Source of the DNA: Tetraselmis striata
Lineage: Eukaryota > Chlorophyta > Chlorodendrophyceae > Chlorodendrales > Chlorodendraceae
Assembly: GCA_006384855.1 (NCBI GenBank)
Contig: VCJN01002263.1
Location: forward strand, 1 to 64,000
Length of the DNA: 64,000 nucleotides
Direction: 5' to 3'
Shown: positions 1-64,000 of the stretch, in pieces
Position numbering within the stretch: position 1 is the first letter of the stretch
How the letters are laid out: the number at the start of each line of letters is the position of its first letter
Notes under the pieces: model-generated
Database searches by the model: none
What the model saw: the letters and a program-made list of their open reading frames with translations, nothing else
What the model was told of the DNA's origin: nothing
Made by a program: the position numbers and the translations under genes

Positions 1-617
1 ATATCCGTCTATTATTCTCATAAAATCTACAAACATCACAGATGCGTCCGGGCTCTGCCTGTTGTCCCCCCCGGCGCAGCACGCGTCCGCAGATGTAGGC
101 AGCGTCAGCAACTCGCGTCGCATCAGGCCGCCACGACAATGCAGCGCTTCAAGTGTGACCAATCAGCGATGACGACTTATAAAAAAAGCCGTATGTATGC
201 CTGTGCTGGTAGCGTGGCGGCGGCCCTGCGCGCGTATACGACGAGTACTGCTGGTACCTTGACGCGGCGGTGCGAGAACGAGTACCCTGTCCATGGTCGC
301 CACCCTTTAATATTAGCATAGTGCTACCCGTACTGCTTATTACTGGCGCTGGGTAGGGCTATTCTAATATTAACGGACGGCGACTATGTATTCGTCACAG
401 TACACGCGGGTAGCAGTCGTTCCCCGTTTCCCTCTGGACGCGACTTGCTGATCTCTTCGAGTATAGTATGGGGATGCTAGTCAGCGAGCACCGGTACCAG
501 ACACAAGGCACAACACGGGTCTGCTCTTCTGACATAGTCAACATTAGCTTCACCTGCTGCTGCTTACAGCTCCAAGGGTGCATCTGCTGAGAATTCACTG
601 GCACTTTCCTTTTCGGA

Positions 618-2540
618 ATGGGGATGCTTACAGCTCTAGGACCGTTCTCTATGACCTCGTGCAGGCCACCCGTGCAGGCGGGGAGGTACCTGAAACGCGT
701 GGCAAAGCCATTCCCTGTCACAAAACGGCTGCAGGAGGTTGAGCTTGGTACGACAGCCGCGTTGCGGGTGCGCGGAGGCCGTCAGCCACAGCGCAGATAC
801 GCGGCAGCAGTGATATGCAAGGCTAGCGGTCCGGGGCGGCCAGCAGGCAAATCGCGCTCGGAGTCGGGCGAGGAGCTGTCAGACAAGGCGCAACAAACGG
901 AGGCAGTCCACTCTGCGATTCCCAAGCAGTTTGTTCTGGCTGCTGCTGGAGCGGGGATTCTGGGGACCGGGCTTGATATCACTGGTCCGGAATCAACTCT
1001 ACAGGCGCTGTCGCTGCTTGCGCTCATCGTCGCAGTGCACGAAGCCGGACACTTCGCGGCAGCCAGACTGCAGAACATTTACGTCACGAAATTCTCTATT
1101 GGTTTCGGTCCGACGATTGCCAAGTATCAAGGCCCACAAGTCGAATACTCACTCAGAGCCTTTCCCCTTGGCGGCTTCGTAGCATTCCCGGACGACGACC
1201 CCGAGAGTGACATCGATCCTGACGACCCGAACTTGCTGAGGAATCGCCCACTTTTTGACCGCGCGATAGTCATCAGCGCTGGGGTCATCGCGAACTTTGT
1301 ATTCGCGTACTCGATTCTGTTCACCCAGGTAGGCTCCCAGCCTCCCTGCCTGCGTGATTGCGTGCCCACAACCGAACAATACGCACCGCTGCATGGGCAA
1401 TGGGTAACACTCCAAGAAGCAAACGGAACCACCTGAGGTGAACTTCCCGTGTCAACAGGTCACAACGGTGGGCGTCGCCAACCAGCAGCTGCTGCCAGGC
1501 ATCAGGGTTCCGGAGGTGGTGCGCGCAGGGGTCGCGGATCGGAACGGGATTACATCCGGTGATGTCATCCTGAAAGTGAACGACGTCGCAATGGGGACAG
1601 CCAGAGATGAGGTGGACCGACTGGTGAAGGACATCAAGGTTGCTCCCGTCTGCACCCGCCCCTCGCGTATAGATGAAAACACAGATGACGCATGCACCTG
1701 ACCTTGTGGCATGTGTGCAACTACGCAGAAATCGGACGGCAAGGTGATGGAATTCGAAATCCTCCGCGGGTCTGAGAGCAAGGTGCTCCGCCTCGTCCCT
1801 GAGCTCGCAGACGACGGGTACGGGCGCATCGGTGTGCAGCTGGTGAACAACAGCCGCGTGGACAGGAAGACTGCCGAAAGCGTCCCGGCGGCAGCAAAGC
1901 TCGCCGCGGCGCAGTTTGGATCAATGTTCAACACTGTGGCGACTGGGCTCACTCGGATTGTTGGAAACTTCCAGCAGAGCTCCAAGGACGTAAGTAATCA
2001 GCCCCATCTAACAAGGTCCTGCGGCATGTTGGTTCCGCATTTACAACAGTGACATGGCGCGCACTGAAAGAATGAGTGGGCGACCAAGTGGGGCCGGGGG
2101 GCACGTGATGGGACTGAGATTCTGCTGGCGACTCTCAGGTGTCTGGGCCATTGGCCATTGTCGCAGTCGGCGCTGAGGTTGCTCGGAACGACGCAGCCGG
2201 TCTGTTTCAGTTTGCTGCTCTGGTGAATATCAACTTGGTGGGCGCCCCCCCTTGATTCCCCCACTTCTGCCGCTAGTCCTCACGTGCCTAGCATCTGGCC
2301 CCCGGCTGATGTGGTGTGGCCACCGCGGCCCCGTCTGCTGCTTCGCAGGGTATTGTGAACCTTCTCCCCCTCCCAGCCCTGGATGGGGGGTACCTCGCAC
2401 TGCTGGCTGTGGAGGCCGTCAGAGGCGGGAAGAAGCTCGAGAAGAATGTGGAAGGCGCGATTATGGGTAGTGGCATCCTGCTGCTAACCGCCAGTGGCGC
2501 GCTGCTGGTCTTCCGTGACATCCTCAACTTGGTGAAGTGA
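618..2540 (+). CDS. Site-2 metalloprotease (M50, RseP/ARASP type), five exons
   Basis: Intramembrane zinc metalloprotease that cuts membrane-anchored substrates. My exon model is 618-1328, 1459-1638, 1729-1989, 2139-2237 and 2349-2540. All junctions are GT-AG and phase 0, giving 480 residues and a TGA stop. The zinc motif HEAGH is at residues 141-145 in a hydrophobic segment and the third ligand motif LPALDGG is near residue 429. A PDZ-like domain lies between them, across exons 2-3 (roughly residues 238-330). After HEAGH the sequence FSIGFGP is typical of the RseP branch. The first ~100 residues are basic and Ser/Ala-rich, fitting a plastid transit peptide (inference), and would make it an ARASP-like chloroplast envelope protease. 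The ATG at 618 opens the frame; a second in-frame ATG is at 624. The family is confident; plastid location is inferred. Confidence 0.93.
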
Positions 2541-4124
2541 GCTCTCAACAACACTGCCCAAAGTAGTGTAAGCACAAAGCGGTCGTAACATGTATCATGG
2601 CCCTCGGCGAGCGTGTGGTCGCTGCCCTATGTTACCACGTGGACACAATCCACTGTTATACCATGCATCCCGATGAGATATGATACAGCATCAAACGTGC
2701 TACAGCAGCAATAGGCAGTAACGCCTGTGGCTAGATGTGGTGTGCCCTTCATCGCAACCATTGCAACCCAGATGACTACACCGTGCCTTGGGTTCGCAAT
2801 ATGGTCGTCCCCCCCCCCCCCCCCCCCCCCCCGCCCGGCGCGAATAAGAGAAACAAATCTAAATGATAAGCTCCCCTTGCTCTTCCTTGCGCTTGCTCTT
2901 CCAGGACTGGGATTGTTGGTTCAACAGTTGCGGTAACACCTACTCCTCTGCGGCAGTTGTGCTCCGCAGCCAGTGCATTAATAACACCTCGCTCTGTTAT
3001 ATATGGACAGAGTTCCCTTCTGTATCATTTGTGGTCCTCTGTACATCCTGTGATTATGCGGGGCGGCAGCGCCGCATCTGTACCACCGTAAGAAACTAAT
3101 AAGACGTGGCATAAATATACTTCGGCGAGCGGCGGAGGAAACCTCGGCAAAGTATATGGTTCAGATGTGCACAGGGCATGTCCTGCCACCGTTGCAACCA
3201 TCCCCTGTCAGCTTTTGCGCGGGGTCACGAGTTCGTCGTTTCATTCATCCATTAGTGGTATCTTGCTGCCATATCTACCGCCGCAAGAATGCCTCCTACC
3301 GCAGTGGCGAATATTCATATACATCCGTATTCCTACTTGTAGATGTGCCTGCGCGATTTTTCCTGAGCCACAAAAGGTTACCTCCATCCTCTCTCTCTTG
3401 TTACAAGTACCAAGACGCCCGCACTTTAAAGCACCTTCCGCTATAATGTCACCAGTGGTGAGGGTAGGCGGAGGATTTGGCACATCAAGGCATCGGCCGG
3501 CTATCTAGTAGCTGTAGGAAGCAGCGGCGTGGTACCGCCAAGGGGGGGGAGCACTTGTAGGAACCCATCCCGAGCAACGATGGAAATCGGGAGAGCCGGC
3601 ACGCTGCAGTTTCGTCGCAAGTTGAACTTACATATCAGGTATATACATATAGTATGATGGGGGAGATGTGTGTTTATGTCGCAGCGCGCTCGTGTATGTG
3701 CATATGTGTGTACATTATGTATTCAGTTGGTATATTATATGTTTGGACGCAATGCCTTGGCTGGCCGCAGCCGGCAGTGTATATGTTTTATATAGTACGG
3801 GGCAAAGCAGCGAAACCTCCGGAAATCGGTCCACCTTCCGGAAGTGGGAGGCCTTGTGGTGGACTGCGGGACGGGAAGTTCCAGTGCCTTGGGGGGGGGG
3901 GGGGGGGGGGGTGAAGTCCCACGGCCTGGAACTGCTCTGTCTTGGATGGGTGCTTTTTGGAGGTCCCAAGACGCTTGGTATTTCTTCGTGTGGGGCAGTA
4001 CGCGGCGAGGACTTGCCAGGAGGAAGACCCAGGGGGGGGGAAGCGAACAGTGACAAAAAAGAGGGAGGCGGCGGAGCAAACAGCGGCGATAGCGATGAGG
4101 ACGGCCCCGCCTGCCCGCAGCGCG
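2541..4124. other. Intergenic, no gene seen
   Basis: Lies between the 3' ends of the protease gene (+) and the PTEN-like gene (-). It holds poly-C (about 2811-2832) and poly-G (about 3892-3910) runs and a TG-rich stretch near 3665-3720. Open frames here are short, or are low-complexity frames through the homopolymer runs. It should include the 3' UTRs of both convergent genes. Confidence 0.5.
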
Positions 4125-5199
4125 TCACAGCTCGCAGAAGATGAGCTGCAGCTCCGCTGCGGTGCTCACGCTGCCGCCGCCACGCGGCGGGTCGAGCTTG
4201 CCCGCCGGCAGCACCAGCGGCTGCCCGGGCTGCACGTGGTCCGTGTGCAGCCAGGCGGAGAAGAACTGCCGCTGCTTCGCAAAGGCGCCGGCAAAGGCGG
4301 CGACGCAAATGTCCCCGCGCGGAAGGGGCAGCGGTGCGTGGCGGGCCGCGAGCGCCACGCCGCTGCCTGCGCCCAGCATCATGGGCTTGCACAGCAGCAG
4401 CGCGAGCTCGGGCGCGCCAGGGGGGCCGGGCAGCGGTGCGTCCAGCGCACCGGCGCCGTAGAAGGGCTGCGCCGCCTTGCAGCCCGCACTGGCAAGGAGC
4501 CAAACGCGGCGCAGTGGGGCGGCCGCACCGACCGGGCGCAGCCACAGCGCCACCGCGGCATCGCTGGCCAGGCCCCGTGGCAGCCCGGCGATTGACACGC
4601 CTGCGAGGCCCAGGCGGCGGCAGTCTTGGCCCAGGCAGCCGAGTCTGGGCGGGCGCTGCAGGCGGGCCGGCGGTTGCTGCCGGACGGCGTTGAAGAAGTA
4701 GCGCAGGTAGCGGCGCTGGCTGGCACTCAGCTGGGCGCTCGGGGGGGCAGGGTGGCGCAGGCGCATGCGGCCGAAGTGTGCTAGAGCGGCGTCCGGGCTG
4801 GCAAAGATGCCTTGCCGTAGCAGAAGGCAGCAGATGGCGAGGCCCGTCAGGTGCGCGCCGTCGCCGCACTGCACGACCGCCACGTTGGACGGTCCCCGCA
4901 GCCAGGCCATCGCATCCTCCGCAAACGCGCCGATGGCCTCCAATGACAGCGGCGCGCCCTCCGAGGGGGCGCTCCCCTGAGCCGGAGCGCGCCTCTTTCC
5001 TTCCTTGCTGACGGGGTGTGACGCCCCCTGCAAGCCTGCCAGTGCCTCCCCGTTGGCGGTGAGCGCCTCGAGGTCGTAGCGCCGATAGCGGCCGGGATGA
5101 GTGGCCTCCAGGAAGCGCACCACCTCCGCCTCTGAGTCGCGCCCAAGGGTGGAGCCGAAGCCACCCCCACCCAGGGCGGGAGCACGCAGGGCGATGATC
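4125..5199 (-). CDS. PTEN-like protein, 3'-terminal exon; active site degenerate
   Basis: The final exon of a PTEN/tensin-family gene. It starts after a splice acceptor at 5200 (ending CAG) and runs to a TGA at 4125-4127. The first residues, IIALRAPA, then EVVRFLEATHPGRYRRYD, follow the N-terminal part of the PTEN phosphatase domain. The P-loop region reads VVQCGDGAHLTG, then helices ending in SQRRYLRYFF, as in PTEN. The catalytic Cys is kept, but the Arg of the Cys-x5-Arg loop is Leu and the preceding His is Gln, so lipid phosphatase activity is unlikely. The rest (about 170 residues) matches the place of the C2 membrane-binding domain. A sense-strand poly-C run (5223-5236) lies just upstream of the acceptor. 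The 5' exon coding roughly the first 30 residues was not found upstream. Auxilin/GAK-type PTEN-like domains are an alternative, but the N-terminal match favours PTEN. Confidence 0.8.
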
Positions 5200-8126
5200 C
5201 TGCCAGGAAAAACATTGGATTTGGGGGGGGGGGGGGCGGGCGGGGATCAGTGTCAGCACTACTCCCTACCACTACCGTAGAATCAAAAACGGTCCGCGAG
5301 GCCAAAATATGATGCATTGATTTGCACCTTTGCGCCGGAATATTTGCGCTTTATTCTGACTCATTTCTCCATTTCAATAATTATTTCGTCTTGGGGCGGG
5401 GGGTTCAATAATGTTATTTCTCCGCATACCGTTTGTGTTTGTACGGTACGTCTAGCTTGAGTATTTACAATACCAACCGCCCGATGATTTTTTCCATACG
5501 GCAGTTGATAGGTACATTTAATCAGCCCCGACAGTTGCTATCATTACGCGTTCACATGCATTGATACACATCGCATCACTTTGACACAGCGGTGATCGGC
5601 AAGTCGCAGTTGCGTCGTGCCGCCGGAACCGGAAGTTGGCTGGGGACGTTGTGGGCGCAGCGGCAGGTTAGGATTAAATGATGACCGAGGCATTAATCCG
5701 CCTGCTGGCTACTTCTGGCAGGTGGCTTGCGACCAGGGCGTGCCTGGAGAGCATGGAGAGGGTGGGTGGGGTGTTGGCGGGAAGGGGGGGGGGGTATCCA
5801 TGACCATATCCCACTTCATGGCAATCCCTGTGAGAGAACGCCTGCAGAATTGCGTAGCAGGAAAAAAGGAAAGTGCGTGGGTTTTTACATAAGCATCTGT
5901 CCCTTCCGAATGTAAACACAGAATAACCCTTGAATGTATTAGAATAGCCACAGCAACCACAGACTGAAGACCTGCGCCGTGTGAATGAGAAACCGGCCAG
6001 TACAGGTACAGGTAGCGACTAGTAATTAATAGGGTTAGGCTATGCATCGCTGCTTACGACGGCCGCAGTCGTAGAGGCGGTTCTGACATGGGCTCATGGC
6101 TTCCCGGTCCGTTGGTCCACACACACCCCCCCGGCAGGGAGAGATACAACACGAATAGCACACAAGATAGTCCGACTCATTTACATCTTTGCAATTCACA
6201 TTTTTTCCTTTAAATCTTAGGGACTCGCGAAGCCAATATTAGCCACCCTGTACATATACACGCGATGTTACACTTTATCATACTACAGCGATAACACGAT
6301 AAATACCTGTACCCAAAATTATTACGGTGAAGTAGCTGTAAAGTACAAGTACCCCCGCACGAGGGCCCGAACCCTGTATGTGTATGTCCAGCATGAGATC
6401 ATGACCCAACAGGCACGTGCAATGCGTGCCACAATGACGCTAGATCGCGATCCTTAGATCCAGGGTAGCCGATTGGATGAAAATGTTACGGTACACGTAC
6501 CGGCACTCGAAGTCGCTCACAATCCTAATGTACATGCATGGGTGTGTGCGTGCATTCGTGCGTGTTTATTAAATGCGTACAGGTATATAACATAGTCGCT
6601 ATATGTGTGTGTGGCTCGGGCAATGATTTCGGGTAATGACTACCCGTACATATGACCGTGTAACAGGCCAGTATGCGAGGTTCGCAGCGCGGTAAATAGT
6701 GTGTACCGGTAGCGCGGAGGGTACGGATTGTCGTACCTCGTAATCCTTAATGCCCGGAGGGTACGGATTGTCTTTACTCCTGGCGATACCGGTATCATAG
6801 TCGCTGCCTTCTGCTTTACCCGTGCCGGACTACCGATGATTGCGCGCAGCACGTGCGCTAATACTCGCCCCCGCATCGCATCACGGGACCCCGGCCGCGG
6901 AGGATTTACGCAACGGTGCTCACGTGCCCCCGTGCGCACGTGCTGCGGAGGAATCCGCACCGCAGTGGCCCGCGTCGAGCCGGAGAAGGCGTGCTGCTGC
7001 GACCAGGCAGTCGCTCCCAAAGACAGCATGGACCGTGATCCGAACGACTAGGCCGTGAAAGCCCTACGAGTGAAAGACCGGTGCCTGCAAGTAGGCCGGC
7101 GCAACTACGAGGATTGTCCGACTGGTCGGCGGGCGGGGAGGCGTACCGGGGTGTAACGTAGCTGAGATTTAGGTTGAAGGGCGGGCCGCCTTGGGACGCC
7201 GCCGCCCGGAAGCGCGCGGTCTCGACGCCCCCCAGCCACCGAAATGCCGACTTGAGAGACACAAGCACAGTGGAAGTGGGCGAGTCCACGTGCAGGACGC
7301 GGGTGTCCGCCGGCAGGCTGTACGAGCGGCCTAGCGGCAGGGCCGACACGCGGCGGGGCTCCTCAGATGAGAAAGACGAGGCCGACCGTCCGAGCATGGT
7401 GAAGGCGCCACTTGTCTAGCGCCTCAGCGACTCTAGCGACTGCTTCGAATCTGACGATGGATCCGATTTTGTGAAAATCGTGGCCGAGTGGACCTTGACG
7501 AGGCGGGAACGGCAGGCGGAGGCCCCGCGGGCGGCGGTGGGGGAGGGAGTGGTTCCGACAACGTTAGGCGGGATTGGGAAACGATTATTTGATGCGATTC
7601 TGCTGATGCCGGTCGTGACGTGCCGCCCGGCGCCCGACTGATTGCCAACGACTTTCAAGATACATACAAAGTACTGTTCGAAGAAGAGATCCCGAGTGGA
7701 TTCGACCATCCTGCTTGGCTGAATGAAAAAATCGACAGCTCCGAGCCTGGCGCCTGACAGTGGATGAAAGTGCTGAGCACCACGGCTAAATACACATTTA
7801 TTATTACATTGATTTTACAACAATTGGACGTTCAGTGAATCAGTTAGTCGCTAATACGGGTATCGTAGCTCGATGGCCCGAGGCGGACGGTAGTTGGACA
7901 TGCTGAGAAAGTGAGAATCCGGCTAGGAGAAATAATCCTGACTACGATGGATGAAATCGTTTATCGAATGTGCAATACTGTAACAGTGTGAACGGGGATA
8001 TCCCTACAATCCCTGGTGCAGGGATTCCTGTTCTTGTACTTTGATGATACATCATATTACCGTAAATAAGTATCTAAGATATGAAAATACAGTTACGGCC
8101 TTAATACGGGTAGCGAACACGGCGGC
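5200..8126. other. Gene-poor interval upstream of the PTEN-like exon
   Basis: Must contain the missing 5' exon(s) and promoter of the PTEN-like gene, if the gene is complete; I could not identify them. Otherwise AT-richer sequence with short direct repeats, for example an 18-bp unit starting CGGAGGGTACGG at about 6715 and 6755. The short word TAGTCGCT recurs, as at about 6592 and 7844. No recognisable protein or RNA. Confidence 0.4.
6906..7397 (-). CDS. Hypothetical ORF, 163 codons
   Basis: Open frame on the minus strand starting with an ATG at 7395-7397. It is GC-rich, like the genuine exons nearby, while its surroundings are AT-richer. The first ~85 residues, up to FNLNLSYVTP, look more protein-like than the Arg/Pro/Cys-rich tail, so only the first part may be an exon. 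No domain recognised. Could be an exon of an unknown gene or a repeat-derived fragment. Confidence 0.2.
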   Translation of the reverse strand: MLGRSASSFSSEEPRRVSALPLGRSYSLPADTRVLHVDSPTSTVLVSLKSAFRWLGGVETARFRAAASQGGPPFNLNLSYVTPRYASPPADQSDNPRSCAGLLAGTGLSLVGLSRPSRSDHGPCCLWERLPGRSSTPSPARRGPLRCGFLRSTCARGHVSTVA

Positions 8127-8262
8127 GCAATAGTCGCTAATCCTTACATATACAGGTACCGGTGTGAATTACAAAAAGGGCAGTTCCCCAGAATTAGAAA
8201 ATCAACAGCACAGCAAGCCGCCTAAAAGCGGCCCGCATCCCGCATACAGGTACCGGTAGTGG
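8127..8262 (+). repeat. Dispersed repeat, inverted partner at 16636-16760
   Basis: About 100 bp from GTGAATTACAAAAAGGGCAG through the AAAGCGGCCCGCATCCCGCA block matches the reverse complement of 16639-16745 with few differences. It begins next to the recurrent word TAGTCGCTAATCCTTA and ends just upstream of the LINE-like ORF at 8278. Function unknown; likely part of a transposable element. Confidence 0.6.
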
Positions 8263-8277
8263 GCGCTAGCAGGAAAT

Positions 8278-9009
8278 ATGCTTGCCGCAATGCCGCGATT
8301 AATACTGGTAAGGATTACTGGTACCAGTAATAATATTATGTGGGCATCTGCGGCAATTGATGCGGGGGCGGTGCTTGACCGTGACCGCTCGGGAGCCGGC
8401 GACTTGACCCTTGAGACGAGTGGGCTGCGCCCAGCGGACCGCTCGCGGCCGTCGGACCTGACGCTGGCGGGGTGGGGAGGGGCAGCGTGCGATTACATGA
8501 TCGACTTCGCGTGCGTGTCCTCCACGACCCCCACTTGGAGCAACGACCCCCGCTGGTGCATCCCGGGAATCGCGGCGACCGAGGCGGAGCATGCTAAGTT
8601 GGCAGCGGACCGGGCGTCTTCCGCCCCAGTGCAGGGTGTTCACCGGTACTACCCTTTTGTGGTTGAGGACCGCGGCCGACTCGGGAAGTCCGCTTTGACT
8701 GTGGTCTACATCTTCGCGGTGCTGTTGGCTGTGCGCAACTTCCCTGGCGGTCCTTCCGCCCCGACCTCTTGCTTTCTTCGTGGTCAATCCGTTCAGGCAC
8801 TTCGAAACTTTGTCGCCGGCCAACCTGCTGAGTTCCGCCGTCACCTGTCGCGCACACGGCGGGGGATGTTGCAGCGGGTCTCGGCTTGCGTGCATGGTAC
8901 CCTGGGCGGCATTCTCTCTGCCGGTGTGCAGATGGCCAAGTCTGATGCGTGTGCTCGTGCCCACTCTGCGTCTTCTCATGTTACTGCTTCCACCCCGCAG
9001 TCGATGTAG
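8278..9009 (+). CDS. LINE-like ORF C-terminal fragment (restriction-like endonuclease region)
   Basis: A 243-codon frame from ATG to TAG. The central part reads RPSDLTLAGW, then DFACVSS, then EAEHAKLAADRA, and then HRYYPFVVEDRGRLGKSAL. This order resembles the restriction-endonuclease-like C-terminal domain of R2/Dualen-type non-LTR retrotransposon polyproteins: an RPxD motif, a catalytic D, a Lys-bearing helix, and then the fVPfvveT-type segment. There is no reverse transcriptase upstream, so this is a 5'-truncated copy. A 3' tail shared with two other places in the window begins 25 bp after the stop. Assignment is from motif memory and is moderate. Confidence 0.5.
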   Translation: MLAAMPRLILVRITGTSNNIMWASAAIDAGAVLDRDRSGAGDLTLETSGLRPADRSRPSDLTLAGWGGAACDYMIDFACVSSTTPTWSNDPRWCIPGIAATEAEHAKLAADRASSAPVQGVHRYYPFVVEDRGRLGKSALTVVYIFAVLLAVRNFPGGPSAPTSCFLRGQSVQALRNFVAGQPAEFRRHLSRTRRGMLQRVSACVHGTLGGILSAGVQMAKSDACARAHSASSHVTASTPQSM

Positions 9010-9033
9010 AGGACCTTTCTGATTGCCTTTTAT

Positions 9034-9077
9034 TTTGGTGATTTCCGATATCGCCTTCTGCTGCTAGCTCATGTAGT
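9034..9077 (+). repeat. LINE 3'-terminal repeat, copy 1
   Basis: Contains GTGATTTCCGATATCGCC and then CTGCTGCTAGCTCATGTA. The same block occurs at 19075-19112 (+) and in reverse complement at 45245-45278. It lies directly after the LINE-like ORF stop, so it is probably that family's 3' untranslated end. Confidence 0.65.
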
Positions 9078-9145
9078 AATAATATAATAGGCAGATAAGA
9101 TCCAGTCCCTCCCGACCCCGATCATCACTGGTAATCATTAAAGAT

Positions 9146-9396
9146 AAGGTACATCCCGTGTCCGCTCGGTTGAGCGGTCGTCTCGTACGCGAGAAGTCCC
9201 GGTATCGAATCTTGGTCGATGTATTTCGGCAATTTCGTCCCGGCGTGTCCCGGGTTTTGCCCTTCGGGGTTCGAATGAGGCACTGGTCTACGGGCTATGC
9301 CAGACCTACGACCGGGGGTACCCCTGCAATGACTGCAATAGGCGCAAACGAGATGAAGTGCTGGGGCGGCTTCGGCCAATGTCCCGGGGCGAACTT
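9146..9396 (+). mobile_element. tRNA-related SINE, copy 1
   Basis: Shares a framework with 55746-55936: AAGGTACATCCC at the start, a GCTC-GGTT-GAGC stem-loop like a tRNA D arm, and a possible anticodon-arm hairpin. A degenerate B-box-like region and the shared words CGTGTCCC, CCCTTCGGG, TTCGAATGAG and GGCTATGCCAGA follow. The second copy has a perfect Pol III B box. This copy has about 60 bp of extra sequence near its 3' part. Confidence 0.6.
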
Positions 9397-9665
9397 TACC
9401 CCCTCTAGTCGTCCTACTCTACCCCCCGTACTCTAGTTTCCTGTCCCGGGGCGGAACAAAAATATGAGATACCGGCCCGGGACGTACCACCGTATAGAAT
9501 AAACCGTATAGAATGAGATGCCGACACTTTGCTTTAATATAGGAGTTAGGAGTAATATATTTGTGGTCGCTATTACGCGGTCCGACTCGGACTCTACTCG
9601 TACCACAGCAGGTAGTCTTCACGAACCGTACTCCCGGTACTACGCCGATGGCGGACGATATCGTA

Positions 9666-9996
9666 TTTCAAAGTTGAGTCTGGTTTTGCCAAAAAGGTCG
9701 CGCAGGCTGTTTTACACGGTCAAGAGCCGAAATTGGCAGGAAGGTTTAGCGAAAAGCGTGGAGGGAAAACGGAGTCAGGGGGGGCGCTGCGTGGAACGCA
9801 GCGAAAACTGGAAGATGGCAGGCTCAGCTGTTCTGGCTGCTTTTATGTCTACTCGTGCTGCACCCAACAAGGGCGCAACAACAGTTACTAGTTCCCGTAC
9901 CACTGCGCAGCACTTGTAGCTGAAAAGCGGTTAGGTCAAGGATGGAAACCCCATAAACTAGTTTAGATCATTTCAAAGTTGAGTCTGGTTTTGCCA
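9666..9996 (-). repeat. B1-A2-B2 terminal block of copy A
   Basis: Sense order: B1 (9996-9971, GGCAAAACCAGACTCAAC and on), A2 (9970-9785, ending in an 8-bp-stem hairpin CGCTGCGT/ACGCAGCG with a 3-nt loop), then B2 (9784-9666, ending with the B1 sequence). These split direct repeats should allow a circular intermediate to be restored and resolved by the recombinase. Confidence 0.8.
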
Positions 9997-10049
9997 GTCT
10001 TGAGCGAACGGAGAGAGCGGGGGATTGACGGAGAAGGGGTAGCGCCAAG

Positions 10050-11711
10050 TCATGAAGGAGGCACTGGGAAGGCCACCGCTGCGGAGTCCTGTTGGACTTG
10101 GAAGTGGCGGAGAGGGGCGATGTGTCTAAAGAAGAACCACGCGCCAGGAGAAGGAAGAACGTTGGGGTCGATGTAGTCCAGAACGACATCAGAGTTAGTG
10201 GCCCAACCGCCCTGGTAGCGGATGTGGGACAGTGGCGCTCCAATGGCGTTTGCTGCAGAGGCTGCGCCCTTGCGTAGACTGTGTGAAGTCCAGGAAGTGC
10301 CAGCAGGGGGGGCAGCGTTGACTAGGCTGACTGCTGTAGACAACCAGTCTGACATCGTAGTAGCAGTCCAAGGTTTCGACTGCTCAGCCACATTGACAGC
10401 CCAGAAGTTGGAGGTAGCCAAGCCAACAGTAACCAGGGGGACAGACTGGACGTTGTCGATGAAGTAGCGCAAGAGACGTGCCACTCGAGGGTGCTCGGAC
10501 ACTGGAAGGAGAAGGACGCGCAGGTCGTCAGGTCCCCGCCGGCCGGCGCGACCCTTCTCGCGGTAGATCTGCAAGGTGATGTTGTAGGTGTCGACATGCA
10601 CATCTTGCACTCGACAGGAGACGCCAGTAAGGCCCCTGGCAAAGAACAGGAAGTTGACAACCGAGGCCAAGAGGGCTCGGTAGTCGAGGTGGGACTCTGG
10701 GTAAGGAGCAGACACAATTAGCTCGGCCTTTGAGACGAAGCGGTAAGCTACATCCGCAGGCAGAGGGACACGCAAAGGGGCAGCGTCCAGTCGACGCTGA
10801 CGTAACATTAACCCACGTCTTGCCGAAGTGAGGTGTAGGCTGTCCTTGGCGATCGGGACGAGGTTGTGCAGCTCGAAGAAGGTGTTGATGGCAGACAGAT
10901 AGGGCTGCAGCGACTTAGCTGCGATATGCCCTCGCTCCCCGATCCAGGCAACGTACCGAACAACAGTAGCAGTAGTCGCCTCTAGCGGGCTGATGTTCTC
11001 GGAGTCGTGGCAGAACTCAGCGAACTGAGCCAACCTGCCGGCGTAGCTCTTGAGGGTCTGAGCGCTGAGGGAGCTGGAGAGCAGGTCGAGCGTCCGCTGG
11101 CCTAGCTCGTCTGAGCCGAACGCGTCCTGTAGTCGGGATCGCAGTGATGCAGCCCACGGAGCGATAGCTGCGGGCTCGTCGATTACGTAAGTGCGTCGTT
11201 TTACTGACAGAGTGCCACCGGGACGGCTACTGTTCGCAAAGTACTCGGCAGCAGCGGTTAGGTTCCCGGCGGTTGGCCGGTAGTTGCTGGACGGGTTTGC
11301 AGTAGCTTCAGTACGGGTTTGCGGGGCTAGGTTCAGGTAGGAGGGCCGCCCCGCGCGCCCTTCGCGCTCATAGCGCCTGTCCCGTGCGTAACGTACACGC
11401 GCGAAACTTGGTCGTTGCGAACCGGTTGTAACTTGTAGTGTAGCAACCGACGAACGCAGAGATGGGGTTGTAAGAAAGGCGGATGGTTGAGCCGCCATGT
11501 GCAGGTGTGCGGATGGTTGAGCCGCACTCGGCTGTAGCTGTAAGAAGCGCCGCACCGAGGAAGGTCTAAATGAAGTCTGTAAGGTGGGGGGGTCAGGTCC
11601 TGACACGGGGCGCTCATCCCGTCGTTGAGCTGCAAGGGTGCGCCTTGCGGCGGTCACCGAAAGGTGGCCTCGCAAGGCTCCTGCAGCTCCGACGAACGGC
11701 GCCCCACACCG
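10050..11711 (-). CDS. Tyrosine recombinase of element copy A (readthrough product)
   Basis: Site-specific recombinase expected to integrate a circular element copy. The frame is open from just after the Gag TGA (11714-11712) to the stop at about 10050. The first ATG in frame (in HLHMAAQ) lies about 80 codons in, so expression probably depends on readthrough from Gag. The N-terminal ~150 residues are Arg/Ser-rich. Then comes a SAM-like core-binding domain (LSAQTLKSYAGRLAQFAEF). The catalytic domain has FFARGLTGVSCRVQDV (candidate first Arg), HSLRKGAASAANAIG (H-x-x-R), GGW, and the nucleophile Tyr in VLDYID. All motifs are present, so the enzyme looks active. It fits DIRS/Ngaro-type or Crypton-type recombinases rather than phage integrases. 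Confidence 0.85.
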   Translation of the reverse strand, partial: RCGAPFVGAAGALRGHLSVTAARRTLAAQRRDERPVSGPDPPTLQTSFRPSSVRRFLQLQPSAAQPSAHLHMAAQPSAFLTTPSLRSSVATLQVTTGSQRPSFARVRYARDRRYEREGRAGRPSYLNLAPQTRTEATANPSSNYRPTAGNLTAAAEYFANSSRPGGTLSVKRRTYVIDEPAAIAPWAASLRSRLQDAFGSDELGQRTLDLLSSSLSAQTLKSYAGRLAQFAEFCHDSENISPLEATTATVVRYVAWIGERGHIAAKSLQPYLSAINTFFELHNLVPIAKDSLHLTSARRGLMLRQRRLDAAPLRVPLPADVAYRFVSKAELIVSAPYPESHLDYRALLASVVNFLFFARGLTGVSCRVQDVHVDTYNITLQIYREKGRAGRRGPDDLRVLLLPVSEHPRVARLLRYFIDNVQSVPLVTVGLATSNFWAVNVAEQSKPWTATTMSDWLSTAVSLVNAAPPAGTSWTSHSLRKGAASAANAIGAPLSHIRYQGGWATNSDVVLDYIDPNVLPSPGAWFFFRHIAPLRHFQVQQDSAAVAFPVPPS

Positions 11712-12587
11712 TCACTCGTGCTCACCTTCGCGGCCGCGTCCACGTCCGCCGCCACGTCCTCGCCCACGCCCGCGACCTGCAGCTGCAGCCGCCACTCGAG
11801 AAGTAGCGGTCGCCTTGGCGCTGCTGGCAACGGTCGCCTCGAAAACACGACGCTCGTAGTCCCGCATGAGGTCCCCAAAGATCGCGGAACCCAGATGCTC
11901 CGAAGCAGGCTGAAAATGCTGAGCTCGCAGCACATCCAGAACACCTTGGTCACCGTGCACACGCTTGATCTCATTGAGCTTCCGTAGGAAGGCCAAACGA
12001 AACCGAAACGCCTTGTCGATGGCCTCGGCGTGGTTCCGGGCTCTCGCGAGGTAGGGGGTGAAGTCCTGGTTGCTGGAAGGGACGTAGGGCAGTAGCTCGT
12101 CGAGCGCCACGAAAAGGGCGGCCATGTGGGCCCCGAAACACGACATCCACAAGTACTCCTCCTGGGCCGGCAGACGCCGGTCATCCTGCTTGAGGTACTC
12201 GTTCGTTAGGTCGGTGCTCAAAGGGAAAAGTCCAGGCACTCGGCTGACCGGTCGAACGGCCTCGTAACCAGACTCTGCTCTCTGCAGTAGCTCTGGCACC
12301 GCGAGGTAATCATCCTCGGCACTCACGGATTTTGCTCCGACACGGCCGCTCTGGGCTAGCTCTAGCAAGTCGGGGCGCTCTGCGGCTCCCCCGCTGCCTG
12401 TCGGCTGTCTCGCGAAGCGCTGCCCTGAGCCGGAGCCATGTGCCCCTTCTCCATCAACAACGCGATCACGAGCCGTCAATTGTGCCACAGCTGTAGCCAG
12501 CTCTCGCAGTAATGAAGACTGGGCCCTCATATCTGCGTCCAGCGACTGCAGCGTCGGCTCAGCGACGGGTTCTTCTCCATCTGACAT
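11712..12587 (-). CDS. Gag-like protein of element copy A
   Basis: 291 residues from ATG at 12587 (MSDGEEPVAEP) to a TGA at 11712-11714. The N-terminus has a short helical, coiled-coil-like stretch (SSLLRELATAVAQLTA). The middle is a conserved helical domain (VPGLFPLSTDLTNEYLKQ, then DKAFRFRLAFLRKLNEIK). The C-terminus is an RG-rich tail (GRGRGRGRGGGRGRGREGE), which suggests nucleic-acid binding. Position and composition fit the Gag of DIRS-like elements; no zinc knuckle is present. The TGA is followed by CGG and the same frame continues into the recombinase. Confidence 0.75.
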   Translation of the reverse strand: MSDGEEPVAEPTLQSLDADMRAQSSLLRELATAVAQLTARDRVVDGEGAHGSGSGQRFARQPTGSGGAAERPDLLELAQSGRVGAKSVSAEDDYLAVPELLQRAESGYEAVRPVSRVPGLFPLSTDLTNEYLKQDDRRLPAQEEYLWMSCFGAHMAALFVALDELLPYVPSSNQDFTPYLARARNHAEAIDKAFRFRLAFLRKLNEIKRVHGDQGVLDVLRAQHFQPASEHLGSAIFGDLMRDYERRVFEATVASSAKATATSRVAAAAAGRGRGRGRGGGRGRGREGEHE

Positions 12588-12700
12588 AGTAACGCACGGA
12601 CGTACGGACGAGAATATCACACTCGGGTGGCGAGCCGGGTGTGGTCTTGAACAACCTGGGGTGACCTTGCTCGCAACGGGTTACGAGACAGTTTTTACAT

Positions 12701-12888
12701 CGCTGCGTGGAACGCAGCGAAAACTGGAAGATGGCAGGCTCAGCTGTTCTGGCTGCTTTTATGTCTACTCGTGCTGCACCCAACAAGGGCGCAACAACAG
12801 TTACTAGTTCCCGTACCACTGCGCAGCACTTGTAGCTGAAAAGCGGTTAGGTCAAGGATGGAAACCCCATAAACTAGTTTAGATCATA
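12701..12888 (-). repeat. A1 terminal repeat of copy A
   Basis: The 5' repeat of the element, identical to A2 (9785-9970). It includes GCAGCACGAGTAGACATAAA, a TATA-like stretch that could serve as promoter, and ends in the CGCTGCGT/ACGCAGCG hairpin. The interval to the Gag ATG (about 110 bp) would be the leader. Confidence 0.75.
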
Positions 12889-14416
12889 AATATATGCGGA
12901 ATAACCACACCGCCCCCCAATATTTTATTGGCGGGCGGTACCTGTACCCATAGTCGTCTGATCCTGATGATTCGGGGTCTGCCCAGGGCGGGCATGTCTG
13001 CCACCCTGCCACCCCAGTGACTACTACGGGTTCCGCACCGTCATCGTACCGGGATACTGGTACGAGTGCCCTTGGAACCGTGCGCGGTAACGGTATTGAT
13101 ACCGGTATACTGCCCTTCAATACATGATAGGTAAGCGTTGCTGATACATGATTCATCGCCGTTTGTTTACAGTTCAGATGCCACCAGACGCCACCGGCGC
13201 TAACGGTACGCGGGTGCGGGATGCTGGGCGCGGTAGCGCGACGGCATCGGGGGTGGACAGCCGGACAGGTAGTCGCTGGATAGCGACTTCCAGTAAGGTT
13301 TGTAGCGGGTTTTTTTAGGTTTACGCTACTCGTATTCGATTCATCATGAGCAGCATGGCCGTCATCATCATCTGCATCATCATTTTCCTACTATATGTGC
13401 ACGGACCATATAAACATGCGGCTAACATTTCTAGAGCATACTCGTACCCATCATGCCCATCACAATAATAAAGAGTGTGTATCATTTTTGCGCTTGTCAT
13501 GCGTGTAGCATACGCGCAGCTATTCTCGAGCACTTTAGGTCATTTACCTAGATTTCGATATAGAGCAATCCTCACAGCATAAATAAAGAATCACTTGAGT
13601 GCCTATTCTGCATGCCATGGACACTGATGTAGGATCCCTCCCCCCCCACCAAAAAAACGACTGTATTGATCAAGTGCGACGACAGCACGGCCACGCCAAG
13701 CACTACAGCATGGCTGCAAGTGTGACCACCAGAGTCCACCCCCAGAGAACACCCGCTCCCTGCACAATACACTGCCAGCAAAATGGGTTGCAAAGCTGGT
13801 GCCATTGGGATATGGGGTTGCAGTTAAGACTGGCCGTCAAGTCGTCGATTAGTGGTGTTGCATCGATACTGGCATGCTCGAGAGAAAGCGTTTTGCGGGG
13901 AGCAATAGGGGGGGCAGTCAGGCAGGCAGGGATCCGCCGTCAAGTTCCGCCGCTCGTCTTCCACTCGTCACCCTCATCATTGCATCCATGCACTCGTAGG
14001 GCGAGCTGGGCAGCAAAGCCGCACCCTTTTCTCTATTCATTTCATTTCTCTTTTCCAATTCAGTTCCCCCCCCCCCCCCCCCCCCCCGCGCTCGGCTCCA
14101 ACAGGAGCTACCTTCGCACCACAATTATGATATCATTCAGCCACCTGCACTTGGCGATGGAATCTCTCTAATTTCCATCTTCATTCGTACAGTCTTACAT
14201 AACTGGTATGGATCGGCTGCATGTACTTGTTGGGTTTTTTAAATGCCAACTAACTGCTATCTGCTACAAAAGGGGGGGCTATTCAAAGAGCCAGTTCACG
14301 GCCGCGAATGGCGACTTCGTATCCCGAGCTGCTGGCCAATGCGAGCCATTTATTTAACTTTGCTGATAGGCTATCTATTTTGTGTGCGTCCCTAGAGGTC
14401 CCCAGTCTGGAATGAT
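12889..14416. other. Intergenic, no gene seen
   Basis: AT-richer spacer between element copy A and the Nudix gene. It has a poly-C run at about 14067-14087, an ATCATC-rich stretch near 13360-13385 and a GGTAGTCGCTGGATAGCGAC inverted word near 13267. Open frames are short or low-complexity. The 3' UTR of the Nudix gene should lie at its right end. Confidence 0.4.
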
Positions 14417-15814
14417 TCACACGGACCTGCCTGCTGTTACCTTGGCTGCCGCCGCCTGCACGGGCCCAATCAGCGGTATGTCCGCCTCTGGCATAGCGAA
14501 CTCTGCCAGCCGGTGCGCCTCCACCCACTGCAGTGCCTGGCCCTCTGCGCCAACCGGCTCGCCCTCCCACTTTGTGCAACCTGGCAGAAAGCCGGTTACA
14601 AAATTTATCAGCATCCCCCTTCTCCGACACAAACACAGACACACACACACACACACACGCACACACACACACACATACACACACCAGCTAGCTGGGAAGC
14701 GTGAAGCAGGGTGAAGAAGGCAAGCTGCGGCGCGGCAGTGGGGGGGGGGGGGGGGGGGCTGCCCCTGCCTCACCGTACAATGGCATCAGCAAGTGGAACT
14801 TCTCGTACGTGTGACTGGCAAAGGTGATGGGGGCCAGCGCGGAGGGCTCCACCCGCAGCTCCAGCTCCTCCTGCAGCTCCCGCACTAGTGCTACCTCGGG
14901 CGACTCATTGGCCTCCACCTGCATGTAACCCGCAAGAGGCCCCGTGCTCAGGCCCCAAACAAACAAGCTTCAGCGCACCCAGATTGCCAGCACACTGTGT
15001 TGCTGGGACACCATCCCACAAACATCACCAGAGTGATGTCCTAAAGTCCCCCCCCCCCCCCCCCCCCAAAAAAAAAAGGTAAGCACCACACAGGAGCTTA
15101 CGCTCAACTCTACACGAACTTCCGAATGATGTAGTGCGGCCAGCCCTCAGCTCTCATAACACAGCTCTCATTGTGACCCCACAGCGCCGTCGCTCGTGTG
15201 CCGGTCCAGGGAGGCGGGGGTAAGGGGGGCGGATCGGCTTACTGGGGCAGGGGAAGGTGGGAGTTGGGGATGGGGGTGTTGGGTGGGCGGGGGTTGGGGA
15301 TGCCTGCTGGCCCGGCGAGCTGCGGCGTGTGGGAGCCTGTGTGACCAGGCCGCATCTGTGCTCACTGGAGGTAAAAAGTTGGCATCATTGGGCTGACCGG
15401 GCTCTCAGTATGGGTAGTGCGGCCGCAGGATGCGGCTCTACACTTACACTTCCATGCGGGAGTGGAGAAGTACAACACACTGTGTTGCCGTTTTTTCATC
15501 AGAATCTGTAATGTATTCACTGTAGTCGCTATGTGGTTGATACCACAACTCGTATCAAAAGCGAGCCGTCCTTAGACCACTGTTGTGTAACGGAAGCCGG
15601 GGAAGCTGCGCGGGTTTTAAGTCGGCGATTATCCGTGGAGGCAGGGGGTCACCTTGCCGCCTGGAAACTCCCACAACCCGGCCATGGCCTTCCCCTCGGG
15701 GCGCTGAGCGAGCAGCACACGCCCCTGGCAGTCGAAAAGTGCCACGGCAGAAACGAGCACCATCCGCAGCGCCGTCGGGCTTGCCGCGCCGCCCTCGCCA
15801 CTGCCGTTGCTCAT
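14417..15814 (-). CDS. Nudix (MutT-type) hydrolase, three exons
   Basis: Hydrolyses nucleoside diphosphate-linked substrates; by family resemblance probably a nucleotide-pool sanitiser of the 8-oxo-dGTPase type. Exons on the minus strand are 15814-15653, 14918-14774 and 14580-14417, giving 156 residues and a TGA stop. The protein opens MSNGSGEGGAASPTALRMVL and continues with the Nudix strand LFDCQGRVLLAQRPEGK and WEFPGGK. The Nudix box GGKVEANESPEVALVRELQE, then ELEL, crosses the first splice junction. The third exon has WEGEPVGAEGQALQWV and FAMPEADIPLI, typical of MutT. Glu replaces the usual Gly near the end of the box. Introns carry a C run on the sense strand (14741-14758), a G run (15045-15067) and an AC microsatellite. 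The frame upstream of 15814 is open, so a longer N-terminus is possible. Confidence 0.88.
14637..14685. repeat. (AC)n microsatellite
   Basis: CA dinucleotide repeat with a few interruptions, inside the second intron of the Nudix gene. Confidence 0.9.
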
Positions 15815-17511
15815 CGCCGCGACGGTGCCGACGGCTCTCTGCGCCTGGTCTGCAGACTCGAGGGCGGGACGCTGGCCGCGGCTGCTGCGACCCAACTCGA
15901 TATGCCGACGCAAGGGGTTCTGCTGGCGACCGGCCGCCGAGCTGTCGCAGAGCACATTCCGAGCGGCAGGCAGAGACGTGTTGACGCGGGGGGGGGGGGG
16001 GGGGGGGGGGGGCGCGGGGGCGCCATTGATCAGTCAATCAGTCCTCTGCTGCGGAGTGTCTGGCTGTTATGTCGCGGGTCCGTGATGATGTCGGGTTCCG
16101 TAGGGTTAAAAGGGTAGAGTAACGGGTTGGTATTGAGCCAGCGAGCACTGTTTCGCCCACGGGAAACCGCGCCGGCTCTGTCCGACAAGGTCTTCATAGC
16201 AACAACGGGTAGCGACCACATCAGTGCGGGTAAGGATTAGTCGATGCGGGCTCTGCGCGAGTTGTAAGGGGGTAGCAGATGCAGGGCGGGCGGGGGGGGG
16301 GGGGGGGGGGTGCTCGACTCACCCGCGTGTCAGGCGGCGGCGGCCGGCGGCGGCGGCGAATGGGCTGCGGAGAGTGGCCAAGCGGGCAGCGGAGGGCAGT
16401 CCGCCGGCCGTCATCGGCAAGCGAGCGAGCTGCCACGGGTACAGGATTGTCCTCTGTGGGTTGCGATGTTATCCCCTCCCAGCTGTGGGCTGAGGTGGCG
16501 CTCTCTTGACTTCAAGTGGCGCGTGATCAGGAGTGCAACGTGGTATGCACGTCGTATTCGCGTCACAACGGAACTGCTCGTCGTCTACACAAGCAGCAGC
16601 ATCTGAATAATAACCGCGCGGAGCGTACCCGAAGCGTAATCCTTACCTGTCTCATCCATCCCGCCTTATGCGGGATGCGGGCGGCTTTTAGGCGCTTTGC
16701 TGTGTTGATTTTCTAATTATGGGGAACTGCCCTTTTTGTAATTCACACCTGTACGGGTAACCTGTACGGGTACGGGTAGCAGCAGCAGCATATCTACCGC
16801 CACCCGCCGTTTTCGACTATGGCGCGTAGTGCGGCAGTCCTGTCCCGGGGGCGGAAAAAAGAAAAAGTGCGGCATGGCGCGCGCCCGCGCGCGGGGACGG
16901 AACGCAAATAGACTGATGATACAATAGTGTAAAAAGTAAAACAGTTAAACCGTTAAAAAGGGGGTTATTGGCAAATTTGTTAAATGAAATAATAATGAGC
17001 AGATTTTATGAGTTCATATATAATATAATTGTGTTCTTTATTGCTTTGTACTCAGCAGGCATCTCCTGTGATCCGGCGGCATACACTACTTCATAGTAAA
17101 CTTTCCAGCTGCGTTGCTTCACGGATATTTAAGCGCGCATTCTCATACCTTAATGCATTTCATAGTGCAGCTCCTGATGTCGATTCGACAATGAGGGCTT
17201 AGAGGGCGGCGCACATGCTGTCCTCAAGGGAGATCAGCATATATATAGTGACGGCATCGCAGCGAAGTCTCAGCCTTCCAACTTTTTTTAATAACGACTG
17301 TGGGTGGCTTTATGAGTTCTGTTGCTGGCGCCAACCTCCGCCATGGTTACAGCTATTGTTGCAGAGCAGGCTTGTGGCCAAATATTACACATGGTTACTG
17401 TAATGTACTTGTGAATTGCCGATTACTATCGCAGATGGCTCGTGCGAAACATATTTTGAAAAAAAAATCATCCGGATGGTTTTGCCCGCCTTCACTGCCT
17501 GCCCGCTTCCG
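15815..17511. other. Spacer between Nudix and MSI1-like genes
   Basis: Upstream of the Nudix ATG and downstream of the MSI1-like stop. It holds two long poly-G runs (about 15990-16012 and 16291-16310), GC-rich sequence that may be the Nudix 5' UTR or promoter, the inverted dispersed repeat at 16636-16760, and AT-rich sequence from 16900. No convincing gene. Confidence 0.4.
16636..16760 (-). repeat. Dispersed repeat, inverted partner of 8127-8262
   Basis: The reverse complement matches 8127-8262 over about 100 bp, including the AATTACAAAAAGGGCAGTTC block. It has an extra internal hairpin, CCCGCC/GGCGGG-like, near 16660-16675. It is flanked by CGTAATCCTTAC, a word found at several other repeat edges here. 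Confidence 0.6.
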
Positions 17512-18657
17512 CTAGCTCTCCGCGACCTCCATTACTGCAGGGCTATACCACTGCAGGCTTTTGTCGTCAGCCTCGGCCACAGATGCCAGCGTCCACTCAA
17601 ACCCCTGATTCGGGTTCCATGAGAAGTCCTGAATTCTGGATGTGTGGCCGCCATGCACAAACACCAGCTCAGCGGGCCCGTCGCACGCGTCTTCCCTTGC
17701 TTGCTCCTCCCCAACCTTGTTCAGATCCCAGATCATGAGGAGGTAGTCCCCTCCCGCGCTGGCGATGCATGACTTGTGGTGCGGATTCCAGGAGATCTGG
17801 TAGATGCAATCGGAGTGGTGTGCCATGACATGTAGGGGCCTCTCCAGCTTCCTGGTATCAAACAGCCCCAGCGTGTGGTCGGCTGATCCAGTGGCCAGCA
17901 GCGGCTCCGCTGCCGGATGGAATGCCACACAGTGTATCTCATCCTGGTGGGCCACAACCTTGCTCACAGCTGCTGACACTGGTGGCAGGCGGTCATCGTA
18001 CACGATGAGGAGCTTGTCGTCTCCGACTGAGGCGAAGGTGTGCGCATCCTTGCTATGCCAGGAAACGTCTCCCACTGGGCCATCATGGTGCTTGAACACC
18101 GCCAGTGGATCCATCGTACCGCGCTCATCGCCCACGCCCCACAAGCACACCGTGGCATCCAAGGAGCAACTCAGCAGCCGGCCCTGGCACTGGGTGTTCC
18201 ACGCCAGACCGAATCCCTCCTCCTGCGGCCCCTTCAGTACGAGCTGCGGCGTCGAGTTCTGCTCAGCTTCCAGGTTGTAAATGCAAACGTCGCCAGTCAC
18301 TGTCTGTGTGGCGATTACGTCCGGGTCCTGTGGCATGTACCTGGCCCGGTTCACCTCACCCCCATGACCCAGCTCGTGGGCGATCTGTATCAAAGGGGTA
18401 TTTGTAGCCCCCTTGCCGTCCCCGTTTCCAGCAGTGCTATCAGGAAGTGGAACTTCGGCCACCCACAATGTGTCCTGAGCTTGGCCTTCCGTGAGCGTGC
18501 CAAGCAGAATCCTGTGATGCTCACACTCTTCGTCCGGGACGGTTGCCTTCCCCGGCAACCACTGTACGGTGAGACTAGGCGTGCGCAGCGGAAGTTTCTG
18601 CCAAAAATTGTACAGGAACCTTGAGTTCCTCTTCCAGTTTTCATAGTCCCGCAACAT
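17512..18657 (-). CDS. MSI1/RBBP4-type WD40 histone-binding protein
   Basis: A nuclear WD40 beta-propeller of the MSI1/RBBP4/CAF-1 p48 family. These proteins chaperone H3-H4 in CAF-1, PRC2 and deacetylase complexes. The single exon ends in TAG. The N-terminus DYENWKRNSRFLYNFWQ and LTVQWLPG is the H4-binding helix region. GEVNRARYMPQDPDVIAT, GFGLAWN, DVSWHSKD, LLATGSADHTLGLFDTRK, GGDYLLMIWDLNKVGEEQ and FVHGGHTSRIQDFSWNPN follow the family blade by blade, including the acidic insertion before FVHGGH. The first ATG is at 18657-18655. The frame is open upstream (DEGEQ) but has no earlier ATG nearby, so a short upstream coding exon is possible. Several usual positions differ (NFWQKLPLRTPSLT), suggesting a diverged paralogue. 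Confidence 0.9.
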   Translation of the reverse strand: MLRDYENWKRNSRFLYNFWQKLPLRTPSLTVQWLPGKATVPDEECEHHRILLGTLTEGQAQDTLWVAEVPLPDSTAGNGDGKGATNTPLIQIAHELGHGGEVNRARYMPQDPDVIATQTVTGDVCIYNLEAEQNSTPQLVLKGPQEEGFGLAWNTQCQGRLLSCSLDATVCLWGVGDERGTMDPLAVFKHHDGPVGDVSWHSKDAHTFASVGDDKLLIVYDDRLPPVSAAVSKVVAHQDEIHCVAFHPAAEPLLATGSADHTLGLFDTRKLERPLHVMAHHSDCIYQISWNPHHKSCIASAGGDYLLMIWDLNKVGEEQAREDACDGPAELVFVHGGHTSRIQDFSWNPNQGFEWTLASVAEADDKSLQWYSPAVMEVAES

Positions 18658-19061
18658 TTGCTCCCCCTCGTCCCTTGTCAACGGGCAGTTGGCAGTCGCC
18701 TTCGGGGGTGTGCGATGGGGTCTTCAACAGCAACGTCGCGGGGCGTTGCAGAGCCTGCGCCAGCTTACGCCACGCCGGGAAAACCCTCGCGACAGTCGTT
18801 TCAAGGCCAGCAAATGGCAGAGGTTCGCTCGCTTCGCCTGATGAGGATCAACAGGCGGAGCTCAGGTAGGCGCGCTACGACGCGCGCGCGGACAGTGGAC
18901 GACGATCAGTGAGGATCGGACTTGTACAAGTCTTCCTGCGTGTTGTGCCGCGCGGGTATATCTCAACACGCTGCGCACCCTTCAGAAAATCTCAGATATC
19001 GCGCGACCATATCGATATCTGCAGCAAGGATCCATCAAATGTTGTACCTTTCGGATATTGT

Positions 19062-19112
19062 CCTTTTTTGGGGTGATTTCCGATATCACCTGCTGCTGCT
19101 AGCTCATGTAAA
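19062..19112 (+). repeat. LINE 3'-terminal repeat, copy 2
   Basis: TTTTGGGGTGATTTCCGATA, then CACCTGCTGCTGCTAGCTCATGTA, matching 9034-9077. No ORF of the element is recognisable upstream, so this is a strongly 5'-truncated insertion. Confidence 0.65.
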
Positions 19113-20046
19113 TATCAAATGTTGTACGAGTATGCATATTTTGTTGCGATGACGCGACCAATAAATACATAAACACCCGAAAATAGACTCGCATGTTGCT
19201 CCGCTAGAGTCCTAGGGATGAAATATTAAGGATTCCAGCAGGTACGGGCCGGGGTTACTGATGGTACTGAAAGGCAGCTCATCGTACGCGTTACTGCAGC
19301 ACGAGCGGCGCCGAGGCGGCAGGCATGGGCTGGTGGGGCCGGGCGGGGGGAGGCGCCCTGCGCATGCCTTCTTCCGCTGCGCGCTTTTCGTACACGATCC
19401 AACAGGACATGATATCCTTTCTGCCCCGGAACGGGCAAGGTTCCCAAGTTCTCGGCGCTGTTGTGCTTCTGGGCAATACATGCACAGCCCTGGGTGGCCC
19501 CGCGTTGCACCAAGAGCCTTCGAACCGGAGGCCATTTCCAGAATTCCGGTCAGTCCTGGAGCCCCAGGGTTATTGCCCGACAGAAAGCGGCCGGCGGGTG
19601 CTTGTCGAAGCGCATCGATTTTCTAGCTCGACCGCCGGCGGTACAACACCGGTCCCCTCCCCTCTCCTCCTTCCGGCCGGGCCCTCGCGCATTCCCCCGG
19701 GCGATAGGACGCTGCAGCTTAGTCAGCAATCCCTTTGTTATGCTCAGGACCAGCGCACGCTCCATTTTAGCGATCCCAAGACCTACCTGTGGCACGGCGT
19801 GCACCACCGGGCGCTCCCTCCGCCTTCGCCGTTGTCAGCTCGCCCCATGCGCGGCGACCGCCCGGGAGCACAGCTCCCAGTAATAACGAGGCGGGCATGC
19901 GGTCGAGGCTACCTGTACAGCAGCTGGCTCTGTGACCTGTAGAAGTGGGTGTGGCGAGCTTTCGCGGGGTAGGAAGAGCCCCCCGAGCGCCGCAGGAGGG
20001 CGCTATCGGTGGCTGGGTAGGCGCGTCCGCACCCTGGTGCTACGCC
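19113..20046. other. Spacer before the large (+) gene, possible 5' UTR
   Basis: GC-rich from about 19260 onward with overlapping open frames on both strands (for example 19325-19942 +) and no recognisable domain. It may contain the promoter, 5' UTR or an unrecognised first exon of the gene starting near 20047. Confidence 0.3.
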
Positions 20047-23000
20047 ATGGGCTCAAGCGCCCACCTGGCGGCGGGGCACTTGCCGCTGTACAGCTCCTCG
20101 CAGCTGCAGGCTGTGCTGCCTCCCGCGCCACGTGTGCCCAGCACCGCGTCCAGCGTGATGTGCGGCATCGTTCGGCTCGGGGCTGCAGAGGTGGACAGCA
20201 CTGCAACGCTGATGGACTCCGCGGCCAGCCTGTTTGCGGGGAGAACCTGGGAGGGCCCCAGCTGCAGGGCGTCCTCAGCCGGCAGCCCCGCCCTGCTAAC
20301 ACCCCGCTCCGAGGCCTCCTCTGCGTCCTCATGTGAGCCCGCCAGGCCGGTTGAAGACCAGTCGCACTTTGAGCTGCCCGGCACCCACGTCATCGACCCC
20401 CTCACGGTGCGCGGCCCCATTGCCCTTCCCCTGGACCATCACAAAGCCCCTAGTCCTCACTGTGCGCTGACCTAACCCTTTGTCCTTTCCTGCCGTGCAG
20501 GGCATGTTCGGCGGCCTGTCGCGCAAGCAGCACGACGCGGAGGCGCGCAAGGCGGAGCGCAGTCAGTCGGAGCCGCCCGCCACATGGCAGCAGCGTCTGC
20601 GAGTGACAGCGGCAGGCCAGCGCGATGTAGAGCAGGTGCTTGGCCGGATGGTGGAGACTGCGGCGCTGCAGTGCGCGGCAGAGCTCAACCCCGGGCTGCT
20701 GGAGGTGGGCGGATCTCCACCCTGAGACGCGCGGGTCTCCATTGCCTGTGATGCATGCCTAAGGAGGGAATGCTGCAGTCTGTTGGGGCGCAATGACCAT
20801 GGACCGTGATCCGAGTAGTTTGAGGCTGCCGCTGCTGAGCAGATCATCTTCGCTTGTCAGAATTGGGGAGACGCTGGGCGGGAAATTGGCGAGGGGGGGG
20901 GGGGGGAGAGGGGGGCTGGAAGGGTGAGAGTGTGGGTGGGGGGCTGCGCTTGCGCATTGCAGTCCGCTAGTTCGACCTTTCGTGGCCATAGTGACACAGA
21001 GGACAGATTTGGGGCTGACATAGCCGCTGTGGTGTGGCGGTGAAGGCGCTGGAGCAGCACACAGCGGCATGCTTTCATGCGGAGGCCACAGCGCAGTCGG
21101 AGGTGAGCCCCCCCCCCCCCCCCCCCCCTCCCTCCCCCTTCCTCCCACCGAAGACCCTCCCTGCCAGCCAAGCCTCCCCGCTCTGTCTCCGCGGCTGGGC
21201 CTTGCAGTCTCTGTAAGCTAACAGAGAGCCGCGCTGCGTCGCATTTATGCCTCCTCTTCAGAATCCAAAGCAGCGCCGGGCACTAAAGGCCCCACACGCG
21301 AAGTCGGCGCCAGGCTTGGTCAGCGCCTCTGTCACGCGGCACGCGACGCCTATGTCCACGCCCCCAACCAAGCCGCCGCAGCCGGCCATTGCTCGCCGCC
21401 CAGGCGACAAGTGGCACCAGGCGGCTCCTCCGCAGGCTCGCCAGGTGCCTGCCCAGTCCTCCGCACTTTCCACCTCTGCACCCCTGCTTTTTCTCTATCT
21501 TTGATGGTGCAAGGCAGAGGCCGGGATCAGTCTGAGTCTTGTGATTGAGCATTTGTCCCGCTGTTGCGCCAGGCGCCTAATTGTGCCAGGGGTTAGTCGC
21601 GGTCAGCAAATGTGTTTTAGAAGGCAATATGGTTTCCACTGAGTGTGCCGGCAAGCAGAGGCAACTGCATGGCCTTGAACGGCTGCGGTATGCGATGGCT
21701 AGCAATGTATTCCATATTCAGTAATTCAAGACAATGGCGCTGGTGCCGCAGATACAATTACCGCACCCTGCTGCCGGGGCACTGATGGTGTCGCCCTGCT
21801 GCGTTGCTCTCTCGCTGGTGCGCCCCCCTATAGACACGGGCGCAGGTGCTGCAGTTGCGGTGGAAGGGAATCAGCGCGCAGGCCAAGCGGCTGCGGGACC
21901 AGGTTCGCGCGCAGGAGCGGTTCCAGCAGACCAGGAACCGGCAGATGTCCAAGGAAGGGGTGCGCTGACCCCCCCCCCCCACACACACACACACAGAGAA
22001 ATCCCTGTCGCTTCCAACCGAGACCCACTTTCAGAGATGTTGCGAGCGCCATGCTTGGCTCTTTTCTAAGACGCACTGAGTCGAGTGCTGGTCCCCTCCC
22101 TCCCCTCTTCCCCCCTATTTCGATAGCAAGCGGAGATGGAGCAGAGGCTGCTCCAAGAGCAGCAGGCAGTGTCAACAAGCGAGCAGCACAACGCAGATTG
22201 CGCGGGCGATGAGATTGCGGAGCAGTCACTGCCGCCAACAGACTCGGGGGACCCGCCCTCGGGGCCGCTGGTCCGTTGCGACTCGCCTCTTCCTTCCCAT
22301 GCCAACCTGGCCTTTAGTCTGCAAGCGAGGCGATTCGCGCGCTGTGGTAGCCGAGTATGCACACAGACATATAGCGACGCTCGGAGAAATTGGCCCTCGG
22401 GAGTCGCCGAGCGTCGTTACGACGAATCATCCGGAAATTGTGGTCCACTTGTTGTCCAAGTGCTGGCCACTTGGATTCTCGATGGAGTAGCCGAGCAGCC
22501 ACGATTTTATCCCTCGGACGATCCGAGGGGTGTCGGCCGCCAGCAGCCGCGGGACCGTTATATAGGGAAATTGATAGCTTCCGATCAAATCGTCAATTTT
22601 GCCAAAGCTTATTATAGCCTGTTTCGAGGGCGTATTGACGAGTATCCAAGAGGCAGGCACATTATTACTATAAAGCCGACATCTATCAGACTTTCCTAGT
22701 TACGAATGTAGTCGGGCCTTTTTCTCATCCTGTTTTAAGTTATGTGTTGCTTGATGACCGCTCGCAGCCGCTGGGTAGCACGGGCGCGCAGGATGCCGAG
22801 GAGCTGCTGCGGTCCTTTCAAGGCCGCAGCTCTTTGTTCGCTTCATCGAGTCGGGAGCAGAGTGGGCGAGCGTCCCAGCTGGCGCCGCTCCCTGGCGCGG
22901 GCGGTGGGCGCTGCGCGTCTGTCGGGACAGAGGTCGCCGTCTGCCCTGTGGAGGTGGGTCCGGGTGCACCGTCACTGTCTCATGCGGCGCGAACACCGGC

Positions 23001-25061
23001 ACATCCCAAAGTACTTTTTATGCAACACATAGTTTATTGCACGATAATCAACATGGCATTATATATGTAAGTCACGGTCATTATGTTTTATTGATATTCT
23101 AAAAGTATTTGTCATGGCGATAAACGTTAATAGACAGCATATTTTAAACATCGGCTAAAGCTTATCGTGCGAATGTTGTCATGTCCGGGCGCAGATGTCG
23201 TTGCCGCTGGGGTCAGTCCCGCCTGCGCAAAGGGCGGGTCCAAGCGTTCGCAACATCGTCGAGGCTGCTGAATCTTGCGAGCCCAGCAGCGCCCCCCGCA
23301 TCTTCTCCGCTCGACAGCACTCAACGCCGGCTGGCACCAGCACAGGCACGTTCCCTTCTGATGTCGCAGTGGTCCTGCGCACAACGTCGTCTCGCGGCAG
23401 CAGTTGGTCGGACATTGCGGAGGTCATCTCTCAGCGAATGGCGGCCCATGAACACGCCGGGCAGCGCGTAGCGGACCCCTTCAACTCGCCAGTTTCCGTG
23501 TCTGTGGACGGCCCACGCATCCTGGCGGGTCGCTGTGCTGGCGAGAGCAGTGCACGACAGCGCCGCTCCAAGGAACTTGTGACCGTGTATCGAACGCGCC
23601 GCAGCGGCCGAAGCTCGCGGAGCTACGACGGCGCCAACCTGCACGAGGTACCGTCGAGTAGCGCCCCGCCGTCGCTGCGCCTCGTCACCGGGCAGCGTAT
23701 TGCTGCGAAGCTGCCCCATAGCCATCCAATGGAGGACCACACAGGTGAGCGCTGGGGCAGTTTAGACAGCCCCTAGGCCGGACAGCGGACTGCCCCCCCC
23801 CCCCCCCCCCCCCCGATTTTATCTCCGACATGCTGACGCTGGGCAGTGGGAAAAACAGTGTATCGTTACTTTTTAAGTATATCGTTACCTTACCCGCCTA
23901 TGGCGGGGTTCATTAGGACGATCAGTTGCCTAACTTTATTGCTGGTATGGATGCTGGGCGCTAATACACCGCGCACTTCGCATCCGATCTGCTGCTCCGA
24001 CAGGTCGGAGGCAAACAGCGGCGACCGATGACCGGGCAGCGATTTCGATGCCGGCGCTGCCAGCATCCAGGAGCGTGCAGGAATGGGCCACCGCAGCCGA
24101 CGAGAGCAGTCGTGCCTCGACGCCATCGTCGTCTGCGGCTGGCAATGTCACACCTCGGCGCAGCGGAGCCGAGCAGCGACGCCGTGGTCGGACAACGACG
24201 CCGCAAGAAGTCGCCGCACCATCGCAGGATTGTCAGGTAAATCGTCCTTCCCTGCTGCTGTTGTACGGGGCTGATGATCACCGTATGAAAAAGTTCGTAT
24301 TTTTATTTCTTGCCTGACACATCCGGGCGGCAACCCCTGACCATATATGTCATTCTGATGTCAACCAGGAGGTGGCAGAGCAGCAGCGGAAGGATGACCA
24401 GCAAGCCTTTTGCAACAGGGAAACCTCGGCGTCGTTGCAATGGCCGTCGGACGATAGACACCCGGACACTGCGACCTTACGGCAGGGCAATGATTCAACA
24501 GCAGCAGAGCAGCTGCAGCAGCGGAGGCGGTCTTTTCAGGAGTGGGGCCGCGCAGGGCCGGAGGTCCATGGCGCGGGGCTCGCTAATCGGCCGCCGCTCG
24601 GCAGTGCGCGCCTCGCAACTGCTGCCCAGGCGACGGGGCGCTTCAGCGGTATAGACAGGCGTTACACGACAACGACAGGCACGACACGGGCCAGGGCGAC
24701 GAGCTCGAGCAGGCAGGTCGGGCTCGCCGGTGGCGGTCGGCGTGGCAGCGGGCAAACGCCTGGCGGCGCCGACCGACCCGGCTTTGGCTTTGGCTCGTCA
24801 GCTCCTAGACCCGCCGCGGCGACGATCGACCATCGATGCAGCGGCGCACAGGGGGCAGCACAGGCAGCCAACGGCTCGGCGGGTCGCGCGTCGTCGGCGG
24901 GCGGGCCGACGTCATGCGGGGCAGACTACCCGTACCCGCAGCCGGACGTATACACGCTCATAGGCTCGCGCGGCTCCGAGGCCAACCGGAGCATCCAGAA
25001 GAAAGTCATGGAATTGCTGCGGCTGCAGGCGGAGACGGTCAAGGACGAGCGCACCAAGTAG
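20047..25061 (+). CDS. Large unrecognised multi-exon protein, coiled-coil segments
   Basis: A chain of GC-rich exons joined by plausible GT-AG introns. Supported exons are 20047-20406 (ATG; MGSSAHLAAGHLPLYSSSQL), 20501-20704 (GMFGGLSRKQHDAEARKAER), about 21024-21101 (VKALEQHTAACFHAEATAQS), about 21263-21443 (NPKQRRALKAPHAKS) and about 21857-21958 (LRWKGISAQAKRLRDQVRAQ). Further exons are about 22132-22310 (EMEQRLLQEQQA), about 22744-22950, 23195-23743, about 24048-24237, and 24369-25061 ending PDVYTLIGSRGSEANRSIQ then a TAG. Several segments look like coiled coil; the rest is Ser/Ala/Gly-rich and probably disordered. No catalytic or known domain is recognised. The best-conserved candidate is the last ~45 residues. 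The intron near 22320-22740 contains foreign-looking AT-rich sequence. It could be two genes; the single-gene model rests on consistent strand, spacing and splice signals. Confidence 0.5.
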
Positions 25062-26289
25062 CCCCAGCGTATGCGTCCGACCAGTGATGGCGTCAGCGTG
25101 GATCTGGCGATCTGTATCAACTGTCGAGATTCGCGCTTGTTACGGTGTCACTTTTGCTTCGAGTGGCTCCCAGTGTTTCTAGCAAGGCAGGCGCCTTCGA
25201 AAGCCTCCCGCAGCACGCATGACCTATTAACGATTCGCAGTGTGCGGAGACATCACTATAATAATTGCGGTGCTGTTGGTCATCTTGAAAACAGCGAGGC
25301 GAGGTTGGCGTATGCACATGTAGTCGGGGAGTCGGCCTCGGGGGAGCCACTGCGCCATCACGCGGTTGCCGCGTGTCCACATCTTCGAAGTTGATTATCG
25401 CAGTAAGCTCATACGGTAAATAAAAGCGAAGTATGAAACTAACAAATCAGGTTCACCAATAATCCCCCGCCGCATGCGCCCTGACAGATGCCGCCTTCGA
25501 GGGCGCCCCTGCCCATGAGAGGACACCAGCCACAAGGGCACAATCCACAACCCCGATGCAATGGGTGCTACCTCAGGCCATGTGCGGTCGTACCCAGGTC
25601 ACCACTGGTTTGTTGTGCCTCTCCGCTGTGACAGCCTGGTTGTCTGAGCGCACGCCCCTGGGTCCACCTCAAGCGGCGAGCCAGGCTTTGCCTCCGGCGC
25701 CATGCCGCACAGCACACCGTCTCACGCAGCGCCGCCTTGGCCATCACCATCAAAACCCCCATCAGCTTCTGCGCTCACTGCTAATGAAGCTTGTTTTGTA
25801 GTGTTTATGAATTAGGGTTTCTAGGGTCTTGGGTGTTTCCCTTATGGAGCATGGGGAGCTGCTTGCCTCGAACGCGGCCTATCCCGGGACTGCGCCAGGT
25901 AGCAGGGGGGCAGAGCACCCTCTTTGGAGGCGCTGATCACGAGTACGATTAGGAACTACACTGTGGTGTGTTGCGCGCCAGTGTCTCGTGCCGCCCCGGC
26001 AATACAGCATAGCCAGTGAAACGTCGCACTGCCCCCAATCCCCCCACTCCCCCCTTGAAACACATGCAGACACACACGCCGCTGCATTCAGGCTGCAGGC
26101 CTATCCTGGATTGATTGGGGCATCGTGGTGTCACCAGGGATGCTGGTGGCGGTGGAGGGGGGCGTGCTTACACAGCAGCGCCACACACAAGAGGGAGCCC
26201 CCCCCCCCCCCCCCCCTCCCATCAACCCCCTGGTAGCGCTCCCTCGCAACAGAGCCAAGGCATGCGCGGCAATGTGGCGCCCACAGCGC
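25062..26289. other. Convergent intergenic region
   Basis: Between the 3' ends of the large (+) gene and the small (-) membrane-protein gene. Open frames of 60-90 codons have no recognisable content. A poly-C run lies at about 26199-26216. Probably 3' UTRs plus spacer. Confidence 0.4.
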
Positions 26290-26891
26290 TCAGGTGACGC
26301 GGCGCACCCTCCGGCGCGCGGCCGCGCTGACCTCCTCCTCTTCCTCCTCTTCGTCGTCGTCGTCCGCCTTGGCCTTCTCCTTCGCCGGCTTCTTCGTGGC
26401 GGCAGTGCCGCTGGCGGCCGGCTCCCACACCACCCGCTTCACGGTCAGCAGCACAAACATGACCCTGCGCCGGAAACGAAGGGCGAAGGGGGCCCAAAAC
26501 AGTGGGGGCAGGGGAGGGGGGAGGGGCGCCCTTCAGCGTCACTTGCGGATCATGCCCACTGGGGCAACCTACCTGGCTGCCATCACTCCCAGTACCCGCA
26601 ATGGCCTAATTGCACCGAGCCAAGGCACTCACCGGATGGCACGCCCTGTCCTGGCATCACCTCCCCCTTCCCTCCCCTCAACCCACTCTCCTCCCCTTCC
26701 CCGCCCACCTTCCCATTAAAAAGTACTACCTGCTGCGGGGAATTTGGGGCGCGCAGTGGGTGGCGCACCAGAACATCTTGGCGAAGCGGAATGCCTGCTG
26801 CATGGTCTCGTCCTCCGAGGCGGAGAGTTGATCGAACACTATGTAGCCCACGCACGCGGCGGACACGCCCAGCAGCGTGTACCCCATCTTC
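26290..26891 (-). CDS. Small membrane protein, last two exons; function unknown
   Basis: Exons on the minus strand are 26891-26730 and 26464-26290, with canonical splice sites and a TGA stop. The product from the ATG at 26887 is about 110 residues. It has a hydrophobic segment (YTLLGVSAACVGYIVFDQL), an acidic patch, an amphipathic stretch (QQAFRFAKMFWCATHCAPQ) and a second hydrophobic segment spanning the splice junction (RVMFVLLTVKRVVW). The tail is strongly charged: KKPAKEKAKADDDEEEEEEE followed by Arg-rich residues. A poly-C run of over 30 bp (26906-26939 on the opposite strand) precedes the first acceptor, so an upstream exon, perhaps non-coding, exists. I do not recognise the family. An ER or organelle membrane protein with a soluble charged tail is a reasonable description. 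Confidence 0.5.
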
Positions 26892-26903
26892 CTGCGCACA
26901 CGC

Positions 26904-26941
<38 letters not shown>

Positions 26942-27814
26942 ATCAGCCCCAGCCTCAGCGGAGAGGGCTGGTTCGCTGCGTGGGGACACACCCGCCTGTT
27001 AAAAACACGTCAAGGAAAGCGCCGGGTTCCCTAAACCCCGTTCTGCAAACCCTCAGTCCAGCCAGGCCGTCGTTCCGCGGCCTGCCCCCCGTCCGTTCGT
27101 GAGGTGTCCACCACTCCACCTCACTTCCGCTCGTCTCAGTGCTCAGGCGGCGAGCCCCGCGCTTACCGCCGCCCTGGCCCCGAGCACGCCTACCGCGCCC
27201 CTGTCGTCACCTCTCACCGCAACTGTGGGACGGGAGAATGGCGCAGCCTCCACCCCCCGCTGCGTGGGGAGCAAGTGGCGACTGGGGGACGGCGACTGGT
27301 GCCAGGGGTGAGGGCAGCGCTAGAGCGGCCTGGCGCAGGCGGAAACGGCCGCGCCGACAGCGGAAGGAAGGCGGGGCGGGAAGGTAGGAGGGTGGGGGGC
27401 GCACTTTTGCTGCGCAAGAGAATCCATGGCGGGCCGATGACGGGAGGCTCGGGCGGCGGGTGTGCTGATGGGTTGCTTGTGGTCTTGTGGAGGTTTGGCC
27501 GGGCTCGGTGCGAGTGGCGGGAGGTTGTCTCTCATGCCCTGCTGTGCCTCGTCGTAATCGCTGCAGTATGCCGCTGTATGCTCCCGCCGTCCCCCAGGGC
27601 TTTTTTTCCCCGTCCCCAGGGCTTGGGCGCTCCCACGATAAGTTTGACGATTCGAATATGATTTGTTTTTCCGCCCCCGGGACAGGACCGGATTAGAATA
27701 TGATGCAGCACCTCCAACCGTCAGAACTTCCGCGATTATAGCGTTATGTTACCAATATGATACCTGATGATGAGTGAGCATGTCCAAGCCTGACTTCATG
27801 AAGTCTTCGAAAAT
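26892..27814. other. Probable 5' region of the small (-) membrane-protein gene
   Basis: Contains a long poly-G run (26906-26939), then GC-rich sequence to about 27560, which may hold a first exon and promoter on the minus strand, then AT-richer sequence up to element copy B. No recognisable protein. Confidence 0.35.
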
Positions 27815-28114
27815 TGTTTTAAACTAGTTTATGGGGTTTCCTCCCTTGACCTAACCGCTTTTCAGCTACAAGTGCTGCTCAGTGGTACGGGAACTAGACA
27901 TCTGTTGTTGCGCCCTTTTTGGGTGCAGCACGAGTAGATATAAAAGCAGCTAGAACAGCTGAGCCTGCCATCTTCCAGTTTTCGCTGCGTTCCACGCAGC
28001 GATGTAAAAACTGTCTCGTAACCCGTTGCGAGCAAGGTCACCCCAGGTTGTTCAAGACCACACCCGGCTTGCCATCCGAGTGTGATATTCTCGTCCGTGC
28101 GTCCGTGCGTTACC

Positions 28115-28970
28115 ATGTCAGATGGAGAAGAACCCGTCGCTGAGCCGACGCTGAAGTCGCTGCAAGTAGATGTGCGGGCACTGGCTACAGCTGTAGCTCA
28201 ATTGACGGCTCGTCAGCGCGTTGTTGATGGAGAAGGGGCACATGGCTCCGGCTTCGGGCAGCGCATCGCGGGACAGCCGACAGGCAGCGGGGGAGCCGCA
28301 GAGCGCCCCGACTTGCTAGAGCTAGCCCAGAGGCGGCCGTGTCGGAGCAAAATCCGTGAGTGCCGAGGATGACTACCTCGCGGTGCCAGAACTACTGCAG
28401 AGAGCAGAGTCTGGTTACAAGGCCGTTCGACCGGTCAGCCGCGTGCCTGGACTCTTTCCTCTGAGCACCGACCTAACGAACGAGTACCTCAAGCAGGATG
28501 ACCGGCGTCTGCCGGCCCAGGAGGAGTATTTGTGGATGTCGTGTTTCGGGGCCCACATGGCCGCGCTTTTCGTGGCTCTCGACGAGCTGCTGCCCTACGT
28601 CCCTGCCACCAACCAGGACTTCACCCCCTACCTTGCTAGACCTCGGAACCACGCCGAGGCCATCGACAAGGCGTTTCGGTTTCGTTTGGCCTTCCTGCGG
28701 AGGCTAAATGAGATCAAGCGTGTGCACGGTGACCAAGGTGTTCTGGACGTGCTGCGAGCTCAGCATTTTCAGCCTGCTTCGGAGCATATGGGTTCCGCGA
28801 TTTTTGGGGACCTCATGCGGGACTACGAGCGCCGTGTCTTCGAGGCGACCGTTGCAAGCAGCGCGAAAGCGACCGCTACTGCTCGAGTGGCGGCTGCAGC
28901 TGCAGGTCGCGGGCGTGGGCGAGGACGTGGCGGTGGACGCGGGCGTGGCCGCGAAGGTGAGCACGAGTGA
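28115..28970 (+). pseudogene. Gag-like ORF of copy B, frameshifted
   Basis: Starts MSDGEEPVAEPTL at 28115. Compared with copy A it lacks a short segment near residue 30. One extra G in the CCAGAGGCGG run near 28330 breaks the frame. The downstream frame (28356-28970) is intact through the RG-rich tail to the TGA, which again is followed by CGG. Confidence 0.8.
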
Positions 28971-30632
28971 CGGTGTGGGGCGCCTTTCGTCGGAGCTGCT
29001 GGAGCTTTGCGAGGCCACCTTTCGGTGACCGCCGCAAGACGCACCCTTGCAGCTCATCGGCGAGATGAGCGCCCCGTGTCAGGACATGACCCCCCCACCT
29101 TACAGACTTCCTTTAGACCTTCCTCGGTGCGGCGCTTCTTACAGCTACAGCCGAGTGCGGCTCAACCATCCGCACACCTGCACATGGCGGCTCAACTAAC
29201 CGCCTCCCGTACCATTCCATCATTGCGTCCGACGGTTGTTACACTACGTGTTACAACTGGTTCGCAACGACCAAGTTTCGCGCGGGTACGTTACGCGCGT
29301 GACATGCGCTACGAGCGCGAAGGGCGCGCGGGGCGGCCCTCTTACCTGAACCTAGCCCCGCAAACCCGTACCGATGCTACTGCAAACCCGTCCAGCAACT
29401 ACCGGCCAACCGCCGGGAACCTAACTGCTGCTGCCGAGTACTTTGCGAACAGTAGTCGTACCGGTGGAACTCTGTCAGTAAAACGACGCACTTACGTGAT
29501 TGACGAGCCCGAAGCTGTCGCTCCCTGGGCTGCTTCATTGCGATCTCGGCTGCAGGACGCGTTCGGCTTAGACGAGCTGGGCCAGCGGACGCTCGACCTA
29601 CTCTCCAGCTCCCTCAGCGCTCAGACACTCAAGAGCTACGCCGGCCGGCTGTCTCAGTTCGCGGAGTTCTGCCACGACTCCGAGAACATCAGCCCGCTGG
29701 AGGCGACTACTGCTACTGTCGTTCGGTATGTTGCCTGGATCGGCGAGCGGGGGCACATCGCAGCCAAGTCGCTGCAACCTTACCTGTCTGCAATCAACAC
29801 GTTCTTCGAGCTGCACAACCTCGACCCAATCGCCAAGGACAGCCTACACCTAACTTCAGCAAGGCGTGGGCTGATGCTGCGTCAGCGCCGACTGGACGCT
29901 GCCCCTTTGCGTGTCCCTCTGCCTGCGGATGTAGCTTACCGCTTCGTCACAAAGGCCGAGCTGATTGTGTCTGCTCCCTACCCAGAGTACCACCGCGACT
30001 TCCGAGCCCTCCTGGCCTCGGTTGTCAACTTTATGTTTTTTGCCAGGGGCCTTACTGGCGTGTCCTGTCGAGTGCGAGACGTGCATGTCGACGACTACAA
30101 CATCACCATGCAAGTGTACCGAGAGAAGGGTCGCGCTGGTCGACGGGGACCCGACGACCTACGCGTACTTCTCCTCCCAGTGTCAGAGCACCCCCGAGTG
30201 GCATGTCTCCTGCACCACTTCCTCGACCACGTCCAGTCAGTCCCTCTGGTTACTGTTGGCTTGGCTGTGTCAAACTTCTAGGCTGTCACTGCGGCCGAGC
30301 AGTCAAAACCTTGGACTGCGGCTACGATGTCAGACTGGCTGTCCACAGCCATCCGTCTGGTCAACGCTGCCCCCCCTGCTGGCACCTCCTGGACCTCGCA
30401 CAGTCTTCGCAAAGGCGCAGCCTCTGCCGCGAACGCCATCGGTGTGCCATTGTCCCACATTCGCTACCAAGGCGGTTGGGCCACTAACTCTGACGTCGTT
30501 CTGGACTACATCGACCCCAACGTTCTTCCTTCACCTGGCGCATGGTTCTTCTTTGGACACATCGCCCCCCTACGCCACTTCCAAGTCCAACAGGACTCCG
30601 CAGCGGTGGCCTTCCCAGTGCCTCCTTCATGA
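28971..30632 (+). pseudogene. Tyrosine recombinase of copy B, one nonsense codon
   Basis: The same frame as the Gag tail continues after the TGA at 28968-28970 through to 30632. A single in-frame TAG (30279-30281) replaces the Trp codon present in copy A at the equivalent NFWAV position. H-x-x-R (HSLRKG), GGW and DYID beyond it are intact. Otherwise about full length and highly similar to copy A. Confidence 0.85.
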
Positions 30633-31216
30633 CTTGGCGCTACCTCTTCTCCGTCAATCCACCGCTCTCTCCGTTCGCTCAAGACTGGCAAAACCAGACT
30701 CAACTTTGAAATAATGTTTTAAACTAGTTTATGGAATTTCCTCCCTTGACCTAACCGCTTTTCAGCTACAAGTGCTGCTCAGTGGTACGGGAACTAGGCA
30801 TCTGTTGTTGCGCCCTTTTTGGGTGCAGCACGAGTAGATATAAAAGCAGCTAGAACAGCTGAGCCTGCCATCTTCCAGTTTTCGCTGCGTTCCACGCAGC
30901 GCCCCCCCGTGACTCCGTTTTCCCTCCACGCTTTCGCTAAACCATCCTGCCAATTTCGGCTCTTGACCGTGTAAAACAGCCTGCGCCACCTTTTTGGCAA
31001 AACCAGACTCAACTTTGAAATGATGATATATGGAATCCTCGAACTACGGGTACCGGTACCCCGCGATAGTAAAGTCTGCTAAGTGTAGCGACTAATCCTT
31101 TGTCGGGTGCAGACGCCCTTCCTGAAGAGACCTTTCGTTGCGCTACGGTACCGCCAGGGTCGGGTTTTTTGTGACATGACAGCTGTGTCATCGTTTGTAG
31201 TATTTCCGTTTTATTA

Positions 31217-32565
31217 TACACCCCTGCACATAAGTTTGGGGTCCCTTTTCGGCAGTCTCAAGACTTCACAAGTCTAGGGTACCTGAACGTAGGGTAAATG
31301 AGATGAAACCCTGGAATCTCAGAGGGTTTTATAAAACCTGCATGACGAGTGGCTCAAACCGAAGCTTAATGACCTTTGACTAGGGAATCACGCTGCACTT
31401 GGTGCGTGGATGGCCGTCGCCTGCAACTGCACCAAAACCGGGGTCGGTATCACGCACACGCCGACGCGCGTGAATAGACAACCAAACGGCGGGATGGCCA
31501 TGAACGCGTGAGGAAACACATTGGCGAGGGGCTCGGGTGCATTTGGTTGGGGTGCAGCCGTGTGGGCGGCGGCCAGTACATGTCGCATTGCGATACTGGC
31601 ATGGCATCAGTGTCGGCCACGCGCAGCAACACCCCCTTGGCTTCAAAACGCTATAACTTCTCAGTGTTTGCTCAGAAAAACTTTTTAAAAATACCACGCG
31701 ATTCCTCGTTCATTTCTGCGTCGAAAACATTCTTCCATAATCACAAAATCGATTTTTTGGGTCTCCGGGAAAAATCCCCAAAGATGATCATCCAAGTTGC
31801 CCCTCACTGCCTCATGTGCCCACCCATATCGGGCGCGTGGCTTTGCGCCAAGTGCGTGTCTAAGCCCCATACTCAGTTGCGCGAGAGCGTTATGTATGTG
31901 GATGACCACGGACCACCAACACTTGGCATGTGCCACCTCCTAGCGATACACACATCTACCAGCCAAAATGCCATTTTCCACAGCATTTTTCAAGGAATTT
32001 CATATTAATCAAAATCCACGCCCCTACCGCGCCACCCCGCCCACGAAACGGTGCAACTGGCATTCCACCACGCGCCCCCATAGTAGAGCATTGCCCTACG
32101 CCAAGGGGGCCATCGAGCGCCTCTCCTACGTGCGTTCGCCACAGAAACAGCAGCATTTTCACCCCAAAACTGCTCCCCACAGTGGCCAACTTGACGTTGG
32201 GGTGTCACGTCGTGCCTATAGCGACATGCTTTCAGTGGCCTACACGCACGGTGTGTGCAACTTATGCCAAGGGCCGTATCCACCGAGTTTGGTGCGACGA
32301 GTGCCGCTATTTCCATAGGTTTGGACGGCTGGCGCAACCCACAACTTTCTGGCGCCAACGCATCATGCACTGATTTCGCGTTTTTGAAAGGGCGCCCACA
32401 AATGGTCGTGTTGTCGCGCGGGTGGGTATAAAGCGCACAATAGGCGTTCGCCCGAACTATTCCCACTGTAGTTAGCATGTATGCACATGCAGCCGGCGTT
32501 ATCCTCGCCCATGCATGCGCTTTGCGATCGAAAATGCAAAACCCGGACTTGTGTGGAGGGGTGTA
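31217..32565. mobile_element. DNA transposon with 24-bp TIRs, TA-flanked
   Basis: The left end TACACCCCTGCACATAAGTT and the reverse complement of the right end, TACACCCCTCCACACAAGTC, match with only a few differences over 24 bp. A TA dinucleotide flanks each end (31215-31216 and 32566-32567), as for Tc1/mariner-type target duplications. The 1.35-kb interior has only short frames, mostly on the minus strand, with no recognised transposase, so it is probably non-autonomous or decayed. A diverged piece of the same family lies at about 54290-54790 in the opposite orientation. Confidence 0.7.
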
Positions 32566-33278
32566 TATTTCAGGGACGAAAAATAAACCGGCTCACCCCT
32601 CAAAAGAAGAATAGCCCCGATTGCAAAAAACCCCGGTAAGGGAGCTAAAAACTACAATGGTACGTTTGCATCGAGTTTTTTTTCCGTGATTTCGCGGCTC
32701 TTGAAGTGTTGCACGGCTTCGTGTCCTATATCCATGGGGGTATGCAGGTACTGTGCTCTTTCATGTCGCTCTTTCTAATATAAAGCGGATACTACTGCTC
32801 GACACCGGAACATACTATGGACGAACTGCAAAGGTATTTAAGCAAAGAGACATGTCTCCAGCTAGTCGCTACATGGTACGTAGCGCGCGCGAAGCCAGTC
32901 CGCCAGCCGACCGGGCCCCGCGGTGCGCGGGCCGGCCGGGCCGGGCGCGGCGGCCGTCTGCTTTGCGGCTTGCCAGTACCAAGCTCGAGGGGGTCACTTG
33001 GGGACGGAAGGCATACGTGCTCTAGTCGAGCGCAAGGATACATTTTGAGTACGCATGGTCGAGGCTCGGTTGACTGTCGGAGGCGTGCCGGTCAAGTACA
33101 AGACCGTCGTTGAGGCTATCGCGGCACCCTAAATAGCATCGCACGAGAATAGCCGATTTGTAAATTAGCACAACTCAGAAATCGAACTTGCCCCCTAGTT
33201 CTTGTTGATTGCATGCACCCGCGTGGTGAGTGTTGTTCCAAAAAGCCTCATCTTGTGGCACTTAGCTCGATCACCAAG
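32566..33278. other. Spacer, no gene seen
   Basis: Between the TA-flanked transposon and the MITE. It has a GC-rich patch at about 32880-33010 with frames on both strands but no recognisable domain. Nothing else supported. Confidence 0.35.
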
Positions 33279-33575
33279 GTCCGGACCAGGGTTGGGTTAC
33301 AGTCCACTTTCCAGTACTGCAGACTGCAGTGCATTAGTGCAGCTGCAGTGCAGGCTGCAGTCAACAGGCTGCGGTGCAGGCTGTAGTAGCACTGAAACTG
33401 TAGATTATACGGAAGGGCGGGACAGTGAAGGGCATATATTTGGGGAAATTTGGGTAATTGCACTGCAGCCCCTTTTCGGGAAGTACTGTAGGCTGCAGTG
33501 CAGTAGCTTAACTGCATGCTGCAGTTTCTGCAGTCTGCAGTGCAGTAGATACTGCAGTCCAACCCTTGTCCGGAC
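33279..33575. mobile_element. hAT-like MITE with 8-bp target duplication
   Basis: The element is 33287-33567 (281 bp), starting CAGGGTTGG and ending CCAACCCTT. It is flanked on both sides by GTCCGGAC (33279-33286 and 33568-33575), an 8-bp duplication typical of hAT insertions. The interior is packed with CTGCAG palindromes and related TGCAGTGCAG words that pair between the halves, so the strand can fold extensively. No coding capacity. Confidence 0.75.
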
Positions 33576-34960
33576 CCTAACCAGGGTCACTCGTGGTGCA
33601 CTTGTCCAACGAGTCGCGAATCAAGCTACCTGTGCGGTCGCCGGCACTGCTGCCGCTACGCGTCCCCCACATCAACCCCCCGCGCAAGGGAGCTCCCCCT
33701 CATCCCATATTGTTACCATAAAACACACTCAGCATCGAGACCGGACGAAGGACTAACCACATGAGCGGGGACTTCCAATAAATCTCGACGAAGTGCGATG
33801 CATGACCTAAAAAACCCCGGCGAGGCCGTAAATTTCACCGGAAGGTCTCTACTTGGGCATGTATTGGAATTAGCGGCACCGCGAGAAAACTTCCGTGCAA
33901 GAAAACAGGGTCGGAAAACTCCGCAGGTTTCCTTGCACCGAAATCACAGTTTTTTTGTAGAGTTGCAGTACTCGATGCTCCCGGTATTGAGATTAATACA
34001 ATTGGATGCAAGAAAGTATAGTGCTGCGACAAGCAGCGATGTATGCGTCGGGAGGATCCCGCCCCACATGGCGCCGATAGATGCAAACTCTATCGGCTAC
34101 TCAATTCGCGCCAAAGCAACTCGCTCGCCACATCCCAAGCCAGTCTTTTACCATCATACACTCATCATTGTGAGACACCCCGATGGCGCGAGGGTTAGTG
34201 CGTCGCGCAATGGTTCCCGCCGTCGTGTTGCTAAATGCCAATCCTCGTTGCGCAGACAGCACTCATGCATGTTGCAGTCCCGCAGTCCGATCTCTCCGCC
34301 ATGCTTGCATGCCAGCTGCAAATAAGCTAAGGCAAAAACGGAAAACTTCGGGCCCACGAGTCGGGAAAACCACACTACCGAGGGCGGTTTGTCTATCGCT
34401 GCATGATGATGTAATGCATGTGCGCGGCACGACGACTTGCTACCGGGAAAGGGAACTTGATCAGCCTCTACGACCCTCGCGCACAAATGCACGAAGCCGC
34501 TGCCGAAGCTGGGAGATGGCATGCGAGGTACTGGTGCCTGTCCTAAGTAGCTCCCCCGCCGGGAGCGCATGGCTCGCGGGCGATGGGGCAGCATGTATTG
34601 AAACATGATGGTACCGGTAACCAGCACCGGTTGAAACCATCAAGTACAAATCGTACTGGTCGTACTAGAACAGTCAAATTGTTGGGAAACCGTACATCAA
34701 CTAGTTTATTACATTACATTTACATTATTACATGTTGCATGTACGGTACGCGACTACTGGTATATGTACGAGAATGGCGACGTGGAGGAGTGTTTGTTTG
34801 GTTACAGAAAAGCGTCGGTCCCGAGAATGCACGGCATTTACTTAGGAAGGAAGAAGCCAACATTAGGTGGCAGACGACTAGTACTGATGGTAAGTACTGA
34901 TGGGTTTGGTCCTTCCCATTACCGTACGAGTATACATGTAGACTGTACGGTACGCGATCT
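33576..34960. other. Repeat-like spacer with unassigned ORFs
   Basis: Holds a 175-codon frame with ATG at 33798 (MHDLKNPGEAVNFTGRSLLG) and an overlapping 141-codon frame at 34183-34608, neither recognised. It resembles decayed mobile-element sequence rather than a gene: no splice structure, and average GC. Ends at the left edge of element copy C. Confidence 0.3.
34765..34786 (+). repeat. 22-bp direct repeat, left copy (partner 38181-38202)
   Basis: TGTACGAGAATGGCGACGTG plus two bases is exactly repeated at 38181-38202, immediately after the right end of element copy C. The left copy lies about 175 bp before the element's left end. Confidence 0.85.
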
Positions 34961-35243
34961 ATTCTAAACTTGTTTGTGGGGTTTCCTCCCTTTCCCTAAC
35001 TGCTTTTCGGCTACCGTGCTGCTCAGTGGTACGGGAACTAGGCACTTGTCGTTGCGCCCTTTTTGGGTACAACACGAGTAGACATAAAAGCAGCCATAAC
35101 AGCTGAGCATGCCACCTTCCAGTTTTCGCCGCGTGTTACCTGTCTCGTAAACTGTTGCGAGCAAGGTCACCCCAGGTTGTTCAAGACCACACCCGGCTTA
35201 CCACCCGTGAGTGATATTCTCATCCGTACGTTCGTGCGTTACC

Positions 35244-36122
35244 ATGTCAGATGGAGAAGAACCCGTCGTTGAGCCGATGCTCGAATCGCTACAAGCAGAC
35301 GTGAAGGCTCAGTCTACATTGTTGCGCGAGCTTGCAACAACGTTGGCTCAGTTGACGGCTCGTGACCGTGTTGTTGGTGGAGACGGGGCACATGGCACCG
35401 GTTCCGGGCAGCGCATAGCGGGATAGCCGACAGGCAGCGGGGGAGCCGCAGAGCGCCCCGACTTGCTAGAGCTAGCCCAGAGCGGCCGTGTCGGAGCAAA
35501 ATCCGTGAGTGACGAGGATGACTACCTCGCGGTGCCAGAGCTATTGCAACGAGCAGAGACTGGTTACGAGGCCGTTCGACCGGTCAGCCGCGTGCCTGGA
35601 CTCTTCCACCTGAGCACCGACCTAACGAACGAGTACCTCAAGCAGGATTACCGGCGTCTGCCGGCCCATGATGAGTATTTCTGGATGTCGTGTTTCGGCG
35701 CCGACATATGGCCGAGCTTTCGTAGCTCTCGACGAGCTGCTACCCTACGTCTTAGCTGCAAATCAAGACCTCACCCCCTATACCTCGCGCGTGCTCGGAA
35801 CCACGCCGAAGCCATCGACAAGGCGTTTCGCTTTCGTTTGGCCTTCCTGCGGAGGCTTAACGAGGTCAAGCGTGTGCACGGTAATCAAGGCGTTCTGGAC
35901 GTGCTGCGAGCCCAACATTTTCAGCATGCTTCTGAGCATCTAGGTTCTGCGATTTTTGGGGACCTCATGAAGGACTACGAACGTCGCGTCCTTGAGGCGA
36001 CAGTTGCCAGCAGTGCAAAAGCAACCGCTACTGCTCGAGTGGCGACGGCGGCTGTAGAACGCGAGCGTGGACGTGGGCGTGGTGGCGGGCGCGGGCGTGG
36101 CCGCGAAGGTGAGCACGAGTGA
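35244..36122 (+). pseudogene. Gag-like ORF of copy C, disrupted
   Basis: ATG at 35244 (MSDGEEPVVEP). An in-frame TAG at 35424-35426 replaces the CAG codon of copy A, and two compensating shifts near 35690-35790 scramble the middle. The RG-rich tail and the terminal TGA with following CGG are preserved. Confidence 0.8.
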
Positions 36123-37789
36123 CGGTGTGGGGCGCCTTTCGTCGGAGCTGTTGGCGCTTTGCGCGGCCACCTTTCGGCGACCGCCGCAATGCGAACCCTA
36201 GCAGCTCAACGACGGGATGAGCGCCTTGTGTCCGGACCGGACCCCCTCCCCTCACCTTACAGACTTCATTTAGACCTTCCTCGGTGCGGCGCTTCTTACA
36301 GCTACAACCGAGTGCGGCTCAACCATCCGCACATCTGCGCATGGCGGCTCAACAAACCGCGTCCCGTACTATCTCATCGCTACGACAGTCGGTTGTCACA
36401 CCATGTGTTACAACCGGTTCGCAACGATCAAGCTTCACGCGTGTACGTCACGCGCGTGACATGCGCTACGAGCGCGAAGGGCGCGCGGGGCGGCCCTCCT
36501 ACATGTACCTAGTCCCGCAAACCCGTACTAGTGATGTTGCAAACCCGTCCAGCAACTACCGGCCAACCGCCGAAAACCTAACCGCTGCCACCGAGTACTT
36601 TGCTAGCATGAACCGCCCCTCTGTTACTATGTTGGCCAAGCGCCGCACTTACGTAGTTGACGAGCCCGAAGCTGTTGCCCCGTGGGCTGCTTCACTCCGG
36701 TCTTGGCTCCAGTCTGCATTCGGCTCAGATGAGCTAGGGCAGCGGACCCTCGATCTACTCTCCAGCTCTCTCACCGCTCAGACACTCAAGAGCTACGCAG
36801 GCAGATTGTCTTAGTTTGCGAAGTTCTGCCACGACTCCGAGAACATCAGCCCGCTGGAGGCGACCACTACTACTATCGCCCGGTACGTTGCCTGGATTGG
36901 TGAGCGGGGGCACATAGGGGCTAAGTCGTTGCAGCCCTACCTGTCTGCAATCAACACGTTCTTTGAGCTACACAACCTCGACCCGATCGCCAAGGACAGC
37001 ATGCACCTTACTGCGGCTCGTAGTGGACTGATGCTTTGACAACGCCGCCTGGAGGCTGCCCCTTTGCGAGTCTCTTTGCCTGCTGATGTCGCTCACAGCT
37101 TCGTCGAGCAAGCAGAGTTGATTGTGTCTCATCCCATCCCAGCGTACCAGTACAACTTCCGAGCCATGACTCGTGGCCTCGGTTGTCAACTTCATGTTCT
37201 TTGCCAGGGGATTTACTGCCGTGTCCTGCCGAGTGCGGGACGTGCACGTCGACGATTACAACATTACCCTGCAGGTGTACCGCGAGAAAGGCGGCGATGG
37301 TCGACGGGCGGGGTCCCGACGACCTGCGCGTACTGCTCCTTCCAGTGTCGGAGCACCCCCGCATTGCGCGTCTGCATCACCACTTCATCGACCACGTACA
37401 GTCTTCCCCCCTGGTTCCTGTTGCCTTGGCCGAAATAAACTTCTGGGCGGTCACCCCGAGCGAGCAGTCCAAGTCTTGGACCGCCGCTACAATGTCGGAC
37501 CGGCTCTCTACAACCGTTCGTCTTGTCGGTGCTGCCCCTCCCGCCGGCACTTCCTGGAGCTCACACAGCCTTCGCAAGGGAACAGTATCTGCCGCTAACG
37601 CCATCGGAACTCCACATTCGCTACCAAGGCGGCCGGGGCACTAACTCCGACGTTGTTCTGGAATACATCGACCCCAACGTCCTTCCTTCGCCTGGCGTGT
37701 GGTTCTTCTTCGGTCACATCGCGCCCGTCCGCCACTTCCAAGTCCAACAAGAATCCGCAGCGGTGGCCTTCCCGGTGCCAACTTCATGA
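36123..37789 (+). pseudogene. Tyrosine recombinase of copy C, multiply disrupted
   Basis: Continues in the Gag frame after the TGA (36120-36122) to about 36512, then shifts frame near 36240-36290. There is a TAG near 36812, a TGA near 37037 and further indels near 37170, 37310 and 37610. Recognisable recombinase segments remain throughout (TLKSYAGRLS, SWSSHSLRKGT, VLEYIDPNVLPSP). Non-functional. Confidence 0.85.
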
Positions 37790-38623
37790 CCTGGCGCTAC
37801 CCCTTTTCTCCGTCAATCAACCGCTCTCCCCGTTCGCTCATCACTGGCAAAACCAGACTCAACTTTGAAATAATGTTTTAAACTTGTTTTTGGGGTTTCC
37901 TCCCTTTCCATCCCCAACCGATTTGAGGCTACCGTGCTGCTCAGTGGTACGGGATACTATGCACCTGTCGTTGCGCCCTTTTTGGGTGCAGCACGAGTAG
38001 ACATAAAAGCAGCCATAACAGCTGAGCCTGCCACCTTCCAGTTTCGCTGCGTTACACGCAGCGCCCCCCTGACTCCGTTTTCCCTCCACGCTTTTACTTA
38101 ACCTTCCTGCCAATTTCGGCTCTTGGTCGTGTTAAATAGCCTGCGCGACTTTTTTGGCAGAACCAGACTCAACTTTGAAATGTACGAGAATGGCGACGTG
38201 GACAATTGGAAAAATAATGCCGCTGAGCTCGCGCAGCGCCGCCTCCGCGCCATGCGCACGCCCATCCTGGCCTGATCCAGATGCTGCTGCTGCCGCCGCC
38301 GTCCATCGCGTCTGTGCCGCCGAATAATAGAGCTGCGCAGCAGCAGTTGTGTGGACATATATGAGCAGGAGGGGGCTGACCCGCGTTACCCTGCAGTAGG
38401 GACTGTCCCGCAGCACAGCGCAGCTTCCGCAGCCCGACCGCAGCGCCTGTGCCCTGTGCCTACAGCCGAGCAGCCTTTGCGGGCACAACCCGAGAGATCC
38501 CGGGAGATCCCGGGCGGGGGGCACCACCAGAAACCCCCCCTCCCTCCTCCCCAGCTCGGCGCTCCGGGGACAGCTCCTCGCGCGCAGAAGCAGCACAGGT
38601 GCCGGCCGCCGCCGCCAGGTGCG

Positions 38624-40839
38624 ATGGCGGATGACGACCTGAACGACCTCACCTTTGGCGGCGCGGGCGATGGGGAGCCTGGTGCGCCCCCCCCCCCCCC
38701 CCCCCCCCCCTTCGCCCCCGCCCCCCCCCCCCCCCCCCCCCAGCCAGAAGCTCTGCCCCCCATGCCCTCCCCCTGCCCCACGGCGCCCCCTGCAGGGCAT
38801 CACACTGCCGACTTCTGCATATATCCTCAACCAGCCAGCACAGCTGCGTTTACTGTTGCCCTGCCCCCCTTAGCCCAAAACAATATCAGCTCCCCACCCA
38901 CCCAGCCTCCCATGGCGCGGTCTCCCCTGTCAGCAAGCTCGCCGCCCGGCCCCATGGCTGAAGCTGCCCCAACCGCGTTGTCCCCCGCCTCCCGGCAGGC
39001 GGCGGCTTTGCGGACGGCCAGTTTGTGTCGGCACAGATTGACCATGGGCCGGGCGACCAGGTGCGGCGCCGGGCTGCTCATCTGCCGGGCTGCCGGGCTG
39101 CGTGGGATGCGCCATGGAGGTGCAGGCAGAGGGAACTTGGGGGGGGGGGGGGGGGAGGGGGGAGGTGCCGGCTGGACAGACTCTCACGGGCGCGCCCTGC
39201 TGCCCCGGGATGGCGTAGAAGCCGGCATTCACCGCCGCGCAGTACTCCTTCTTCGGCGCCATGGACGACCTCGACGGCGGCCTGGAGGCGGACGGCGGCC
39301 TGGAGGTGGGCGTCCCTCGCGCCCCTGCCCGACATGCGCCTGCCCATGACATGCCGGCACCCCCATCATCAGGAGGGGGTGACATCGAGAATGGTTGGGA
39401 GGCAAGGTGGGATGGCTTGGGGGGGGAGGTGAGACGGTCTGCGTGGGCACTGGCGCAGGATGGAATCGACGCGCCGCCGGAGGAGGACGGGATGCTGGCG
39501 GTGGAGGAGGAGGAGGAGGACCTGGGCCTGATCGACCCTGACCTGCAGGCCACGGCCGACCTCGGCCTGGCCAGCATGCTGAGCGGGTTGAATGTGGGCG
39601 ACAACGGCGGCGCGCCCGCTGGGGTGAGCTCCCGCGACCAGGTGGGCGGCCTGAGCCCCTCTGCATTGTTAGGTGCAATGCTGAATGATGGACGGATTCG
39701 GCCCCCCGAGCTCGCTGCCATGCCGGCCTGCTGACACCGGCGCGGCGGCGGCGTGCGCAGAAGGTGGAGATGCGCCGCGGCAGCGCGCCCCTCGCGATGC
39801 CCAGCGCCTCCCTGCTGGCCGGCCTGCCAGCGCGCGGCTCGCCCATGGCCTCCTTCGGCACCTCCCCGCTGGGCGGCATGCCGCCTGCGCCGCAGCTGTT
39901 TGCGCAGCCGGTGGACGGCCCCGCGCCGGCGCCGGTCCCGCCGCCGCCCGGGCAGCCGCGCCGCGGGGCGATGCCGCCACCGCCGCTGGGAATTCCGCCG
40001 CCGCCGCCGCCGCAGCAGCCGCAGCAGCCGCAGGCTCCGCCTCCGGTGGCGCTGAACGAGCTGGAGGCGGCGCTGCTGGGCGGCACCGGGGGGCGGCTGA
40101 TGGAGGTGCAGCAGCACCAGATGCCGCCGCCGCCGGGCCGCCCGCCGCACGCGCCCTGGGGCGGCCCTGGCCCCGCGGCCGGCGCCGCGCCCCCGCCCCC
40201 GCCGCCGCAGCAGGTGCCGCCGCCGCCTGCCCGCACGCCTCACACACTGACCGCCGCCACCCCGCCTCTGGCCACACTCAACCACGTTTCAAAGTGATTT
40301 CACCTCCGCCGTTGATGTCGACGCCGGTGTTCACGCAGCTGTCCAGCAAACCTATAGCGAGAACGAGAGATTCCATGACGCACGGTGCGGGTCATTACGG
40401 GGCGTCGCAGGTGCAGTACAGTATGAACCCCGGTCGGGGGGAGGCTCGTAGTGGGAACCAGCATATAACATTGCATTCCATTGAATCATTTTGTATTGCC
40501 ACAGCTGGTCGCGGTCTATAGTGTATATTACAGGCACGGCACCATGCCGCCCAGCAGCTCCCCCCTCCCCGGGGCAGCAGTGTTTTGGCTCCAATCAGCA
40601 CGGCAGTCTGAACATGCGAGGGCCGGGGCGCCCATCTGCCTCACTGCCTTTCTACTTTCCCATTGTACGGCTTTGTGATAGGAAATGCCGATTACGACGT
40701 TGTGATCTCTTTGGAGGAAAACAATGGCACTAGTCATCAAACAATGTGTTATTTACGTCCGTGATAGCACCACACATTAGAACCCATAACTTGCCTGCGC
40801 GCCATCTCCCTCCCCCTCCCGCTGCTGCTGTGGTGTGCG

Positions 40840-40882
<43 letters not shown>

Positions 40883-43800
40883 TGCTGACGTGGGGATCTC
40901 GATTGTGTGGGCGTGGTGCCGCCCCCTCAGCCGCACCCCCAGGCGCCGCAAGCCTGGCAGCCCCCGCCTCCTCCGCCGCAGCACGGGCCCGGGCGCCGGT
41001 CGCCCTCCCCCGCGGGCGGGCAGCGCGAGGAGGGCCGCGGCGGCGACAGCTTTGGCTTTGGCTACGTCAACAAGCGCTCCCACCAGGGCTACTCGCACCC
41101 CGTGCCGCACGCGCCGGGCCGGCGGCCGCGCTACCGGTCGCGCTACATGCCGGAGGAGACGATCAACCACATCCTGCGCATCCAGTGGGCGGCCGTGCAC
41201 ACGGCGCGCCCCTACACGGAGGACTACTACTACCAGGCCTTCATCGCCAAGAACTTCAACGGCGCCAACGCGTCCGCCTTTGCGCCCGACGGGCTGCGGG
41301 AGATTGCGCCCGCGGAGCGCGCGGGGCAGGCCGGGACGACCTGGGTGCCCGTGGAGGGGCTCGGCAAGATTGCGATGTCCAACATCCGGCGCCCCCGGCC
41401 GCTGATGGAGCTGTCGACGGTGGCCCAGGCGGAGGACGGCGCGGAGGACGCCCCCGAGGGCGGCAAGGCGGTGCACAAGCCGCTGGAGGAGGAGCCGATG
41501 CTGGCGGCGCGCATCATGGTGGAGGACTGCATGTGCCTGCTGCTGGACCTGGACGACATCGAGCGCCTGTTCAAGCAGGCGGCGGCGACCGGCCGGCCCG
41601 TGGAGGACGTGCGCGGCCTGGTGGCGCGCCGCGCCGCGCTGCTGGAGGGCATGGCCGCCAGCCTGCGGCTGCCCGACTCGGCGGCCCCGCCCACCGCCGC
41701 GGGCAGCGACGCCGGCGACGGCGTGTTTCTGCGCCTGATGACGCTGCCCAAGGGCCGGGCGCTGCTGGCGTCCGCGCTGGCGCGCCTCTTCTCGCCCTAC
41801 GGCGGCCTCGCGGGCCCCGGCGGCGCGCAGGTACAAGCCCGCGGCGGAGCCCTTTCCCCGTGTTGCTCAATCTTATGTAGATGGAGACGCAGGGCGGCTG
41901 CCGGACAAGACAGGCCGTGTTGTGGGCATGCGCCAAGCTGACGCCTGTGCCCCCCGCCCCCCCCCCCCCCCTCCCCCTGCCATGTCCTCAGGCCCGTCTG
42001 GTGTGGGCGCTCATGCGCAACCTGCGCGCGCTGTTTGGCGCGCCGCCGCCCGTGGACCCCGTCATGTCGGTGGCCCGGCTGACCAAGGAGGGCGAGGCCG
42101 CCGGGGCGCTGCGCGCGGGCGCGATGGCCACCACCGGCCGCGTGGCCGCCGCCGCCGCCGAGGCGATGCACCGCCTGGAGAGCGCGGCCGCGTGCGTGGA
42201 GGCGCTCTCCGCCGCCGTGGCGGGCGACCTCGCGCCGGCCCCCGGGGGCGACGCCGCCTCGGGGCTGCTGCCGCTGGTGGCGCCGCCCGGCGTGCAGCCC
42301 GCGGACTTTGCGCCCGCCTGGCTGGCCGACGTGCTGACGGCGCTGCTGGAGCGCGCCAACGTGCTTGGCCTCGGCGCGCAGGCGGCGGCGGCGGGCGGCC
42401 CGCCGCTAGCGCCCGACGTCGCTCACGGCTGGGAGGCGGCCTTTGGGCGGCTCATCGCCATGCTCGTGGGCCACGTGGGCGTCGTTCTGCAGGTGCGCCC
42501 GTCCTCGCAGACATACACACATCCGACTATATATATTGGCTGCCAGCCTCCATTCATTCATTCATTCATTCATTCTGTTCATGTGTGTACGCTTCCGGTA
42601 ACCCCGTGCGCTATCTATTGCCAACGCGGTTGGCATTGGTACCCAATAGTGCTACATTGTACTATATACATATATGTATACATATATGTGGGTACCTTTG
42701 CATGTTCCTACGCAGAACTATTCAGCACCAATGCTAAGTACACGACCTGTTGCATAATGTAGTCAGCATTAGTGCCTAATAATATAACAGAGTAATATTT
42801 ACAGGCACCCACAAGCGCTCATAAGGCCCCTTGTTGTTAGCCCAACCTCGGCTTAGCCCAACCCTGTGTAATAGGATCATTCACTATGTATAGTTCCGCG
42901 ATAGTACCGTCTGGATTTGGCCTCTGGCAGGTACCTGTCTGGCAGTTCTGTGTTTGCAGCCCTCTCATTCCCGTGCCAGCACGATGCTACTCTGTATATA
43001 TAAGAATATGTCATTGATACTTACTGCCGCTCGAGTAGCACAATGGGCATGATGGCGCTGGTTGGTATGTATAGTCTGGTATGAATGACAGGAACGGCGA
43101 TGGATGTTATCAGTTGCGAAATCTGAGATGGAGGCCGGGCAAATATAACCGCAAAGGCGGAAGCTCCAATACGCGGACTTCGGCCTGTTGAATTGCGCTC
43201 TGTGATGATTCAGTTTAATCATCGAGCGCCGGACGTGCATCGTCAGAAAAGACTGCCCAGTCTATCCGGATGCCAGTGCGGCAATCGGAATAGAAATGTG
43301 AATAGGAAATGTCCTGATGATTTGACTTTTCTTGAAAGAAAGCTAAGACAAACATCTGAGTCGGATTGCGAATCGATTTCGGGCGGCGCCACGCAGATAA
43401 TTTGATTTGGTATTGCCCATTCATTCATCAAAATGTTATGCTTGCATTGTTTCAAATTAGACAGCGCGATGACTGAGGATTACTGCGCGTTATTGGCAGG
43501 TACGGCCGGACCGACAATCCTCATATGCTATGTATTACTGTTATCGTATCTTGCGCTATCTAAACGGTACATGTAATACGGCGGTATAATACGAACAATA
43601 AAATGATAGAATAGCGGAATGCAATACAAATAGAAAAAAGGCTAGAAGGGTGGCAAATGCAAACACGGCCAGGCGCCGCCGTTTCACATTGCTTGCCACC
43701 TACTACGCGCTAGTCTTTCCGTCATTCTGTCATTGCTTTTGCATCTCCCCTGCCCTGGGTGCCTCCCTCACTCTGTAACGGCTGGTGTGTCACCCCCCCC

Positions 43801-43974
43801 CCCCCCCCCCCCCCGCGCCCGCAGGTGTTCCACGCCGCCAAGGCGCGGGGCGTGGAGGAGGGCATCCGCTACGCGCGCGCCATCGTGCCCATCCCGCTCG
43901 TGCGCGCCGCCATCCTGCACTCCACGGAGGCGCAGCGCGACGAGCTCCGCAGCTGCCTGGCGGAGCTCAGCTGA
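38624..43974 (+). CDS. PAT1: PAT1-family mRNA decapping activator, eight exons
   Basis: PAT1 links deadenylated mRNA (Lsm1-7) to decapping (Dcp2, Dhh1) in P-bodies. Exons: 38624-38681, 38999-39060, 39219-39305, 39459-39623, 39761-40213, 40931-41830, 41992-42492 and 43825-43974, giving 791 residues and a TGA stop. The N-terminus MADDDLNDLTFG and AAQYSFFGAMDDLDGGLE is the conserved acidic/FG region. A long Pro/Gln-rich linker follows. Exon 6 holds the core: RYMPEETINHILRIQWAAVH, then YTEDYYYQAFIAKNF. Exons 6-8 make the helical C-terminal domain (KIAMSNIRRPRPLMEL, VRAAILHSTEAQRDELRSCL). All introns are GT-AG. The 1.3-kb last intron carries repeats and ends in a 22-bp poly-C run before CAG; the first intron starts with poly-C right after its 5' GT. 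Confidence 0.92.
40841..40874 (+). repeat. (CT)n microsatellite
   Basis: CT repeat in the fifth PAT1 intron, followed by TGTGTGTG, upstream of the exon-6 acceptor at 40930. Confidence 0.9.
43500..43720 (+). repeat. Dispersed repeat, partner at 57455-57650
   Basis: Shares the block GGAATGCAATA, then GCTAGAAGGGTGGCAAA and CGCCGTTTCA with 57550-57630 in the same orientation, plus weaker similarity before it. It lies in the last PAT1 intron. Transposable-element remnant, class unknown. Confidence 0.55.
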
Positions 43975-44904
43975 GCGGCGCCAAACCCCGGCGGACCGCG
44001 CCGCCCCGCTCCGCCCCTTTCTTCCAAATTGATGCCCATGTCTGATTGTTTTCATCGCGGCGGTGGCTCCGCCAAGGAGACAGGGCCCCTAGCTCATGGA
44101 GACCGGCGGCTGAGGGGTCGAGGCGCCGATGTAGTAGACGCCGGCAGCGCCGCTGAGGTGCCTGCTGAGCCTCAACCGCCCGGCAGCGGCACGTTGTAAG
44201 CACGGTCGTGCCTTGTGGGCGCCGCTGGTCCCTCAACCAGCACGGTCCAGGCACGCTGTATTGCTGTATGTGGGAGTTCTTTCCTACTGTGGCGCCTGAA
44301 GGCTTGGATGCAAGCCGGGAAAGACCGAGCGGGAGGCTTGTACCGGCCATGAATTCTCTGTATATCAGTCCCGGAAACGCCCAGGCCTGACTTTGTTCAA
44401 GAGCCGGCAGTGCAAGTCGCCTCCGATCAGATGGACACAATACTGTAGCGTATACAGCGCTTAACCTCGGCTGAATCATTGGGATTGAATATGTTGTGAG
44501 AATTGCGTGTGCATGTCGGTACCGGCTGCCATGTGTTTTGGAAGCCATGTGCCTTTTGTGGCCTTATTCCTATATATGCATGGACGGTGCAGGCAAGTAG
44601 CAAGTGTGGGGCCGCTGCTCTGCTATGTCACCCGTGTGTGGATGTGGAAATATCGGGTGAGTGGTGTTGACTCATGCGGCCACTGCTCAGGACAGTTAGG
44701 ACAGGGCAGGGCATCAGCCGACAGTACAGAAGTGTTGTTACAGCGCGTTCTGCTCCGGCAAGGGTTCCTCCATGCAGCTCTGATATGTGCGAGTCATCAC
44801 CATCTGCAGTTCCCCTTTCTTGCTCCGAAACCATCTCTAATTTCTTGGGACATGGGTCCCGGCCCGATTATACAAGAACATTTTTTGGCTCACAGCGATA
44901 GAGT
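43975..44904. other. PAT1 downstream region, no gene seen
   Basis: PAT1 3' UTR and spacer. Frames such as 44507-45064 (+) run into the tandem duplication and have no recognisable domain. Confidence 0.4.
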
Positions 44905-45945
44905 GCTAGCGAAAGTTCCTATTAACTCTTGTAATGATGCTGTGATGATATCGTCTGACATTGGACCAATACGGACGTATCACTTCCTATTTTTTTGTTC
45001 TGTTGGTCGAGTCGGCACCGTAGATCAGAACCGCAGATCAGAACCGAAGTCGTTGCTATTTTAGGAATAAACTACTGTCTGACTGCATACTCGACGATAA
45101 TGTCATGGATGCTCCGAAACCATGCGGCGTGTGGTTATTTGGGATACGCTGTTGATAGATGCTCGTCCAATACTCCAATACGAGAAAGCTGGCGCGGTTT
45201 GAATAATTTACTGATTACTAATGCGCTTGCTTTTCGTCAATACATGAGCTAGCAGCAGAAGGCGATATCGGAAATAAACTTTTCGTCAATACACTCGGGC
45301 CGCGGATGCCGTCAGGGGAGTAGGCATATTCCTCCTTTTCATGGCTACCGGGATGCAAGCAGCAGTTTTCGTCCCTATTATTTATTCATTTATATTCTCG
45401 TGTCTGAGGATAAGCAGGTTGGCCTTGAAGACACTAATCTTCTGACCTGACTATTAGAATCGGTTCGTTGCTTTCAGAAATGCGGTGGTAACGAAAGTTC
45501 TTAATTCCCGTAAAGATAGCGTGATGTATTTGTCGGTAATTTGACCGAAACGGACATCGCTTTCTATTTTTTTCGTTATATTAGTCGAGTCGCACCCGTA
45601 GATCAGCACCCCAAACTCCCAAAGTCGTTGCTACCTCAGTAATAAACTGCTGTTTGACTGCAAATTCGACAGTAATGACATGCGTGCTCCGAAACCATGC
45701 GGCGTGTGGTTATTTGGGACACGCTGCTGATGGATGCAATGCTCGTCCAACACTCCGCCAAAACGAGAAAGTTTGCGCGGTTTAAATGATGTACTAATGC
45801 GCTTTGCTTCTCAATGAACGCAGGCAGAGTGTCAGGAAGGACATTATCCTCCTTTTCATGGTTACCAGTATGCCAGCAGCAGTAGATTTCCCCTTTATTC
45901 TGTTCGTGTCTGAGGATAGGCAGGTTGGCCTTGACAACACCAATG
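44905..45945 (+). repeat. Imperfect tandem duplication, two units
   Basis: Unit 1 (about 44905-45440) and unit 2 (about 45485-45945) align along their length. Shared blocks include CGAAAGTTC, GTAGATCAG, AAGTCGTTGCTA, CATGCGGCGTGTGGTTATTT, GCTCGTCCAA, TCCTCCTTTTCATGG and AGGCAGGTTGGCCTTGA. Substitutions and small indels are many, so the duplication is old. Unit 1 contains a LINE tail insertion (45245-45278) that unit 2 lacks. Confidence 0.8.
45230..45293 (-). mobile_element. 34-bp LINE 3'-end insertion with 15-bp target duplication
   Basis: CTTTTCGTCAATACA occurs at 45230-45244 and again at 45279-45293. Between them lie 34 bp that are the reverse complement of the LINE 3' terminus found at 9034-9077 and 19062-19112. 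The second duplication unit (around 45805-45825) shows the empty site. This is an extremely 5'-truncated target-primed insertion. Confidence 0.8.
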
Positions 45946-46571
45946 CCCCCCCCCCCCCCCCCTTCTCGATTCCTCACTGTTTTTGTCCGCCTTTTTGCAA
46001 GTGAGTCGATGATCCCAGGATACTGACACTGTCGACTTTGGCGTCATACAAAGTCGCAAACTGTCTTACTATTCATATATTATATGTATATATATACGTA
46101 TGTATATAATGACGATTAAAGTAATTAGATACAGAAACAAACAAAAACTACGTGCCAACACCTGCATTGCTGTAGTTAGTTGGTGACGATATTCAGCACA
46201 GCAGTTTCCACATATGTAGATGTCCCGAATTACATTATCACACCACATCTCTCAATAACCCATGCCTGCTACAAATACATCCCGCCTCTACTGATGGGTG
46301 AAGTGCGGCCTGGGCCGCAGCAATTGCACGGTATTGTGCCCAGGCTGCTAAGAGTAGTTTCACTGACTGCACTGCACGCTGTCGTGCGCCGGAACATAAG
46401 GCATCGCCGGGATCATCTTTACACTGTTCGCTTTCTGCCCTAATGCATCCACCAGCTATGTATGCGCTATTCCCTCTTCAGTATCACCAAGCCAGCACAG
46501 GCTGCCGTGGCACTGTTCAGCGGGACTACATCCAATCACGTTGGCCTTGCGGGAGTGCTGCCAGGATCAGC
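45946..46571. other. Spacer downstream of the dehydrogenase gene
   Basis: Poly-C run (45947-45961), AT-rich sequence with TATATA words near 46070-46105, then GC-moderate sequence leading to the dehydrogenase stop. Probably contains its 3' UTR. No gene seen. Confidence 0.4.
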
Positions 46572-49032
46572 TCAGACCGTCAGAGTGTTGGCAATGTCCA
46601 GGACATACCGCCGCACGGCGTCGTTCTTGGTGGTCAGGATGTCATAGACATCGTTGATCTTGTCGCAGCTGACCACCTCCACGTTGGGCCTGATGCCCTT
46701 CTTGTGGCAGAAATCCAGGCACTCCTGCGTGGCCCTGATGCCGCCGATGAGGCTTCCAGCCACAGACCTGTCCAAAGAGTGCACGAGAGAATGTGAGATA
46801 CGATGGGGTAAACACTGTCCCAGCGTGACAACAGAATCATGTGAACACCAATGTGCTCAGTCAGCCGCCTCACCTGCGGTTGAACATGAGCGGCATCTGG
46901 TTGAGCTTGTGGTCGGTGGTGACGCCGCCCAGCTGCACGATGGTGCCGGCGCTTGCGAGCAGGGGGATGTAGGTGGCGACCTCGTGCGTGGCGGACACGG
47001 TGTTGAGGATGAGGTCCTAAGCATGGGGGGGGGGGGGGGGGGGGGGGCATGGATTAGTCAGTCTTGGCACCGTAACATAATCACACTCTCAGCTTATTAT
47101 CCATATACATGGTTTGGCGATTCTCCGACCTGCCGATGCAAAGTCATTCTCTGTTTTATGACCTGCGACCGCGGTTGAGTGATGACACGGTTGGCAGCGC
47201 ACAGGGCGCCGGCACCGAGGTGGCGAAGGCGAGTTGGGCGCTCACCAGCGACAGCTCCGCCTTCTTCATGCACTCCTCGCTGGAGGACACGATCACCCGG
47301 TCCGCACCCATCTCCTTGCACGACTCCACCTTGTTGGGCGAGGACGTGATCACCGTCACCTCTGGCATGCGCGGCAGCCAGGCAGTCAGCGCCGCGTGCT
47401 CAATGACAGGTTTGTCATGCCCGAAATCCGTTGGCGCACGTCATCAGCGCAGGCGGGGCCCTCACCGCAGCCGAGCCCCTTGGCGAGCTTGAGGCCCATC
47501 ATACCGAGGCCGCCCATCCCGAGGATGCCCACTCGCGTCCCCTCCTTGACGCCCCAGTGCATCATGGGATCCCACACGGTGATGGCCGCGCACATGAGCG
47601 GTCCTGCAGAAGCAGTGAACCAGCCGGGGTCAGCACATCCATAATTAACGTATATATATGCAGTCATTGAAGCTTTCCCTCGTGAGGCAGGTCATCACGG
47701 ACAATGTGTGGCCCTTGCCTGCACACTCGAGGGGGTAATCCTGGGGGATCTTGATGGTGAACCGCTCATTCACCACCATCGTCTGGGAGTAGCCGCCGTA
47801 GGTGGTGGGAGCGTCGACAGGGCCAGCCCTGGCAATTGCAACGGACACAATTTCAGACCCGGAGGGTCGGCGCGGGTTTCCTCCTCACGTGTGCACCTCG
47901 AGACATAAATACTGCTTGAAAATGGCCCCGCGGATTGTAGCATACCTGCCGTGCACCGGCTTGCCGTTGTAGGTCCCGGTCATTCCCTGGCGCACAGATG
48001 GGGGCTCGAGCGTCAGTGCAGGGGTGGGCGGGTGGCCGCTCGACGATTGCACACAGTCAACCTCCGTGGAGATTGCATGGGGCAGGTGTGCAATGAACGC
48101 ACCTTTTCGCAATACTGCTCATCACCGGCGTGGCATTGCCTGCATAATCGACAAGAAGTGTGATGTGAGAAAAGACGCCACGCGACACAGCAGGAAGCTC
48201 GCCCGGGTGAGGACGAGATATGATACCTAGACGCAGCTCTGGCGCAGCGGCGGGGGCGAGACGCGCAGGTAGGTCGGTGTGGAAGTGGTGGTGGTGGTGG
48301 TGGTGGTGGTGTGTGTGTGTGTGTGTGGATACGTGTGCGAGCGCTGGGCGGAGAGCGCGGGGGCGGGGGAGGGGGGATCTCACGAGCAGTCCAGGCAGGA
48401 GTCGACGAAGCAGCCGACGCCCGCGTGATCGCCGACCTTGAACTTGGTCACGTCCGAGCCGACGGCAGAGACGACGCCGGCGGCCTCGTGGCCCGGCACA
48501 CATGGGTAGACTGGCGCGCCCCAGTCTCCCTTGGCTGTCGGCAGATACGCAGACCGCAAACAGCGTGAGCAGTGAGAACCCCCGTTTGATTCGTTCGCGA
48601 TCCATATCCCCGGCCGGGGGATTACCCGCCATATTCCCAGCGTATAACAGCCGGAGCCCAGTGCTAAAAGTGGGTCTATGATACGGTCGTCCTATCTAGA
48701 GCGTGGGCGGTAGCGACCAGTATATGTTTATTTTGCAGATATTACTGTAGACCCTACTAAATGCATAATACTAATGCGCATACATGTTAAGTACAGGTAC
48801 CCATGTAATAACGTTGTCTCCTGCCCCAGCAGGGTGGGACGAAGTCGGGCACTGTACGATATAAGCGACGGTGACACTCACCGGTGTGGATGTCGGAGTG
48901 GCAGACACCGCAATACTTCACGTCGATGACCACGTCGTTGGGGCCGGGAGCATGACGAGAAAACTCCCAGGGTCCGAGCTTAGCCTCGCCGGAAGGAGCA
49001 GCAATGCCGACGGTCTTCATGGGCGCAGACAT
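46572..49032 (-). CDS. Zinc alcohol dehydrogenase, CAD family, nine exons
   Basis: NADP(H)-dependent alcohol/aldehyde oxidoreductase of the cinnamyl-alcohol-dehydrogenase type of medium-chain dehydrogenases. Minus-strand exons: 49032-48882, 48534-48384, 48139-48103, 47986-47946, 47828-47719, 47603-47466, 47361-47246, 47016-46874 and 46767-46572, giving 360 residues. Catalytic zinc ligands are in GVCHSDIHT and PGHEAAG. The structural zinc site is [15 protein letters not shown], split by two introns. The cofactor-binding motif is [20 protein letters not shown]. The C-terminus has [16 protein letters not shown]. The intron after 47719 starts GC rather than GT. The intron before 47016 has a sense poly-C run. 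The frame is open to an ATG at 49194, which would add 54 residues, possibly a targeting peptide. Substrate unknown; green algae lack true lignin synthesis. Confidence 0.92.
48284..48330 (+). repeat. (GTG)n followed by (GT)n microsatellite
   Basis: GTG trinucleotide repeat then GT repeat, in the second intron of the dehydrogenase gene. Confidence 0.9.
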
Positions 49033-49194
49033 GGTTGTGGAGGTAGAAGCGGGCGGGGCTGGAAGCAGTGCGTAGGAAACGGCGCCGACGTAATACGATA
49101 CTACTCGTGTAGTATAGGTTGGTCGCAAGCACGGGACGTTTGCAGGAATGCTGGACGGTGATTGGGAATGAGAGTATGGCGGGGAACGGGGCAT

Positions 49195-50448
49195 GTTCAG
49201 TAGCTATTTGTAGCGGACATTGTGGTGGCTGCGCGGCGCAAACATGCTGATGCGACAGCAAGTTGTTGGCGGAATGACGGCGGCCGGGCGCGGAGCTGCT
49301 GCGCTGCGCAGTCTTGCACGTTTGCGGTGTGCTGCGCTATAAATACGTTTATACCCGAGCAAGGTAGAGAGCTCGTAGTAATAATTTTCCTACTACCGGG
49401 ACATTGTAATAAACGACCGAAAATTACGTACTACAGGCGTCGATGTTACATGACGATGTCTTCTCGGGCATTCGGTCATTACCGCGCCCCGCGGCAGAGG
49501 GCAAACAAGAGGCAAAGTCGATTCATATTAGTTATTTGCAAAAGGATTACTTACGAAATGATTATTTATTGGCGTTTTTAGATATTTACAAAAAATGATT
49601 ATTTACAGTAGTAAGCAACTATGCCACCCTCCCGCCACTGGATGAACACTCGCGCTTCGTGCGCGCTGGATCCAACCCTTCCGGTGGCGAGTGGGCGACG
49701 ACTCCCCGACGCCGCGGCGCAATGCAACGCAACACCACGGGCCTGGTTGATATTGCCCTGAACTGACAGAACCGGACAGAGTGCGGGCAGAGTAGCCGCT
49801 GCAAGGATGATGTGGGTTGGGTTTTTGAATGGTGCGGCGGAGTGGGCGGCAAGGAGGATCTGCGCGGGCCGTGACATGACGGGAATCCGCCAGCCCAGAT
49901 TGAAATTACCAGTTGATAATAACACCTCTACAATTTAGTCGCGCCTCTCCGATATCGCGCCAAATTGGAGAGGCCGGCCTCTCCAATTTGGGCGTACGCG
50001 TGGGTGTACGCACTTACGTGTCACGCGGATGCTGACCTGCCTCTCCAAAATCCTCTCCAATTTGCCGCAAATACGGAATGCAGGTACTTCTAGCTTATTT
50101 GTTTATCGTCTTGTCATTTTACCTAATCTGAGTGCCTTACCATTAGTCGCTAACGTCGCCAGCCTTATTACGGCCGGGTAGCTCCGGCTGCCTCGAGTTT
50201 CGAAACCATTCCGTCGAAGACGTCGCGCTTGAGACGCAAAAGCGTTTCTCGAACTCACTGTCATGTCATTTTACCAACGCATGCCACATCGACGACTTCT
50301 TTTAACCAACTCTAGGGATAGGCTCGCGCTAAGGCAACTTCATAGCCCAATCATTCATTATTATTGAGATGCATGTTACCTAGGCAAATTTAGGCAGCAC
50401 TAGACTAAGAGTCAGTCAACTGAGCGATAAAATAGGTCATCGTCACCA
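49195..50448. other. Dehydrogenase upstream region and spacer
   Basis: Holds the dehydrogenase promoter and an AT-rich tract. A GC-rich patch (about 49620-49900) has frames on both strands and no recognised domain. A perfect palindrome lies at 49961-49990. Confidence 0.4.
49961..49990. repeat. 30-bp perfect palindrome with nearby half-sites
   Basis: The half-site CAAATTGGAGAGGCC is followed directly by its exact reverse complement. Related half-sites CCTCTCC and CTCTCCAATTTG recur at about 49944-49950 and 50052-50064. Confidence 0.9.
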
Positions 50449-51066
50449 CTAATGGGATGGGCGCGACCTTGCCTTCATCCATGCATGCGGTGTGGGGCGA
50501 AATAATCGCCGCCAAAAACCGAGAAGCAAGGCAGAAGCCCCATGCGCGATGCCACAAGCAACGTCACGAGGCACGACATCGCCACGTTCTTGCGACGTTT
50601 TTGGTCTTCGTTTTTCGATGACCCCATGGTTGGTCTTGTTAAGGGCAGAGGCGGTACACGCATTGCGGTGCTGTGTTGGCGGTAGTGGAATGTGCGCATC
50701 AGGAACGGTTGGCTCATTATTATTACTACCGAGTTTGAAATAGCTGCCACTCACTACGACGGAGTACGTGCGTCGAGACGCGCGCGCGCCTTTCGACGAC
50801 GCGCAGGGGTCCGCGGGCGATCCGCGGGTATCTGGTATGGTAGGGGTCTCGCGGAATACAACGTGTTCCAGAAATGCGGGAACTCCCGCTGGGGCAGCTA
50901 CTGCCGAATGCCATCGTGTAGCGGCATCGCTGGCGTTGACCGCGGGCGGCAACCGAGTATCAGGTGTTTCTAGTCCTATAAAGGGGATAAGGCTTAGCAC
51001 GGTACAAGCTTGGTGCCGAATAGCTAGGACAGCTAGGACAAGCCATCGGAACGACCTTAAGAACAT
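50449..51066 (-). CDS. Hypothetical ORF, 205 codons
   Basis: ATG at 51064-51066 to a TAG at 50449. The N-terminus (MFLRSFRWLVLAVLAIRHQA) is hydrophobic and signal-like. The rest has no recognised motif. It is the longest open frame in a gene-poor, repeat-rich interval, which suggests a mobile-element or orphan ORF rather than a host gene, but chance is not excluded. Confidence 0.25.
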   Translation of the reverse strand: MFLRSFRWLVLAVLAIRHQACTVLSLIPFIGLETPDTRLPPAVNASDAATRWHSAVAAPAGVPAFLEHVVFRETPTIPDTRGSPADPCASSKGARASRRTYSVVVSGSYFKLGSNNNEPTVPDAHIPLPPTQHRNACTASALNKTNHGVIEKRRPKTSQERGDVVPRDVACGIAHGASALLLGFWRRLFRPTPHAWMKARSRPSH

Positions 51067-54000
51067 GCCAGAACGAATATTATAGCGACCACAAAGGATT
51101 TAGCGATTGTTATACTGCCCACCAGTCAGGAATTAAAATTAAAAAACCTACAAACGTGAATAATATAAGGATTACGCGTGCAAGTACAGGTAAAAGCTAA
51201 GAGTAAATTTCTCCTATGGTAATCCTTGGAGGTATCTCCATATATAGCAACTAGTCGCTACTCCTAAATTATGAGCAACGCCCCGAAGATGCCCATATTC
51301 GAAAAGCCGCCGCTAGCAGAACGGCAATAGTCATATCATACTCGTAGATTGCCGCAAATCTACAAAACCCCTGATTCGAATTACCTGTAGATCGTATATT
51401 CAAGCTACGACGTCGTAGATTCGACCTCGGAAGGTCCTAGATTGATCCTAGATAGGCAAAACGAATGAACTCAACGTCCTAGATTTGCATCGAGGGCATT
51501 TTGGGCGCATCCGGTACGCATCATGGATGCACCCTCCGGGCCACCCCGCGAACTATCGCGAGTCGCGTGATGGCCGTCAACTCCACGGTGGAGAATCCAC
51601 CAGTCCACCACCCGCGCCCCGATCCCGCCACCTATTAGTGCCGTCCCCCCCGTCCGACGCCATGCACTACATACCCGCCGTCGGCGCCAATTACGTGGCA
51701 CCCCCCACGCATATAATATTATCCTTCCGCCCAGCTAGGGTCGCTCTATCTATTCCGCGTCGCTCGACCTTCACGCGACCCCACCGTGGCGACCAAGGGT
51801 GGACCCGCGCCAACACCGGCCAGTGATCACCGGGACCCAGACGGCTCCTCCTCGCGCTCGGGCACGCTGAACTGGCGGCCCATCAACTACTTGCATGAGG
51901 GAGTTGTGCCCGCCAGTGATTTAAGGAGCGAGATCCGCATAATGTAGCACATGGACGCCCGCCGCTAGGCAACGGCCAACCAGGAGCGGAGGATCCTAGA
52001 TGCGGCATGCCCGGCGGCACCACCCCCACCTCCACCGGGTGGGTGCTGATAACCCCTTAGACCCGTGCCCGGCTAGATGCGGCGGTTGGCTGAGCTGGGT
52101 GGCCGGTAGTGGCGGGTCCTCGGATCCTGCGACGACCGGGGAGCCTAGCGGGGGGGGGGGGGGGGGGGTTAAATAATACTTTGTATTCCCGGTAGTGCAT
52201 GATGGCGCCGCCGGGGAGCAGCCTTGCTTGTACGGGGGCCTACTGCTAAAAATAATCCATGTTCGACCCCGGCCTTGCGTCGGCCTCTCCGAGATCCGCC
52301 TACAAACGGGACTAACGAGTGGGTAGGGGGGTGTACGCCTCGGACAAGTAAGTAAGGTCAGACTACTTGTAAGGAGTGTTATTCGAAATAAAATCGTGTT
52401 TTTGTACTTCGGTGCGATCCGCCCGGTACGGGTGGCGGAGTTACAGTACTCGGCACATCCTTGCACGGTGGTGGCTTTCATACATCCAAGCGTGCACACG
52501 GCCCATGAAGCCGCCGTGCTGACATTGGGGCGGTGACATCGGCCAGGAGCGCGTGTGCTGATGATGGCTGCCGCACGTTGGGCGATCTGGAGCTAGCGTG
52601 TTGCACAAGATCGGAGATCATACGGCCAACGGTGCAAAGGGGTGCTTTCCCCGCCTTCACTTCCGAGCTCCGAGGACGTCCGGAGACAACGTTGGCTGCA
52701 ACTCAAGGGGTGGGGGGGGAGGGGGGGGGGGGCTGATCTCAGCAGCGCGATGGCCGAGAGGCCTCACTGCTTGGCCGTGACCGGTGGAGCGCTAGGCCAG
52801 ATCAGGCTGCGACTTAGGGGAGAATACAAACGGCGGGAACATTCGCATATACGGCGCGGTCACGTGATCGCTAGTTTCTCCGGCCGGGCTAGCGAGTACA
52901 AGCTGGCGCCCTTGTACGAGCGTAATACACCCCGTGTGACTCACGTGTAGTGTACCGTACCACTGATGCTGAATTAGTACATGGAATGTAACATAGCTAT
53001 GTGGTCTACAAAGGCCCGGCCGCACGCGGTTTGATTAAGCGGGCCCTAATAAGTATGCGGGTTGGTCAGAACGCGGGTCCTTCCCTGAAGCAGGGTTAAA
53101 AAGACAGCTTGTCAAGACAAATAAAACTTGATTCATTTGGAGCAATTTTCAAATTTCATTAATAGCACAAGGTGGGGACAGTGAACAATAACGGGGTTCG
53201 TGGCGGCTGATGCTGGATTGGTGGCCAAATCCCGATTGCGCGGTCGACGTGGTAGCAGTGAAATGGCGATTTGATATTGCTATTCGAAGGTGATGGGGGT
53301 TTTATAGATCTCGCATGCTCTCGTAGATAGGCAAATAAATACGGGTAATGTATGAAGTCTGATTTGCGACTACAATATTGTAGAATCATGACGGAAATAT
53401 AAGCGATCTATGCCAAATTCGAACTTTCGGGGGTTTTATATGCCGGCGCGCGCCGTAAGAGTTGGATCCGTGCTTGCCCCACCGTGTAGAGCTAGTAGCG
53501 CGCTACCATATGAAGCGGCTGCCAAAAGTTGCGCATGTTCATTACAAAAAATCGCCGCCTACGCGAGTCCGTGCCTCGGGCGAGGTGTAACACTTATGTA
53601 ACGCTGATGTACGGGCATTATGAGCGGCTGGAAGGCGCGATACGGGATCACTCGCGGTACCATGCGAGCACGTCTATGGGCGGCAGTCTACCTGTATTGC
53701 TACAGAGCCATGCCAAAGACTCCTCATGTGTTGCGCGTAGGAATATTTTTCTGAATATTTGTGCTAATGTAAACTTGATATGTGCGAAATTCGTGCCTCG
53801 TTTTTACATCTACATACACCGAAGGTGTACACGGCCAAATCAATTCAATCTGCTAAAACGTGGGGGTTGTAGCCAGCAGCCCTACCCAACATACCCCTAT
53901 ATTAGGATTGGCGCCACGCGCTTCAATTGCGCGTTAGCACAGACCCTACCCAATGTAGGGTTTGCCATTTATTTTGAAGCGTAATGTAGGTATCCGGAAA

Positions 54001-55741
54001 ATATCACACACAGCTACTGGTCACGTGATGGAAGGAGGCGGGGTTCGGAAACGAAAGAGGATTGGCCGGAAGTTTGAGCTGTAATTACAGTAACGACTAT
54101 ATGTGTTCCCTAGTACAGTTAGAGATGGTATGCCCTAAGATTGACTCAGTCTGAGCGGCGGAGATCAGCATGCTAGCACATTGTAATCAATTTAGAATTT
54201 CTAAGGGGGTTGTAGCCATGCTCGCGCATATTTAAAAAAAATCTGAATGGGAAAAATGACATTTCCTTCTCGCAGATTCAAAAAAAATCTGAATGGAAAA
54301 AAAGCTGACACTTCCTCGTCGCACCGCACTGAGCAACGCCATGAATTTGCAAGCTGCATGACAATACGGCATAGCATTGATGGCGATGGTAGCGCGCCAA
54401 ATCATCGTTCCTAGGCGCCCGCCACTACGGCGCATCCCACCCTATTACACTTTAGCCCCTCTGCCGACATGCTCCCTCAATCTCTCACCCATTCATGGCC
54501 GTCCCACCATGCAATGTTTTATGCGTCATGCGCGGCGGCACGTGTTGGGCACCAACATCTGTGTTGAGGGGGTATACCGGAAACGCCACCAATGTGGCGC
54601 TGCTAAGCCAACCTACTGATGTGGGAGAATTGAAGTGTCATAGGATTTTACACCCGATGACGAGAAAGTTTTAAACATAAACGTGCAACAGCATTCCAGG
54701 GTTTCAGGTCATAAACCCTATATTCAGCTGCCCTGCTATTTGTAAACTCAGGTTCGTCAAAAGGGGTCTGGACCTTATGTGGAGGGGTAGTTTTTTATAT
54801 TACGGTAAGCAGTTCTACTACTGCTGTTGTTGCGCGTATGTATATGTATCTATATACCGCCGGTAGCCCGGTAGAACACCTGTCTCGTTTAGTATAACTA
54901 CCCGACCAGGCAGAGTTGCGTTTTATGTGACACTGTCATTATATGCTATACAACTATACCCCCGGGCTGCTCAGAAAGCGGCCGCGGGCGGCGCCATTCC
55001 GCTGTCCGCCGAAGGATCGTAAAAAAAGGATGAGGACGAGAGCGATGTGCACGGCCCCTGTCACACTTATACACTCTGCGCCCAATAATAGTCGCCCAGC
55101 AGGCGCGAAGTAGATGAAAACGCCCGCGAGCAGACGCGAAGAATGAATAAAAAAAGGTATATATTTAGCCGCCCACTAACCCCACTGGCTTCTAATCTCT
55201 GCTGACGAGCCATCATCACTTGGTATTGCTCAAGGAAATGGGACATAGACATGTGACATGTTGTCAGACCCTGATAAAGCTCGCCCCGCTCCGGCGCCGG
55301 CTATATATTACTACGATCATTTATTTATTCATTGCTTGTGCATTTATTTTGTACTGAGCCAAGAATGAAATACAGCGAAAAGGAGGGCAAATCAAAGGGC
55401 AAAATGCGCCAGGAGGCAGTCAGGTTGGGACAGAGAAGCGCTGCAAGAGCTAAACGGGCAGCATGTGTGAGCAATACACAATGAAGGAGGTGCCTCAATT
55501 ATTCGACTGTCGGATTTTGAGGAGCAAGTGAGTTCACACATAAAGGATTGAACCATTACTTGGCACATGCTGTGGAACATTATCAAAAAAGCCCGTAGGT
55601 TGTTGGTGGGACCCTCCCTTCCCCCCTCACGTGGCACCCGTCTCCGACTTGTGTAAATTGGCGACCGCAAAATGTAAATTTTCCATGTCATAACATTGGC
55701 CTCCCTGCCGCGGCCCATCCTCGTGAGCGCATTCCGTGCAT
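51067..55741. other. Gene-poor, repeat-like interval
   Basis: No gene recognised. It contains repeated GTAGATT and CCTAGATT words at about 51340-51490, a poly-G run (52150-52168), and a Pro-rich fragment near 51840-52060 interrupted by stops that looks like decayed coding sequence. An AAAAAATCTGAATGG doublet lies at about 54234 and 54278. Confidence 0.4.
54290..54790 (-). mobile_element. Diverged partial copy of the TA-flanked transposon
   Basis: The reverse complement starts CTACCCCTCCACATAAGG, close to the left TIR of 31217-32565. It then shares CCCTTTT, TGAAACCCTGGAAT and the TTCATGGCC region with it. The far end could not be located. Confidence 0.55.
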
Positions 55742-55937
55742 CACAAGGTACATCCCTTGTCCGCTCGGTTGAGCAGTCGTCTAGTGTGCGAGAGATCCTG
55801 GGTTCGACTCCTGGTCGACGTATTTCGGCACTATCGGCCTGGCGTGTCCCAGGTTTAACCGGTTTATGCATTAACCCTTCGGGTTTCGAATGAGCCAATG
55901 GTATAAGGGCTATGCCAGATGACCCGGGGTGAACTTG
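55742..55937 (+). mobile_element. tRNA-related SINE, copy 2
   Basis: Matches 9146-9396. It includes a D-arm-like GCTCGGTTGAGC, a consensus Pol III B box GGTTCGACTCC at 55801-55811 and the shared tail words CGTGTCCCAGG, CCCTTCGGG, TTCGAATGAG, GGCTATGCCAGA and CCCGGGG. The cloverleaf is incomplete, so it is a tRNA-derived element rather than a working tRNA. Confidence 0.65.
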
Positions 55938-55967
55938 AATTTACTTTTATCACCGTTCACTCAAGCT

Positions 55968-58900
55968 TCACATGCCGACATCGGATGCCGCGGCCAGCCT
56001 CGTCATGTGCGCGAGGCAGAGCATGATCTGGCCATAAGACGTGCCCTCAGGCAGAGCCTCCTTCAGCGCCCTCAGGCCGATTCCTCGCCGCGACAGCACG
56101 CCTTGGAGGCCGTCGGCGCCGCGGCCAGCCAGGACCGCAGCGTCCGCCAGGGCGTCGCCGGTCGGGGCGTCCCTCGCTGTAGCGGCCTCGCGGTCCGGAG
56201 CGAAGCCCCCGCCGGCGCCGCCGCGGCACGCGTCCAGCACGGCGCGCCACACCGCCGCTGGAAGCTGCAGTCGGGGCCAGTCGTAGGCGTGCCCGGCGTG
56301 GATGGCGTCGGCCAGGTAGCCCTCCACAGTGCCCCGCTTCACCCGCCGCTCCTGCGCAATGGCGTCTGGGCACCCGCGGGCAAGCATGCGCTGAGCCCTC
56401 TCGCTCGGAGCACCCGGTCCAGTTGGGAAGGCCCCCTTCCCCTCTCTGTGTTTGTAAACCCAATAACTCACCAGTCTAATAGGACTGAAGTTCGGAATTA
56501 TAAATGGAATATAATATAACCAGAATAGAATAGAAAATGTGTTGATAACTCGAGTTGTTTGAAAAAAATCTGACAGATACATCTTAGGAAAACCGATTTC
56601 GGATAGCACGAAGTACATTGTTTGAGTGTGTATTGCCCATTTAGGAAAAGTTTACGTACATTATTTGAAAATAGCAAGCAATACAGGAGTGCGGACCGAT
56701 GCACGGCGATGAGATTACGTTTGCAATTAATTCTTACGACATACGCGTTATTTGTACGAGCAAGGACGATGACGGGAAATCAATCTCCTATTCGCATCGT
56801 CGTAATCCTTTAGTCGCTATATTGTTATTGTTATCCAGCGAAGCGTCGATTTTTCGGCGGTGAGCTTTATTGCCGTACGGGTACGCGTGTGGTGCAGCGG
56901 ATCGGGCCTATAGGTGCATGACAAAAGCACTTATCTACTGGCATGCACTACTAAGTACTACAATCCACCCACCCGCCCACCCACCCACGGTCCTTAATCA
57001 CACAGCCGTCCGATTACGACCTCACGGTTGAGAGGCTATGAGTACCGGTACTCGCTACTCGCTACTGGTAATGGAAAAAAAAACTCTGGTACTTCAAAGC
57101 GCTGGTAATGCGAACGCTCGCTGCTGGTACTGGTACTCGCTACTCGCTGCTGGTGATGGAAAAAAAACTCTGGTACTTCAAAGCGCTGGCCATGCAAACG
57201 CTCGCTGCTGGTACTTCAAAGCGCTGGCAGTGCAATTCGTGGAACTCTAGGCCAGTGATATATAGAACCCGTTATGTTAAAATTGTCTGAAAAATCGACG
57301 CATCGCTGATTCGACTGTCAAGCTACTCCATATTGTTATATTGTTACCGGTGTGATGTATATTAAATTAAAGCGTATAATAGAACGCGTATATACCGGTA
57401 AAGACTGTCCATGGCGCGTTTGACAGGGATTACAAATAACGACGTGCCTGCATTAATCTGGCAGTGTACTGACCACAATCCTTAGTACCGCGTCTAAACA
57501 ATATACTACGATGGAATAACTTTAGCGATAATAAGGAAAACGATTATAATAGTGGAATGCAATAGAAACACGAAAAAACGCTAGAAGGGTGGCAAATTAC
57601 ATCGGCCAGGGCCCGCCGTTTCAAATATTTGCGATGTACGCGTTAGTATCTCGATAGAGTGTCTCGAGGCAAAGTTCGGTGCTGGGTGACGAAGCAGTTG
57701 AATGTGTCCCACTCGGAGCATAACCTACAAACTGACACACGGCGGTCAGTCGCTGGCGCTTGCCAACTAGCACGGACGATGCAGCCCGACGTTTAACTAC
57801 GACTCACGCCCAGCGTCCACATGCAAGCATGCGTCTCGCCACGGTGCTCCGTGAGCAGCGGCATCGGGGGAGGGAGGTTTAGAGGCAAACACGGAACAGG
57901 GAGGCGATCGGTCGTTGTTGTGGCCTGCTATGTTGGGACTCCGCAACGGGGGAATGACTCGGCAACGGAACTCATTGATGCACGGTCGCAAGCAGTCGGC
58001 GGCATTCCGCCACGCGATCGAGACATCGTTGCAAGAAGACGGTGTCCTCTTAACAGTCTACCATACCAACCATCGACAACGGGGACGCTCACTACTCACT
58101 ACCCAATAGAGGACTCTGCTTGGCTTTTTTACGCCTGTAAGTAATGGTAAGACTAATCCCGCGTTTCAGTTTGAGCCGATACCGCAAATAATCGTACGGG
58201 TAAGAATTCACGGTTGCGGCTCGCGAGTAGTTGCCTTATTGAGTCGTAGCCCTTAGACGTTTTCCCCAGCGCCGTCGGCAGTACGCGTCCGGTGCAAACT
58301 GCTTGGGCCAACCCACAATGAAAGGCATTCAACACTGGCCTGTGGTGCGTACCTGTACAAACTAAGCTCGTAGCACAGATAACGACATTCGATATTTGAC
58401 CCGGTAGTCAACGGACGGATATACCGGTACTGGAAACTTAGGCTAAAGTCGAATTGTTCTACAGGGTATTCATACGACGAGAAAACTGCGAAGCGAGACT
58501 TTGCAAGTTTACCGTAATATGTTTCGGACCACACCACATTCATCCCACATTCCGCGAACGGGCCGGCGGGCTTCCCCGAGGACGCTCGGCGCGCAAACCT
58601 TGTATGACACCGACGTGGCCAAGGGTCGTCTCGAGGTGCTGCGGGATTCCCGAATAATGAAAACGGTGATGTTTTCGCACAATGGTAGCGCCGACTGGCG
58701 AGATGTTTCGAAAGTAAAACGGAAATGACGTGGTTTGCGCGCCGCCCTTCCCCGCGGCCGGGAGCGTACCCCAGGTCCACTATATGGCAGGAGCATGTCA
58801 GGAGTTGACCAGCACGTCAGGGAACGCCACCCGGCTGGCTGTGACATACCAATCGTCATCCGCCTCTCCATGAAGCTGTGCAGCGCCTCCAACTTGCAGG

Positions 58901-61900
58901 GCGGGAGCCGCGTGCCGCCGGCCGGGCGCCCGCCGCTTCCCCCCGGCGCGCAGTTGGGGCCCGCCTCGCTGCTGAAGATCTGGCGGACGAGAGCCACGTC
59001 TGCGACCGACAGCCACGGAGCGGCTCAGGGCGGGCGGGGGGGGGGGGGGGGGGAATTGCGAACAGGGCAGACGAGAATTAGCATAATAACCCGTGCGAGC
59101 AGGTGGGGATGAGGGGAGACGGGATCGGCTTGCCGACTCGACCGTCTCGGGACAGCCTGGCGGGGTATTTATTACTGCCACCTTCAGCTGTGACCTCGGC
59201 TGATGTGGCCACTGGGACTGCCTCCGTGGAGCAGGCGAACGCTGGCGCGGTGGCGACGGTATCGACCCTGTTGACCAGCGGAGGCTGGCCCCGTATGGCC
59301 CAATGCACCTGCGCCATACCCAGGGGGGGAGGGGGGCGTTGGACATGGCTCAGACGAGCAAAAAAAAAAGCACATGACAAAAGGGAAGGGAGAGGGAGGA
59401 GGAGGAGAGGGGAGGGGTGTCGCCGTACCAGCAGCGAGGCAAATGCGTCGGTGGCGGCGTAGAGCTGCTGAGGCACGGACAACGGGCGCACCTCCCAGTT
59501 GCTACACCGCACCTGCGAGCGACGACCCGACACGCCCGGTGAGCCTCCCGGACGCTCGGGTCGACACCGCACAACCTACTAACTTGAGCACTGCGACCTT
59601 GGCGGACGTTCCAGGCGTTGGTTCATCTCGACGGACCAATTGCCGAGCGCCGAACACTCGGCGATGATACTATCATCGAATCGGCAGCTGTCGCTGTGGC
59701 CATTTATATGTCCGTCGACCATCGACGTCGAGAACGAGTGACTGGCACAAGTTCGCGATGCTCCCGTCGTTCGTTGCCCGGGGGAATGGGGGGGGGGGGG
59801 GGGGGGGGGGACGGGAGACCCACCGACTTGACCTTGCTAAGCTCCGCGCCAAAAAACGCCTCGCAGAGGCTGGCGAGCGAGTAGCTCCGCAGCGCGGGCA
59901 TCCGCCGACCCGCCACCTCGTCCATAAGCTCCACCACTGCCGCGGCCTCCACCCCGTGGTCGATCTGCCGGGCGAACCCGCGTGGGATCAGCCCACGCGC
60001 CCATCGCGACAACTTCGTGCTGCGGAGGAGGGAGGCTGAGCTCACCTGCATCTTGTGTGCGTCGCCGCGCGCCCCGACGCCAGTGAGGAAAATCTCCTGC
60101 CCATTCGGCGGGCCCATTGCCGCACGGCGTCGTCAGCGCGCTCGGAGAAAATAAGAATCAGCACCTCGAGCGCTCACGGACAGGGGATGTGCCGTTAGAC
60201 GTCGACCCCGAGCCCGAGCCCGATCCCAACGTCGACCCAGACCTCGATCGAGTGATAGAGTCGAGGCTTATCGCCGTATGTCGTCCGCATCGCCTCAATA
60301 GCCCAGCCCGATGGACTGATGGAGGTGCGACAGGCCGCGAATGAACCATATTTCCGGATATGTTGGGCGGAGCTGAGTATCGGGACGAGTACAGAGGACA
60401 TCCGAGGTGAAATGGTTTTGGAGCCGCCGCATCAGGAAACACAGCCGCTGCAATATCACGCACCCCAAGTGAATATGTATGGCGCACCCAAAGCGAGCAG
60501 GGCGTCCAATGGTGGGACAGAGATTCTTTGCCACATCCCTGGAATATGTGGATCATCGGCGGCTTCGACGGATAAGATTGGTGGTCTAGTATAGTGATGC
60601 TGTACATATGTAGCAAGTACATATTTGAGTATGGAATAAGATGGAGCGTTTTTTGTTTTATTGCTGGTTTTTGGTTTCGCATAAGTATACGGTAAGGTCT
60701 AGGGCTTGATCTTTCACTAATTAAACCTAGGGCCCTAGAATTGTGGTACCTGAGGATAGTAGGAGCGCCCACTACCAAATAGACTAATGGATGCTCATCG
60801 CTTATCCGTAGCGGTACATGCGTCAATTGAATATTATCCCACCGATGTAGGCACTTTCCGGGCGGCGGGCAGCCCCATGCGCGCCCTTCTTCCATCGCCT
60901 TCGCCTCACCTGGCTGGTGAGCACGTCCCGCAGCGCGGGTGTCACTCCGGCGTGCTTCACGTGCAGCAGCAGGCAGATGAGCTCGCGGCCGCCCTGCGCC
61001 GCCGCCTCCTGCGCAAACGCGCCCTCTTCGCCCTGTTGCCCGACCCGCCAGGGAAAACAGCGCAGCATCGCGACGGCGCCGACCTTCAGCCCGGGTGCCC
61101 TTGAGCCCTAAGGACCTAGCGAGGGTGCAGCGATGGGTGGCAATGCTCGCAACACGTCCCCGCATGGTCGAATCAAAGCACCGAATCCACGCCGGTCACA
61201 CTGCCTTGGCAAGATGGTGATGCTGACCGCGTCTCAGGGGCGGCTCTCACCGGCGGCGGGTCGGCCCTGGGGAAGCACAGCTGCAGCAGCGCCGCGGGGC
61301 GCGGGGGCACCCCCCGTGCAAACGTCGCCCGCCACTCGATGTCGAAGCCGCAGGTGAGGGGTGCACAGCGCAGCAGCTCCCGGCAGCAGCGCTCCACCTG
61401 CCACACAGCATCAAGTGCGGATGAGATGCCGGCGCGTCGCTGTCTCCGGCAGCAGGCGATGCTTCCTCCTCTGGTATCTCATTATTCGGCACCATGTGCC
61501 CCCCCCCCCCTTGCCTGCTGGCTCCCGGAAGCTGCCCCCTGCTGCTGGGTGGTATCCCACAGGCTCGCACATTAATAGCCCTAAAATTAAGCACAGCTAT
61601 AAAGAAACCCAAAAGTTGGTGAAAAAGAATATACACCGCATCTCCTTGGTATCGTAGATGCACCGTCCGTGCTGGATGTCTTTGTTATTGTAAACAGTTG
61701 GATGCTTGGGCCAACCACAGCGGCGGTCGCATAATCGCTGACTAGGCAATCAGAGCTTGATGAGCGCTGTCGCTATGACAGTCTGTTGCGTCATAGGCTG
61801 CGTATGGAGTGGTTGTTTTGGTCCGGTGTACTTTGTGGCCTAGTGTACTACAATAGACATTTCACAGACACAAACGGTATGCGGATAAATAACGTTTTCA

Positions 61901-64000
61901 AGCCCGTGGCGAAAAGGGAAAACTATCAAAACGGATAAATAAATAAGAATATAGCACGAACACATCACGGATATTCCGACGCAAAGGTGCAAAACACCTT
62001 TTGTTGTTTTTGGGCCTTACGGACCATATTTAATTGTACGATAATGGCAGCGGCAGCAGATGCTCCGAAACCACGCCGCCAGTGCGGTCTCTGCACCGGG
62101 CCACAAACTCGAAAAACCGTGGGAAGCAAAGATAGGCCATACAGGGGGCGCCGCGGCGCACCTCTGGCGCGCTGTCCGCATAGATGACGCGCCCCTTGAA
62201 GCGCAGCGCGGGTCGATCGGGCTCCTCGCCGCCGCTGCTCCCAGGCGGCTCGGCGCGGAACGATTGCGGCAGGCACCGGGTGCTCGGCGTCGCTGTGCTG
62301 GCGGGCTTCGCGGCGCTTGGCGCGTCTGTCTCTGGGGGAGGCTGCCCGCGAGCCGGGGGAGGGGGTCACGGTGGCTTGAGGCGGCGCTGCTGGGGCGGAC
62401 GGGGTCAATTGGTACACCGCCAGGCATCCGCCTGCCAAGCGCTAAACAACAGCTCTCCGGGAGTCCAATGAGATGATCCCAGTCATGGATATGTTACGGG
62501 CGACAACGCGGTAATACAAACGATGCGAGTAAGAAGCTGCTCCGCCTGCCAAACGTCAAATGTAGACGATGCAGGATCGGAACTACATCGAATATTTGTA
62601 TTCGTTGCAGATAGTCCCAACTTGAGGCTTCTAATGAGGCTCTTATAAGACGTCTTAGACTCGGCACCCGTAACGTATCCATAGCACGGCCCAGCCAGAT
62701 CGACATGTCACATAACGCTAACGCATTGCCACCCAAAGTACCTGACAGACCCGCCCAGGTACACAAACAATGGACCATTGGCTACCTGGGATACCGACAG
62801 GATGGACGCCTGCAGGGCATGTCCTCCCCCCAGACCCGCAGGCAGACGGACCCGCGCTACGATGGTGGGGCCATCAGCGCATTGGCAGCAGCGCACCTCC
62901 CCGGGTGCAGCAGAGGGGCAGCATACTCACCAGGGCGGCCTCACCGCCGCCGCCGGCATCCGCCGCCTCCGCTGCCCGGAGCCGTCCTCGCGCCTCGCTG
63001 GCATCGGCTGCCACCTTGCGCCCTGCACAGCCCCACACAGGGGAGGGAAGGTGAGAGGGGCGGGGCTGCGGCAGGAGGAGCGCCCCCCCCCCCCCCCCTC
63101 CCCCCGGCTTCCTCCCCACCTGCAGCCTCCGCGGCCGCTGCGTCGTAACCGCGCCCTCGCAGCCGCTCCGCCCAATCTTCTCCGCGATTCTCCCCAGCCG
63201 CAGCTGCGTGCGCCCCACTGCACGGTGGTGCGGCGGTGCTGGCCTGCAAGGGGTGGTGGTGGAGATGGTGGTGGTGACATTAGAAGGGGAGGTGGCAATG
63301 CGAGGGGGAGGGAGGCGTTCATCAGCCAGTTATGTATTTTCCAATGCCCCCCCCCCCCCCCCCCCTAATGGGTCAGCTTCCTCTCAGGGTGGCGAGGCAG
63401 CGCAGCAAGCGGCGCCATACCGGCTGCTGCCCCCCGTCTGCGTGCCCCTCCGGTTGCTGGGGCGTGGCACCCAAGCTCGGTTCCTCCCCCGGGAGCGGCA
63501 AAGCCACCGCGCGCTCCAGGTCCCAGCTCAGCGCCGCCCGCGTGCCCCCCACCCACTGCGGCTGGACGCGCGGGCTTAGCTCCTCCGACGGCAGCGGCAG
63601 CGCCACGGCGTCCCGCAGGGTCTGAGCTGCATGCAGACGCGCCCGCGCCGCCGCTGCATCCGCCACAATCTTCTGCCCTGTGCAGGTGCGGCGCGGCGGG
63701 TGCTCAGGGGAAAGAGGGTGGAGGACGGTGGTCGAGGGGTGTGCTGAGGCTGACTTGGTGGCGAAGTGGGAAGATGTGGCAGGGGGGTGGGCCCGGGGGG
63801 GGGGGGGGGGGGGGGGGGGGAGGGGGGGGGATTGGAGCCACGCACCCCTGCGGTCGGCCTCAGCTGGGTGGCAGCCGGCGGCGACCAGACGCTGTTGCCA
63901 CTGCTGCGCCCTGTACACCGCCGCCGCGTGCGCGGCCTCCTCCGCCTCCTGCAGTCCCTCCGCCTCCGACTCGCCCGCAGCGCCGCGTGCCTCCTCGCGT
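55968..64000 (-). CDS. WRN-type 3'-5' exonuclease with RecQ-type C-terminal HTH, 5' partial
   Basis: DEDDy exonuclease of the Werner type, acting on DNA ends in replication and repair. The 5' end is outside the window. Clear minus-strand exons: 64000-63846, 63672 to about 63422, about 63240-63118, about 63025-62931, about 62400-62162 (LRFKGRVIYADSAPE), 61397-61251 (VERCCRELLRCAP, then the metal-binding GFDIEW), about 61083-60910 (ELICLLLHVKHAGVTPALRD), 60096-59824 (GVGARGDAHKMQ, RSYSLASLCEAFFGAELSK) and 59512-59429 (VRCSNWEVRPLS, catalytic YAATDAFASL). Weaker exons lie near 59331-59290 and 59020-58825 (KLEALHSFMERRMTI). The last exon, from about 56420 to a stop at 55968, has DAIAQERRVKRGTVEGYLAD and LKEALPEGTSYGQIMLCLAH, the helix-turn-helix found at the C-termini of WRN/RecQ proteins. 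No helicase domain is seen between them. The N-terminal exons form a repeated pair. Linking the HTH exon across a 2.4-kb intron is inferred. Confidence 0.8.
57049..57240 (+). repeat. Tandem repeat, ~85-bp period
   Basis: Two full units starting TACTCGCTACTCGCT (57049 and 57134) and a partial third. Each has GGAAAAAAAACTCTGGTAC and TTCAAAGCGCTGG, ending CGCTCGCTGCTGG. It lies in the long inferred intron before the last exon of the exonuclease gene. Confidence 0.85.
57455..57650 (+). repeat. Dispersed repeat, partner at 43500-43720
   Basis: Contains GGAATGCAATA, GCTAGAAGGGTGGCAAA and CGCCGTTTCA in the same order as the copy in the last PAT1 intron. Confidence 0.55.

Follow-up and report, generated by a model that had tools for sequence, protein, structure and literature searches.

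How an element that encodes a Gag-like protein and a tyrosine recombinase (YR), and no reverse transcriptase (RT), comes to be amplified is the question raised by the window, that is, the whole 64,000-nucleotide stretch of Tetraselmis striata DNA analyzed here. Three full-length related copies (A, B and C) are found in it, all following one common 3.2-kb plan: A1, the Gag-like ORF, the YR and a B1-A2-B2 block. Their existence and their limits to within 1-2 bases had been correctly stated in the original prediction; copy A lies on the minus strand. By blastn, copy A is 92.1% identical to copy B (3224 columns) and 83.8% identical to copy C (3252 columns), the divergence among the three copies being 8-16%.

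Table 1. Positions of the element copies and of their features in the window.
Feature	Position	Strand	Remarks
Copy A	9665..12887	-	Youngest; Gag and YR frames open
Copy B	27815..31021	+	Gag frameshifted
Copy C	34961..38181	+	Oldest, decayed
A1 repeat, copy A	12701..12887	-	TATA-like CATAAAA at 12763-12757
Gag-like ORF, copy A	11715..12587	-	291 codons, GRGRG-rich tail, no CCHC motif
UGA-CGG, copy A	11709..11714	-	Gag stop and next codon; type II leaky context
Linker, copy A	11499..11711	-	71 codons, UGA to first YR-frame ATG; purifying selection in that frame
Stem-loop, copy A	11607..11705	-	99 nt, from 7th nt after UGA, z -7.4
YR ORF, copy A, from first ATG	10050..11498	-	Pfam and Foldseek
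B1 repeat, copy A	9970..9996	-	27 nt
A2 repeat, copy A	9785..9971	-	First two bases overlap B1 coordinates
B2 repeat, copy A	9665..9691	-	27 nt, right end
UGA, copy B	28968..28970	+	Stem-loop 28977-29075
B1, copy B	30686..30712	+	B2 at 30995-31021
UGA, copy C	36120..36122	+	Stem-loop 36129-36227
B1, copy C	37845..37871	+	B2 at 38155-38181, one mismatch

The first piece of evidence comes from the ends of the element. Split direct repeats of the PAT/Ngaro type, in the order A1...B1-A2-B2, are present in all three copies, as had been proposed. In copy A, A1 matches A2 at 187/187 positions, and B1 equals B2 in copies A and B. The A1 and A2 repeats are homogenized within copies (18 copy-specific shared sites versus 0 position-specific ones). 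Such homogenization would follow from a cycle in which the ends are rebuilt each time. Against it stands copy C, whose two repeats, when the full 179 columns are compared, differ from each other (19 differences) as much as C2 does from A or B (18-20). The flanks differ at each of the three insertions and, compared by eye, they reveal no target-site duplication. A tRNA search yielded no genes, Rfam gave a single match at E<=1 in copy A (E 0.64, on the opposite strand and far under the gathering score), and no strong inverted repeats were found behind the hairpin window at 33442.

The absence of RT and RNase H from the element, a central claim of the original prediction, was borne out. When six such parts taken from relatives (those with methyltransferase including P0138, P0136, P0160 and others) and the middle of the protein P0130 were used as tblastn queries against the whole window, no match was better than E 0.4, while the YR parts of the same relatives gave lowest E values of 8e-65 for copy A, 3e-68 for copy B and 9e-28 for copy C. 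RT is likewise absent from the 25 families listed among the 30 Pfam families matched by the 82 window ORFs of at least 150 aa. At the level of protein models, 116 T. striata entries have matches to Gag as well as to YR; none of these carries RT between the two parts, and in all 116 the gap is shorter than 150 aa. Three models were rejected as RT-bearing copies, their RT being placed upstream of Gag and not between Gag and YR: P0083 (RVT_1, 1e-13) was read as containing a Ty3-like piece within a chimeric gene model, and P0124 (RVT_1, 2e-5, under the cut-off) and P0018 (RT recognized by eye, no Pfam match) as containing LINE-like chimeric pieces. The latter two join Gag at the same point. P0130, the one homolog from outside Tetraselmis with both Gag and YR, has 752 aa between them; this middle part looks by eye RT/RNase H-like in the wrong frame, is empty in Pfam and was not counted as RT.

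The proteins that the element has retained bear the marks of selection. The YR ORF matches Phage_int_SAM_1 above the Pfam cut-off (5e-8) and Phage_integrase below it (0.002), and its predicted core (residues 185-535, in a structure model with a mean pLDDT of 57) resembles Cre according to Foldseek (E 1e-8, probability 1.00, TM 0.58 by target length, rmsd 6.6). In copy A it looks intact, retaining R359, K386, H477, R480, W503 and Y513, which we take to be the catalytic residues on the basis of the Cre match at 472-515, the alignment of relatives and general knowledge of the family. Between compact copies, the YR core is under purifying selection (dN/dS 0.10 and 0.18), with less constraint on the N-terminal part (0.27 and 0.58), and the Gag-like ORF is under purifying selection as well (0.19 and 0.16). 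We infer the identity of the latter as Gag from its position, its tail and its weak similarity to the region ahead of the YR in P0130 (28% identity; E 2e-13 uncorrected, 4e-10 composition-corrected); it has no Pfam match, and an AlphaFold2 model built with 9 sequences has no confident fold (mean pLDDT 44).

A further clue was derived from the relatives of the recombinase. RVT_1 is listed in 21 of the 27 YR-related proteins of Cymbomonas tetramitiformis, and examples of these give additional matches to RNase H and Dam methyltransferase that in most cases fall slightly short of the Pfam cut-offs. In a YR tree that has no named representatives of PAT, Ngaro, DIRS1 or Crypton among its rows, and in which long branches are flagged, the YR of the element falls near RT-bearing green-algal YRs. 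Since most of its relatives in Cymbomonas carry RT, loss of RT from PAT/DIRS-type retroelements is the most likely origin of the family. In T. striata itself, a donor-type element may exist, as hinted by the gene model P0074, whose N-terminal piece, which Pfam does not recognize, is similar to Cymbomonas RNase H domains (E 3e-10 and 3e-9). No RT donor with common ends was found in the window, and no relatives were confirmed in viral contigs (queries P0001, P0130, A6 and A2) or in genome contigs (query P0130).

The original prediction had left two routes side by side, RT borrowed in trans or movement as DNA, and the balance now tilts towards the former, short of proof. Under the DNA route, the YR would excise or copy a circle and reinsert it, with Gag in some other role, in the manner of a Crypton with DIRS-type ends. 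The apparently intact YR of copy A and the lack of RT both in the window and between Gag and YR in the T. striata models are in keeping with this, and gene conversion could mimic the homogenization of A1 and A2. Nevertheless, the homogenized repeats of each copy, the TATA-like box within the A repeats and the selected Gag fit an RNA cycle better, and RT is present in the nearest relatives for which a larger gene content is known, so that we regard mobility as DNA as unlikely. The broader version of this idea, in which a YR lineage without reverse transcription would make a Gag-YR fusion by readthrough, copy and insert itself as a DNA circle, and thereby bridge the DIRS and Crypton types through RT loss, also seems to us rather improbable.

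The notion regarding the arrangement of the two genes had to be revised in part. Gag and YR are both present, as had been anticipated, but treating the YR as an ORF of its own is too simple: it lies in the same frame as Gag, and the sole separation is UGA-CGG, found in 3/3 copies and followed by a stem-loop. The type II readthrough signal of viruses is described in PMC3542737 as UGA followed by CGG or CUA, with an extended stem-loop about 8 nt downstream. In the three copies, the stem-loop has energies of -67.1, -58.9 and -55.9 kcal/mol (z -7.4, -6.1 and -4.5), and its stability is equaled in 0, 3 and 1 of 1000 permutations of their own synonymous codons. Among 400 background windows, an energy of -55.9 or lower occurs in 9 and a z of -6 is reached in 2; covariation in the stem, assessed with three sequences, is not above that of shuffles. 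Beyond the stop, coding selection persists in the same frame: linker differences by codon position are 0/1/8 (A-B) and 0/6/12 (A-C), with dN/dS of 0.11 and 0.18, and the leader and the tail, used as controls, display no codon-position bias of this kind. Signal and selection together match viral type II readthrough, and a Gag-YR fusion is thus probably made by readthrough of the UGA.

A compact retroelement might instead join Gag and YR by splicing the UGA out. The AAG|GTGAGC adjoining the stop does resemble a splice donor, and in many T. striata gene models the stop is removed by a splice of this kind rather than read through. However, selection in the Gag/YR frame acts on the codons that directly follow the stop, as it would not on an intron, the stem-loop exceeds its synonymous-codon controls, and YR residues aligning with P0130 are missing from the spliced models; we find it hard to favor splicing, and readthrough remains the reading adopted here.

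It could also be argued that a normal PAT element gave rise by deletion to defunct copies, which then spread by accident or through segmental duplication, considering that copies B and C are decayed and that RT-bearing relatives exist. This is very unlikely: an identical, homologous compact junction is shared by three copies of such divergence, Gag and YR are under purifying selection between copies, each insertion has its own flanks, and the 116 gene models have the same form. The expectation of an amplified family with one compact design, and not three independent deletions, was thereby sustained, and the best explanation is a long-lived lineage of the compact element that is under selection. 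Finally, decoding of the UGA as selenocysteine, which some green algae use, is scarcely credible, because no SECIS was found by Rfam at E<=1 in copy A and the YR frame also terminates in UGA.

These observations can be integrated in a model that we consider rather probable: an amplified RT-less YR lineage from PAT/TOC-type ancestors, with Gag-YR made by readthrough and RT supplied in trans. We infer that an ancestor from the DIRS order would have lost RT, RNase H and methyltransferase and kept, under selection, the repeats, the Gag-like protein and the YR. A transcript starting from A1 would be translated into Gag, and some ribosomes would pass the UGA-CGG, aided by the stem-loop, to yield a Gag-YR fusion that would carry the recombinase into the particle. 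The RNA would be copied by an RT acting in trans, most likely from a DIRS-type element of the same alga, with the B1-A2 junction as the template to rebuild both ends, and the YR would insert the circular product with no target-site duplication.

The fact that Gag and YR are selected while RT has been lost suggests that each of the two has to work on the RNA or DNA of the element that encodes it and that RT can be shared. In the element, the replication of YR retroelements can be studied in a small natural setting, its readthrough signal provides a simple hypothesis, open to direct testing, for how the recombinase is packaged, and mobile-element gene models make up hundreds of entries in the T. 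striata protein set. RT-less elements are usually stripped of their genes. In their titles and the beginnings of their abstracts, the listed literature matches report neither a gene-bearing RT-less family of YR retroelements nor readthrough in a YR element.

Several known systems share part of this design. The plant TR-GAG elements also lack RT, encode Gag and amplify, although they are of the LTR type and are not known to keep a recombinase, and TOC1 of Chlamydomonas is a PAT-like element not known to have its own RT. Ngaro elements combine RT/RNase H, YR and split repeats without methyltransferase, and differ from the present element in having RT. The Cymbomonas proteins (P0134-P0158 and P0160-P0162, except P0151) have a related YR, with most full-length matches at 28-35% identity; they differ in carrying RT, in many cases together with RNase H, methyltransferase and a Tudor domain, and are known here from proteins alone. 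With PAT/TOC3, which belong to the DIRS order and are known from green algae, the element shares A1...B1-A2-B2, YR, a Gag without zinc finger and the lack of target-site duplication, according to PMC4157794 and PMC3266345, but it is devoid of RT, RNase H and methyltransferase, and its Gag and YR occupy a single frame on either side of UGA-CGG. VIPER/TATE of trypanosomatids, according to PMC12278014, have a Gag-like gene, a YR and A1...B1-A2-B2 in common with it; their short RT-less form, SIRE, consists of the A2-B2 region only and keeps no genes. Cryptons also have a YR without RT, although they lack Gag and are described in PMC3212892 as free of both terminal inverted repeats and long direct repeats, in contrast to the 187-nt and 27-nt direct repeats and the second ORF of this element. 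The UGA-CGG and the extended stem-loop about 8 nt downstream are shared with alphaviruses, tobraviruses and others, as described in PMC3542737, but here Gag is joined to the tyrosine recombinase of a transposable element, an arrangement whose functional parallel is the gammaretroviral Gag-Pol.

Three copies of a roughly 3.2-kb mobile element are present as set out in the original prediction, each with an A1 repeat, a Gag-like ORF, a tyrosine recombinase (YR) ORF and a B1-A2-B2 end; this was borne out by the window sequence and by blastn comparison. In copy A, both the Gag and the YR frames are open, A1 and A2 are identical at 187 of 187 positions, and the 27-base B1 and B2 are the same. Copies B and C are frameshifted (the first stop of the Gag frame falls at codon 86 and codon 61, respectively); B1 equals B2 in copy B, and a single base separates them in copy C. 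Judged by eye, the left-flank bases adjoining A1 are seen again where B1 meets A2 inside copies A (GATC) and B (TGTTT), this recurrence not being clear in copy C, and none of the three insertions shows a target-site duplication when the flanks are compared by eye.

Positions of the elements and of other features in the window
Feature	Position	Strand	Remark
Copy A	12887 to 9665	minus	
Copy B	27815-31021	plus	
Copy C	34961-38181	plus	
UGA-CGG, copy A	11714-11709		
UGA, copy B	28968		
UGA, copy C	36120		
Terminal hairpin, copy A	12719-12701, and 3' end of A2	minus	7-bp perfect hairpin (CGCTGCG-TTCCA-CGCAGCG) closing each A repeat
RBBP4/MSI1-like gene	17515-18723	minus	host-type ORF; WD40 repeats and RBBP4/CAF1C N-terminal match
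Long C-rich runs	21108-21167; 38680-38779		
Hairpin-forming stretch outside elements	33442-33545		z -6.7; no long arms found
Hairpin-forming stretch outside elements	49948-50077		z -5.3
Perfect 16+16 palindrome	49960-49991		within the preceding stretch

Among 82 ORFs of 150 aa or more in the window, one matches Peptidase_M50 (4e-28) and one HTH_40 (2.8e-9).

The YR ORF as a query matched 350 proteins at E<=1e-3, with identity reaching 98% across 80% of the query, a YR similarity that places the window in Tetraselmis, in T. striata or close to it; the best 120 of these 350 comprised 119 T. striata gene models (Tetstr1), whose clusters hold 341 member sequences (table summed by hand), and one JGI metagenome protein. 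The generality of the compact form, in which Gag and YR adjoin with no reverse transcriptase (RT) between them, was judged from gene models, not DNA, in 133 proteins, two of them the window's own. Both Gag and YR were matched in 117, and the gap between them was below 150 aa in 116, all of them T. striata models; the sole exception was P0130, an ENA protein of 1488 aa with a gap of 752 aa. A search aimed at lengths of about 1036-3297 aa found 11 proteins, namely P0130 and ten T. striata models. No RT was found between Gag and YR by Pfam scans of P0130 and the proteins P0123, P0124, P0125 and P0127, nor in the precomputed Pfam column for the remaining proteins. A second, less similar T. striata subgroup (P0082, P0102, P0111, P0114), whose own support is weak (81/67), is also compact. 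The 1317-aa T. striata model P0123, with four SAM-like integrase domains, consists of truncated Gag-YR units repeated in tandem. In five T. striata models (P0016, P0018, P0085, P0102, P0124), differing upstream exons meet Gag at a near-identical point (QRFA/QRVA...QPTGSGG), probably a cryptic splice acceptor within Gag or a gene-finder artefact.

Between compact copies, dN/dS was 0.19 (A-B) and 0.16 (A-C) for Gag, 0.10 and 0.18 for the YR core, and 0.27 and 0.58 for the N-terminal part of YR. It follows that both Gag and YR stayed functional over much of the period after the compact form arose.

Gag and YR share one frame, with UGA alone between them, followed directly by CGG in all three copies. 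Between this stop and the first ATG in the YR frame lies a linker of 71 codons, whose differences at first, second and third codon positions number 0/1/8 (A-B; binomial P 0.001, dN/dS 0.11) and 0/6/12 (A-C; P 0.004, dN/dS 0.18). Such a third-position excess is absent in the 5' leader (3/4/7 and 15/6/13) and after YR (2/7/5 and 11/10/13). A 99-nt stem-loop begins at the seventh nucleotide past the stop, with energies of -67.1, -58.9 and -55.9 kcal/mol (z -7.4, -6.1 and -4.5) in A, B and C. Among 157 windows along copy A it ranks as the most extreme (z -9.2, 40 shuffles); outside the elements, 2 of 400 windows reach z -6 and 9 of 400 reach -55.9 kcal/mol. It was matched by 0, 3 and 1 of 1000 permutations of the synonymous codons of A, B and C, and by 0, 5 and 5 when codons were sampled according to the element's usage. 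Pairing holds in 95.8% of 120 pair cells, and covariation in the alignment of three copies was not above shuffles. PMC3542737 describes type II readthrough as a UGA with CGG or CUA directly after it and, in most cases, an extended stem-loop about 8 nt downstream; the Gag-YR stop fits this definition closely. The main rival for this step is that Gag is joined to YR by splicing, as in T. striata gene models, in which this junction is made by splicing predicted at the stop or ahead of it.

Independent inheritance of A1 and A2 would be expected to leave the A1s of separate copies more alike than the two A repeats within a copy. In 162 gap-free columns, repeats of the same copy differ at 0 (A), 3 (B) and 10 (C) sites, and repeats of different copies at 9-10 (A-B) and 17-20 (comparisons involving C); 18 sites were specific to one copy and common to its A1 and A2, and none split the A1s from the A2s. 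The signal in copy C is limited to these columns, because over 179 columns, including the ragged A1 end, it has 19 internal differences, as many as separate its A2 from A and B. Repeat divergence makes A the most recent insertion and C the earliest. Within A1, a TATA-like box occupies bases 125-131, so that the front of this repeat would be missing from the RNA and would have to come from A2. This repeat pattern fits RNA-based copying by an RT from elsewhere; DNA movement with gene conversion may be at work instead. Under RNA-based copying, a transcript starting in A1 would yield Gag and, through readthrough, some Gag-YR, the layout and signal for which are computationally backed. We infer that packaging would follow, then reverse transcription by RT acting in trans, rebuilding of both ends from B1-A2, and formation of a circle that YR would insert.

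When the P0130 YR was the query, 27 of 37 proteins came from Cymbomonas tetramitiformis, 21 of them with RVT_1 in the precomputed Pfam column; the examples scanned also match RNase H and a Dam-type methyltransferase, mostly slightly below Pfam cut-offs. The gene set of these proteins is that of PAT/DIRS elements, as described in PMC4157794 and PMC3266345. Six of them (P0134, P0135, P0136, P0137, P0156, P0160) show a weak Tudor-like match between the methyltransferase/RNase H region and YR. The YR tree had 23 rows, none a named Ngaro, DIRS1 or Crypton, and a root for drawing only; 12 rows were labelled RT-bearing, two of which, P0134 and P0158, have no RVT_1 entry in the Pfam column. The T. striata YRs group together (100/99); P0130 joins them first (99/98), followed by P0151, a metagenome protein carrying an RNase H and the end of an RT, with long branches flagged for both P0130 and P0151. 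The Cymbomonas rows lie on the other side. The simpler reading is that RT was lost in the Tetraselmis line. The T. striata genome probably has a DIRS-type RNase H, because an N-terminal 87-residue piece of the model P0074, with no Pfam match, resembles the RNase H domains of P0156 (E 3e-10) and P0151 (3e-9).

PAT-type ends and YR are already known, as are, from PMC12278014, short RT-less relics of YR elements such as SIRE. The literature matches listed, whose coverage leaves subscription papers largely outside, included none describing an RT-less YR retroelement family that still bears genes, or readthrough in any YR element, which tentatively suggests that both are new. The UGA-CGG and downstream stem-loop of this element match the type II readthrough signal of RNA viruses.
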